Shown one piece after another: positions 1-64,000 of a stretch of 64,000 nt of DNA. Numbering within the stretch: the stretch's first letter is position 1; each line of letters opens with the position of its first letter. The notes beneath the pieces are model-generated. The model did no database searches, was not told the DNA's origin, and saw only the letters and a program-made list of their open reading frames with translations. Source of the DNA: Amphiura filiformis (taxonomy: Eukaryota; Echinodermata; Ophiuroidea; Amphilepidida; Amphiuridae); contig NC_092628.1 in NCBI RefSeq assembly GCF_039555335.1, forward strand, positions 74,526,713 to 74,590,712, written 5' to 3'. The position numbers and the translations under genes were made by a program.

Positions 1-297
1 ATATCTTCAATACGAAAGGTCAAAATTTTCAATTGATCGTCGGCTTTTCATCCCACCTACATACTCTTTAAGTATAAATCATCAGATTTAGTAAGTTTAC
101 TTCGAGTACTGTTAAATATCAAAAATATCAATTTTAATGATTTGCCATAAAATGTGTATTAAATTGCGAATTTCAAAAATCTAAATTATTTGATATCAGA
201 AAGACATTCTCTGTATTCAGAATGCAATTCGATATGTCTGATGTGCTCTAATGTCCCAAAATAAATACTGTCCAAACGTTCATACCCCAGCCCTTAA
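1..297 (+). repeat. Inverted-repeat arm, left copy
   Basis: Reverse complement of 3854-4152 with only scattered substitutions. A third, more diverged copy in the same orientation as this one lies at 4200-4498, and a short relic of the same family is at about 11862-11975. Confidence 0.75.
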
Positions 298-717
298 TAT
301 CATGAATATAGGCGACCAGGTCCTAGAGTGTGATGGTTTTGTAGCAGATGACAGTGCTCATTCAAGCCTGTCAAGGTCAGTTAGTAGCCACTTGCTGAAT
401 GGATGGCCATTATCAGCTATCAAAGAGATGCCTTGTGCAGCTGCCAATCACAGTAGAGGTTTGATAACATTTTGTTAAAACCCAAATGTGATATAAGAAC
501 AAAGCTGTGCATGTTGGTACTTAATTGTTTGGATTCTTATGTTGAAATTCCCTTGTATTAGTATTTTTATGTGTAGTGTATATTGTTCATAAATTATATA
601 GCTTTTAAATTTTGGGCATTTTTGCTCTGTTGCACTGCACCATTATGGAATTTGAGCAAATCAATTACCCAGACAAGCAGGTATACAGTGTATTATTTTA
701 TTTTTATTTCGTATCTC

Positions 718-813
718 AGGAGCACAGCTCACTTGGTAAGGCGTCAGAATTTGGTACACGAGCGCTTCGAACTTTAAATCGGAAGGTGGTGAGTTCGAGC
801 CTCATCACGGTCA
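718..813 (+). repeat. tRNA-derived SINE-like head
   Basis: The segment contains an A-box-like stretch ('gctcacttggtaaggcg', about 727-743) and a B-box-like stretch ('gagttcgagcctc', about 791-803), spaced as in a tRNA with a long variable region. A homopolymer-rich tail follows. No clean 7 bp acceptor stem can be drawn, so this is more likely a tRNA-derived SINE fragment than a working tRNA gene. Confidence 0.45.
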
Positions 814-856
814 CATTAATTTTATAAACCAAATATTGTTCGAACTTTTCATATTT

Positions 857-948
857 GTTTTTCTTTTATTGTTTCTTTTTCTTTGTCTTTTTTTTTCTTG
901 TTTTATTTTTTTTTTTTTTTTTTTTTTCTTTATTTTTCTTTGATTCAT
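857..948 (+). repeat. T-rich low-complexity tract
   Basis: An almost pure pyrimidine run including long oligo-T, about 40 bases beyond the tRNA-like segment. It could be the tail of that SINE-like element. Confidence 0.7.
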
Positions 949-2340
949 ATTGCCAGGGAACTAACGGCCCATTCAGTGATTTTTTCATCTTGACGATCGT
1001 AAAAATCATCAAAATTCAGATTTTGTACAATGATATAGTCAGTAATAATCTTTTGATCATTATATGACTATCATCATCCGAAGAGCAGTTTCAGACCATT
1101 GCTTGGGATTGTTGGGGCCGAGGTTATCTTTTGACTTCTTTTCATGACCGCTGAAGCAGAGTCAAACCTGTCAAGGACACTCGGCGTGAATTGAACTGAT
1201 TTAATTTATATACTGACAGTATATATAAATTAGCTACATGTAGGCCTATTTGAATGGGGCTTCAACTTCGTCGATACTGCCGTTTTCTTGGGTTTTTCCA
1301 TTAAAATTTTTTATAAAAGTAACAATTTGATTTTTTTTTTCACTTTCGCTGGGATCACTGAATGGGGCTTTGCAACGCGATATATTCAAAACTTGTATTC
1401 ACCTACTGTTATAGCATTAATCCGATTATTACACAACTTCGCCAGCGTATTCAAGACATCCAATGCAAATAATCACCTAGATTATGACGTTCATACCGTA
1501 AATATGGCGGAGTACTCAAATTCATTCAACAAAAGCATGATTACAAGCTATTGCAATCTACCGCGACAGCTCGTCTCACACACATAACAAATGCACTATA
1601 GGATCAAATAGGTTGACGACAACGTTTGATTGAATGCACTGCATTGCGCCATGATTACGGTGAAGGACACCGGTTAAAATCCTTTGTATGGAGCTAATCA
1701 ATAATTTCACGCACATCCTCTATTATTGCCCAATTATTGCCCGGGATGATTGCACACTGTAAAAGAGCTATTGTTATAATGTTTGATGAAATCGTGTTTA
1801 ACTATTTGCTTAAGAAAGGCACAATACAGATAAAGCAGACAGATTTACTACATGTGGTACATGTATATATACATATAGGGAATGTGTTCGAGTATTACCT
1901 AATTATAATAGGGGCGTATCCAAAAATGAATTCACACCCCTTTCAAATGTCGAGCCAAAGTGCAGGCCCTATGTGTACGTTACAAGCCCCTTACAGAATT
2001 GTAATATACCTCTTTTAAAAGCAATATTTTAACAGTTGCTAGCGTGGAATCCCTTAATTATTCTCAAAAATTCAGATTGTAATTAACTTTAATGAACTAA
2101 TACAGGGTGTTCCAGAGAAAATTACCGGGTGAATGAATTTAGACATAAGTCGAGAATTAGACGTCGGAATCAAAAAATTTAAAATGTAGCGCGTAGCTCA
2201 TTTTTGCATTATATGCAAATTTTATTTGATTCGGTTGACTGGTTGCGGTGAAATCAACGATTACATATTTAAATGCGGGCATCAATGCAGTTCATTCCAA
2301 GTTTGATCAACAGGTGTTTTTTTTTCATACGAGTCGCTTG

Positions 2341-2625
2341 CGTGTATCACGTGGTTTTATTTGAAACAAACCATAGTGACGAATAAAAACACCCGTCTCT
2401 CAACACGCGATATTCAAAATTCCCGGGCGCCGACATTGTCGAGTGCAATGACGTCCCAGTAATACAATGAAAGGTGACGACAATTGAGCACAAATAACCA
2501 TTGCGTCATTGCACTTAGACAATTCCGGCGCGGGAATTTTGAATATCGCGTGTTGAGAGCCGACTGTTTTTATTCGTTCTTATGGTCAATATGAGTTTGT
2601 TTTAAATAAAACCATGTGCTTCGTC
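2341..2625. repeat. Hairpin repeat with ~105 bp arms
   Basis: About 2345-2447 and 2512-2625 are inverted copies. Both arms contain the motif 'aacacgcgatattcaaaatt' and, further out, 'tggttttatttgaaacaaa' or a close variant. The loop is about 60 bp. It is probably a hairpin MITE nested in the larger element. Confidence 0.6.
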
Positions 2626-2887
2626 CTTTAACCAATCAAGGATCGTAGAGAATTTGACAGTGACGTCAGACGCGATCCAGTCTCTATCTTTCTTTATCTC
2701 TGTGTTTCATTATAGGTGCTGGTGACAAAACCTGTGAAAGAAATGGGGGAGTAAAACGTGCAAAAATTGGCATATCATCTTAATATCGTAATAGGCTTTG
2801 TCTAAATTATAACATTATTTAAGGACCACAGCTTAACAAGGCGCAGTTTATCATGTCTGAAACTGTAAAGAATCTTGGATCTATTTA
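2626..2887. other. Unannotated spacer
   Basis: Nothing recognisable. It is A+T-rich sequence between two nested repeats. Confidence 0.5.
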
Positions 2888-3442
2888 GGGAGGACAGTTT
2901 TTATGGTCTACTGAGCTCAGCAATGCTTTGCTGTCTTCGATAGCGCATTGTATCGGAGAGGTACCTGGCTTTTATCAAAGCCCAAACCCATTAAAGCCTG
3001 TAGAAAACTCTTTTAGGCTCCGCTCAATTGACAACTCTGCTCCGATACAACACATTGACCAAAATATCGATCGAATCAATTTTACGACCATGCTTGAATT
3101 AACAACCCCTTGAAACCTAATTACACCACTTTATGTAAACATAAACTTACACACATTATTTACTTTCTATTGACGACCCGAGACATGCTTATTTAATGAC
3201 CACTTGAGAAGTTGATGAGTGGGTCGTTATGTACTTACTGAACACAAAGGAAATTGATTTTGGTTTTACCATCAACCGTGTTTATAATCCTGCTGCTCTG
3301 CTGAACGCTCCGATAGATACATGTGTATCAGCAAACTCGTATACTGTTCGCTTGTTCCTATCGAACGCTCTAGCGTACATGAACCATTATCGAAGACAGC
3401 AAAGCATTGCTGAGCGAAGTAGACCATAAAAACTGTCCTCCC
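2888..3442. mobile_element. PIF/Harbinger-like MITE, 555 bp, TTA target duplication
   Basis: The ends are inverted copies: left GGGAGGACAG, right CTGTCCTCCC. The inverted similarity continues about 55 bp inward through 'gcaatgctttgctgtcttcga' and its complement. Both ends are flanked by TTA (2885-2887 and 3443-3445). A 3 bp TWA duplication is typical of the PIF/Harbinger superfamily. There is no transposase inside, so it is a non-autonomous copy. It is nested in the 1-4152 element. Confidence 0.65.
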
Positions 3443-3678
3443 TTAATATTTATCTGTTTATGTCAAGGGGAGAATTTTGTGAGGCCTTGGGGATCTGAAA
3501 TAATTGTTTGAAGGACGTGAAATATTTGAATGGACAAAAAAGAACGTGACATAATTTGATGATTTTCTTTTCATTTCTGTCATCCCCGGCATAAATATTT
3601 AACTGGCCGTAAAGAATTTGCCATTGAAGTGACGTCATAATCGGACCATAGCATAAGATGAATACAATTTTTGAATAG

Positions 3679-3804
3679 ATCGCCCTGCACTACAAGCAGA
3701 TTGCATTAATCACCTGTGTATGTCAGCAAACATAGATTGAATACAATACCGCTGATTGAAATCAATGCATCGGTACCGCGTGAACGTTGTAGTGCAGGGC
3801 GATA
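3679..3804. repeat. Short inverted repeat (17 bp arms)
   Basis: 'atcgccctgcactacaa' at 3679-3695 is the exact reverse complement of 3788-3804. The loop is about 90 bp. The origin is unknown. Confidence 0.6.
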
Positions 3805-3853
3805 TATCCGATTAACTACGTCACTTCGACGGCGAATTTCAATTATTGCCTTG

Positions 3854-4498
3854 TTAAGGGCTGGGGTATGAACGCGTTTGGACAGTATTTATTTTGGGAC
3901 ATTAGAGCACATCAGACATATCAAATTGCATTCTGAATACGAAGAATGTCATTCTGATATCAAATAATTTTGATTTTTGAAATTCGCAATTTAATACACA
4001 TTTTATGGCAAATCATTAAAATTGATATTTTTGATATTTAACAGTACTTGAAGTAAACTTTATAAATCTGATGATTTATACTTAAAGTGTATGTAGGTGG
4101 GATGAAAAGCCGACGATCAATTGAAAATTTTGACCATTCGTATTGAAGATATGGCTTTTTTCCCCAAAAACACACAAAAAAATTAGGTCTTTTGGGAAAA
4201 AATCCATATCTTCAATATGAAAGGTCAAAATTTTCAATTGACCGTCGGCTTTTCCTCCCTGCTACATACACTTTAAGAATATATCATTAGATTTATATAA
4301 TTTACTTCAAGGACTGTTATATATCAAAAATTGGAAAAATATCAAATTTTTATAATTTGTCATAAAATTTGTATTATATTGTGATTTTTAAAAAATGAAA
4401 ATTATTTGATATCAGAAAGACATGCTTCGTGTTCAGAATGCAATTCGATAGGTCTGAGGTGCTCTCATGTCCCACAAAAAATACTGTCGAAACGCAAT
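3854..4498. repeat. ~645 bp palindrome built from two arm copies
   Basis: 3854-4152 (right arm of the 1-4152 element) and 4200-4498 are inverted relative to each other around a ~48 bp centre at 4153-4199. The 4200-4498 copy is clearly more diverged. The palindrome ends about 70 bp before the acceptor of the first carboxypeptidase exon. Confidence 0.7.
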
Positions 4499-4566
4499 AA
4501 ACGCTCATTTTGGATCCCTTAAACTAGTTGTCACTTTATGTTGTTGTTGCTCGACTGATCTGATAG

Positions 4567-4787
4567 GATATGGTGGATCGCTTCATCCGTGTGATTATCG
4601 ATTTTTTGGAGAGGGACCGTTAAGCAGCTTTGAATTGGACGCTATTCACAGTTGGATTACCAAACTACAAAATAGAAACACCATTGCTGCATATATCGAT
4701 TTCCAAAGCTATGGTCAGGATTGGCGTTACCCATGGGGATATGTGTGGTTCGAAGAAGATGCTCCACAACCAGATAAAGGAGTCCAG
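4567..4787 (+). CDS. M14 metallocarboxypeptidase, internal exon (partial gene)
   Basis: The exon encodes about 73 residues of a zinc carboxypeptidase of the A/B type, which removes C-terminal amino acids from peptides. The translation reads GYGGSLHPC, then PLSSFELDAI, then AYIDFQSYGQ and YPWGYVWF. These match the family blocks around the disulfide Cys, the 'E..A' helix, the third zinc-ligand strand and the following YPxGY. The acceptor is AG at 4565-4566 and the donor GTTTGT follows 4787. The exon starts after one codon base and ends on a codon boundary. The strand that normally reads IHSYSQ reads FQSYGQ here, so the third zinc ligand (His196 in bovine CPA numbering) is Gln, codon CAA at 4704-4706. 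Exons for the HxxE zinc motif and the Arg/Asn substrate site lie left of the window. Confidence 0.85.
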
Positions 4788-4966
4788 GTTTGTATTTTTG
4801 TGTTCGATTGACGTGATAACAAGGGATTCTTGTCCGAAAAAAAACCTATTTCCCTAAATTTTTCAGTTTCAACATATGTCGCTTGTTGTAATTTATTTGG
4901 GTCCTGTGTCCATTTGAATTGCCATTTCCATTAAAATGTTTCGTTATTTTCATTGATATTACATAG

Positions 4967-5051
4967 GACGACTTGGCGATACGGGCTTTAACTGCTTTAC
5001 AAGTACCTTACGGAACCGTTTATGACCTTGAAGGAGGAAGTTGGGATGGAA
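4967..5051 (+). CDS. M14 metallocarboxypeptidase, penultimate exon
   Basis: 28 codons plus one base. The translation contains DDLAIRALTALQVPYGTVYD followed by LEGGSWDG. It corresponds to the family segment before the mobile loop (bovine CPA 'SLYGTSYKYGS'). The acceptor is AG at 4965-4966 and the donor is GTAAGT from 5052. The preceding exon ends on a codon boundary, so the reading frame runs straight through. The single leftover base joins two bases of the next exon to make AAT (Asn). By ungapped alignment this Asn falls at the position of Tyr248, the mobile-loop tyrosine that contacts the substrate C-terminus. Confidence 0.85.
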
Positions 5052-5410
5052 GTAAGTAACAGTTCAACTGGGCAGTGTCGGTACCATAATTGTTTTGGGG
5101 GAGGCATGGAATGGCAAAAAAAAATCACAACTTGTGTGAAAATTCCCGCAAAATGTGAAAATGTTCGCTATATAGTTAAAATCAAACGCATACTGAATTA
5201 AATCATACCTCATACATAAGACTCGGTCAAAAAGCTCTAGATCGCTAAGTAACTTGTTTGTCGCCCTCTTGTAGTATCGAATCAAGCCGGTTAGTGCTTT
5301 ACATACCAAAGAAAACCGCGGCGTCAACAAACCTCCTTTTTAAAAATTATTGTGTGTCATATTCACATAAATCGTGAGTAAAACTATATTGTTTATGTCA
5401 TGCTTGACAG

Positions 5411-5592
5411 ATTCTGAATCGGGGGTATCCGAAGACTACGCATACGGCACATTGGGCGTGAAATACCCATATCGTATAGAAGTGCGAGATCAGGGAGAAT
5501 ATGGATATCTGCTGCCCGAGACATTGATTGATGATACTGCCATCGAAACGTTTGAGGCTTTGAAAGTCATTGGTACCGATCCCTTGGCTTAA
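5411..5592 (+). CDS. M14 metallocarboxypeptidase, terminal exon
   Basis: The exon runs from the acceptor (AG at 5409-5410) to the TAA stop at 5590-5592. It encodes SGVSEDYAYG, then KYPYRIEVRDQGEYGYLLPE, then a C-terminal helix. EVRDxGxYGxLLP is the hallmark of the M14 C-terminal block, and its Glu (codon 5479-5481) is the general base Glu270. The residue aligned to specificity position 255 (after SGVS) is Glu. Asp at this position in CPB favours Lys/Arg, so Glu would point to basic C-terminal residues if the enzyme were active. Length and end match the usual family C-terminus, so this is the end of the protein. No clear polyadenylation signal was found before the inverted repeat and LINE that follow. 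Confidence 0.88.
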
Positions 5593-5692
5593 GCATAGAT
5601 TTAAAGAGGTACAGATAGCACACCAACAGACAAAGTCCCCACGCTTTTGTATGCTGGAGAAATCGCGCATAATTCATGAGGACCGATCGTTC

Positions 5693-6835
5693 TTAGTCTC
5701 CAAAACAGCCAGTTTGGTTCCGCTCCCTCCACACAAACAGTCTGCCAATGATAACGAATGAGTTCTTTTTGATTTGCTAACACTTTTCCTATGACGTCAT
5801 CCACCACGTGCTGCTCGCCATCTGATTATTCAGCCAGGAGTTCAACCCACTGGCAATCAAGTTCCCGGATGTATTTTTCTAATTACATTCTAATATACTT
5901 TGCATTGTCACCCTCTTAGCCAACCAGAAACGGCGTATGACGCGATATCTGATCTTAATGTATATGGATGTTGCAAAACAAACTGCAATTGAACCAAGAA
6001 AAAACAAAGTTTTTTGTTGTTGCGGGCCCAAGAGTGTTAAATTTAGTGTCTGATATCCAACTGAAGCTTGATGGTAAAACAATTGAGCCTTCAATCTCTG
6101 TTAAGAACCTGGGTGTAACTTTTGATGGTTCAATGAACATGTCCATCCATATTAGTACCCTGTGTAAAACTATCAATTTCCATATTCGCAATCTGTGGCG
6201 CATACGCCGTTTTATTTCTCAGGAAGCCTGCCATCATGCCGTTGAGCACTTGTCCTGTCCCGCATAGACTATGCTAATTCTCTTTTGTTTGGTGCTCGTG
6301 AAGCCGACCTCAAACGGCTACAACGTGTCCAGAATAAGGCGGCCAGGCTATTTTTTGCTTGTGGACGGGACAGGTGCTCTGCGGATCTCCTGAACTCCTT
6401 GCATTGGCTTCAAGTGAAGGACAGAATACAGTTTAAAATATTGTTTATGTGACCTGCTTACTCAGCGACACGGCAACGCACGAAATTAGGCCCAGACTTC
6501 GCTCTTCTTCAGATACAACAAGGCTCTTGGTTCCACGATCAAATAAGAGAGCTGGTAAGCATTTGTTTGCTGTTGCCTCTCCACGGCTCTGGAATGAGTT
6601 GCCTATCCAGTTGAGGGAGGCGGTGTCTGTGCCTGCTTTCAAGCGTTTCCTTAAAACACACAATTGTATTAATGTTGGTTGTATTTGTTTCTTGCTTCAT
6701 TTTTGCCTGTATATTTTGTTAGGCGCTGTGCTAATTGTTTAGAGCGTCATATAAAGTGTTGATTAATAATAAATAATAATTGGCAGACTGTTTGTGTGGA
6801 GGGGGCGTAACCAAACTGGCTGCGGAGGAGACTAA
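5693..6835. repeat. Inverted-repeat pair flanking a LINE fragment
   Basis: 5693-5749 and 6779-6835 are inverted copies (about 57 bp, a few mismatches), both containing 'ccacacaaacagtctgcca' or its complement. The LINE fragment lies exactly between them. It looks like a hairpin element interrupted by the LINE. Confidence 0.6.
5950..6778 (+). pseudogene. 3' end of a CR1/L2-type LINE reverse transcriptase (decayed)
   Basis: The translation in shifting frames follows the C-terminal part of LINE ORF2. Segments are LQLNQEKTKFFVV, SVKNLGVTFDGSMNM, HIRNLWRIRRF (5968-6250), then RIDYANSLLFGAREADLKRL and QNKAARL (about 6260-6350), then RLRSSSDTTRL, VPRSNKRAG, LWNELP and PAFKRFLKTH (about 6495-6660). 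At least one frameshift lies near 6245. A stop at about 6450 and a deletion interrupt the stretch between KILF and the RSSSD block. The 3' end has an AATAAT-type tail at about 6763-6778, as in CR1/L2 elements. It is a 5'-truncated, dead copy. Confidence 0.85.
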
Positions 6836-7200
6836 CAAATCACGCACGTAATCTATGCCTTCGCATGTATCTAATAGAGCGTTGTGTGCCTTCGTGTTAT
6901 GGGCGTAGTATCTTCGCACTGCCACGCGCACTGCATGAAACGATTGTCCCTCATTTAGATTATGCTGGACTTTACCAGTTGGTGAATTGTGTGTAGTTAT
7001 TATTAGTATATCGTCTTAACAAACATTGCAACTAAACTGTATGTCCATATCATGCATGTCTAATTTTTGATCAACAATACATGACACCATCTCTTTTTTC
7101 TTACACCATCTCTTTGCCTCTCTGAGGCTCTTTCCATCAATTATTCTCTCTTTCACCTCTTCCCTCAATATCTCCTTTTCCCTATTGGTCTCTCGTTTGC
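6836..7200. other. Spacer with no recognised feature
   Basis: No ORF, repeat or RNA structure that I can support. Confidence 0.5.
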
Positions 7201-7518
7201 ATCCCTCTCTTCTCTTCTCTTCTCTCCTCTCTCTCCTCTCTCTCTCCTCTCCTCTCCTCCTCCTCTCTCTCTCCTCTCCTCTCCTCTCCTCCTCCTCCCT
7301 CCCTCCCTCCCTCCCTCCCCTCTCCTCTCCTCCTCTCCTCTCCTCCTCTCCTCTCCTCTCCTCTCCTCTCCTCTCCTCTCCTCTCTCTCCTCTCCTCTCC
7401 TCTCCTCTCCTCCTCCTCTCTCCTCCTCTCCTCTCCTCTCCTCTCCTCTCCTCTCCTCTCCTCTCCTCTCCTCTCCTCTCCTCTCCTCTCCTCTCCTCTC
7501 CCATTCTCTCCTCTCCTC
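7201..7518 (+). repeat. (CCTCT)n pentanucleotide microsatellite
   Basis: About 318 bp of nearly pure pyrimidine built from CCTCT/CTCTC units with a CCCT-rich patch at about 7290-7320. The complementary strand is a GGAGA purine tract. The open frames through it (Arg/Glu-rich or Ser/Leu/Pro-rich) are by-products. Confidence 0.95.
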
Positions 7519-8690
7519 AGTGGTATACCATGTATGCTGGGTATGTAAGAGTTTTGATGGAGAACGTATTGCGTCTTGATAAAGATATGATTTTTAACTT
7601 AAATCAGATGAATGGTTTATATCAAAGTAAGGGACAAATTTAGTCATCCATTTAAGGTGTTTTACCTTTATCAATATGTATCGATTAACCGTATCTATGC
7701 TTTATGATTAAAGTCAATATGGTAATATTTATGATGTGGTGTCGTAGATTTGATATTCTAATAGGAATAAATAAACGCTTACTTGATATTTTGATGATAT
7801 CACTGTGATTATTTAATACCATAATACACAATAAGCTACAATAAGTTCGACGCCATAATTTAAATCTACTACTACCTTCAGTACCAATCGAATTTTTCAT
7901 GTTTAAGATGGACAGTGATAACAAGTAAATTCGTTTGATTTATGATGTGTCATTCAGCATCCTGGAGCTGCGTTCGGATAAATTCTGGTGAAATATTATA
8001 CTTTTTTTGAGTTTATGTTTCTGACATCTGATGTAGTTGTATAATTAAGGAGTGCTGCATATTGTTGAGACTAATGTCGTGTCTTAATTAATCTCGTGTC
8101 TCAACTATCCAATGCCATATGCATCTATATTTGAACCACTTCTAGAATCTGTGTTTGAACAATCATATTTCATAATCAGTTATACATTAATATCGAAAAA
8201 ATTGGGAACAAATCTCTTTATTTGATAAATAAAAATACACGATAAACATTTGACATGCTTGAAATAAATATGTATAAAACCGTTTAACCATGTTTTAGCA
8301 GGATTTATGAATTTCTCCTATAGGGTATCAGGGGTGTGATTTTTCCGGATTTTTTTTTTTATTTTTATTTATTTTTTTTGGTCGCTTTTGGAGTGGCCCT
8401 GGACCAAGAGCTAAATGCTTAACAGAGATGTCACATTTCCGGAATTTTCAGTTTCCGGATATGAGAAAATCTCCAATTTTAAAATGAAAATTCCTTAGAA
8501 CCCTGACTGGATGATTTATAGACACACTGTACTGTGCAAAAATGGTGATGCAATTTCTCATGTGTATGTGAATGATATGATACTGGAAGTATTCACAGAT
8601 AATAAATGTTTTTATACTATAAAGTGAAGTATTTTAACAGTTTCTCATTTTTGCATTTTACCCCATGAAATTGCATCTCCAGTGGTGCTC
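7519..8690. other. Spacer with no recognised feature
   Basis: A+T-rich sequence. I see no gene; the small ORFs here lack any family signature. Confidence 0.5.
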
Positions 8691-8892
8691 AAGTGTGGAA
8701 AACCCCTCTGGCTTCGAGGGGCTTCGCCCCCTCGACCCCCCACCGGGGCGTTGACCCTAGACCCCACCAGGGGCCCTTAAGCGGGCCCCTGGACCCCCGG
8801 CCGCAACAGGCGAGAGCTTCGCTCGCTCCGCTTCGCAATTTCATTGCCTTGGGTTTTTTTTCAAAAGCATCAATCACACCCCGGGGGTATAG
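8691..8892. repeat. GC-rich palindromic repeat
   Basis: An abrupt GC-rich island in AT-rich DNA made of small palindromes: 'cgaggggcttcgccccctcg' near 8717, 'ccaggggcccttaagcgggc' near 8768, and 'gcgagagcttcgctcgc' near 8810. It is likely a dispersed repeat fragment. The open frames on both strands through it are composition artefacts. Confidence 0.6.
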
Positions 8893-9022
8893 AATTTAGG
8901 TGTCAAACAATCCCGTCGTGATGCTTAATGATCCCAAGTCCCTCCTCGGGATATTTTAAAGTTTTACCACTGATTCCAATATTGTAGCATTATTACCGGA
9001 ATCAATTAGGAGCCACTATTAA

Positions 9023-9360
9023 AAGGGCATTTCGTGATCCACAGCCTCATCCCCCCCACTTTTCGCAAAAAAGTTGAGATTTTTATATCACTGGAATACT
9101 CTGGCTACATAATGTTTATGTACAAAATATTTCTTGCAGATTAATTCGTTTAGCAAAGATATCGCGAAATTTGAATTTCGTTCTGGTGCACCAGAACGAA
9201 ATTACAACGTATGGAGCAGTGTAATCAGTAATACACGTAATCATGCATAACTCGCAAACGCAAAATCGGAATCAACTGAAATTTTGGGAATATGCTTTTT
9301 TCGTGGATATGTACTGAAAAATGTCATAAAAATAGGATGCTAGGATCACGAAATACTCCT
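9023..9360. mobile_element. TTAA-flanked MITE, family 1 copy A (338 bp)
   Basis: It is bounded by TTAA at 9019-9022 and 9361-9364. The ends form an inverted repeat: left 'aagggcatttcgtgatcc', right 'ggatcacgaaatactcct'. An exact-length relative (338 bp, also TTAA-flanked) is at 22981-23318. Both carry the internal palindrome 'cgttctggtgcaccagaacg'. A TTAA target is typical of piggyBac-type and Kolobok-type transposons; no transposase is present. Confidence 0.8.
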
Positions 9361-9364
9361 TTAA

Positions 9365-9928
9365 TAGCCTATACTAAATCACATATTCACCATACACAGA
9401 CTGTAAAATATTTATTCATTGGGTGGCATTGTCAATACTACGTCTTAGTTACTGTTTTTGTATAATATTAATTCGACAAATTCGTCTTGTTTTTGGAATT
9501 AGTCAAATTCTAATGCTTTCCATTTCAAGCGAAGCCCTGTTTACATGCGAAGTCATTGTCAGTGCAAATTTACCGTTGCGCCTGTATACCCAAATACAAT
9601 TATCAAGTTTTCAGAACCCTAGTTAACAGAATTGATTTCGCGCTTTATTTTTATCCAAGGTCATTTTTAATTCATGTGTAATGTTTTACATAGCAAAAGT
9701 TATACAGGTAATACGTCTCCAATGAAATGAAAATTAAAACCTGCAAAAATAGTAACTTGGAAATACACTTTCACTGACTTTGTTTACGCTAGTCAGCTAA
9801 AGTTGAAAGACAATGGTTAGTGATCCGTCGCGTCCGGTTCCAAGGAATTCAAATATTGCATCCGATTCTCCAGGTGTTAAGTGATTCTTGAGATACGGGT
9901 CCAATATTATTTTTATTTTTTTCATGCC
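9365..9928. other. Spacer with no recognised feature
   Basis: Nothing I can support. The 67-codon ORF at 9423-9626 has no family resemblance. Confidence 0.45.
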
Positions 9929-9932
9929 TTAA

Positions 9933-10293
9933 GGGGGTACTACACCCTTCGATAAATTTGTGTCTATTTTTGCATTTTTCTCAAAAACTAATAACACAGT
10001 GGTAACAAAAGTTATGTATATTATAGGGGCAAAGGAATCCAATTACTACACTGGAATTTCAGTGACCCAAGACAAGCGGTTCGTTATTTATGATAAGAAA
10101 TAAGGTACCGCTAGGATGTACCTCATTTCCGATCATATATACTGAACCGTTTGTCTTGAATCACTGAAATTTCAGTGAAGTAATTGGATTCCTTGCCCCA
10201 ATAATATACATAACTTTTGTTACCAGTGTGTTATTATTTTTTAAAAAAAAAAAAAAAATAGTCACAAATTTACCACAGGAGTGTAGTATCCCC
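9933..10293. mobile_element. TTAA-flanked hairpin MITE, family 2 copy A (361 bp)
   Basis: TTAA at 9929-9932 and 10294-10297 flanks a long inverted repeat. The left end is GGGGGTACTACACCC and the right end GTGTAGTATCCCC. The arms extend about 150 bp each, sharing 'aacaaaagttatgtatatta' and 'aatttcagtga' in inverted order. A shorter copy is at 19375-19581 and a left end is at 62714. Confidence 0.8.
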
Positions 10294-10297
10294 TTAA

Positions 10298-11337
10298 CTC
10301 AAAAACATTGTTGTATAGGCCTATTACTATAATAGTTGAATTGTAATCTAACAATGAATTGGTTCTAGTGTGTCAGTGACACTGAAGCAGTCACATCTTA
10401 ACCATGTTAACTCAGGGACCGCAAGTTAAGGCCACGTAGCAGAAACAGATTGCCCACACCGATTGCTCGATGCCACTGCAATAGCTGCCATGTGTATCTG
10501 TCATGTGTAGATGAGTAAAATATACTTTGTGTAAAATGTCAAATGATCACAGGGCAGCTATTGCACTTACCCACTTCTGTCACTGAGCAGTATATCGGAC
10601 ACAACTCTAAACTCAAGTCCTCATAAAATGTTATTTGTGTGAAGCTACACTTCTCAACTATCCATGCGAATGAACTTAAAATATCCCAATGTAAAAAATA
10701 AATAGATATATGAATAAATTTGTATTTTGTTTTCCAAGCACGTAGTCATATTTGCACTTTTATTTCATGATTCGCTACATGAATTATTCAAACTCTGCCA
10801 GAAATTTACCAAACCGTGGAATCGCCGAACTTCACATATCAATGAACACGGTGAATATCCATTAATGAAACAGAAAGTTTATTTGAAGTTTAACTGTTGG
10901 ATTTGTGTATAGATGAATAGCTCGTTTCTGGTAAGCGTTGTACTAGGAATAGGAGTACTTGTATTGTAGTTCGATTTATTGTGATGCCTAGTACTTAAGG
11001 TATCACACGGACGAAAAGCTTTCATTCGGAGTGATAGGACTAGCAATCGTTGGATCTCCTGGGACTGGAAGTGGATGGAGAAGATAAGCAATGAAAATTG
11101 AGGTATGATTAACTTTGCATTGTTATATTATGGCACAGCTCCGTTCACTCGTTAAACGCTACCAATTATTAGTACTCTCTATTTGTATGCGTAGTTACGG
11201 TGGAGCCGGACGGTGGAGTCGATCGCGATATATTTTAAAACCAACAGAATTTTGAACCACTAATTTTTGCATTAAAATTAATTTTCTTGGCCAAATGAAA
11301 ATATTGATTTCTATTATTTATTTTATTATCACACTGC
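10298..11337. other. Spacer with no recognised feature
   Basis: No supported gene. The ORFs at 10727-10912 (+) and 10879-11091 (-) lack coding signatures. Confidence 0.45.
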
Positions 11338-11714
11338 TTTTCAAGTTAGCTCAATCGATAAGGCGTTCGACTGTGGTGCGAGAGGTTGTGGGTTCGAACC
11401 CTGGCGGTGCTTAGTACGCTCACGTGGAAAGAAAATTGAGTTAGCTTGAAATTCCCCTGGACAAGGAATTTGTCTCGTTGTAACCCGTACGAAACTCGGG
11501 GAGCTGATCCTGGTTGCGATGGTTACTTGTGGAATGTCTAGGGTGTGCGCTCTTGAAGCAGCAAAGTCCCTGATTTGTTGTTTAATGGTTTGTGGAATGT
11601 TGTGGGCCGTAGTGGTCAGCGACAACCTGTAAAGTGTGCCGAGGCTTGTGGATCAACGTCTAGGCGTTGTGCCTGTGCGTAGCGCACTATAAATCACTGC
11701 GCTTTTTTTTTTCT
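11338..11714 (+). mobile_element. tRNA-derived SINE (~375 bp)
   Basis: The head is tRNA-like, with an A box ('tagctcaatcgataaggcg', about 11346) and a perfect B box (GGTTCGAACCC at about 11392-11402). A ~280 bp tRNA-unrelated body follows. The tail ends 'gcgcactataaatcactgcg' plus oligo-T, a form common in SINEs that borrow a LINE 3' end. The acceptor stem is not intact, so it is not a tRNA gene. The body may belong to a deuterostome SINE group, but I could not verify that. Confidence 0.75.
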
Positions 11715-11861
11715 TCTTTAAATCCTGGTTTAACAAGCGCTTTCAGGCGTGAAATATAGTCTTCTGGTGTAAGATTTTCGATCACTCCTGAACTTGGCCC
11801 GTGAGCAATTATAAGTTAAAATCGTAAAGCTACTTTATTTGCTTAGAAACGGCCAGGTCTT

Positions 11862-11975
11862 TACATTTTACTTCGAGGACTGTTAAATATCCAAAATATC
11901 TATTTTTAATAATTTGCCATCAAATTTGTATTATATTGCGAATTTAAAAAAAATCACAATTATTTGATACCAGAA
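11862..11975 (+). repeat. Relic of the 1-4152 inverted-repeat arm family
   Basis: It matches the middle of the arm at 1-297 ('acttcgag.actgttaaatat', 'tttgccat.aaat.tgtatta', 'attatttgat..cagaa') with moderate divergence. Confidence 0.65.
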
Positions 11976-12089
11976 TAAGTGCTATCAGTATACCAATTAA
12001 TTTTTAACATTTGATTTATAAGTCAAGGCTTATTTAGTATCGTACATACCTTCTCTCAAACGTGACCCGCCTACAAAATAACATATTAT

Positions 12090-12672
12090 GTGACCGCACA
12101 CCACGAGTCAGCCGTAAAGTCGGCCCGGTCAATTTTGTTTTATTTCGTGTTTAGAAAATATATATCATAAGCTTTTTAAATCATTTGATTTCAAACGATA
12201 TATATTTGTTGAACTCTGCTCCTTCAACAAAATGGTACCTTTTTCGGTTATACATGTATCTCTTTTTCCACATTGCTGGTAATAAATATCAAACAGTCAT
12301 AATTGGGGGTCATTTCAAATCATTCCCAAGTCAACGAGGTTCAGGAATGTCCTCTCATTGTTAATTGTTGGTTATACATACCTAGACAAAATACAATGCT
12401 TTGTAACCCACCACTTAAACAGGATTTAGCCTAAAGCAAACAAAGACTAGAGCTATTTAAGGATTCTATAGAAATAAGTAGAAGCTTATTATCCTCTTCA
12501 GCAATAGGATTATTGATTGGTTTAAACGGTGTTTGACTGGCGCTATCGAATAAGATACATGTCGAACCAAATTGACGTACCTATGAATACCACCTTCCTC
12601 ACGCACATTTTACACTGTAACTCAGAATACAATTTGCCGACTTTACGGCTCATTCGTAGTGTACTGCCACAT
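12090..12672. mobile_element. Inverted-repeat element, related to the hairpin at 56123
   Basis: The left end is 'gtgaccgcacaccacgag' followed by 'gccgtaaagtcgg'. The right end is the complement ('ccgactttacggctcattcg', then 'tagtgtactgccac'). The inner right part (about 12570-12635) matches the hairpin inserted in the satellite array at 56123-56354. No coding capacity. Confidence 0.6.
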
Positions 12673-13074
12673 ATTTCTATAAGCTGCTACTATGACTATC
12701 AACCGCTAAACTATATATAAATCTTTATTTTTGTTACCTGTGTGTAGTTTGTGACATTTGAACTCTGGGGTCGAGACTACCAAAAGGTACATCTAGGGAA
12801 CTAACTAACTAACTCGCAGCTTTTCAACTCAGGGCCATGAACATGCTTTAATTTCCAGGAAACGGCCAAAATATTTTTGGCCCTAGGGCCCATAATATTT
12901 AACATAATTAAATGGGTTCATGTACCCGTTTCAATGTATAATGTTCAAGTGCTAGTGTACCAAACCAGAATCCTGAAGCTGCTTTATTTATTAAGCGGGC
13001 GCCCTTTGTACATATAACATTTACAATATAGGCCTAATTTAATTTGCTTCAAACAGATATAACATCACATATAG
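12673..13074. other. Upstream flank of the first visible TRPM exon
   Basis: AT-rich sequence with no exon, promoter motif or repeat I can support. It is either an intron of the TRPM gene or the region containing its promoter, depending on whether 13090 is a start codon. Confidence 0.4.
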
Positions 13075-13089
13075 CGGAAGGAAATCAAG

Positions 13090-13137
13090 ATGGCTGACGA
13101 TAACCACTACCAATTTGGAACCCTTGATGGCATGAAG
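13090..13137 (+). CDS. TRPM: TRPM-type gene, first visible exon
   Basis: It encodes MADDNHYQFGTLDGMK, ending at a GTAGGA donor on a codon boundary. 'FGTL' aligns with the 'FG.I.F' block at the beginning of the TRPM homology region. ATG at 13090 sits in a strong start context (AAGATGG) and may be the true start. That would give an unusually short leader, because most TRPM proteins have 50-100 residues before this block. The alternative is an internal exon starting at 13075 (after TATAG) or 13090 (after AAG), with upstream exons elsewhere. No such exon is visible to the left. Confidence 0.6.
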
Positions 13138-13504
13138 GTAGGAAGAATCTGTAACAGGTTAGACTACTCCGACTATGTACATGTAGTACATATAGCTTCG
13201 CTTGCCCAAATTGGTGTGGACCAATATTTTTTGTTTTAGGTTGTGAAAAATAGAAGACTTGTTTATCATTTTCATTTTTCCTCTAATTCCCCCCTTTTTA
13301 GGGGAGGGGCACGGTCTGATGAAAGTTGATATGAAGTCAAATTTGGATAATGGCATGAGCTTTTGATCCTAGATGTAATGAAGATGGAAGATATCATGTG
13401 AATAAATCTTATCTGAATCTGATTCCTAGCATGGTCTTTATCAAAGGCAGATGGTGATATGATATACCTGACGGAATATGATGATAAAATGAATGAATGA
13501 ATAC

Positions 13505-13677
13505 CTGACATCATGTGTGATTTTCTCCTTCCAGTGATCACAAAATATTATCAATCTTTCGCTGACATCTGAATATGTGCCATCCTCTTCGATGTCTGCT
13601 GTCATCACTCCCAAAAAGATGCAGAACCATGTCAAACCTGACTTGGTAAAGTAGTTGAATGTGCAGTTTCCTGTCAC
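13505..13677 (-). CDS. Possible exon on the opposite strand, unidentified
   Basis: On the - strand an acceptor-like TAG precedes 13677 and a donor-like CAG/GTATTC follows 13505. The 173 bases between them are open in one frame with a varied, protein-like composition, including SGLTWFCIFLGVMTADIEED and DVSERLIIFCDHWKEK. I do not recognise a family. No partner exon was found. It lies in TRPM intron 1 and could be a relic of a retrocopied or transposon gene, or chance. Confidence 0.3.
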
Positions 13678-14288
13678 CTAGCACACCCCAGTGGCGTATA
13701 GCGTCATAAAAATTCTTTTATTCTTCAGCCATATAAAAGCACATTTTTTTCTTCAAATTGGTGCCCAGAATTGACTCAGGAGCGTGAGAGTTCATAAGGG
13801 CAATGTCGGTAACCTCGAGGTCACACCATGTCAGAACGAGGTACCACCAACAGCCATTTTGTTAATTGTAATGAATGGTTCCTGTTCCTGACACAAGTAA
13901 CTGTCGGACGGTCTGTGGCTAGTATTAAGAATCGGCTCTGACCATGCGCAGATAAAATTATTGACATGCATTCTTATGATGCATGACACCTGTCAATCAT
14001 AGGATATATGTCATCGTTGGTCAATGTGACTAAATAATGGGAGGAACACATGATATTATTATACGGACTTGGCTTGGACTTGATAAGCATACCGGGAAGG
14101 ATACTGACCTTTGTCAGTTCAAGTCACAGAGATGAGGTACCACTTGCGACCTTTGTGACCTTTTCCAGTCGCCTATCCCTTTATATTGATCCCTGATTCA
14201 ATTTATTTAAATAAAGCAGCTTAAGTCAATTATATTAATTCACCTCATATATTTCACAATGAATTGTTATTTTCATTTTTCAACTCAG

Positions 14289-14496
14289 ATTGTGAAAGTA
14301 AATGCCTGTAGGTGTGACCTCATTTCGACCGACACCAACATGGCCAAGACCCTGATAGGAAAGATAAAGAAGAGATGGAACATGGACCATCCCAACCTAG
14401 TGATCTCACTGACGGGAGGAGCTTGGAACTTTCCTGTTAATAGTCATGTAAAAGAGGTTTTCCGTAAAGGTATCATTGATGCAACAGTAGGTACAA
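14289..14496 (+). CDS. TRPM: TRPM-type gene, exon 2
   Basis: 69 codons plus one base. The acceptor is CAG at 14286-14288 and the donor is GTAAGT from 14497. The translation contains IVKVNACRCD, DTNMAKTLIGKIKKRWNM, HPNLVISLTGGAWNF and KEVFRKGIIDATVGT. It matches the TRPM pattern 'W.l..P.L.ISV.GG..NF......l...f..GL..AA.tTgA', so this is the first strand-loop of the nucleotide-binding-like SLOG fold. A long hairpin repeat begins about 10 bases after the donor. Confidence 0.9.
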
Positions 14497-14505
14497 GTAA
14501 GTTTA

Positions 14506-14889
14506 AAATCAACAAAGGCGTGGGACTGGTATATCGATATGCTTGAGCGAACTACATACAACCACTACACTGTTGAATAGCCTTATTGTGATGTTGCGGG
14601 AGGTTTAAAAGCCCTGAACAAAATATGATGCGCGCGCATACTGCCAGGCAAAAACAATGGAAATACTGCCAGGCAATGACGTCAGAAGTCAACTCGTCTA
14701 TACTAGTGTGCATTACATACGTACTTGGTCAATTAACATGCCTTGTCATTGCCCAACAGACTAGTAGTATGGGCCCGTGCTTTTAAAACTCCCGCCACAT
14801 CACATTAAGGCTATTGAACAGTGTAGTGGTTGCATGAAGTTTGGTCAAGCATATCGATATACCAGTCCCTTGCCTTTGATGATAAACAT
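14506..14889. repeat. Hairpin element in TRPM intron 2 (~380 bp)
   Basis: The two halves are inverted copies. Left landmarks 'ggtatatcgatatgcttga', 'accactacactgttgaatag' and 'tgatgttgcgggag' recur in inverted order as 'ctcccgccacatca', 'ctattgaacagtgtagtgg' and 'tcaagcatatcgatatacc'. It has the form of a long-TIR MITE. The target duplication is unclear. Confidence 0.7.
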
Positions 14890-14927
14890 TGAGGTCAACT
14901 CATCTATAATACGAAAGACGGACATGA

Positions 14928-15037
14928 AGAGCGTGTTTATAGTGAGCCAGATAATCCGGTATTTAGCTTATAGTACTACGAAATCAATTGTTATTGCAGT
15001 ATAATCTTTCCGTATACACCCACTATAAACACGCTCT
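14928..15037. repeat. Perfect 17 bp inverted repeat
   Basis: 'agagcgtgtttatagtg' at 14928-14944 is the exact complement of 15021-15037, with a 76 bp loop. It is probably the end pair of a small MITE. Confidence 0.6.
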
Positions 15038-15289
15038 AAGTTCCTGCCACTATTATGTATCTCCACTCAATCATGCCTTTGATGGCGCGGCGTTTACGTA
15101 TGATTTTAAAAAATGCCACCACCGCCATTGAGGGGATAAGGGGTGATTTGTTTCTGTATCGGGTAACACAGCAAAATGTTAGTATTTCCAAGGTAATGCA
15201 ACATACTAGATGGGTGCTTATTCCCTAGATATTGAATTCTTAGATTTTACTTCCGGTTGTTTTACACAAGGAGCAATAATAGCATTTGA

Positions 15290-15440
15290 GATTACTTCTG
15301 TTAAAATCAGATCACTTTTCAATATTGGCCCCTGTGGAGCCAAAACTTTGCCTGTAACATTTTTGCTTATCACCCAAGAACGGCGTACCAACACCATTAC
15401 GTAGTAGATAGGTCAAACTATACTCTTTCTTTATTACGAG
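15290..15440 (+). repeat. Diverged fragment of the 902 bp element interior
   Basis: The run 'aggtcaaactatact.tttct' and the preceding ~110 bases resemble 16545-16660 inside the neighbouring TA-flanked element. Confidence 0.5.
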
Positions 15441-15709
15441 AATACAAATATCGCTACCTTTTGATCCTGTATCAATTCTTATTATCATACCCACTATTTC
15501 TTTTGGGGAATATGTTTTGCGACCTTATAAGGAACCTAAAAAGTTGGTTTGGTGTGGGTTTCGTCCTCTACAGAGGTTTAAACAATTTGCACTAGACTGG
15601 CGATTAATGCAAATTGATGATAGAATAGTTGAAGTGGATGATAATTATGAAAAGCCGCTGCCTTTCGGTCAAATTCATTTTTCTTTCCATAACTTCTATC
15701 ACTTAACAG

Positions 15710-15903
15710 AGTCGTGGATACTTACAAGTGGGACCAACGAGGGCGCAGCTAAATACTGCGCTGAAGGTTTAAGTCAGGCAAAAATAGTCAATGAAGCTAT
15801 GAAGCAGAATAGCACACATGTGGAAGTGATTGGCATTACATCGTGGAACACACTTCACCCCGATGAAAAGAAACGAATTCGAAGTGAATCGGGGATTATA
15901 GAG
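15710..15903 (+). CDS. TRPM: TRPM-type gene, exon 3
   Basis: 194 bases. The acceptor is CAG at 15707-15709 and the donor is GTAAGA from 15904. The two leading bases complete Lys with the last base of exon 2, giving TKSWILTSGTNEGAAKY. This is the conserved 'tgaWi.TgG.n.Gv...' loop of TRPM SLOG domains. VEVIGITSWNTL then corresponds to the 'ig.apWg.v' strand, and DEKKRIRSESGIIE closes the exon on a codon boundary. The open frame extends upstream of 15710 but has no TRPM resemblance there, which supports the acceptor choice. Confidence 0.9.
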
Positions 15904-15973
15904 GTAAGATCTCTTTTTCAGAATGAATATACTGTGATTATCGTAAATTGCTGTTAATAATCATGATAATATA

Positions 15974-16875
15974 GGCCAATCAAATTAAGGAAACCAAGGC
16001 TTAACCCACCACTAATTGCAAAAGAAACCGCCATTTATTTCAGAAAAGTAGAAAATATCAAAAGTTCCCAAAAATCCCAGTAGTGGAACAGTGCCTAATT
16101 TGCATAAATCCAAAATGACCGCTTATGCAGGGGGTGAAATTTCAAAGTTGGTCAAATCTTGTTTAAAACCATATCAATGTCTTACTCTCATCATACGGAT
16201 TCAGAAAAATTATAGTTTCACCAGTCTCCGACATACAGTTCTTAATTGAGTTATAGGCAAAAAGATCAAAGGTCAATTTGTGGTGTACACATACAATGGA
16301 TATGTGCTCCAATTTTAATCCAACTGGCCTCAAATTGTTCCTTTAACAAAATAAATCAAAATGATAAACGTTGCATTGTTTTGGATTTTTTGTTACATAG
16401 GTAACATCACAAAATATGTCAAGGTCAACAGGGCTGAATGGAATACGATCTTCTTTGCCATGTTACCAGGGTAACAAACCACCTAAGATATGGCAAACTA
16501 TTCTTTTTTAAATGTTTCTGCAAGCGGAGCAATATGAAACCATTTTGATTAAAATTAGAGCATTTTTTGTCCCCTTGTGGAATCCAAATTTTGACATTTT
16601 TCCCCCATAACGCCAGAAATGTATATCGGAGATAGGTCAAACTATACTTTTTCTGAATCCTTATGACGAAAGGAATACATTGGTATGGTTTTTTAACAAC
16701 AATTGACCAAATTTGAAATTTCACCCCTTCATAAGCGGCCATTTTGGATTTAATCAGGCACTGTTCCGCTACTTGGGCTTTTGGGGACTTGTAATAATAT
16801 ACTTTTCTGAAATGAATGGTGGTTAAATGGTTTCTGTTGCAATTAGTGGTGGGTGATTCCTTAATTTGATTGCCC
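15974..16875. mobile_element. 902 bp long-TIR element with TA target duplication
   Basis: Ends GGCCAATCAAATTAAGG and CCTTAATTTGATTGCCC are inverted. The inverted similarity runs about 270 bp inward from each side, including 'ccaccactaattgcaa' and 'tcagaaaaa.tatagtt'. It is flanked by TA on both sides (15972-15973 and 16876-16877). TA duplication fits Tc1/mariner-type insertion. No transposase is present. It lies 70 bp after the exon 3 donor. Confidence 0.75.
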
Positions 16876-16904
16876 TAATATGCAAACCTATAGACCTCCC
16901 TATC

Positions 16905-17030
16905 AGGGCCAAATTTACCATTGGGCCAGATTGGCCCAAATTTGCTCTTTGCATGGTCCTTTTCAGCCCGAAAACACCATGTTTTGGACACAAATATGCG
17001 GGTAAAATGGCAAATTTGCTTACTGGCCCT
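16905..17030 (+). repeat. Dispersed repeat, partner inverted at 25740-25860
   Basis: It shares 'agcccgaaaacaccatgttt' followed by 'tggac' and '.aaatatgcgg' with the complement of 25740-25860. Confidence 0.6.
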
Positions 17031-17930
17031 TAAAGGGGCAATGAGAGATATCGCGCACAGAATGCCCTCAATTTCGGTCAAACTAGCTCAAAGTCTGGTT
17101 ATGTACGCAATGTTTGTACATATACAAATCATAATCTGAAATAGTTAAGCAAAATTCGGCGTCTTTCTGGTAAAATTTCATGATTTTCGAATAAAAGTCC
17201 GGATCTGGACATAAATTCCCGAAGACTTTAGGTTAACGCGTGCATTGCATCATGGGATTGACTGAGCCATAACATTTACGTTACGTCATGTACCGGTACG
17301 TTGTTGATGTTGGCAGATGATGGGCCGGTGAGTGTGCATGCGATACACCCAGGACGCCAATATGTAATTATTCGTTTCTTTAGCTTCAGAAGCTTTCAGA
17401 GGTCAGTTTGCTTCAGTTTAGTCATCTTCAGGAACCAACTGAAGATGGAAAACTTTACATTTAAACCTTTGCGTATGATGACGACGTGTACTGTGTTCAG
17501 TGCATCGACGACAGCACTGCACTTCTTAGTTCTTCTCTATGCATTTGCTCGTCACATGATGCAGTCATGTCTACAGTAGAATTCATCTCGACCTTTCCAG
17601 GACTTAACCCCATTAAAAGCTATTAAACCAAGATGACACTCATTGAAACAGCTCAACTGATTAAATCGGATCTTCTCTGGTTGTGCACAAGTGTCTGTTT
17701 TCATGTGCGATATCGCAATAAAGCTGGTATTATAGCTTCAGTTGGGTAACCGATTATAAAGGAAACGAAAGGAAACAATGGTATGTGTACCTTTGTTCAC
17801 GAAATGAGACAATGGTCTGCTTTTTGTAAACCAGCATTCTTGAAAATGAGCAACATAATGATTGTTGACTTAACACGGTTTGGAAATAATTTCTTCATAT
17901 TTTTGGTGTTATCTGTCGTTTACATATCCT
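17031..17930. other. TRPM intron 3, no recognised feature
   Basis: I see no exon or clear repeat structure. The 92-codon ORF at 17301-17579 does not resemble a known family. Confidence 0.45.
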
Positions 17931-17934
17931 TCCT

Positions 17935-18240
17935 AAAACACAAAAGTGCGACCCTCTCCAAACACCTAAATTAGCTAAAAATTTAGGACATGTTACAAAA
18001 CTATATTGTCTAGAATTTTAGAAGAGTACTTTTAATATTGGCCGGTTATTTTTCACACAGCGACGTTAACTAGGCAATGTACTATTACCTATAACATTAA
18101 CTAAAACACCAAAGTACGAATATTTCCAAACATCTAAATTAGCTAAAATTTAGGACATGTTAAAAACTATATTTTCTAGAACTTTAGAAGAGTACTTTTA
18201 ATATTGGCCGGTTATTTTTCACACAGCGACGTTAACTAGT
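17935..18240 (+). repeat. Two-copy tandem duplication (~168 bp period)
   Basis: About 17935-18077 and 18104-18240 are direct copies sharing 'agaagagtacttttaatatt' and 'cacacagcgacgttaacta' in the same order. Confidence 0.8.
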
Positions 18241-19370
18241 CATATCCCCATACTTTTAACGTAGGGCTATTTGTAGAGGTCACGCGTCAATGGGAAAGAG
18301 CACTGTGTATTGTGTATAGGAAAACGGACAGTAACTGCAGTATGAGAAGCCTGTTCAGCAACTGGATGCATGTTCAATATGCATTGCAATTTCATGATTT
18401 GCAACATGGACTATCTTATGTATGTATGTATGTAGCCGATCCTGTGTAAGTGAAGGACGTGTTAGTCTAGTATACAAGATTCTGAATAAGACCATGATGA
18501 GACTGATGGTGAAGTACATCAAGTAGACTAAACCAGTCAGTGCTAACTACATGTAGTTAGTAGTAGTAGTGATCAAAGCATTACTTACACATGCTGGGCA
18601 AATAGGAGCAAATGGCATGAATGGGGTGCAAATGTACATGATATAAAATAACATGAAAAGAGGGGAACAGCATGGAAATTCAACGGGAGCATTCAAGAAT
18701 GATTTACTCAAGAACTCTAGCTTCCATGGCATGGGACGGCGATAGACTGGAAATGACTTGATGGCAGCAGCCAGCAGGGAATCATTTCAAGAAGAAATGC
18801 CATCACATGATGGATATGTCTTTTCTTTCTTTCTTTCTTTGAGTTTAATGGCGCCTTCAGCTACTATGGCTATTTGCGCCAGTTACATAATCTCCAGCAT
18901 CCAGTACCTTTGTTCGATCCTATTCAATACCATGAATTCTTTCTCTGCTTCACTGCACGTTGTCTATGCTATGCTGAACATGTACGGATACTTTTGCTCT
19001 ATTTCCTCTCGCATGCTTGTGCGTAAATTTCCTTTCAAAAACCAAACGGTGTCTTCTCAGAGCCACGCTAGGCCGAATCAGCTGAAGAAGTGGCTATACC
19101 GTGGCCAAAACTAAACATGGTCCTCCGAATACGCCGAAATCTTCGCTTCCACGCCTGTTTCCCCATTGCCCAAGTTAGCGTTACCCATCCGACACCACGT
19201 GGAGGTTTGGGTTGGGTTGCCCGCGAGCAATCACTGTGCAAGCTCTGCGGGCCTTGCCGGACGATATGTCTTTTTTTGCGATGTAGTCTAATGTGACACC
19301 TGAAATGAGACCTTTGACTGACATTCAAGTTGATGAAATGTCATCGTATTGTTGTAGTAAATGGTGTTCA
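18241..19370. other. TRPM intron 3, no recognised gene
   Basis: It holds a short (TATG)n run at about 18417-18433. The ORFs at 18758-19114 and 19068-19328 have no recognisable family features. Confidence 0.45.
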
Positions 19371-19374
19371 TTAA

Positions 19375-19581
19375 GGTGACTACACCCACTGATACATTTT
19401 GTGACTAATTTTGCATTTTTCTCAAAAAATAGCTGTGCATTGGTAACAAAAGTTATGTATAAGGGCAAGGATTCCTTGCCCCTATAATATACATGTACAT
19501 AGCTTTTGTTACCAGTGTGTTATTATTTTTTGAGAAAAATGCAAAAATAGTCACAAATTTATCAAGGGGTGTAGTACCACC
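19375..19581. mobile_element. TTAA-flanked hairpin MITE, family 2 copy B (207 bp)
   Basis: TTAA at 19371-19374 and 19582-19585. The ends match 9933-10293 (left 'ggtgactacaccc', right 'ggtgtagtaccac'), and both arms carry 'ggtaacaaaag.tatgta' or its complement. It is about 150 bp shorter than copy A through loss of the central part. Confidence 0.8.
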
Positions 19582-19585
19582 TTAA

Positions 19586-20030
19586 GCCAGGGATTTTCAG
19601 GTAATTAAATAGGGTAACCAAAATTTAAAAAAAAATCTTTTATTTTCTGTTTCAGAAGGTCTCTGGACCTAGAGCTATTTTTTATAAATGCCAGGATCAT
19701 TCATGGTTGACTTACAAAAAAAAAGTGTTCATGTTTTTAATAATTATGCAAATTGATAATTTGTATTCATGTTATACTATATTAATGATTTCAAAATACA
19801 TTGAATTTTATCCATATTGAAATCATTAATATAGTACCGGTATAACATGAACACAAATAATCACTTTGCATAAAAAAAACACAATTTTTAATTTTTTTTG
19901 TAAATCAACCATGAATGATCCCAGCATTTAGCTCTAGGTCCAGGGACACACTCCGATACCAAAAAAACAATTTTTTGTTGAAATTTCGGGTACCTGGGCA
20001 GGGAATTTCCTGCCCGGGTAATGTAATCTT
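19586..20030. repeat. Long foldback repeat, ~200 bp arms
   Basis: The two halves around about 19806 are inverted copies. 'ctggacctagagct', 'ggatcattcatggttgac' and 'tcatgttatactatattaat' on the left recur in inverted order on the right. The pair extends outward to 'ggtaacc' and 'gggtacc'. It abuts the preceding MITE. Confidence 0.7.
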
Positions 20031-20960
20031 GGGCGGTCACCCGTGAGCAGTGTTCATAAAGTTTAAAATTATGGAAAGTTTATAATTTATTGTAAATCGT
20101 TGTAAAGGTGGTCACTGTTGGTCAACTATGGCGATGTTGCAGATTCCTAAAGGCATGTTTATTTGATGCTGTAATGATGCAGGATAATCTAGGAGGAGCA
20201 TTGTAAGTGCCGGCTGAAAAAACATTAGGTCAGGTTCCGGGAGGGGGCTCTGAAAGTTGTGATCTTTTTTGTATAAAAACATACTGGCTTTCTTTTTTAC
20301 ATTCACAGTGTATGTAATGTGTATGGGTCGTTCATAATCCCATTGAAAATCTACAGTGGTAGGGTATTCTAAAATAAATCCAACATGCTATAAATTGTGG
20401 GAAATTTAGCTTGCTTCCCAGGAAATTAACATTTTTTTCAAGCCCTGATGCAAAATAAAAATTTTAAAACCTCCTGCAGATCCCCTGTCAAAATAAGGTT
20501 TTTAGGCCTTAGTACTAAAATGTTGGCCAATTTTGATAAGAAAACTGTGTCGAAATGTTGAGGAGACCATCATGCATCAAATAAGCTGAAGCCGTAATAA
20601 ATGTGAAACATCCAGGCTGTTTTTTGATGCCTGTAAATAGCCTACCGTATTACTATTGTAAACTATTTTCACCACATCAGGTTATTTTACAAAAATGTGC
20701 CCACATTCCACCCATTCCATGAAATCTGGATACTGGTAGTCTCACATACAGGTAGCAACGATCATCATGATACAATGTAGACCTACATTTTCCCCAACTT
20801 GTTTCTTGGAGTTTTGGCAGGATAAATTTTTGTCATTATTGGATTACACAGTTGGCGTGGTTCTTTGGTCACAAATTCTGTACAGAAGTGAGCCCTCTAT
20901 AAAATAATTTGGAATCCCTTCTTGTTTTGTTTTACTTGGCCTTATTGTTTGTAATTATTT
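20031..20960. other. TRPM intron 3, no recognised feature
   Basis: Nothing I can support beyond AT-rich unique-looking sequence. Confidence 0.45.
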
Positions 20961-20969
20961 GACATATTG

Positions 20970-21225
20970 AACATTATATATGATGTGATCAAGCAAAATC
21001 AGTCTGAAGTCGGAAATATTGATTTTCAGCCAAACAAAGACGATAATTTCTTTTGTTGCATGTTGTTTTTGAAACACTTCAACATCTTTGGAAATAGGTG
21101 TTCAATTTTCAGTTTTTTGCATGAAAAGCATTGCAAATGCTTTTCATGCAAAAAACTGAAAATTGAATATGCCTGACTTCATACTGATTTTGCTTGATCA
21201 CTCCACATCACATATTGGAAACTAT
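20970..21225. repeat. Hairpin MITE with a perfect central palindrome
   Basis: The outer arms 'gatcaagcaaaatcagt' (about 20988) and 'actgattttgcttgatc' (about 21182) are inverted. The centre (about 21102-21165) is a near-perfect hairpin of ~30 bp arms built on 'caattttcagttttttgcat'. Confidence 0.75.
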
Positions 21226-21359
21226 TATTAAAAAAACAATGAAGCACAAGAAATTAAAAGAAGTTATTTCATAAACAAAAACAAGTTCAGTTGATGTACT
21301 GTGAACATGTTCTTATACCTGTGTAGCTGTTTCAGTGGTTTGATCCTTGATCGTACGAA

Positions 21360-22745
21360 CACTTGGCATATAAATGCTGGGCATACTCAGCCACAAGGGA
21401 AAGTGGGAAATGCATAGGTGTAGATCCTGGGGGGGGGGAGGATAAATCCCCCCAATATTTTGCCAGGGGGATGGTCCATACAATCATGCACCCAATGTTG
21501 ATGCCTGAATATGGGTTTCTGACCAAATTAACCTCATATTTGCCCGTTTTAGCCCCCAAAGTGCTTCGCGTGATTTTGTACCATAAACATATACAAGTAT
21601 CTTTTGCCAAAAAGTGCTATACTTCAATAATTTTTTTCCACCCCCCCCCCATGTCAATCCCCCATGAAATGACTACACAGAAAAAGCCTGTCTCAGATGA
21701 TAAATTGATAAAATTGCTGAGCTTCCGGGGCTTTGAACCCAGGGGGTGGGGGCATTCGACTTTGGAAGTGACGGGGATGTGTGGACCAGGGATGCAAATT
21801 GTGCGGGAGCGGGGAGCACCGCTCCTAGGAAATGAGAGTCAAAATTGAGGAAATACTGCCTTGAGCAGAAAAAAAAGAGAAGAAAAAAAGAGGAAGGGAG
21901 AAGAAAAAGGAGAGGGAGAGGGAAAGGAGGGGGAGGAAAGAGGAAGAAAAGGAGGGGGAGTGAGGTAGAAGATAACGTAAAAAATGTAGAGGAAAACAGA
22001 TCTCAGCTAAAGAACAAGTTAATAATCAACAAGTTGACGGCAGTGAGGCAGTGAGGCAGTGAAGCTACTGAATGGAAGAGAGTAAATCTCAAGACACTGG
22101 TTGTGTAAAATTTTGAGGAATTCACATGTTTGTTTTAAAAAAAGCCTTAAAAGAGGAAGGGGTTGTGTTAGAATATGGAAATGGTTGAGGAAATTTACAA
22201 TTCATCACAAGACTAGGTATTCAATGTAATTCAAGAGGAAAAAAAGAAGATGCGTGAATGCATGTGGAAATAGGGCACCTATCTGAGGAAATTTATACAA
22301 CGTGGCAATTAGGAATTTATGGAAACATTGTAGTCATTAATTAAGGAAATTTAGTGTATCAATAGTAAAAAATCAGAAGTGTTAGTGAGGAGAAAACAAC
22401 CTGGAAAATCTTGAGGAAATAAATTTAAAAAGAAGAAACATAAAGCACTGAACAAGTTGTAAAAGTAAGGAAATGGACCCTATTAAATGAACATTACGAT
22501 GTTAAAAACTTGACAAGGAAAAGTTATCAAAACTGCTTGTTGCAGAACTTAACAGACTTTGATGGACAGTATTTTCATAACAGTGTTCAGAAGTAACTCT
22601 CTGATTATCAATCTATAGTCTACACAGAGCTCACTTTACACACGATTTTGCTCACCGAATGCAACTAGCTGAGAAAGATTTCCGAGATGCTGGACAGAAA
22701 AGTAGTACAAACCACAATGCTCCCAAGATTTTATCATCAAGTCTA
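21360..22745. other. TRPM intron 3, low-complexity and purine-rich DNA
   Basis: It contains G and C homopolymer runs (about 21430 and 21640) and a long GA-rich tract at about 21866-21965. Open frames here are short or compositional. No gene recognised. Confidence 0.5.
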
Positions 22746-22764
22746 TCAAACTAAGATCAGATGT

Positions 22765-22960
22765 GCTTTCTGAGGCAATAGAGCAATGCCCTGCTGCAGG
22801 GCAGAGCCCCCTGACAAATATGAAATAGAAAAATCAGGGGAGGGGGAAGGAAAAGTAAAGAGGAAAGGAGACCGTGTCCCACCAAAATTATGTGCCAAAC
22901 TAGTGTGAAATACCGAATTTTTGCGGGCTACGCGCGTACATAAAATGTACATCATCCTTC
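22765..22960 (-). repeat. Fragment related to the hAT-like MITE interior
   Basis: Words such as 'gccccctgacaaa', 'atcaggggaggg' and 'gctacgcgcg' recur in the element at 25998-26409. No ends were found. Confidence 0.5.
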
Positions 22961-22980
22961 CCCAAAAACCTATAGTTTAA

Positions 22981-23318
22981 AGGGGCATTTCGTGATCCAC
23001 AGCCTCATCCCCCCACTTTTCCCCAAAAAAGTTGAGATTTTTACACCACTGGATACCTCTCGCTACATAATGTTTATTTACCAAATATTTCTTGCAGATT
23101 AATTCGTTTAGCAAAAATATCGCCAAATTTGACTTTCGTTCTGGTGCACCAGAACGAAATTACAACACATTGTCTATGGAGCAGTGTAATACACATAATC
23201 ATGCATAACTCGCAAACGCAAAATCGGAATCAACTGAAATTTTGGAAATAAGCTTTTTTCGTGGATATCTACTGAAAAATGTCATAAAAAGAGGATGCAA
23301 GGATCACGAAATCCTCCT
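22981..23318. mobile_element. TTAA-flanked MITE, family 1 copy B (338 bp)
   Basis: TTAA at 22977-22980 and 23319-23322. The ends are AGGGGCATTTCGTGATCC and GGATCACGAAATCCTCCT. It has the same length and orientation as 9023-9360, with about 90 percent similarity by eye. Confidence 0.85.
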
Positions 23319-23504
23319 TTAAAAGCTCGAAGAATTAACATGTAGAGTCTCTCTGAAAAAATGTTACCATTGTCGTCTTTCGAAGTGTAGAATAAAGATA
23401 TTTTATGTCTGGTTATGATTGAGGAAATCTTGAGCCTAAAAACCTTGCTCCTGAGGAAGAAATCACAATTTGCACCCCTGGTGTGGACAGCAGTTCAAAA
23501 CTAG

Positions 23505-23840
23505 TGGTCTTTTAGCGAGAGCCTAGACACCACGCACAAAAAGGGGTCTTTCGGTGAGAAGGCCCCCAAAATGTGGGGTCTTTTGGTGAGACTGGGGAAA
23601 ATCTTACCAAAAAAATTGGGGGTTTTGTGACACAGGGAAAAATTTTGGGTCAAAATATTTAAGTTGATACAAAATTTGAAAAAATAATGAAAAAGACGGG
23701 TCATTAGGTGAAAATTTGTCTAAAATTCTGGAAAAGTGGGTCTTTTGGTGACAGAAAAACAAAAAAGGGGGTCATTGGATGAGAGGGAGTTCAGGAAAAC
23801 AAAAAAGGTGGTCATTGGGTGAAAATTTTGGGGTCAATGT
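23505..23840 (+). repeat. Degenerate tandem repeat
   Basis: Irregular repeats of a 'gggtctttTGGTGAga' or 'ggtcattGGGTGAaaa' motif, with eight or so recognisable copies and variable spacing. Confidence 0.6.
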
Positions 23841-24210
23841 GGCCGCACATCCGTCACCCATTTTTAGTGAGTGCCCCCATGCTTCGAACCCCTGCACCCC
23901 ACTCATTATGTTTGAGCCTCTTAAAATCCGCACCACCGACAATAAATCCTGGCTACGGGTCTGTTGTGGTCAAGCCATTGAATAACCCTCAAGTCACTTG
24001 CCTCATTTTACTTCAAGTCACAAGACATAACTTGTTACAACATTGCCCCAGACTCCCAGGCAAAAGGGCATGGTGCATGAAGTGGCCGGGGAAGTGGCGG
24101 AAGCGAAAGTGTAAAAACACAGTCAAGTAAAAAGAAGTTCGATCAAATTATTTTTTTAAATTGTGTTTGTGTGTTTATGGGTAGGCCCTACGCCTTCCAT
24201 TTGCAAGTGT

Positions 24211-24356
24211 TTTGGGCTGTGCAATAATTATGAGCCCCCCCACAAAAAAACACACCAAATGGTGTGCCAAAAATTGCTTCCACCCCCGGCCTGACAATCA
24301 TGAATCGGTCGCTCCCTCCCCCAAAGGGGCAGGGCTCATAATTATTGCACAGCCCC
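24211..24356. repeat. Short element with ~24 bp inverted ends
   Basis: 'gggctgtgcaataattatga' near 24211 is the complement of 'tcataattattgcacagccc' near 24335. The length of about 146 bp fits a small MITE. Confidence 0.7.
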
Positions 24357-25612
24357 TGTAGGTTTAGGATGTGGGTTAGGGCAAGGATAAATGATTGGGT
24401 TTTTCCATGGTTTTTCTGACTCTAGTGGCACGAAAATAGTATGCAGGGACATTGTGTCATGATGTAGAATATTATATTCATCCCCGGGTATTCATTATGT
24501 ACCATCATGTACCATCCTTATATTTTCGCATTGTACCTGCTGCGTGCACGGTTCTATCAGAGAAGATATTCTCATCTTCTCTGGTTCTATAAAGCTGCTC
24601 TATTTCAATTTCATAAGCTTTCATAGTGGGATATAAACACAATAATTATATATTGACACAACATGAAATTATTAATATTATTTCTTTAGAAGAAACTGAA
24701 TACGGCGTAGTTAGCCGTTTGTTTACATGTCCATTGTTTACTATATCGTGTATCGGAGCTGTCACCACGCACCACAGCCATACACGGCTAATAGCTGTCA
24801 CATCGACATGAAACCGAAATAAGCCTTGGTTCAATCCCAGAATGCAACGCGAGTGCAAAACTCAAAATTCGGGTATGCTAAACGTAGCGCTCACAAAATT
24901 TCATTTATTTGCTTACTTCTTTCTTGTAATTGAAACTCCGGTGGGTTTCTATGGATCCAGTCTATCAAAATAAAGTGAAATGTTCCAATTTGATTTTCAT
25001 GAGAAATCTCTCACTGCCCCTTTAAGCAAAATACACCTTCATTTTGAGCTAAAATTGGAATGTTTCGCGCGCTTTGTGCACAAATGTCCTATTAAAATCA
25101 GAACAAAATCTCATCTTATTGTAATGGTTAAATACCACTAATAGGCCTGGGCGATACATTGAAATACGACGAGGAACTATTTGTTTTCATGGCATTCAAA
25201 AAGACTGCATTAAAATCGCTGAAATTGATCAAGTTATATAGCCAAAAAAGTACTTTTTAGAGTTTGATACTTCAAAATGGTACATTTTCTCTCATTATAT
25301 GACATTTTTGTTGTAATAGTACCAAAATTCATACGCACGGCTTCGGTTTTTAGTAAATATTCGCCTTACCATATTGTAACTTTCAGCTTCGAGGGCGCAC
25401 TGTCATTTTAAGGTGTTTACGGTTCAGTGCGTTAAAACAAGAAGTCTCAGGTCAACCTATGTTGAATTTTTGATCATTTGTCATCTAAATCATATAGTTT
25501 CACCTGATATTAGTGGCATTGAACTGTGAGCGTTCTGAATATGAGAAAATTCCACCCGAAATTAGCCATTTTCCCATTGAAACCCGTGTAATACATAATT
25601 AGTGGTATTTAA
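24357..25612. other. TRPM intron 3, no recognised gene
   Basis: Intronic sequence with repeat-like character. No exon or RNA gene supported. Confidence 0.4.
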
Positions 25613-25613
25613 C

Positions 25614-25700
25614 CTAATGCTTCCGCCGCCACTCAGGTGGCTAAGTTTTGGTTCACAAATAGGGCCTACTATTAGATCGACAATGGCGGCGGAAGCATTA
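25614..25700. repeat. 16 bp inverted repeat around a short loop
   Basis: 'taatgcttccgccgcc' (25615-25630) pairs with 'ggcggcggaagcatta' (25685-25700). The dispersed repeat at 25740-25860 follows, which is inverted relative to 16905-17030. Confidence 0.6.
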
Positions 25701-25997
25701 CAATTTCAGACTATTTTCGCCCAAAATGAAGATGAATTTCGCTATGTAAAGTGCCAATGTGCGCGAAGCGGGACAAAATTTGCAATTTATCCGCATATTT
25801 TAGTCCAAAACATGGTGTTTTCGGGCTAAAAAGAACATGTACAGTGCAAATCCAGCCCTGAGAATGGCCATTTAATGCAGCATTCGATCCTTAAATAATT
25901 ATATAGACGACGTACTTTTATATCCTTTGGCAATCAGGTCCGATCAGGGTAATGCCCGATCATGCCGGTTGTCGGCTACACTTGCCTGTCCTGTAAA

Positions 25998-26409
25998 CAG
26001 TAGCGTAGCCAGCGGGGGCAGTGCCCCACTAACAAAAAAAATGAAAGAAAAAGTGCCCCTCTGACAAAAAAATGAGAGAGAAAATCAGGAGGGCAAAGGA
26101 AAAGAAAAAGGGCAGGAGCCCCTTTTCTAGCAAATTCAGGGCCAAAATAGTGTAAAATACAAAAATTTTCCGCGCTACGCGCGCAAATTGTAACAATAAA
26201 GCCCTTTTTTAGCCGGATAATGGGCGAAAATAGTGTAAAATACCATTTTTTTTCGCGCTACGCGCGCACATCATCCCAATAAGGCCCTTTTCGGGAAGCT
26301 TGAAGACATACAGTCTCTATGTATTGTATGATGCAACTGCAATTTTTTTGTCTGTGCCCCCAAAATTTTATTTTGCCCCCCCTGACCAAGAAAGCTGGCT
26401 ACGCCCCTG
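25998..26409. mobile_element. hAT-like MITE, 412 bp, 8 bp target duplication
   Basis: Perfect 8 bp direct repeats CCTGTAAA (25990-25997 and 26410-26417) flank ends CAGTAGCGTAGCCAGC and GCTGGCTACGCCCCTG, a 16 bp terminal inverted repeat with two mismatches. An 8 bp duplication with CAG...CTG ends is the hAT pattern. The interior has two 'cgcgctacgcgcg' modules and no coding capacity. Confidence 0.85.
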
Positions 26410-26585
26410 CCTGTAAAAATACCCCGACCAGCTATCTACGGCAACCCGCCCTTCACCAGGTCACTTGAGCCTGGCCGAAATTTCGTCAGCGTTAACTCCC
26501 AGATTTCAGCTGTTAATGCCTAGATATGCTCGACATAAAAAAAATATAATAACCATGATAACATTTCAAAATGTCATTTTTTCAG

Positions 26586-26784
26586 GAAAATGAAAATGCG
26601 GAAACCTGGAAAGATGCAACACAAAAGCTGAATTCAAACCATACTGTAATCATACTTTTTGATGACTCAAAGTGTAGCAAGAATGGCAAACTCCGCAAAA
26701 ATTGCAACAGCGCAGCAGATCCATTTTACAACACCGTGCAGGGCTCGCGAAAACTACGGACCACCTTTGAAAAAGAGTTAAAAG
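26586..26784 (+). CDS. TRPM: TRPM-type gene, exon 4
   Basis: 199 bases. The acceptor is TTTTTTCAG, ending at 26585, and the donor is G/GTAAAA, with the exon ending at 26784. It starts on a codon boundary, matching exon 3. The translation contains ENENAETWKDATQKLNSNHT, VIILFDDSK and SRKLRTTFEKELK. It aligns to the TRPM stretch 'lN..HsHFiLvDdGt...g.....R..lE..i'. The usual HSHF is HTVI here. The last base plus the first two of exon 5 form GAC. The frame stays open past the donor to 26849, but the encoded tail has no TRPM match. Confidence 0.85.
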
Positions 26785-26849
26785 GTAAAAGACAAGTTGA
26801 TTTTGGTAAAGCTGTATTTAGTTTAGACTATGCCATAGTCGATTTTTGA

Positions 26850-27375
26850 TAAATTAAAATATGTTATTAATCATGATGAACGCATTCAGTTGAACTCGAA
26901 ATTATATTGATATTTATTACATCAAAATACTAGTTAATGGTTACAAAAAGTTTATATAGTTATATTAGTGACAGTAAAAGTAAAGTATACGTAGGCTTAT
27001 ATTATTGACTGCAACATATTATAATGACATAATTATAATGGCTCACTTCAACACTGTACAATTCTGATTCTGATGTACTTTGTATTTTTAACAGGACTTT
27101 GATCGGGGACTTTGTCCCTACCTAACACACACTGTCAATCATACTTGTTTATCAATCCAATTTAACCGCAAGCACAAAGCATGGAAGTACAAGACGCGCT
27201 AAACGTACGTCCATCGCACCAAGTGAGAGTTTAACTTTCGTACCAGCACAAAGCGCCGTAAATTCCACAGATTGTTGTGTACGGTGTAGTTAATGGTAAT
27301 GGCACGTGCCAGGAGGATTGAAACCATAGCGAGATCTGGGCGACCAATCACAAGCCAGATTCATTTAAAGATGCA
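26850..27375. other. Start of TRPM intron 4, no recognised feature
   Basis: Nothing I can support. Confidence 0.45.
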
Positions 27376-27379
27376 TTAC

Positions 27380-27565
27380 ATCATGACCAATTTTAGTTAG
27401 GCCAGAAATTGGCCTAACTCTCCATAGAGTCCCATGTTAAAAATGTTAACCGCAATCCAAAGTCAGTAGTTACATCATGTCCAATTTTAGTAGGCCAGAA
27501 ATCCGACAATCTCATCCATAGACAGCCGTGTTAAGCATGTTAACCGCAATCGAAAGTAAGTAGTC
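27380..27565 (+). repeat. Two-copy tandem duplication (~95-110 bp)
   Basis: 'ccaattttag', 'aggccagaaat', 'ccatagA..C', 'atgttaaccgcaatc' and 'aaagt.agtag' occur twice in the same order. Confidence 0.65.
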
Positions 27566-28106
27566 TACTTGGGAAGCTAACAAACAGAGGGAGTACATTG
27601 ACTGAAATGATCCGATGTGAAAATCTATCAATTGTGCACAAATTAATATAAATCAGAGTTTAAGCTTAAATGCAATAGCCAGAGTATGCATAATTAAATG
27701 GGCAAGTGGACTACGGAGAAGTCTATATCTAGTTTAGTTTTCTAATCCTTCCTCATCGAACCGGTATTTCCAAGAATGACTTCATCAGCTTAACCCACTC
27801 AGTATAGGGGAAAGTTGGGTAATGGCGAACACCTTTTCTCTTGGGCTTCTAAATACAACAGACAAACATTGTAACATACAACCACACAAAGTACGAATGA
27901 AGTTCTACAAGGTGTCAAGCATTCATTGACAAAAACATTCCCCTTGGGACTTATGGCCACAAAATGGTCGCGTTTGCGATTACCCAGCGCCCTATTGGGA
28001 CTGGGTAATTACGAAAGGTATTAAAAAATATAAATGAGCTAAAGAATCTTGAATTTCTGGAAAGATAAGGGCATAAGCCAGCAGGCCTCGACAATTTTAC
28101 GCGAGA
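27566..28106. other. Left flank of the giant satellite element
   Basis: Intronic sequence with no recognised gene. It ends at the 9 bp direct repeat GTCCCGGCT (28107-28115). Confidence 0.45.
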
Positions 28107-28115
28107 GTCCCGGCT
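28107..28115 (+). other. 9 bp target-site duplication, left
   Basis: GTCCCGGCT directly abuts the left terminal inverted repeat. It is identical to 61762-61770. Confidence 0.75.
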
Positions 28116-28150
28116 GCAATATTTTTTTCCGTAGTTAACATTTGAATAGG
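28116..28150 (+). repeat. Left 35 bp terminal inverted repeat
   Basis: It begins GCAATATTTTTTTCCG and ends AACATTTGAATAGG. It pairs with 61727-61761, with mismatches only at positions 3, 5 and 6. Confidence 0.8.
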
Positions 28151-28269
28151 GAGTCTTCTATACATGTATCTATGTTAAAGCAGTAGGCCTATATACTAAG
28201 GTTTACATATTTTCACTATATATGACTGTGCTTAAGCATCATTATACTGATATTGTATACTGATATGGT

Positions 28270-30290
28270 ATATTATAATGGTATTAAAACCTGGATTCAA
28301 GTATTCTATATATAATATGTCTTTTTATATTATAAATATAATATATAATATGTCTTTTTATATTATTAATATAATGTGTTTTTGCCCTGTGTCTTGGTGT
28401 CATTGGTGACAAAACCTGGATTCAAGTATTCTATATATAATATGTCTTTTTATATTATATAATATAATGTGTTTTTGCCCTGTGTCTTGGTGTCATTGGT
28501 GACAAAACCTGGATTCGAGTATTCTATATATAATATGTCTTTTTATATTATAAATATAATGTGTTTTTGCCCTGTGTCTTGGTGTCATTGGTGACAAAAC
28601 CTGGATTCAAGTATTCTATATATAATATGTCTTTTTATATTATAAATATAATGTGTTTTTGCCCTGTGTCTTGGTGTCATTGGTGACAAAACCTGGATTC
28701 AAGTATTCTATATATAATATGTCTTTTTATATTATAAATATAATGTGTTTTTGCTCTGTGTCTTGGTGTCATTGGTGACAAAACCTGGATTCAAGTATTC
28801 TATATATATTATGTCTTTTTATATTATAAATATAATGTGTTTTTGCCCTGTGTCTTGGTGTCATTGGTGACAAAACCTGGATTCAAGTATTCTATATATA
28901 TTATGTCTTTTTATATTATAAATATATTGTACTTTTGCTCTGTGTCTGGGTGTCATTGGTGACAAAACCTGGATTCAAGTAGTCTATATATATTATGTCT
29001 TTTTATATTATAAGTATAATGTTTTTTTTGCCCTGTGTCTTGGTGTCATTGGTGACAAAACCTGGATTCAAGTATTCTATATATAATATGTCTTTTTATA
29101 TTATAAATATAATGTGTTTTTGCTCTGTGTCTTGGTGTCATTGGTGACAAAACCTGGATTCAAGTATTCTATATATATTATGTCTTTTTATATTATAAAT
29201 ATAATGTGTTTTTGCCCTGTGTCTTGGTGTCATTGGTGACAAAACCTGGATTCAAGTATTCTATATATATTATGTCTTTTTATATTATAAATATATTGTA
29301 CTTTTGCTCTGTGTCTGGGTGTCATTGGTGACAAAACCTGGATTCAAGTAGTCTATATATATTATGTCTTTTTATATTATAAATATAATGTGCTTTTGCT
29401 CTGTGTCTTGGTGTCATTGGTGACACAACCTGGATTCAAGTATTCTATGTATAATATGTCTTTTTATATTATAAATATAATGTGTTTTTGCTCTGTGTCT
29501 TGGTGTCATTGGTGACACAACCTGGATTCAAGTATTCTATATATAATATGTCTTTTTATATTATAAATATAATGTGTTTTTGCCCTGTGTCTTGGTGTCA
29601 TTGGTGACAAAACCTGGATTCAAGTATTCTATATATAATATGTCTTTTTATATTATAAATATAATGTGCTTTTGCTCTGTGTCTTGGTGTCATTGGTGAC
29701 AAAACCTGGATTCAAACATCCTTTACATAATGTCTTTTTATATTATAAATATAATGTGTTTTTGCTCTGTGTCTTGGTGTCATTGGTGACACAACCTGGA
29801 TTCAAGTATTCTATATATAATATGTCTTTTTATATTATAAATATAATGTGTTTTTTGCTCTGTGTCTTGGTGTCATTGGTGACAAAACCTGGATTCAAGT
29901 ATTCTTTATATATTATGTCTTTTTATATTATAAATATAATGTGCTTTTGCTCTGTGTCTTGGTGTCATTGGTGACAAAACCTGGATTCAAGTAGTCTATA
30001 TATATTATGTCTTTTTATATTATAAATATAATGTGCTTTTGCTCTGTGTCTTGGAGTCATTGGTGACACAACCTGGATTCAAGTATTCTATATATAATAT
30101 GTCTTTTTATATTATAAATATAATGTGTTTTTGCTCTGTGTCTTGGTGTCATTGGTGACACAACCTGGATTCAAGTATTCTATATATAATATGTCTTTTA
30201 TATTATAAATATAATGTGTTTTTGCCCTGTGTCTTGGTGTCATTGGTGACAAAACCTGGATTCAAGTATTCTATATATAATATGTCTTTT
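28270..30290 (+). repeat. 92 bp satellite array, + orientation, part 1
   Basis: About 22 tandem units. Each contains 'ccctgtgtcttggtgtcatt', then 'ggtgacaaaacctggattca', then an AT-rich half with 'tatgtctttttatattataa'. Variation is mostly single bases (CCC/CTC before TGTGTC, ACAAAACC/ACACAACC, TATTC/TAGTC). Since 92 is not divisible by 3, apparent ORFs of 70-103 codons are chance. Confidence 0.97.
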
Positions 30291-31701
30291 TAACCCCAGA
30301 CAAAATAATGAAATTGGAAGCAATGATTTGCGTCTTTGTCAGACGTTCAACAGACATATATGATTTATTTGCAATAAGTATGTAACACAAATATATAGCA
30401 TGCATATAAGGAATCAGCACCCAAAACCTGGACTTATTAGCAAAAACGATATTTAGATTTGCAAAGGACCCTGATGAACTATCAAAAGTCACCACCCCAG
30501 TGACCTACACAGTAAGGGCTTATAAATATCTTAAAATAAACAAGAATATTTTAGAGGACCTAGATGAAACCTATCTTAAGTCACCACCCTCGTGACCCCT
30601 ACAGAGGGAGCTGAATAATATCTTGTTAATAGAAAATATAAATATAAAATAAGGAATATTTAATATAGCACCCCAGATGACCTATCTGAAATCACATCCC
30701 CAGTGAACTACAAAAAGGGGAGATTATAAATATCCAAAACAAAGAGCACAGCCAGTAATATAAAAAATGATATGTGCTGAAACCTTTAACAATATTTGTG
30801 CATGCAAAATATATAATATATATTCCTGTAAGATGGTTTCCAGGAATCGTACATTCATATATATAGGGGAAATCCCTGACAGGTTAAATTGGATACTTGA
30901 TCCATACTAAAATGTCTACATACTTTAATTTGTGTGCATTTCTTATCCATACTTAAATAGATATATGTTTCAAATTAGAAAATCTCTGCCAGCGGATTTT
31001 AAATTTGATTAAATTGATGCTAATGCTTTAGCATTGCTCACTTCAAATGACATGGTTAGACATGTGTGTATTTTTAATCAACTACAGCTATCTCGTCCTT
31101 TTCTTTTAAACTTTTTGTTTGAAAAGCTAAAACATAAGAGATAACATTTAAATATATGCTTATTAGCCCAAGGAGAGAGATTCCGCCGAGATGTACATTT
31201 TACACGATGAACTTCAACTATCCGCAGGAAGTTCTTGATTGATATAGCAAAGGAAGGCACCTATCAAGAGTTTCATGATTTGAGCAATTACCGCTCTCAA
31301 AAGGAATTAGACGACTGCACCAAACCAATCATCAAATCACGAATATCGTGACCCAATCTTTGCTCTATCAATTACGTTAGAATTGCTTCTTTAACTTTAA
31401 CATAGAAACTTAAAATTGTCTTTATAAATTTTTCCGCACCACCACTAGCATACTCTCAATATGAAAAATTGCAAAGGGAGTGGTGGGTGGGAAAGAAAAT
31501 TTTTTAAACACAACCTAGTCTTGTTGAATCTGACAAAATAATGACGAAACAAGAGATGATCGGAATGCAAAACATCGCTTGTGTACCACGTGACTTGGCA
31601 ACAGTACACAAATTCACACAATAGGCCTTACCAACGGGGACCACAGCATTTATTCTGCAGGGGTTAAATTGGTTTTCAATTGATGGGATTGAAAACGTTA
31701 T
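30291..31701 (+). mobile_element. Helentron/Helitron2-like element, copy 1 (1.41 kb)
   Basis: It interrupts the satellite exactly between two T residues with no base duplicated. Removing 30291-36562 restores the unit 'tctttttatattat'. It begins TAACCCCAG and ends with a 9 bp stem, 7 nt loop hairpin (GTTTTCAAT / ATTGAAAAC) followed by GTTAT. A subterminal CAGGGGTTA about 40 bases upstream of the end is the inverse of the 5' terminus. T/T insertion, asymmetric inverted repeats and a 3' hairpin are described hallmarks of Helentron/Helitron2 elements. The first 699 bp and last 210 bp are shared with copy 2; the ~500 bp between are not. No Rep/helicase is encoded. Confidence 0.5.
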
Positions 31702-34700
31702 TAACCCCAGACAAAATAATGAAATTGGAAGCAATGATTTGCGTCTTTGTCAGACGTTCAACAGACATATATGATTTATTTGCAATAAGTATGTAACACA
31801 AATATATAGCATGCATATAAGGAATCAGCACCCAAAACCTGGACTTATTAGCAAAAACGATATTTAGATTTGCAAAGGACCCTGATGAACTATCAAAAGT
31901 CACCACCCCAGTGACCTACACAGTAAGGGCTTATAAATATCTTAAAATAAACAAGAATATTTTAGAGGACCTAGATGAAACCTATCTTAAGTCACCACCC
32001 TCGTGACCCCTACAGAGGGAGCTGAATAATATCTTGTTAATAGAAAATATAAATATAAAATAAGGAATATTTAATATAGCACCCCAGATGACCTATCTGA
32101 AATCACATCCCCAGTGAACTACAAAAAGGGAGATTATAAATATCCAAAACAAAGAGCACAGCCAGTAATATAAAAATGATATGTGCTGAAACCTTTAACA
32201 ATATTTGTGCATGCAAAATATATAATATATATTCCTGTAAGATGGTTTCCAGGAATCGTACATTCATATATATAGGGAAATCCCTGACAGGTTAAATTGG
32301 ATACTTGATCCATACTAAAATGTCTACATACTTTAATTTGTGTGCATTTCTTATCCATACTTAAATAGATATATGTTTCAAATTAGAAAATCTCTGCCAA
32401 AGAAGTTAATGGATCATGCAAGAACTGAATGAGAAATAAACTTCCCAATCCCCCCCCCCCAGATTTTTAAACATATTCTATTTATTCTTTAATTTTCATC
32501 AGTTAAGCCTGGGGGATATGGGAAGCTCTCTGGATGTTCTTTTGCCTGATATATAGGAGACCAAACGGTGACTGTGAGTGTAATCCCCTACCCATAGTGG
32601 TTTTGTCAATATTACGCATATCTGGATGAACTATATCTGTGGGTAATGACACGTTAACTCTGCTCTACAAATTTTGTGTGCCACTTGTTTATATTTCTGG
32701 TACATCTAAGCCCCGCACCATGTTTGTTATCATCAAACGAGAAGTGTGCCATGCTATAAAAGTGTACAGAGAACTAGGATAACATGCCTATTCTATAATA
32801 CAATAGGTCAACATACTTCTTGAATCAACGTGATAACTAGGCGGCTGCGCAACCTCACGAAAAAACTTGAACACAATTTTTTTATTTTTTATTTTGTTGA
32901 ACAAGAAAAATTTGAGGGCATAGTACTTGGCCCCTGCCTAGGCTATCCCATGCCAACCTGGAGTTGATTCCTTCCTTAGTATTAACAAACTTAATCGATC
33001 AAATCCCACATGCTAGACCGGCTTTCAATAAATATTTATTAAATAAAATACAATAGGGCAATTCATGGTTCTGAACAAGATGATCGTTAATTTAAAACAA
33101 TACAAAACAAAACAAAAACAAACATTCATGCTTCTGAAGCAGCAACTTGACACGTTCCTTGCTTATTAACTTATACCAATCTAACAATTGAATTCTTAAG
33201 TGTTCTTGTACTTAGCCTTAAATTTACATCTCCTTAATCCACTATATGATGTGCACATATTCAGTGTGCATTCCAAATGTTATGCATACTTTCATTAAAC
33301 AATTTTGAGTACCTAACAACTGAAAGTATAATTGATGACGCTGTACAAGTGTACATACCTGTCAAATGTTCAGAATGTCAGAAGATTGATTGCAGCAACT
33401 GCAGGACTTTGGGAACAGAGGTCTATTGGTCAGATGACATTCAAAAACCAAATAGACTGTCCCTTGTGAATGTTCAACATGCAACATCTTGAATTGGACA
33501 GGCAGAGTTGAAACATCACTCTTAAAATCACAATACCAGGTCAGTCATATTACTTATGACCCACAAGACAACAACGACGTACAATTGTACGTGATTTGTG
33601 ATTCTTACCAGATTGTACACCATTTTATGTTTTTTTTAAAAGTACTTGACATGATTCTTCCATTTTACGTAGTTTGTAGATAAAGCAACGTGCAACATTC
33701 AGTGTTAATTCAAAATGTGCAAATATAAGTCATTGATTGCTGCAATGTAGCTGCTACGTGGCTCCATGTCTAACTGAAGTAAACCCATTATCATGATTAT
33801 AGGTAAATGCTTGATGAAGAGATCACCGTCAAATATTATTGTGGTCATAAACAAATCTCCAGTCTCACGACAAGCAAGTTGAAGCAACACGTCTTCCCTC
33901 CTGTTACCTGATATAATCTGCAATGAAGAAAACAGAAAAAGGGAAGCAAATTGTGCAAGCAAAGGCTTTTGCATATATACAAGCCTGATTATTAATAAAA
34001 CTACCTTACTATATACTAAGGAGTTGAAAATTGAATTGATCTTGAACATGATTATTTTTCCATTTATTTTGTTCATTTATTTACCTCTTTATTTACTTTT
34101 CAACTTTTTAAATATGCCAGAAGGTCCAAGTGGAAAGGCAGTGTGCTCTGTTCCCACTATCTAGGCGAGCTTCACAAAGATGCTACCAAGTAGAGTAAAA
34201 CCAAATCTAGTAAAAACTATGCCGAGTTAATTTGGGCAAGTAAAAGGAATCGTACCAAGATCTACCAAACTTGTTTTACATCAGATGACTCTACTATTTT
34301 GCTTCCCTGATGATACATCTTCTATGAATTCCTTAAATGCCAACACCTATGCATATGTCAGAAAACCCATAAAACGATCTTCCAATTGTTAAATTATAGG
34401 GCTGCTACTCACTGTTAATATTTTCTGTAATTTACATACGAATGACTCTTAACTTTGACCTTCACCGATTGCCTTGAATGACCAAAATCCAACAACCTTT
34501 GCATATGTCAGAAAAACGACCTCCAAAATTGTTAAATTATAATGCTGCCCTTCCATGTTAGTATTTTATGCCAGAAAGGAAATCTGTTCACATATCCTAA
34601 CACTTACCGATTGCTTTAAACAATTTTCCAGGAATTTACATGAAAATCCAACCAAAATTTGACTTCCAGTAATTTCAAGCTTTTCCAAGAGCCACTAAAA

Positions 34701-36562
34701 TTCTTTAATCAGACTAAACGATTCACGAATATCCCACTTGTAATATCAGGATATCATATACCGCGCATCACTAATGCACCGCCAGCGATATTACTATATT
34801 GCATATCGCCCAACACTTGTTTACGATCTCTTGGCCATACTATCTTGGCAGATCACAATTGCTACTATATAAATGTAAACAGATTATTTATATCAGCGTT
34901 CGTGTCACTTTTATCTTAAGTTGATACATTATGTGACCGATGCAAATTATATGTGAAAACCCATAATTAAACTAAATAATAAACATTTTAATCATAACTG
35001 CTTCTTATTGGCACTCAAATTTCGTTTCGGACACAACTTGATATCGCAAGTTCAACATGTAAATATCTTTGTTTATGTGATACATGTTCGAATGACGTCA
35101 TACCATTAATAAATAACTTATGTAATTTCTCGTAAATGGGTTGATCAATAATCTGTTGATAGCACGCCACAGAAATCGGCTATTTGCAAAATCCCCAGGA
35201 CTGATTGACGGTAAACAATTAATACGCAATCATCTGCAATCATCGAGATCACCATTTAGTATTGCCAAACCCGCGATTTGGTAGCCCAATTGGGCGAATT
35301 TCGATTTTTATTTTTATTTTTATTATTATTATTATTTTTTTTGCGACTTTTGACAATTTCCTGACCTCAAAAACCCAATGATTAAGGAAACTTTTTGCGA
35401 CGTTTTAACATTTGGCTCCCATGACTTCCGATAGTTTCCTGTCCCATAAAGTTAAACCAAATTAAAACATTTTTGGAGACTTTTTGATTATTTGGCCAGC
35501 AATTCAAGCAGAAATTTTTTGGCAACCTGGTTTTGCGTTCTGCTTGTGTGAATATCACAGTTTGAAAAACTTAAAACCGTGTCAAGTGAAATTATAAAAT
35601 AAATCGCACTCGACCCAATGCCATTTTAAGGCTAAAACCCGGGATTGATTATAAAAGCAAATTTCTCACCGAATCAACTCATCATCTTGACTGCTCTCAA
35701 CACCACTGCCGGATAACGCCCGACGCTAGGTGACCCGTCCACGTAAAATTGTCACATTCCGCATTTAAAATACCAGCAACTTCGCCTCTCTTCTCACTCG
35801 GGTTAGTTTTGTCCAACTATTTGTATTATTTTATAAAATATTTAAGAGAATCCCAGACAATGTCACAATTTCCACTTGCCGCAGTACCATCACTATGATA
35901 ATATTGACGACTTTACTTGATTGCTGCAGCTAGTTGTTTCGTGCGTAAATTCAACAACGATTTTCCGTTCATGTAAAAAAGACTTTGGAATCGTAAGGGA
36001 ACCAAACTGGAACTATATCATTAGCCTATGATCGCACTTGCTTTCATAACCGATGAATTATCAGCTATGCACCTGGCGAGATGCTCTCGGTGATAGCAAA
36101 AATAGACATAAAATTCGATCCAGCTGGTGTTATATGCTCCTTTTCTCCCAATGTTCCACTCAAAGTTCTTGAAATTCCAAACCGCCGCACATATTTTTGT
36201 TGTATTTTTCCGACGAAAACCATCAATGAAAACATGGTCCACGCCACGAAATATTGTTGTAAATACACTTCCAAATTAATATATAAAGCTACTGGGATTA
36301 CTACTTATGAACGATGGTTAAATTGTAAAATCTGCAAACTAAAAAACTTCCGAAAGAAAATTTTTTAAACACAACCTAGTCTTGTTGAATCTGACAAAAT
36401 AATGACGAAACAAGAGATGATCGGAATGCAAAACATCGCTTGTGTACCACGTGACTTGGCAACAGTACACAAATTCACACAATAGGCCTTACCAACGGGG
36501 ACCACAGCATTTATTCTGCAGGGGTTAAATTGGTTTTCAATTGATGGGATTGAAAACGTTAT
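31702..36562 (+). mobile_element. Helentron/Helitron2-like element, copy 2 (4.86 kb)
   Basis: It is head-to-tail with copy 1 without any intervening base. 31704-32399 repeats 30293-30991 with a few indels. 36352-36561 repeats 31491-31700, identical by eye over 210 bp. The ~3.95 kb interior (32400-36351) is unrelated to copy 1. It contains a C homopolymer run at 32450, mixed unique-looking sequence and one exon-like stretch on the - strand (33705-33920). No Rep or helicase motif was seen, so it appears non-autonomous and possibly carries captured DNA. The superfamily assignment rests on the ends and the insertion site. Confidence 0.5.
33705..33920 (-). CDS. Exon-like fragment inside copy 2, unidentified
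   Basis: On the - strand a strong acceptor (long pyrimidine stretch ending TTCATTGCAG) ends at 33921. It is followed by an open frame reading IISGNRREDVLLQLACRETG, then FDGDLFIKHLPIIMIMGLLQ, then MEPRSSYIAAINDLYLHILN, to a TAA at 33705. Composition is protein-like. I do not recognise a family and could not locate upstream exons. In a Helitron-like element, captured gene pieces of this kind are common. Chance cannot be excluded. Confidence 0.3.
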   Translation of the reverse strand, partial: QIISGNRREDVLLQLACRETGDLFMTTIIFDGDLFIKHLPIIMIMGLLQLDMEPRSSYIAAINDLYLHILN

Positions 36563-39500
36563 TATATTATAAATATAATGTGTTTTTGCCCTGTGTCTTG
36601 GTGTCATTGGTGACAAAACCTGGATTCAAGTATTCTATATATAATATGTCTTTTTATATTATAAATATAATGTGTTTTTGCCCTGTGTCTTGGTGTCATT
36701 GGTGACAAAACCTGGATTCAAGTATTCTATATATAATATGTCTTTTTATATTATAAATATAATGTGGTTTTGCTCTGTGTCTTGGTGTCATTGGTGACAC
36801 AACCTGGATTCAAGTATTCTATATATAATATGTCTTTTTATATTATAAATATAATGTGTTTTTTGCTCTGTGTCTTGGTGTCATTGGTGACAAAACCTGG
36901 ATTCAAGTATTCTATATATATTATGTCTTTTTATATTATAAATATAATGTGTTTTTGCCCTGTGTCTTGGTGTCATTGGTGACAAAACCTGGATTCAAGT
37001 ATTCTATATATATTATGTCTTTTTATATTATAAATATATTGTACTTTTGCTCTGTGTCTGGGTGTCATTGGTGACAAAACCTGGATTCAAGTAGTCTATA
37101 TATATTATGTCTTTTTATATTATAAATATAATGTGTTTTTGCCCTGTGTCTTGGTGTCATTGGTGACAAAACCTGGATTCAAGTATTCTATATATAATAT
37201 GTCTTTTTATATTATAAATATAATGTGTTTTTGCTCCGTGTCTTGGTGTCATTGGTGACAAAACCTGGATTCAAGTATTCTATATATATTATGTCTTTTT
37301 ATATTATAAATATAATGTGTTTTTTTTTTTTTTTTTGGTGTCATTGGTGACAAAACCTGGATTCAAGTATTCTATATATATTATGTCTTTTATATTATAA
37401 ATATATTGTACTTTTGCTCTGTGTCTGGGTGTCATTGGTGACAAAACCTGGATTCAAGTAGTCTATATATATTATGTCTTTTTATATTATAAATATAATG
37501 TGCTTTTGCTCTGTGTCTTGGTGTCATTGGTGACACAACCTGGATTCAAGTATTCTATGTATAATATGTCTTTTATATTATAAATATAATGTGTTTTTTT
37601 GCTCTGTGTCTTGGTGTCATTGGTGACACAACCTGGATTCAAGTATTCTATATATAATATGTCTTTTTATATTATAAATATAATGTGTTTTTGCCCTGTG
37701 TCTTGGTGTCATTGGTGACAAAACCTGGATTCAAGTATTCTATATATAATATGTCTTTTTATATTATAAATATAATGTGCTTTTGCTCTGTGTCTTGGTG
37801 TCATTGGTGACAAAACCTGGATTCAAACATCCTTTACATAATGTCTTTTTATATTATAAATATAATGTGTTTTTGCTCTGTGTCTTGGTGTCATTGGTGA
37901 CACAACCTGGATTCAAGTATTCTATATATAATATGTCTTTTTATATTATAAATATAATGTGTTTTTGCTCTGTGTCTTGGTGTCATTGGTGACAAAACCT
38001 GGATTCAAGTATTCTTTATATATTATGTCTTTTTATATTATAAATATAATGTGTTTTTGCTCTGTGTCTGGGTGTCATTGGTGACAAAACCTGGATTCAA
38101 GTAGTCTATATATATTATGTCTTTTTGTATTATAAATATAATGTGCTTTTGCTCTGTGTCTTGGAGTCATTGGTGACACAACCTGGATTCAAGTATTCTA
38201 TATATAATATGTCTTTTTATATTATAAATATAATGTGTTCTTGCTCTGTGTCTTGGTGTCATTGGTGACACAACCTGGATTCAAGTATTCTATATATAAT
38301 ATGTCTTTTTATATTATAAATATAATGTGTTTTTGCCCTGTGTCTTGGTGTCATTGGTGACAAAACCTGGATTCAAGTATTCTATATATAATATGTCTTT
38401 TTATATTATAAATATAATGTGTTTTTGCCCTGTGTCTTGGTGTCATTGGTGACAAAACCTGGATTCAAGTATTCTATATATAATATGTCTTTTTATATTA
38501 TAAATATAATGTGTTTTTGCCCTGTGTCTTGGTGTCATTGGTGGCAAAACCTGGATTCAAGTATTCTATATATAATATGTCTTTTTATATTATAAATATA
38601 ATGTGTTTTTGCTCTGTGTCTTGGTGTCATTGGTGACACAACCTGGATTCAAGTATTCTATATATAATATGTCTTTTTATATTATAAATATAATGTGTGT
38701 TTTTTGCTCTGTGTCTTGGTGTCATTGGTGACAAAACCTGGATTCAAGTATTCTATATATATTATGTCTTTTTATATTATAAATATAATGTGTTTTTGCT
38801 CTGTGTCTTGGTGTCATTGGTGACAAAACCTGGATTCAAGTATTCTATATATATTATGTCTTTTATATTATAAATATAATGTGTTTTTGCCCTGTGTCTT
38901 GGTGTCATTGGTGACAAAACCTGGATTCAAGTATTCTATATATATTATGTCTTTTTATATTATAAATATAGTGTACTTTTGCTCTGTGTCTGGGTGTCAT
39001 TGGTGACAAAACCTGGATTCAAGTAGTCTATATATATTATGTCTTTTTATATTATAAATATAATGTGCTTTTTTGCTCTGTGTCTTGGTGTCATTGGTGA
39101 CACAACCTGGATTCAAGTATTCTATATATATTATGTCTTTTTATATTATAAATATAATGTGTTTTTGCTCTGTGTCTTGGTGTCATTGGTGACACAACCT
39201 GGATTCAAGTATTCTATATATAATATGTCTTTTTATATGATAAGTATAATGTGTTTTTGCCCTGTGTCTTGGTGTCATTGGTGACAAAACCTGGATTCAA
39301 GTATTTATATATAATATGTCTTTTTATATTATAAATATAATGTGTTTTTGCCCTGTGTCTTGGTGTCATTGGTGACAAAACCTGGATTCGAGTATTCTAT
39401 ATATAATATGTCTTTTTATATTATAAATATAATGTGTTTTTGCCCTGTGTCTTGGTGTCATTGGTGACAAAACCTGGATTCAAGTATTCTATATATAATA

Positions 39501-39922
39501 TGTCTTTTTATATTATAAATATAATGTGCTTTTGCTCTGTGTCTTGGTGTCATTGGTGACACAACCTGGATTCAAGTATTCTATATATAATATGTCTTTT
39601 TATATTATAAATATAATGTGTTTTTGCTCTGTGTCTTGGTGTCATTGGTGACACAACCTGGATTCAAGTATTCTATATATAATATGTCTTTTTATATTAT
39701 AAATATAATGTGTTTTTTGCTCTGTGTCTTGGTGTCATTGGTGACAAAACCTGGATTCAAGTATTCTATATATATTATGTCTTTTTATATTATAAATATA
39801 ATGTGTTTTGCCCTGTGTCTTGGTGTCATTGGTGACAAAACCTGGATTCAATCATCCTATACAAAATATGTCTTTTTATATTATAATTATAATGTGCTTT
39901 TGCTCTGTGTCTTGGTGTCATT
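36563..39922 (+). repeat. 92 bp satellite array, + orientation, part 2
   Basis: About 36 more units of the same satellite resume at the exact position where part 1 stopped. One unit has a T18-type homopolymer (about 37320). Variant units at 37824 ('caaacatcctttacata') and 38159 ('ttggagtcattgg') repeat those at 29714 and 30050, marking a ~1.84 kb (20-unit) internal duplication once the inserted elements are subtracted. Confidence 0.97.
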
Positions 39923-41330
39923 ATCAACGTCAAGGGCGCACTGAGTCTTAGCTTTCAAATGCCGTTTGTGCTGTTCACTGAATTCGATTGCTTTAATCTC
40001 GAGATATGTTGACAACGAAAGGGTAAAATCACACTTTTGTGCCACATTTACTAGGGAAGAGGGCTGGACAATGGACATACAAACCAATGATAGCATTCAC
40101 TGGGAGGAGAAGCCTCACCTTTAAGTCCCCAATCCTTAAATCCATATTCAGAGATCTGGTGTTTTGGCCCTAGGCCTATAGTTCAACAGAGGACTACAAA
40201 ATAAAATTTCAGTTCAATTTATCACTCCCATTTGAATTTATGAGTATTTTTGTATAGTTGAGGCTCCCATCTTTTACAAAAATCACTCTATTTTCAAAAC
40301 AAAAATATTTTAGCCTTATTCATTTGGAGCATTTGTTTATTTGAGGTGCACTATAATGTGTACATGCCAAAAAAATCTCAAATTTTCAAATAAAATGAGG
40401 GCGTCCTCAACACAATATCTGTAGCAAATCATTTCGAACATGGAGAACACATCCGTTTTCAGGGTTTCATCCTTTCTCTGTCATGATCAATCCAATTGAT
40501 CATTAGGCCTAGATCTTAAAATGCATTAATAATGATATTATTTATCGTGAAATCCCGCTATCTCTAAGCACCGCTATCTCTAAGGTTCGCTATCTCTAAG
40601 GTTCGCTATCACTAACGTGTAAAGTCTATGGAGATCAGAATCCCGCTATCTCTAATAGAGAAAAGGGTTCGTTTTAAATAAGGACCGCTGTAGCGAACCT
40701 TACTTGAAATTAGAAATAGCGAACCTTATTTAAAATTAGAGATAGCGCACCTTATTTAAATTAGAGATAGCGAACCTTATTTAAAATTAAAGATAGCGAA
40801 CCTTATTTGAAATTAGCGATAGCGAACCTTAGAGATAGCAAATCTTAGAGATATCGAACTTTAGAGATAGCGGACCTTATTTAAAATTAGAGATAGCGAA
40901 CCTTAGGGATACCATGATTGTTAAAATTAGAGATAGCGGACCTTATTTAAAATTAGTGATAGCGAACCTTAGAGATAGCGAACCTTCAATAAATTAGTGA
41001 TAGCGGACCTTATTTAAAATTAGAGATAGCGAACCTTATTTAAAATTAGTGATATCGAACCTTAGAAATACCGAACCTTATTAAAAATTAGTGATATCGA
41101 ACAATAGGTATAGTGGACCTTTTTCGTAATTAGTGATAACGAACCTTAGGGATAGCGAACCTTAGAGATAGCGGTCCTTAGAAGCTCTTAGAGATAGCGA
41201 ATCCGTCGCCTTACTTATGAACTATGAAGATAATTATGGAAAATGAAGATAATTATGAAATCTCCACGAAGCGTTTCGACTCTTTTATTGTCTAACTCTA
41301 AATAATTGGATAATACCTCATCGACTCCCA
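39923..41330. other. Central non-satellite domain of the giant element
   Basis: About 1.4 kb separates the two inverted arrays. 39923-40555 has no recognisable gene; a 69-codon ORF on the - strand (39887-40096) crosses the array edge and looks spurious. 40556-41210 is a second minisatellite. The place where a foldback element could carry a transposase gene is thus occupied by non-coding sequence. Confidence 0.7.
40556..41210 (+). repeat. Minisatellite with core TTAGAGATAGCGAACC
   Basis: A 16 bp core (TTAGAGATAGCGAACC), often extended to ~26 bp by TTATTTAAAA, is repeated over 20 times from about 40690 to 41205. The first few copies (about 40556-40660) are in the opposite orientation (GGTTCGCTATCTCTAA), so this array is itself an inverted repeat. 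Confidence 0.9.
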
Positions 41331-44300
41331 GGTTTTGTCACCAATGACAATTATAATATGTATAGAATACTTGAATCCAGGTTTTGTCACCAATGACACC
41401 AAGACACAGAGAAAAAGCACATTATATTTATAATATAAAAAGACATATTATATATAAGATGATTGAATCCAGGTTTTGTCACCAATGACACCAAGACACA
41501 GAGCAAAAGCACATTATATTTATAATATAAAAAGACATATTATATAAAGGATGATTGAATCCAGGTTTTGTCACCAATGACACCAAGACACAGAGCAAAA
41601 ACACATTATATTTATAATATAAAAAGACATATTATATATAGGATGATTGAATCCAGGTTTTGTCACCAATGACACCAAGACACAGAGCAAAACCACATTA
41701 TATTTATAATATAAAAAGACATATTATATATAGAATACTTAAATCCAGGTTTTGTCACCAATGACACCAAGACTCATAACAAAAGCACATTATATTTATA
41801 ATATAAAAAGACATATTATTATATAGAATACTTGAATACAGGTTTTGTCACCAATGACACCAAGACACAGAGCAAAAGCACATTATATTTATAATATAAA
41901 AAGACATATTATATATAAGATGATTGAATCCAGGTTTTGTCACCAATGACACCAAGACACAGAGCAAAAAGCACATTATATTTATAATATAAAAAGACAT
42001 ATTATATATAAGATGATTGAATCCAGGTTTTGTCACCAATGACACCAAGACACAGAGCAACAGCACATTATATTTATAATATAAAAGACATATTATATAA
42101 AGGATGATTGAATCCAGGTTTTGTCACCAATGACACCAAGACACTGAGCAAAAACACATTATATTTATAATATAAAAAGACATAATATATATAGAATGCT
42201 TGAATCCAGGTTTTGTCACCAATGACACCAAGACACAGAGCAAAAACACATTATATTTATAATATAAAAAGACATATTATATATAGAATACTTGAATCCA
42301 GGTTTTGTCACCAATGACACCAAGACACAGGGCAAAAACACATTATATTTATAATATAAAAAGACATATTATATATAGAATACTTGAATCCAGGTTGTGT
42401 CACCAATGACACCAAGACACCGAGCAAAAACACATTATATTTATAATATAAAAAGACATATTATATATAGAATACTTGAATCCAGGTTGTGTCACCAATG
42501 ACACCAAGACACAGAGCAAAAGCACATTATATTTATAATATAAAAAGACATAATATATACAGACTACTTGAATCCAGGTTTTGTCACCAATGACACCCAG
42601 ACACAGAGCAAAAGTACAATATATTTATAATATAAAAAGACATAATATATATAGAATGCTTGAATCCAGGTTTTGTCACCAATGACACCAAGACACAGAG
42701 CAAAAACACATTATATTTATAATATAAAAAAGACATAATATTTATAGAATGCTTGAATCCAGGTTTTGTCACCAATGACACCAAGACACAGAGCAAAAGC
42801 ACATTATATTTATAATATAAAAAGACATATTATAAATAGGATGATTGAATCCAGGTTTTGTCACCAATGACACCAAGACACAGAGCAAAAGCACATTATA
42901 TTTATAATATAAAAGACATATTCTATAAAGGATGATTGAATCCAGGTTTTGTCACCAATGACACCAAGACACAGAGCAAAAAGCACATTATATTTATAAT
43001 ATAAAAAGACATATTATATACAGGATGATTGAATCCAGGTTTTGTCACCAATGACACCAAGACACAGAGCAAAAGCACATTATATTTATAATATAAAAAG
43101 ACATATTATATATAGGATGATTGAATCCAGGTTTTGTCACCAATGACACCAAGACACAGAGCAAAAGCACTTTATATTTATAATATAAAAAGACATATTA
43201 TATATAAGATGATTGAATCCAGGTTTTGTCACCAATGACACCAAGACACAGAGCAAAAGCACATTATATTTATAATATAAAAAGACATATTATATAAAGG
43301 ATGATTGAATCCAGGTTTTATCACCAATGACACCAAGACACAGAGCAAAAACACATTATATTTATAATATAAAAGACATAATATATATAGAATGCTTGAA
43401 TCCAGGTTTTGTCACCAATGACACCAAGACACAGAGCAAAAAACACATTATATTTATAATATAAAAAGACATAATATATATAGAATACTTGAATCCAGGT
43501 TTTGTCACCAATGACACCAAGACACAGAGCAAAAAAGCACATTATATTTATAATATAAAAAGACATATTATATATAGGATGATTGAATCCAGGTTTTGTC
43601 ACCAATGACGCCAAGACACAGAGCAAAAGCACATTATATTTATAATATAAAAAGACATATTATATAAAGGATGATTGAATCCAGGTTTTGTCACCAATGA
43701 CACCAAGACACAGAGCAAAAACACATTATATTTATAATATAAAAAGACATAATATATATAGAATGCTTGAATCCAGGTTTTGTCACCAATGACACCAAGA
43801 CACAGAGCAAAAGCACATTATATTTATAATATAAAAAGACATATTATATATAAGATGATTGAATCCAGGTTTTGTCACCAATGACACCAAGACACAGAGC
43901 AAAAGCACATTATATTTATAATATAAAAAGACATATTATATATAGAATACTTGAATCCAGGTTTTGTCACCAATGACACCAAGACACAGAGCAAAAACAC
44001 ATTATATTTATAATATGCACATTATATTTATAATATAGAAAAGACATATTATAAATAGAATACTTGAATCCAGGTTGTGTCACCAATGACACCAAGACAC
44101 AGAGCAAAAACACATTATATTTATAATATAAAAAGACATATTATGTAAAGGATGTTTGAATCCAGGTTTTGTCACCAATGACACCAAGACACAGAGCAAA
44201 AGCACATTATATTTATAATATAAAAAGACATATTATATATAGAATACTTGAATCCAGGTTTTGTCACCAATGACACCAAGACACAGGGCAAAAACACATT

Positions 44301-47300
44301 ATATTTATAATATAAAAAGACATATTATATATAGAATACTGAATCCAGGTTTTGTCACCAATGACACCAAGACACAGGGCAAAAACACATTATATTTATA
44401 ATATAAAAAGACATATTATATATAGAATACTTGAATCCAGGTTTTGTCACCAATGACACCAAGACACAGGGCAAAAACACATTATATTTATAATATAAAA
44501 AGACATATTATATATAGAATACTTGAAGCCAGGTTGTGTCACCAATGACACCAAGACACAGAGCAAAAACACATTATATATTTATAATATAAAAAGACAT
44601 ATTATATATAGAATACTTGAATCCAGGTTGTGTCACCAATGACACCAAGACACAGAGCAAAAACCACATTATATTTATAATATAAAAAGACATAATATAT
44701 ATAGACTACTTGAATCCAGGTTTTGTCACCAATGACACCCAGACACAGAGCAAAAGTACAATATATTTATAATATAAAAAGACATGATATATATAGAATA
44801 CTTGAATCCAGGTTTTGTCACCAATGACACCAAGACACAGGGCAAAAACACATTATATTTATAATATAAAAAGACATAATATATAAAGAATACTTGAATC
44901 CAGGTTTTGTCACCAATGACACCAAGACACAGAGCAAAAACACATTATATTTATAATATAAAAAGACATTTTATATATAGGATGATTGAATCCAGGTTTT
45001 GTCACCAATGACACCAAGACACAGAGCAAAAACACATTATATTTATAATATAAAAAGACATAATATATATAGAATGCTTGAATCCAGGTTTTGTCACCAA
45101 TGACACCAAGACACAGAGCAAAAGCACATTATATTTATAATATAAAAAGACATATTATATAAAGGATGATTGAATCCAGGTTTTGTCACCAATGACACCA
45201 AGACACAGAGCAAAAACACATTATATTTATAATATAAAAAGACATAATATATATAGAATGCTTGAATCCAGGTTCTGTCACCAATGACACCAAGACACAG
45301 AGCAAAAGCACATTATATTTATAATATAAAAAGACATATTATATATAAGATGATTGAATCCAGGTTTTGTCACCAATGACACCAAGACACAGAGCAAAAA
45401 CACATTATATTTATAATATAAAAAGACATATTATATAAAGGATGATTGAATCCAGGTTTTGTCACCAATGACACCAAGACACAGAGCAAAAACACATTAT
45501 ATTTATAATATAAAAAGACATATTATATGTAGGATGATTGAATCCAGGTTTTGTCACCAATGACACCAAGACACAGAGCAAAAAGCACATTATATTTATA
45601 ATATAAAAGACATATTATGTATAGGATGATTGAATCCAGGTTTTGTCACCAATGACACCAAGACACAGAGCAAAAACACATTATATTTATAATATAAAAA
45701 GACATAATATATATAGAATGCTTGAATCCAGGTTTTGTCACCAATGACACCAAGACACAGAGCAAAAGCACATTATATTTATAATATAAAAAGACATATT
45801 ATATATAAGATGATTGAATCCAGGTTTTGTCACCAATGACACCAAGACACAGAGCAAAAGCACATTATATTTATAATATAAAAAGACATATTATATATAG
45901 GATGATTGAATCCAGGTTTTGTCACCAATGACACCAAGACACAGAGCAAAAGCACATTATATTTATAATATAAAAAGACATATTATACACAAGATGATTG
46001 AATCCAGGTTTTGTCACCAATGACACCAAGACACAGAGCAAAAGCACATTATATTTATAATATAAAAAGACATATTATATATAGGATGATTGAATCCAGG
46101 TTTTGTCACCAATGACACCAAGACACAGAGCAAAAGCACATTATATTTATAATATAAAAAGACATATTATATATAAGATGATTGAATCCAGGTTTTGTCA
46201 CCAATGACACCAAGACACAGAGCAAAAGCACATTATATTTATAATATAAAAAGACATATTATATATAAGATGATTGAATCCAGGTTTTGTCACCAATGAC
46301 ACCAAGACACAGAGCAAAAACACATTATATTTATAATATAAAAAGACATATTATATATAGAATACTTGAATCCAGGTTTTGTCACCAATGACACCAAGAC
46401 ACAGGGCAAAAACACATTATATTTATAATATAAAAAGACATATTATATATAGAATACTTGAATCCAGGTTTTGTCACCAATGACACCAAGACACAGAGCA
46501 AAAACACATTATATTTATAATATAAAAAGACATATTATATATAGAATACTTGAATCCAGGTTTTGTCACCAATGACACCAAGACACAGGGCAAAAACACA
46601 TTATATTTATAATATAAAAAGACATATTATATATAGAATACTTGAATCCAGCTTTTGTCACCAATGACACCAAGACACAGGGCAAAAAACACATTATATT
46701 TATAATATAAAAAGACATATTATATATAGAATACTTGAATCCAGGTTTTGTCACCAATGACACCAAGACACAGGGCAAAAACACATTATATTTATAATAT
46801 AAAAAGACATATTATATATAGAATACTTGAATCCAGGTTGTGTCACCAATGACACCAAGACACAGAGCAAAAGCACATTATAATTATAATATAAAAGACA
46901 TATTTTGTATAGGATGATTGAATCCAGGTTTTGTCACCAATGACACCAAGACACAGGGCAAAAACACATTATATTTATAATATAAAAAGACATAATATAT
47001 ATAGAATACTTGAATCCAGGTTTTGTCACCAATGACACCAAGACACAGAGCAAAAACACATTATATTTATAATAAAAAGACATATTATATATAGAATACT
47101 TGAATCCAGGTTGTGTCACCAATGACACCAAGACACAGAGCAAAACCACATTATATTTATAATATAAAAAGACATATTATATATAGAATACTTGAATCCA
47201 GGTTGTGTCACCAATGACACCAAGACACAGAGCAAAAGCACATTATATTTATAATATAAAAAGACATATTATATATAGAATACTTGAATCCAGGTTTTGT

Positions 47301-50300
47301 CACCAATGACACCAAGACACAGGGCAAAAACACATTATATTTATAATATAAAAAGACATATTATATATAGAATACTTGAATCCAGGTTTTGTCACCAATG
47401 ACACCAAGACACAGGGCAAAAACACATTATATTTATAATATAAAAAGACATATTATATATAGAATACTTGAATCCAGGTTTTGTCACCAATGACACCAAG
47501 ACACAGGTCAAAAAACACATTATATTTATAATATAAAAAGACATATTATATATAGAATACTTGAATCCAGGTTGTGTCACCAATGACACCAAGACACAGA
47601 GCAAAAACACATTATATTTATAATATAAAAAGACATAATATTATAAAGGCTCCTTGAATCCAGGTTGTGTCACCAATGACACCAAGACACAGAGCAAAAA
47701 GCACATTATATTTATAATATAAAAAGACATAATATATATAGACTACTTGAATCCAGGTTTTGTCACCAATGACACCCAGACACAGAGCAAAAGTACAATA
47801 TATTTATAATATAAAAAGACATAATATATATAGAATACTTGAATCCAGGTTGTGTCACCAATGACACCAAGACACAGAGCAAAAACACATTATATTTATA
47901 ATATAAAAAGACATATTATGTAAAGGATGTTTGAATCCAGGTTTTGTCACCAATGACACCAAGACACAGAGCAAAAGCACATTATATTTATAATATAAAA
48001 AGACATATTATATATAGAATACTTGAATCCAGGTTTTGTCACCAATGACACCAAGACACAGGGCAAAAACACATTATATTTATAATATAAAAAGACATAT
48101 TATATATAGAATACTTGAATCCAGGTTTTGTCACCAATGACACCAAGACACAGGGCAAAAACACATTATATTTATAATATAAAAAGACATATTATATAAA
48201 GAATACTTGAATCCAGGTTTTGTCACCAATGACACCAAGACACAGATCAAAAACACATTATATTTATAATATAAAAAGACATATTATATATAGAATACTT
48301 GAATCCAGGTTTTGTCACCAATGACACCAAGACACAGGGCAAAAACACATTATATTTATAATATAAAAAGACATATTATATATAGAATACTTGAATCCAG
48401 CTTTTGTCACCAATGACACCAAGACACAGGGCAAAAACACATTATATTTATAATATAAAAAGACATATTATATATAGAATACTTGAATCCAGGTTTTGTC
48501 ACCAATGACACCAAGACACAGGGCAAAAGAAGATGATATTTAGAATATAAAAAGACATATTATATATAGAATACTTGAATCCAGGTTGTGTCACCAATGA
48601 CACCAAGACACAGAGCAAAAGCACATTATAATTATAATATAAAAAGACATATTTTGTATAGGATGATTGAATCCAGGTTTTGTCACCAATGACACCAAGA
48701 CACAGGGCAAAAACACATTATATTTATAATATAAAAAGACATAATATATATAGAATACTTGAATCCAGGTTTTGTCACCAATGACACCAAGACACAGAGC
48801 AAAAACACATTATATTTATAATATAAAAAGACATATTATATATAGAATACTTGAATCCAGGTTGTGTCACCAATGACACCAAGACACAGAGCAAAACCAC
48901 ATTATATTTATAATATAAAAAGACATATTATATATAGAATACTTGAATCCAGGTTGTGTCACCAATGACACCAAGACACAGAGCAAAAGCACATTATATT
49001 TATAATATAAAAAGACATATTATATATAGAATACTTGAATCCAGGTTTTGTCACCAATGACACCAAGACACAGGGCAAAAACACATTATATTTATAATAT
49101 AAAAAGACATATTATATATAGAATACTGAATCCAGGTTTTGTCACCAATGACACCAAGACACAGGGCAAAAACACATTATATTTATAATATAAAAAGACA
49201 TATTATATATAGAATACTTGAATCCAGGTTTTGTCACCAATGACACCAAGACACAGGTCAAAAAACACATTATATTTATAATATAAAAAGACATATTATA
49301 TATAGAATACTTGAATCCAGGTTGTGTCACCAATGACACCAAGACACAGAGCAAAAACACATTATATTTATAATATAAAAAGACATAATATTATATATAG
49401 AATACTTGAATCCAGGTTGTGTCACCAATGACACCAAGACACAGAGCAAAAGCACATTATATTTATAATATAAAAAGACATAATATATATAGACTACTTG
49501 AATCCAGGTTTTGTCACCAATGACACCCAGACACAGAGCAAAAGTACAATATATTTATAATATAAAAAGACATAATATATATAGAATACTTGAATCCAGG
49601 TTGTGTCACCAATGACACCAAGACACAGAGCAAAAAACACATTATATTTATAATATAAAAAGACATATTATGTAAAGGATGTTTGAATCCAGGTTTTGTC
49701 ACCAATGACACCAAGACACAGAGCAAAAAGACATTATATTTATAATATAAAAAGACATATTATATATAGAATACTTGAATCCAGGTTTTGTCACCAATGA
49801 CACCAAGACACAGGGCAAAAACACATTATATTTATAATATAAAAGACATATTATATATAGAATACTGGAATCCAGGTTTTGTCACCAATGACACCAAGAC
49901 ACAGGGCAAAAACACATTATATTTATAATATAAAAAGACATATTATATATAGAATACTTGAATCCAGGTTTTGTCACCAATGACACCAAGACACAGGGCA
50001 AAATCACATTATATTTATAATATAAAAAGACATATTATATATAGAATACTTGAAGCCAGGTTGTGTCACCAATGACACCAAGACACAGAGCAAAAACACA
50101 TTATATTTATAATATAAAAAGACATATTATATATAGAATACTTGAATCCAGGTTGTGTCACCAATGACACCAAGACACAGAGCAAAAAAACATAATATTT
50201 ATAATATAAAAAGACATAATATATATAGACTACTTGAATCCAGGTTTTGTCACCAATGACACCCAGACACAGAGCAAAAGTACAATATATTTATAATATA

Positions 50301-53300
50301 AAAAGACATGATATATATAGAATACTTGAATCCAGGTTTTGTCACCAATGACACCAAGACACAGGGCAAAAACACATTATATTTATAATATAAAAAGACA
50401 TAATATATAAAGAATACTTGAATCCAGGTTTTGTCACCAATGACACCAAGACACAGAGCAAAAAACACATTATATTTATAATATAAAAAGACATATTATA
50501 TATAGAATACTTGAATCCAGGTTGTGTCACCAATGACACCAAGACACAGAGCAAAAAACACATTATATTTATAATATAAAAAGACATATTATGTAAAGGA
50601 TGTTTGAATCCAGGTTTTGTCACCAATGACACCAAGACACAGAGCAAAAGCACATTATATTTATAATATAAAAAGACATATTATATATAGGATGATTGAA
50701 TCCAGGTTTTGTCACCAATGACACCAAGACACAGAGCAAAAAACACTTATATTTATAATATAAAAAGACATAATATATATAGAATGCTTGAATCCAGGTT
50801 TTGTCACCAATGACACCAAGACACAGAGCAAAAGCACATTATATTTATAATATAAAAAGACATATTATATAAAGGATGATTGAATCCAGGTTTTGTCACC
50901 AATGACACCAAGACACAGAGCAAAAACACATTATATTTATAATATAAAAAGACATAATATATATAGAATGCTTGAATCCAGGTTCTGTCACCAATGACAC
51001 CAAGACACAGAGCAAAAGCACATTATATTTATAATATAAAAAGACATATTATATATAAGATGATTGAATCCAGGTTTTGTCACTAATGACACCAAGACAC
51101 AGAGCAAAAAACACATTATATTTATAATATAAAAAGACATATTATATAAAGGATGATTGAATCCAGGTTTTGTCACCAATGACACCAAGACACAGAGCAA
51201 AAGCACATTATATTTATAATATAAAAAGACATATTATATGTAGGATGATTGAATCCAGGTTTTGTCACCAATGACACCAAGACACAGAGCAAAAGCACAT
51301 TATATTTATAATATAAAAAGACATATTATGTATAGGATGATTGAATCCAGGTTTTGTCACCAATGACACCAAGACACAGAGCAAAAAACACATTATATTT
51401 ATAATATAAAAAGACATAATATATATAGAATGCTTGAATCCAGGTTTTGTCACCAATGACACCAAGACACAGAGCAAAAAGCACATTATATTTATAATAT
51501 AAAAAGACATATTATATATAAGATGATTGAATCCAGGTTTTGTCACCAATGACACCAAGACACAGAGCAAAAGCACATTATATTTATAATATAAAAAGAC
51601 ATATTATATATAGGATGATTGAATCCAGGTTTTGTCACCAATGACACCAAGACACAGAGCAAAAAGCACATTATATTTATAATATAAAAAGACATATTAT
51701 ACACAAGATGATTGAATCCAGGTTTTGTCACCAATGACACCAAGACACAGAGCAAAAGCACATTATATTTATAATATAAAAAGACATATTATATATAGGA
51801 TGATTGAATCCAGGTTTTGTCACCAATGACACCAAGACACAGAGCAAAAGCACATTATATTTATAATATAAAAAGACATATTATATATAAGATGATTGAA
51901 TCCAGGTTTTGTCACCAATGACACCAAGACACAGAGCAAAAGCACATTATATTTATAATATAAAAAGACATATTATATATAAGATGATTGAATCCAGGTT
52001 TTGTCACCAATGACACCAAGACACAGAGCAAAAGCACATTATATTTATAATATAAAAAGACATATTATATATAGAATACTTGAATCCAGGTTTTGTCACC
52101 AATGACACCAAGACACAGGGCAAAAACACATTATATTTATAATATAAAAAGACATATTATATATAGAATACTTGAATCCAGGTTTTGTCACCAATGACAC
52201 CAAGACACAGAGCAAAAACACATTATATTTATAATATAAAAAGACATATTATATATAGAATACTTGAATCCAGGTTTTGTCACCAATGACACCAAGACAC
52301 AGGGCAAAAACACATTATATTTATAATATAAAAAGACATATTATATATAGAATACTTGAATCCAGCTTTTGTCACCAATGACACCAAGACACAGGGCAAA
52401 AACACATTATATTTATAATATAAAAAGACATATTATATATAGAATACTTGAATCCAGGTTTTGTCACCAATGACACCAAGACACAGGGCAAAAACACATT
52501 ATATTTATAATATAAAAAGACATATTATATATAGAATACTTGAATCCAGGTTGTGTCACCAATGACACCAAGACACAGAGCAAAAGCACATTATAATTAT
52601 AATATAAAAAGACATATTTTGTATAGGATGATTGAATCCAGGTTTTGTCACCAATGACACCAAGACACAGGGCAAAAAAACACATTATATTTATAATATA
52701 AAAAGACATAATATATATAGAATACTTGAATCCAGGTTTTGTCACCAATGACACCAAGACACAGAGCAAAAACACATTATATTTATAATATAAAAAGACA
52801 TATTATATATAGAATACTTGAATCCAGGTTGTGTCACCAATGACACCAAGACACAGAGCAAAACCACATTATATTTATAATATAAAAAGACATATTATAT
52901 ATAGAATACTTGAATCCAGGTTGTGTCACCAATGACACCAAGACACAGAGCAAAAGCACATTATATTTATAATATAAAAAGACATATTATATATAGAATA
53001 CTTGAATCCAGGTTTTGTCACCAATGACACCAAGACACAGGGCAAAAACACATTATATTTATAATATAAAAAGACATATTATATATAGAATACTTGAATC
53101 CAGGTTTTGTCACCAATGACACCAAGACACAGGGCAAAAAACACATTATATTTATAATATAAAAAGACATATTATATATAGAATACTTGAATCCAGGTTT
53201 TGTCACCAATGACACCAAGACACAGGGCAAAAACACATTATATTTATAATATAAAAAGACATATTATATATAGAATACTTGAATCCAGGTTGTGTCACCA

Positions 53301-56122
53301 ATGACACCAAGACACAGAGCAAAAACACATTATATTTATAATATAAAAAGACATATATATATATAGAATACTTGAATCCAGGTTGTGTCACCAATGACAC
53401 CAAGACACAGAGCAAAAGCACATTATATTTATAATATAAAAAGACATAATATATATAGACTACTTGAATCCAGGTTTTGTCACCAATGACACCCAGACAC
53501 AGAGCAAAAGTACAATATATTTATAATATAAAAAGACATAATATATATAGAATACTTGAATCCAGGTTTTGTCACCAATGACACCAAGACACAGGGCAAA
53601 AACACATTATATTTATAATATAAAAAGACATAATGTATATAGAATACTTGAATCCAGGTTTTGTCACCAATGACACCAAGACACAGAGCAAAAAACACAT
53701 TATATTTATAATATAAAAAGACATAATATATATAGAATACTTGAATCCAGGTTTTGTCACCAATGACACCAAGACACAGAGCAAAAACACATTATATTTA
53801 TAATATAAAAAGACATATTATATATAGAATACTTGAATCCAGGTTGTGTCACCAATGACACCAAGACACAGAGCAAAACCACATTATATTTATAATATAA
53901 AAAGACATATTATATCTAGAATACTTGAATCCAGGTTTTGTCACCAATGACACCAAGACACAGGGCAAAAAACACATTATATTTATAATATAAAAAGACA
54001 TATTATATATAGAATACTTGAATCCAGGTTTTGTCACCAATGACACCAAGACACAGGGCAAAAAACACATTATATTTATAATATAAAATGACATATTATA
54101 TATAGAATACTTGAATCCAGGTTTTGTCACCAATGACACCAAGACACAGGGCAAAAACACATTATATTTATAATATAAAAAGACATATTATATATAGAAT
54201 ACTTGAATCCAGGTTGTGTCACCAATGACACCAAGACACAGAGCAAAAACACATTATATTTATAATATAAAAAGACATATTATATATAGAATACTTGAAT
54301 CCAGGTTGTGTCACCAATGACTCCAAGACACAGAGCAAAAGCACATTATATTTATAATATAAAAAGACATAATATATATAGACTACTTGAATCCAGGTTT
54401 TGTCACCAATGACACCCAGACACAGAGCAAAAGTACAATATATTTATAATATAAAAAGACATAATATATATAGAATACTTGAATCCAGGTTTTGTCACCA
54501 ATGACACCAAGACACAGGGCAAAAACACATTATATTTATAATATAAAAAGACATAATATATATAGAATACTTGAATCCAGGTTTTGTCACCAATGACACC
54601 AAGACACAGAGCAAAAGCACATTATATTTATAATATAAAAAGACATATTATGTATAGGATGATTGAATCCAGGTTTTGTCACCAATGACACCAAGACACA
54701 GAGCAAAAACACATTATATTTATAATATAAAAAGACATAATATATATAGAATGCTTGAATCCAGGTTTTGTCACCAATGACACCAAGACACAGAGCAAAA
54801 GCACATTATATTTATAATATAAAAAGACATATTATATATAAGATGATTGAATCCAGGTTTTGTCACCAATGACACCAAGACACAGAGCAAAAGCACATTA
54901 TATTTATAATATAAAAAGACATATTATATATAGGATGATTGAATCCAGGTTTTGTCACCAATGACACCAAGACACAGAGCAAAAGCACATTATATTTATA
55001 ATATAAAAAGACATATTATACACAAGATGATTGAATCCAGGTTTTGTCACCAATGACACCAAGACACAGAGCAAAAGCACATTATATTTATAATATAAAA
55101 AGACATATTATATATAGGATGATTGAATCCAGGTTTTGTCACCAATGACACCAAGACACAGAGCAAAAACACATTATATTTATAATATAAAAAGACATAT
55201 TATATATAAGATGATTGAATCCAGGTTTTGTCACCAATGACACCAAGACACAGAGCAAAAAGCACATTATATTTATAATATAAAAAGACATATTATATAT
55301 AAGATGATTGAATCCAGGTTTTGTCACCAATGACACCAAGACACAGAGCAAAAGCACATTATATTTATAATATAAAAAGACATATTATATATAGAATACT
55401 TGAATCCAGGTTTTGTCACCAATGACACCAAGACACAGGGCAAAAACACATTATATTTATAATATAAAAAGACATATTATATATAGAATACTTGAATCCA
55501 GGTTTTGTCACCAATGACACCAAGACACAGAGCAAAAACACATTATATTTATAATATAAAAAGACATATTATATATAGAATACTTGAATCCAGGTTTTGT
55601 CACCAATGACACCAAGACACAGGGCAAAAACACCTCATATTTATAATATAAAAAGACATATTATATATAGAATACTTGAATCCAGCTTTTGTCACCAATG
55701 ACACCAAGACACAGGGCAAAAAACACATTATATTTATAATATAAAAAGACATATTATATATAGAATACTTGAATCCAGGTTTTGTCACCAATGACACCAA
55801 GACACAGGGCAAAAACACATTATATTTATAATATAAAAAGACATATTATATATAGAATACTTGAATCCAGGTTGTGTCACCAATGACACCAAGACACAGA
55901 GCAAAAGCACATTATAATTATAATATAAAAAGACATATTTTGTATAGGATGATTGAATCCAGGTTTTGTCACCAATGACACCAAGACACAGGGCAAAAAC
56001 ACATTATATTTATAATATAAAAAGACATAATATATATAGAATACTTGAATTCAGGTTTTGTCACCAATGACACCAAGACACAGAGCAAAAGCACACTATA
56101 TTTATAATATAAAAAAAGACAT
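41331..56122 (-). repeat. 92 bp satellite array, - orientation, part 1
   Basis: About 160 units of the same 92 bp satellite, complementary to the left arm ('ccaggttttgtcaccaatga', 'caccaagacacag', 'tataatataaaaagacat'). Recurrent variant units mark higher-order structure: 'ggttctgtcacc' at 45271 and 50981, 'tattatacacaagatgattg' at 45981, 51695 and 55014, and 'gtacaatatatttataa' with 'cacccagacacag' at many places. One junction at about 44010 has a partial unit duplicated. Confidence 0.97.
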
Positions 56123-56354
56123 ACACCACGAATGAAGCCGTAAATGTCCTCAATTGTATTCTGAGTTACAGTGTAAAATGGGCATGAAGGTCATATTCAT
56201 AGGTATTTCAATTTGGTGCTACGTGTATCTCATTAAATGAGGTACACGTAGCACCAAATTGAGGTACCTATGAATACGACCTTCATGCCCATTTTACACT
56301 GTAACTCAGAATACAATTGAGGACATTTACGGCTCATTCGTGGTGTACGGTCAC
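56123..56354. mobile_element. ~230 bp hairpin MITE inserted in the satellite
   Basis: A near-perfect palindrome centred at about 56236. Landmarks 'acaccacgaatga', 'ctgagttacagtgtaaaatg' and 'caccaaattga' occur in both arms. It breaks one satellite unit. ACAT occurs on both sides (56119-56122 and 56352-56355) and may be the target duplication. The arm sequence matches the element ends at 12090-12672. Confidence 0.8.
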
Positions 56355-59300
56355 ATATTATATATAGAATACTTGAATCCAGGTTGTGTCACCAATGACA
56401 CCAAGACACAGAGCAAAACCACATTATATTTATAATATAAAAAGACATATTATATATAGAATACTTGAATCCAGGTTGTGTCACCAATGACACCAAGACA
56501 CAGAGCAAAAAGCATATTATATTTATATATAAAAAGACATATTATATATAGAATACTTGAATCCAGGTTTTGTCACCAATGACACCAAGACACAGGGCAA
56601 AAAACACATTATATTTATAATATAAAAAGACATATTATATATAGAATACTGAATCCAGGTTTTGTCACCAATGACACCAAGACACAGGGCAAAAACACAT
56701 TATATTTATAATATAAAAAGACATATTATATATAGAATACTTGAATCCAGGTTTTGTCACCAATGACACCAAGACACAGGGCAAAAACACATTATATTTA
56801 TAATATAAAAAGACATATTATATATAGAATACTTGAATCCAGGTTGTGTCACCAATGACACCAAGACACAGAGCAAAAACACATTATATTTATAATATAA
56901 AAAGACATAATATATATATAGAATACTTGAATCCAGGTTGTGTCACCAATGACACCAAGACACAGAGCAAAAGCACATTATATTTATAATATAAAAAGAC
57001 ATAATATATATAGACTACTTGAATCCAGGTTTTGTCACCAATGACACCCAGACACAGAGCAAAAGTACAATATATTTATAATATAAAAAGACATAATATA
57101 TATAGAATACTTGAATCCAGGTTTTGTCACCAATGACACCAAGACACAGGGCAAAAACACATTATATTTATAATATAAAAAGACATAATGTATATAGAAT
57201 ACTTGAATCCAGGTTTTGTCACCAATGACACCAAGACACAGAGCAAAAACACATTATATTTATAATATAAAAAGACATAATATATATAGAATACTTGAAT
57301 CCAGGTTTTGTCACCAATGACACCAAGACACAGAGCAAAAACACATTATATTTATAATATAAAAAGACATATTATATATAGAATACTTGAATCCAGGTTG
57401 TGTCACCAATGACACCAAGACACAGAGCAAAACCACATTATATTTATAATATAAAAAGACATATTATATCTAGAATACTTGAATCCAGGTTTTGTCACCA
57501 ATGACACCAAGACACAGGGCAAAAACACATTATATTTATAATATAAAAAGACATATTATATATAGAATACTTGAATCCAGGTTTTGTCACCAATGACACC
57601 AAGACACAGAGCAAAAGCACATTATATTTATAATATAAAAAGACATATTATATATAGGATGATTGAATCCAGGTTTTGTCACCAATGACACCAAGACACA
57701 GGGCAAAAACACATTATATTTATAATATAAAAAGACATATTATATATAGAATACTTGAATCCAGGTTGTGTCACCAATGACACCAAGACACAGAGCAAAA
57801 ACACATTATATTTATAATATAAAAAGACATATTATATATAGAATACTTGAATCCAGGTTGTGTCACCAATGACTCCAAGACACAGAGCAAAAGCACATTA
57901 TATTTATAATATAAAAAGACATAATATATATAGACTACTTGAATCCAGGTTTTGTCACCAATGACACCCAGACACAGAGCAAAAGTACAATATATTTATA
58001 ATATAAAAAGACATAATATATATAGAATACTTGAATCCAGGTTTTGTCACCAATGACACCAAGACACAGGGCAAAAACACATTATATTTATAATATAAAA
58101 AGACATAATATATATAGAATACTTGAATCCAGGTTTTGTCACCAATGACACCAAGACACAGAGCAAAAGCACATTATATTTATAATATAAAAAGACATAA
58201 TATATAAAGAATACTTGAATCCAGGTTTTGTCACCAATGACACCAAGACACAGAGCAAAAACACATTATATTTATAATATAAAAAGACATATTATATATA
58301 GAATACTTGAATCCAGGTTGTGTCACCAATGACACCAAGACACAGAGCAAAAACACATTATATTTATAATATAAAAAGACATATTATGTAAAGGATGTTT
58401 GAATCCAGGTTTTGTCACCAATGACACCAAGACACAGAGCAAAAGCACATTATATTTATAATATAAAAAGACATGATATATATAGAATACTTGAATCCAG
58501 GTTTTGTCACCAATGACACCAAGACACAGGGCAAAAACACATTATATTTATAATATAAAAAGACATATTATATATAGAATACTTGAATCCAGGTTGTGTC
58601 ACCAATGACACCAAGACACAGAGCAAAAACACATTATATTTATAATATAAAAAGACATATTATACATAGAATACTTGAATCCAGGTTGTGTCACCAATGA
58701 CACCAAGACACAGAGCAAAAGCACATTATATTTATAATATAAAAAGACATAATATATATAGACTACTTGAATCCAGGTTTTGTCACCAATGACACCCAGA
58801 CACAGAGCAAAAAGTACAATATATTTATAATATAAAAGACATAATATATATAGAATACTTGAATCCAGGTTTTGACACCAATGACACAAAGACACAGGGG
58901 AAAAATACATTATATATATAATATAAAAAGACATAATATATATAGAATACTTGAATCCAGGTTTTGTCACCAATGACACCAAGACACAGAGCAAAAACAC
59001 ATTATATTTATAATATAAAAAGACATATTATATATAGAATACTTGAATCCAGGTTTTGTCACCAATGACACCAAGACACAGGGCAAAAAACACATTATAT
59101 TTATAATATAAAAAGACATAATATATATAGACTACTTGAATCCAGGTTTTGTCACCAATGACACCCAGACACAGAGCAAAAAAGTACAATATATTTATAA
59201 TATAAAAAGACATAATATATATAGAATACTTGAATCCAGGTTTTGTCACCAATGACACCAAGACACAGGGCAAAAAACACATTATACTTATAATATAAAA

Positions 59301-61640
59301 AGACATAATATATATAGAATACTTGAATCCAGGTTTTGTCACCAATGACACCAAGACACAGAGCAAAACCACATTATATTTATAATATAAAAAGACATAT
59401 TATATCTAGAATACTTGAATCCAGGTTTTGTCACCAATGACACCAAGACACAGGGCAAAAACACATTATATTTATAATATAAAAAGACATATTATATATA
59501 GAATACTTGAATCCAGGTTTTGTCACCAATGACACCAAGACACAGGGCAAAAACACATTATATTTATAATATAAAATGACATATTATATATAGAATACTT
59601 GAATCCAGGTTTTGTCACCAATGACACCAAGACACAGGGCAAAAACACATTATATTTATAATATAAAAAGACATATTATATATAGAATACTTGAATCCAG
59701 GTTGTGTCACCAATGACACCAAGACACAGAGCAAAAACACATTATATTTATAATATAAAAAGACATATTATATATAGAATACTTGAATCCAGGTTGTGTC
59801 ACCAATGACTCCAAGACACAGAGCAAAAGCACATTATATTTATAATATAAAAAGACATAATATATATAGACTACTTGAATCCAGGTTTTGTCACCAATGA
59901 CACCCAGACACAGAGCAAAAGTACAATATATTTATAATATAAAAAGACATAATATATATAGAATACTTGAATCCAGGTTTTGTCACCAATGACACCAAGA
60001 CACAGGGCAAAAACACATTATATTTATAATATAAAAAGACATAATATATATAGAATACTTGAATCCAGGTTTTGTCACCAATGACACCAAGACACAGAGC
60101 AAAAGCACATTATATTTATAATATAAAAAGACATAATATATAAAGAATACTTGAATCCAGGTTTTGTCACCAATGACACCAAGACACAGAGCAAAAACAC
60201 ATTATATTTATAATATAAAAAGACATATTATATATAGAATACTTGAATCCAGGTTGTGTCACCAATGACACCAAGACACAGAGCAAAAACACATTATATT
60301 TATAATATAAAAAGACATATTATGTAAAGGATGTTTGAATCCAGGTTTTGTCACCAATGACACCAAGACACAGAGCAAAAACACATTATATTTATAATAT
60401 AAAAAGACATATTATATATATAGAATACTTGAATCCAGGTTTTGTCACCAATGACACCAAGACACAGGGCAAAAACACATTATATTTATAATATAAAAAG
60501 ACATATTATATATAGAATACTTGAATCCAGGTTGTGTCACCAATGACACCAAGACACAGAGCAAAAACACATTATATTTATAATATAAAAAGACATATTA
60601 TACATAGAATACTTGAATCCAGGTTGTGTCACCAATGACACCAAGACACAGAGCAAAAAGCACATTATATTTATAATATAAAAAGACATAATATATATAG
60701 ACTACTTGAATCCAGGTTTTGTCACCAATGACACCCAGACACAGAGCAAAAGTACAATATATTTATAATATAAAAAGACATAATATATATAGAATACTTG
60801 AATCCAGGTTTTGTCACCAATGACACCAAGACACAGGGCAAAAACACATTATATTTATAATATAAAAAGACATAATATATATAGAATACTTGAATCCAGG
60901 TTTTGTCACCAATGACACCAAGACACAGAGCAAAAACACATTATATTTATAATATAAAAAGACATATTATATATAGAATACTTGAATCCAGGTTTTGTCA
61001 CCAATGACACCAAGACACAGGGCAAAAACACATTATATTTATAATATAAAAAGACATAATATATATAGACTACTTGAATCCAGGTTTTGTCACCAATGAC
61101 ACCCAGACACAGAGCAAAAGTACAATATATTTATAATATAAAAAGACATAATATATATAGAATACTTGAATCCAGGTTTTGTCACCAATGACACCAAGAC
61201 ACAGGGCAAAAACACATTATATTTATAATATAAAAGACATAATATATATAGAATACTTGAATCCAGGTTTTGTCACCAATGACACCAAGACACAGAGCAA
61301 AAACACATTATATTTATAATATAAAAAGACATATTATATATAGAATACTTGAATCCAGGTTTTGTCACCAATGACACCAAGACACAGGGCAAAAACACAT
61401 TATATTTATAATATAAAAAGACATATTATATATAGAATACTTGAATCCAGGTTTTGTCACCAATGACACCAAGACACAGGGCAAAAACACATTATATTTA
61501 TAATATAAAAAGACATATTATATATAGAATACTGAATCCAGGTTTTGTCACCAATGACACCAAGACACAGGGCAAAAACACATTATATTTATAATATAAA
61601 AAGACATATTATATATAGAATACTGAATCCAGGTTTTGTA
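56355..61640 (-). repeat. 92 bp satellite array, - orientation, part 2
   Basis: About 57 further units up to a final partial unit ending near 61640. 61641-61726 holds degenerate unit-like sequence ('gattgaatgtgggttttgac') leading into the right terminal repeat. Confidence 0.97.
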
Positions 61641-61726
61641 GACATTTTATGTATATACGATTGAATGTGGGTTTTGACACATCTGGATTTGGAGACACCA
61701 TGTATATGGATCTTTTTAAACTACCT

Positions 61727-61761
61727 CCTATTCAAATGTTAACTACGGAAAAAAAGTTCGC
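61727..61761 (-). repeat. Right 35 bp terminal inverted repeat
   Basis: Complement of 28116-28150 at 32 of 35 positions. It ends CGGAAAAAAAGTTCGC directly against the 9 bp repeat. Confidence 0.8.
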
Positions 61762-61770
61762 GTCCCGGCT
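61762..61770 (+). other. 9 bp target-site duplication, right
   Basis: GTCCCGGCT, identical to 28107-28115. Confidence 0.75.
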
Positions 61771-62508
61771 ACCCGTCGACCCGTTCCAGCGGGCTAAGAC
61801 GTGTCAATTGTAGCCGGTATATAGACACATCTTGAATTGTGTCTTCATTTTAGACATGTTATGCTGCATGGAAGATTGTCTGTGCATGTGTCTTAGCTAG
61901 CTGGTGTCTTCAGCAAACACATAATTCTATGTTTCTATTTGGTATGTTTCCTATTGTTGGAGATATTTCTATTTACAAAACACTCCTGTCAAAAGCTTGA
62001 GCAAACAAAATTTTTCAGTCAGTAAAAATATGAGCACACTCGTGCACAATCAGAATACAGAATCACTAAAACAAGAAATGGCTCATTTCATTGTTAAAGG
62101 CTATTCATTGACCCGGTGTTATCAGTGGGATATATACACATACCGGTTTTTTAGAGAGATATACATGTTAAGTCCTCGAGCAAGCGTCCAAAAAAAAGGG
62201 CTTCATTGTGACAATGTGCGCGCAAAAGCACGCAAAAATTTAGCATTTTACACTATTTTGGCCCAGAGGTGCATTTTGGTGGGACACAGGCTCCTTTCCA
62301 CTTTTCTTTTCCTTTTTCGGCACTCTGACCCCCTAACACCCCCCTACCACCACCGCACCACCCTACCACCACCACCACCCCTCTGACGCTAATGCACCCG
62401 GATCTTGCGACATACTATATGTGACACGATTTATACTGAGATGATTAGGTTACCCTGGATTTGAAGTTTTGTTTGCTAACTTTTTTTGTTGCTGGTATTT
62501 TTTTTCAG
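61771..62508. other. Right end of TRPM intron 4
   Basis: No exon recognised. About 62185-62390 contains words of the hAT-like MITE family ('gcgcgcaaaa', 'attttacactattttggccc') in the opposite orientation and a CCACCA-rich stretch. The ORF at 61997-62386 runs through this repeat. Confidence 0.5.
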
Positions 62509-62671
62509 ACGATTCGGTACCTGTGGTTTGCATATGCATTGAAGGAGGAACAGGAGTCATGTATCATGCATGCAAAGCAGTCAGTAATGACATACCAATC
62601 GTTGTCGTCAACCCTTCTGGAAGAGCTGCTGGAGTTTTATCAATGGCCTACAAAAGCGACGGTTTGAACAG
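62509..62671 (+). CDS. TRPM: TRPM-type gene, exon 5
   Basis: 163 bases after a strong pyrimidine tract and CAG ending at 62508. The donor is AACAG/GTATAA. With the last base of exon 4 it reads KDDSVPVVCICIEGGTGVMY, then NDIPIVVVNPSGRAAGVLSM and AYKSDGLN. This matches the TRPM pattern 'vPvv.l.vEGGpn......dtPvvvc.GsGraaDilaf'. It supports a 35.7 kb intron between the two exons. The exon ends after the second base of a codon, and the next exon is outside the window. Confidence 0.9.
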
Positions 62672-62713
62672 GTATAATATATCTAAAGTATTTGTATATA
62701 TGTATAATATTAA

Positions 62714-62800
62714 GGGGGTACTACACCCATTGATTTATTTTGCTTTTTTTTTTTGCATTTTGTGAAGAAATTACAAAAAAAAAATAGAAGCCAAAAGGAG
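62714..62800 (+). repeat. Left end of a family 2 TTAA MITE
   Basis: TTAA at 62710-62713 followed by GGGGGTACTACACCC, identical to the end at 9933. Similarity fades after ~60 bp and a matching right end is not clear, although 'ggtgtagta' followed by TTAA occurs at about 63491. Confidence 0.5.
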
Positions 62801-64000
62801 GTACATCACTGATGATTTAAATTCACTTCATTTTGGAAAGCTTACTATCAACGGATTTCGTTAAAATTTTGGATATGTGTTGCTAACACATTAGGGAAAT
62901 AATGTTGATATGTAAAATGGGAATAAGTGGTCCCTGATTTCTTTTATGACTTCATGAACTTGGTGCTCCACAACTATCAAAAACGAACCGGTTAAAATGC
63001 TTCTATTTTCAATGTCGAGCTATATTTTGTATTTTGAACTTGCAACACTATGTCACTGAAACTTAATTAAGCCATAGGTAACAGGTTACCACAACCACAC
63101 TACAGCAATGTTGAAAAAGATTGTATTTTTGTCACCTATACCACCATATTAGGTAGTTTTCCGTCAGCTTCATTTTTGTGATTTTGGTAACTATTTTATA
63201 TTTATTTGCCCAATCCAACTCAACTAGGCAATCTAAATTGTACTCACCATTTACATCCCAAGGTATTTGAGTATATCCACCTCACACATTTCCATTATAT
63301 ATCCAGTAACAGACAAAATATCAAAATTGATGCCTCATTATGACATGTATGATATCACAGACTATCACATGTATTCAAAATTGATGCCTGAATTTGGCCT
63401 GAACCAATTGACCTATAACCTGACCTTTGATGACCTTATAGCCTTTTTTAATCTCTTCTCCTAACAACATATTATAGAAGATACATACATGGTGTAGTAT
63501 TAAATTGTCTATGTGGAAGAGATTATTTAGGCCTATTTAATTTATTCAGTGTTATAATCAGTGAGTATATTTCTATAGATAGTATAACAAAGGATTTAAT
63601 GTATTCTATTCATGTATTCTACTTGGACATGTTCAATAGAATAAATTATGGTTTGTTATGAAACACACATCTCAGTTACCAGGATACAGTAAACAAAAAA
63701 ATATATAGGGCTAAAATGATTTTCTAAAATGGTTTAAAACCACTTTGTATGTAGAGATATTTTATAAGTTCAGGACATATGAGATGATGAACATATTTAT
63801 ATACTTTATAAATTTGCAACAAAAAAAAGAAGATGGGTACTGATGAAAATCAGGGTATTGAATCGCCTTAAGGTATATGGTCAATTCCAGCGAAAGCGGG
63901 ACAAAATTCTCTCTATGTTAACTTTCCACTTTAAAATGTCATTAATAAAGGGAATCACGTTATTGATGGAGCATATCATGTCACGTCCAATGTGCTCTCT
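62801..64000. other. TRPM intron 5, no recognised exon
   Basis: I see no further TRPM block up to the window edge. 'tcaaaattgatgcct' occurs twice (about 63321 and 63376). Otherwise nothing to report. Confidence 0.45.

Follow-up and report, generated by a model that had tools for sequence, protein, structure and literature searches.

The DNA analysed here, a 64-kb window (64,000 nucleotides, the whole of the stretch under study), contains a 33.6 kb unit in which two opposed arms of a 92 bp satellite surround a 1.4 kb centre, most likely within an intron of a channel gene. How did a block of satellite DNA of this size come to lie inside a gene, and did the satellite travel there with a transposon, grow within one, or arrive by another path?

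Structure of the element

The edges of the unit carry the marks of cut-and-paste insertion (Table 1). The 9 bp sequence GTCCCGGCT forms a perfect direct repeat with exactly two + strand copies in the window, at 28107 and 61762, and its reverse complement has no occurrence in the window; from the base composition, the probability that two given 9-mers match by chance is about 1e-5. Adjoining this repeat are 35 bp inverted ends that agree at 32 of 35 positions, the mismatches being the third, fifth and sixth bases counted from the tip and the inner 29 bases being identical (28122-28150 on the + strand and 61727-61755 on the - strand). No further copy of the 29-base end exists in the window at up to three mismatches, and none appeared in 100 shuffles. 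The initial annotation of this DNA had described 35 bp inverted ends (32/35) abutting a perfect 9 bp repeat and had read the whole as a single bounded transposon-like unit; the description is borne out, with no further copies of either sequence in the window, and the ends together with the duplication give the reading good support.

Table 1. Positions of the element, its parts and its host gene in the window
Feature	Position	Strand	Remarks
Predicted host gene, TRPM-type channel, N-terminal SLOG/LSDAT domain	14211..62762	+	PF18139 matches in ORFs
Left copy of the 9 bp target-site duplication, GTCCCGGCT	28107..28115	+	No third copy in the window
Left terminal inverted repeat, 35 bp	28116..28150	+	32/35, inner 29/29 identical to right end
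Left subterminal segment, 133 bp	28151..28283	+	No relation to the right segment
Left satellite arm, outer part	28284..30293	+	Outermost monomer of 125 bp, then 20 called monomers
Left-arm insertion, 6.27 kb	~30294-36561	+	Edges placed to within a few bases
Left satellite arm, inner part	36562..39926	+	35 called monomers
Centre, 1.4 kb	39927..41330	.	16/26 bp minisatellite in both orientations
Right satellite arm	41331..61639	-	220 profile matches, 215 full monomers called; numerous internal block duplications
Palindromic MITE-like insertion in right arm, 226 bp	56122..56347	.	Near-perfect palindrome
Right subterminal segment, 87 bp	61640..61726	-	Borderline likeness of one part to a decayed monomer
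Right terminal inverted repeat, 35 bp	61727..61761	-
Right copy of the 9 bp target-site duplication, GTCCCGGCT	61762..61770	+

When a profile of the 92 bp monomer was run across the window (E up to 1), it gave 280 matches, 60 on the + strand in the left arm and 220 on the - strand in the right arm, and none in the rest of the window. These strand-specific matches confirm the opposed arrays and the 1.4 kb centre reported in the initial annotation, to whose account of the arrays we add one insertion in each arm, a strong inequality of the arms and a second minisatellite in the centre. The satellite measures 5,375 bp on the left without the insertion versus 20,309 bp on the right with the small insertion included, and monomers share on average 95.7% identity in the left arm, 94.8% in the right arm and 95.0% across the two. 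Monomers were called only where 80-100 bp separated the anchors, which yielded 55 + 215 = 270 monomers versus 280 profile matches; because of this limit, the outermost left monomer (125 bp, carrying a 33 bp internal duplication), the monomer split by the palindromic element and the truncated inner monomers are absent from the monomer matrix. The left arm has a sharp inner edge, stopping within a monomer.

Between the ends and the arrays lie subterminal segments that show no relation to each other when the left 133 bp and right 87 bp are aligned (the score is equalled or exceeded by 218 of 500 shuffles in global alignment and by 391 of 500 in local alignment). The left segment bears no likeness to the monomer (166 of 300 shuffles are as good), and the right end including its 87 bp segment is a borderline case, scoring 47 in alignment with the monomer versus 46 for the best of 300 mononucleotide shuffles. 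Unrelated subterminal segments set between near-identical sequences are unexpected for a simple inverted repeat formed in one piece with its ends, and conversion or template switching restricted to the arrays could leave such segments.

The centre contains a minisatellite with units of 16 and 26 bp (TTAGAGATAGCGAACC), in which 40555-40615 is opposed to approximately 40691-41200 and complementarity reaches, for example, 94% over 53 nt and 100% over 34 nt; it is a second, smaller foldback within the first. The centre has at least 12 ORFs, and the 10 that were scanned match no Pfam family. No transposase was found among the scanned ORFs (10 in the centre, 12 in the left-arm insertion and 8 elsewhere in the window), nor was a DDE transposase with a PHD finger among those of the centre and the insertion. 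The searches also returned no RNA family at the gathering threshold and no tRNA. Exact words of 19-24 bases drawn from the ends, satellite sequence and centre minisatellite had no match in viral contigs, and those drawn from the ends and satellite sequence had none in prokaryote genomes; for an animal host, these zeros carry little weight.

Each arm is interrupted once. The left-arm insertion consists of two head-to-tail relatives of about 1.41 kb and 4.86 kb with common ends and different interiors, sharing approximately 700 bp at the 5' end (99.4% identity) and 213 bp at the 3' end (100%). Set 4 bases in from the 3' end is a hairpin with a 10 bp stem, equalled by the folds of 2 of 200 shuffles, and no clear duplication flanks the insertion, which by its shape we take to be a Helitron- or Helentron-like tandem insertion. 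It has at least 14 ORFs, and the 12 scanned gave nothing near the cut-off (best E 0.07). The palindromic element in the right arm has a relative at 12549-12675 in the same window that is 84-85% alike.

Position within the host gene

Matches to PF18139 occur in collinear order in + strand ORFs at 14.2 kb (profile positions 6-71), 15.4 kb (61-108) and 62.4 kb (175-228), and an ORF at 26.6 kb has a weak match to profile positions 120-161 that is below the cut-off (E 0.12). Because the element is placed between the TRPM domain ORFs at 26.6 kb and 62.4 kb, the insertion site is most likely an intron of the predicted TRPM gene. Some of the flanking sequence recurs within the window, and none of the matches of these repeats touches the junctions of the element. 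The flanks include two tandem copies of a 94 bp sequence (83% alike) at 27376-27564, about 540 bp outside the left edge, and a dispersed repeat family, 77-79% alike, with members on both sides of the element at 62192-62315, 26095-26291 and 22847-22941. Farther out lies a CTCTC-rich simple repeat of 312 bp (7207-7518), and the ORF fragments at 5959-6739, which have no Pfam support, resemble part of a LINE reverse-transcriptase protein.

Mirror order of the monomers

When the monomers of each arm are numbered from the outer end, the two arms present their variants in the same order. Left monomers 1-17 and right monomers 1-17 show 9 column differences overall at offset 0, with combinations of changes (for example A32T A58T G62A T63C T79G) that agree at positions 6 and 10 and a five-change variant common to both arms at position 15. 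Of 196 right-arm offsets compared with left monomers 1-19, offset 0 gives the fewest differences, 19, against 30 for the next best (offset 21) and a mean of 85. Chained inwards from the outer end, 53 left monomers find partners among right monomers 1-57, with two gaps of 2 monomers; this best chain scores 67.9, versus no more than 5.8 in 8 permutations and 8.7 in 60 permutations of the right-arm order; as a local chain, the same score compares with at most 13.4 in 10 permutations and 12.4 for the reversed order. In a scan of starting points, offsets 0-5 are the best 6 of 150, with scores dropping from 67.9 to 55.2, and since these six share one chain they are not independent.

At the DNA level, the 53 pairs are identical at 4821 of 4858 positions (99.2%, with 37 mismatches and 29 small indels), compared with 95.4% for random left-right pairs and 95.6-96.2% for registers displaced by 1, 2, 3 or 5 monomers. 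The correspondence runs on to the end of the left arm: left monomer 54 fits both pieces of the right monomer that the palindromic element interrupts (35/35 and 52/54, checked separately), left monomer 55 and right monomer 58 share 89 matches with 1 mismatch, and the truncated last left monomer equals right monomer 59 over 87/87 bases, the variant not being confined to right monomer 59. Since the outer pairs are near-identical and follow a common order from the ends, the arms look like mutual copies, matching from the outside in, and not like independent satellite blocks that face each other by chance. This mirror order, which was not part of the initial annotation, strengthens its foldback reading.

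The outer 20 pairs differ by 3 mismatches and 10 indels in 1834 bases. Outward of the left-arm insertion there are 3 mismatches in 1834 bases, versus 34 in 3024 inward of it, and the differences per monomer are 0.65 and 1.61, respectively (permutation P = 0.004, or 0.007 without one outlier, in a post hoc test). The low divergence of the outer stretch may mark a recent, later conversion tract. At the site of the left-arm insertion the right monomers are uninterrupted, and the right monomer split by the palindrome still fits its left partner; as each insertion occurs in one arm only and the monomers of the opposite arm still match, both probably came after the arms were copied.

The register is clear at the outer end, is not unique beyond the outer 17 monomers and becomes ambiguous towards the centre. 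Single-copy exact k-mers gave it no support, most of them falling outside it; because differences in homopolymer length break exact words and duplicates within an arm are excluded, the test was redone with homopolymers collapsed. Among the best 25 of 111 collapsed exact matches, the longest lies in the outer register (left 736-1358) and the fourth-longest (left 234-730) adjoins it in the same register, while the second and third longest assign the left arm's last 532 bp, next to the centre, to two deeper positions in the right arm, so that the support these 25 matches give the register is confined to the outer end. Anchored position by position at the inner end, the arms show no register, and a chain anchored at the inner end of the left arm scores 29.4 and jumps to approximately right monomer 94. 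A rival chain outside the register, whose last pair is left monomer 55 with right monomer 94, reaches 54.8 because the right arm contains block duplications, which are spaced by, for example, 21, 35, 36, 43 and 62 monomers and are identical over as many as 798 collapsed bases (roughly 1.1 kb). A whole-arm MAFFT alignment was discarded, its mostly 95-97% identity reflecting a largely wrong register, and the monomer-anchored comparison was used instead.

In the outer register, the right arm continues for about 14 kb past the point at which the left arm stops, with numerous block duplications, and most of its length has no in-register counterpart on the left. The differences among blocks are a weak test of whether this growth preceded or followed the copying of the arms. 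One block of 17 monomers has 11 differences between its right-arm copies, 22 between left and right and 16 between left and the duplicate, and another, overlapping cut of the block agrees (right-right 11 versus left-right 20); in four other blocks the right-right and left-right differences are 15 versus 11, 21 versus 20, 25 versus 26 and 68 versus 31.

Relation to known foldback elements

By its structure the unit is a foldback element, as this class is recognised by terminal inverted ends that enclose long inverted arms with tandem repeats, and by a target-site duplication next to the ends; both features are present. Drosophila Foldback and sea-urchin TU elements have long inverted arms consisting partly of tandem repeats, and 9 bp duplications are made by Foldback and by Mutator-like elements. 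Helitrons are not known to produce a target-site duplication or to have terminal inverted repeats of this kind; the 9 bp duplication and the 35 bp inverted ends speak against a Helitron or Helentron as carrier of the satellite. The length of the duplication falls within the 8-11 bp range of Mutator-like elements (MULEs; PMC6446971, in the part consulted), and perhaps leans the assignment towards that group.

We compared the element with four systems as they are described in excerpts of the published accounts. Tetris of Drosophila virilis is the closest in kind: it is a non-autonomous foldback element with AT-rich tandem repeats of about 220 bp within its inverted repeats, which measure up to 1,735 bp, and with 8-10 bp duplications, and its arrays, the long ones of up to 66 copies, grew into satellite DNA (PMC4079207). 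Unlike Tetris, as far as the descriptions can be compared, the unit studied here holds 280 monomer matches of 92 bp between intact ends and an intact duplication, and has strongly unequal arms. The connection of satellite amplification with transposition is less novel than the initial annotation implied, since Tetris already ties foldback inverted repeats to satellite growth (PMC4079207). Closest in the anatomy of the tips is Tm1 of root-knot nematodes, with 9 bp duplications, asymmetric 7 bp tips lying outside the symmetric part and composite inverted repeats whose tandem motifs differ in number between the arms (PMC3169594); in the present element, likewise, the mismatches between the ends are restricted to the vicinity of the tips. 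The excerpted account of Tm1 gives a motif of 13-15 bp, one whole element of 1,080 bp and a known Phantom-type Mutator transposase (PMC3169594), unlike the 92 bp monomer and the scanned ORFs, free of transposase, of the present element. Tetris and Tm1 are close precedents, and the element is a large version of a known foldback kind.

Rehavkus shares the 9 bp duplication and a minisatellite inside the element, and has inverted repeats of 26-400 bp and a transposase with a PHD finger (PMC6446971); in the account consulted, its minisatellite lies only before the 3' inverted repeat, unlike the arrangement here, and the PHD-finger transposase is absent from the scanned ORFs. Galileo, of the P superfamily, is foldback-like and varies in inverted-repeat length through internal tandem repeats, but differs, in the same kind of excerpt, in its 7 bp flanking sequences and inverted repeats of up to about 1.25 kb (PMC3573991).

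Origin of the satellite arms

We consider it quite likely that the unit, at this single locus, is a non-autonomous foldback-type cut-and-paste transposon in a TRPM intron, within which the satellite arms have grown. A transposase encoded elsewhere probably moved it, with a Mutator-like enzyme as the best guess from the 9 bp duplication. The 92 bp satellite would be part of the element's own arms, and one arm would have been rewritten as an inverted copy of its partner, through gene conversion between them or through template switching during gap repair; the right arm may then have reached 20 kb by duplication of blocks or by unequal exchange. The element probably acquired most of its length where it now lies, so that what jumped was probably a unit of less than 33.6 kb. 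We lean to growth in place because the right arm has large near-identical blocks and there is no sign that a large unit has moved. The initial annotation had allowed that the satellite was mobilised as, or grew inside, one transposon: the wealth of near-identical block duplications in the right arm favours growth inside, and mobilisation as such is the less favoured half of that statement.

Other histories would leave some of the same traces. A short element with these ends might have inserted and later captured an unrelated genomic satellite, which expanded and was copied across without ever being the element's own arms; the shortness of the ends and the unrelated subterminal segments would suit this, and capture of tandem repeats by a MITE is proposed for Xenopus miDNA4 in the portion of that work consulted (PMC12628747), but both arrays start near the ends in the same order from the edge, and a monomer-like stretch extends, at borderline score, into the right subterminal segment, so we think capture unlikely. 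A similarly small chance attaches to a variant of our preferred explanation in which all or most of the 33.6 kb moved in a single transposition: the perfect duplication does bracket the entire unit, but the near-identical block duplications of the right arm indicate growth after the arms were copied, although the timing test is weak.

Long tandem arrays are difficult to assemble, and an assembly artefact, or else a chromosomal inversion inside a satellite block, might imitate opposed arms. Neither would be expected to yield a 9 bp duplication directly next to 35 bp inverted ends, and the 37 substitutions in 53 pairs, together with a different insertion in each arm, are unlike a folded read, which makes this account very improbable. 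Composite foldback units are known in Drosophila, and two separate inverted elements mobilised through their outer ends could in principle produce such a unit; however, no copy of the ends lies at the inner edges of the arms and the window holds just two end matches, leaving a composite with hardly any likelihood.

A bolder extension of growth inside a foldback transposon, which we put forward as speculation and rate as doubtful, is that transposition itself makes and renews the satellite arms: after excision, gap repair would copy an arm onto its partner and switch template within the array, and each round would lengthen, mirror and homogenise the arrays. If true, foldback elements would be satellite-DNA engines that place units of tens of kilobases into genes.

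Implications

The unit is bounded and retains intact ends and an intact duplication, and the inverted arms of this one element consist of a satellite with 280 monomer matches; satellite DNA appears here to have grown as the arms of a single transposon. The mirror order of monomer variants records the copying of the arms and the growth of the arrays, and the order of these events is therefore testable in alleles and relatives. A transcript of the intron would carry a hairpin of several kilobases, and the element suggests a route by which a block of satellite DNA may enter an intron.
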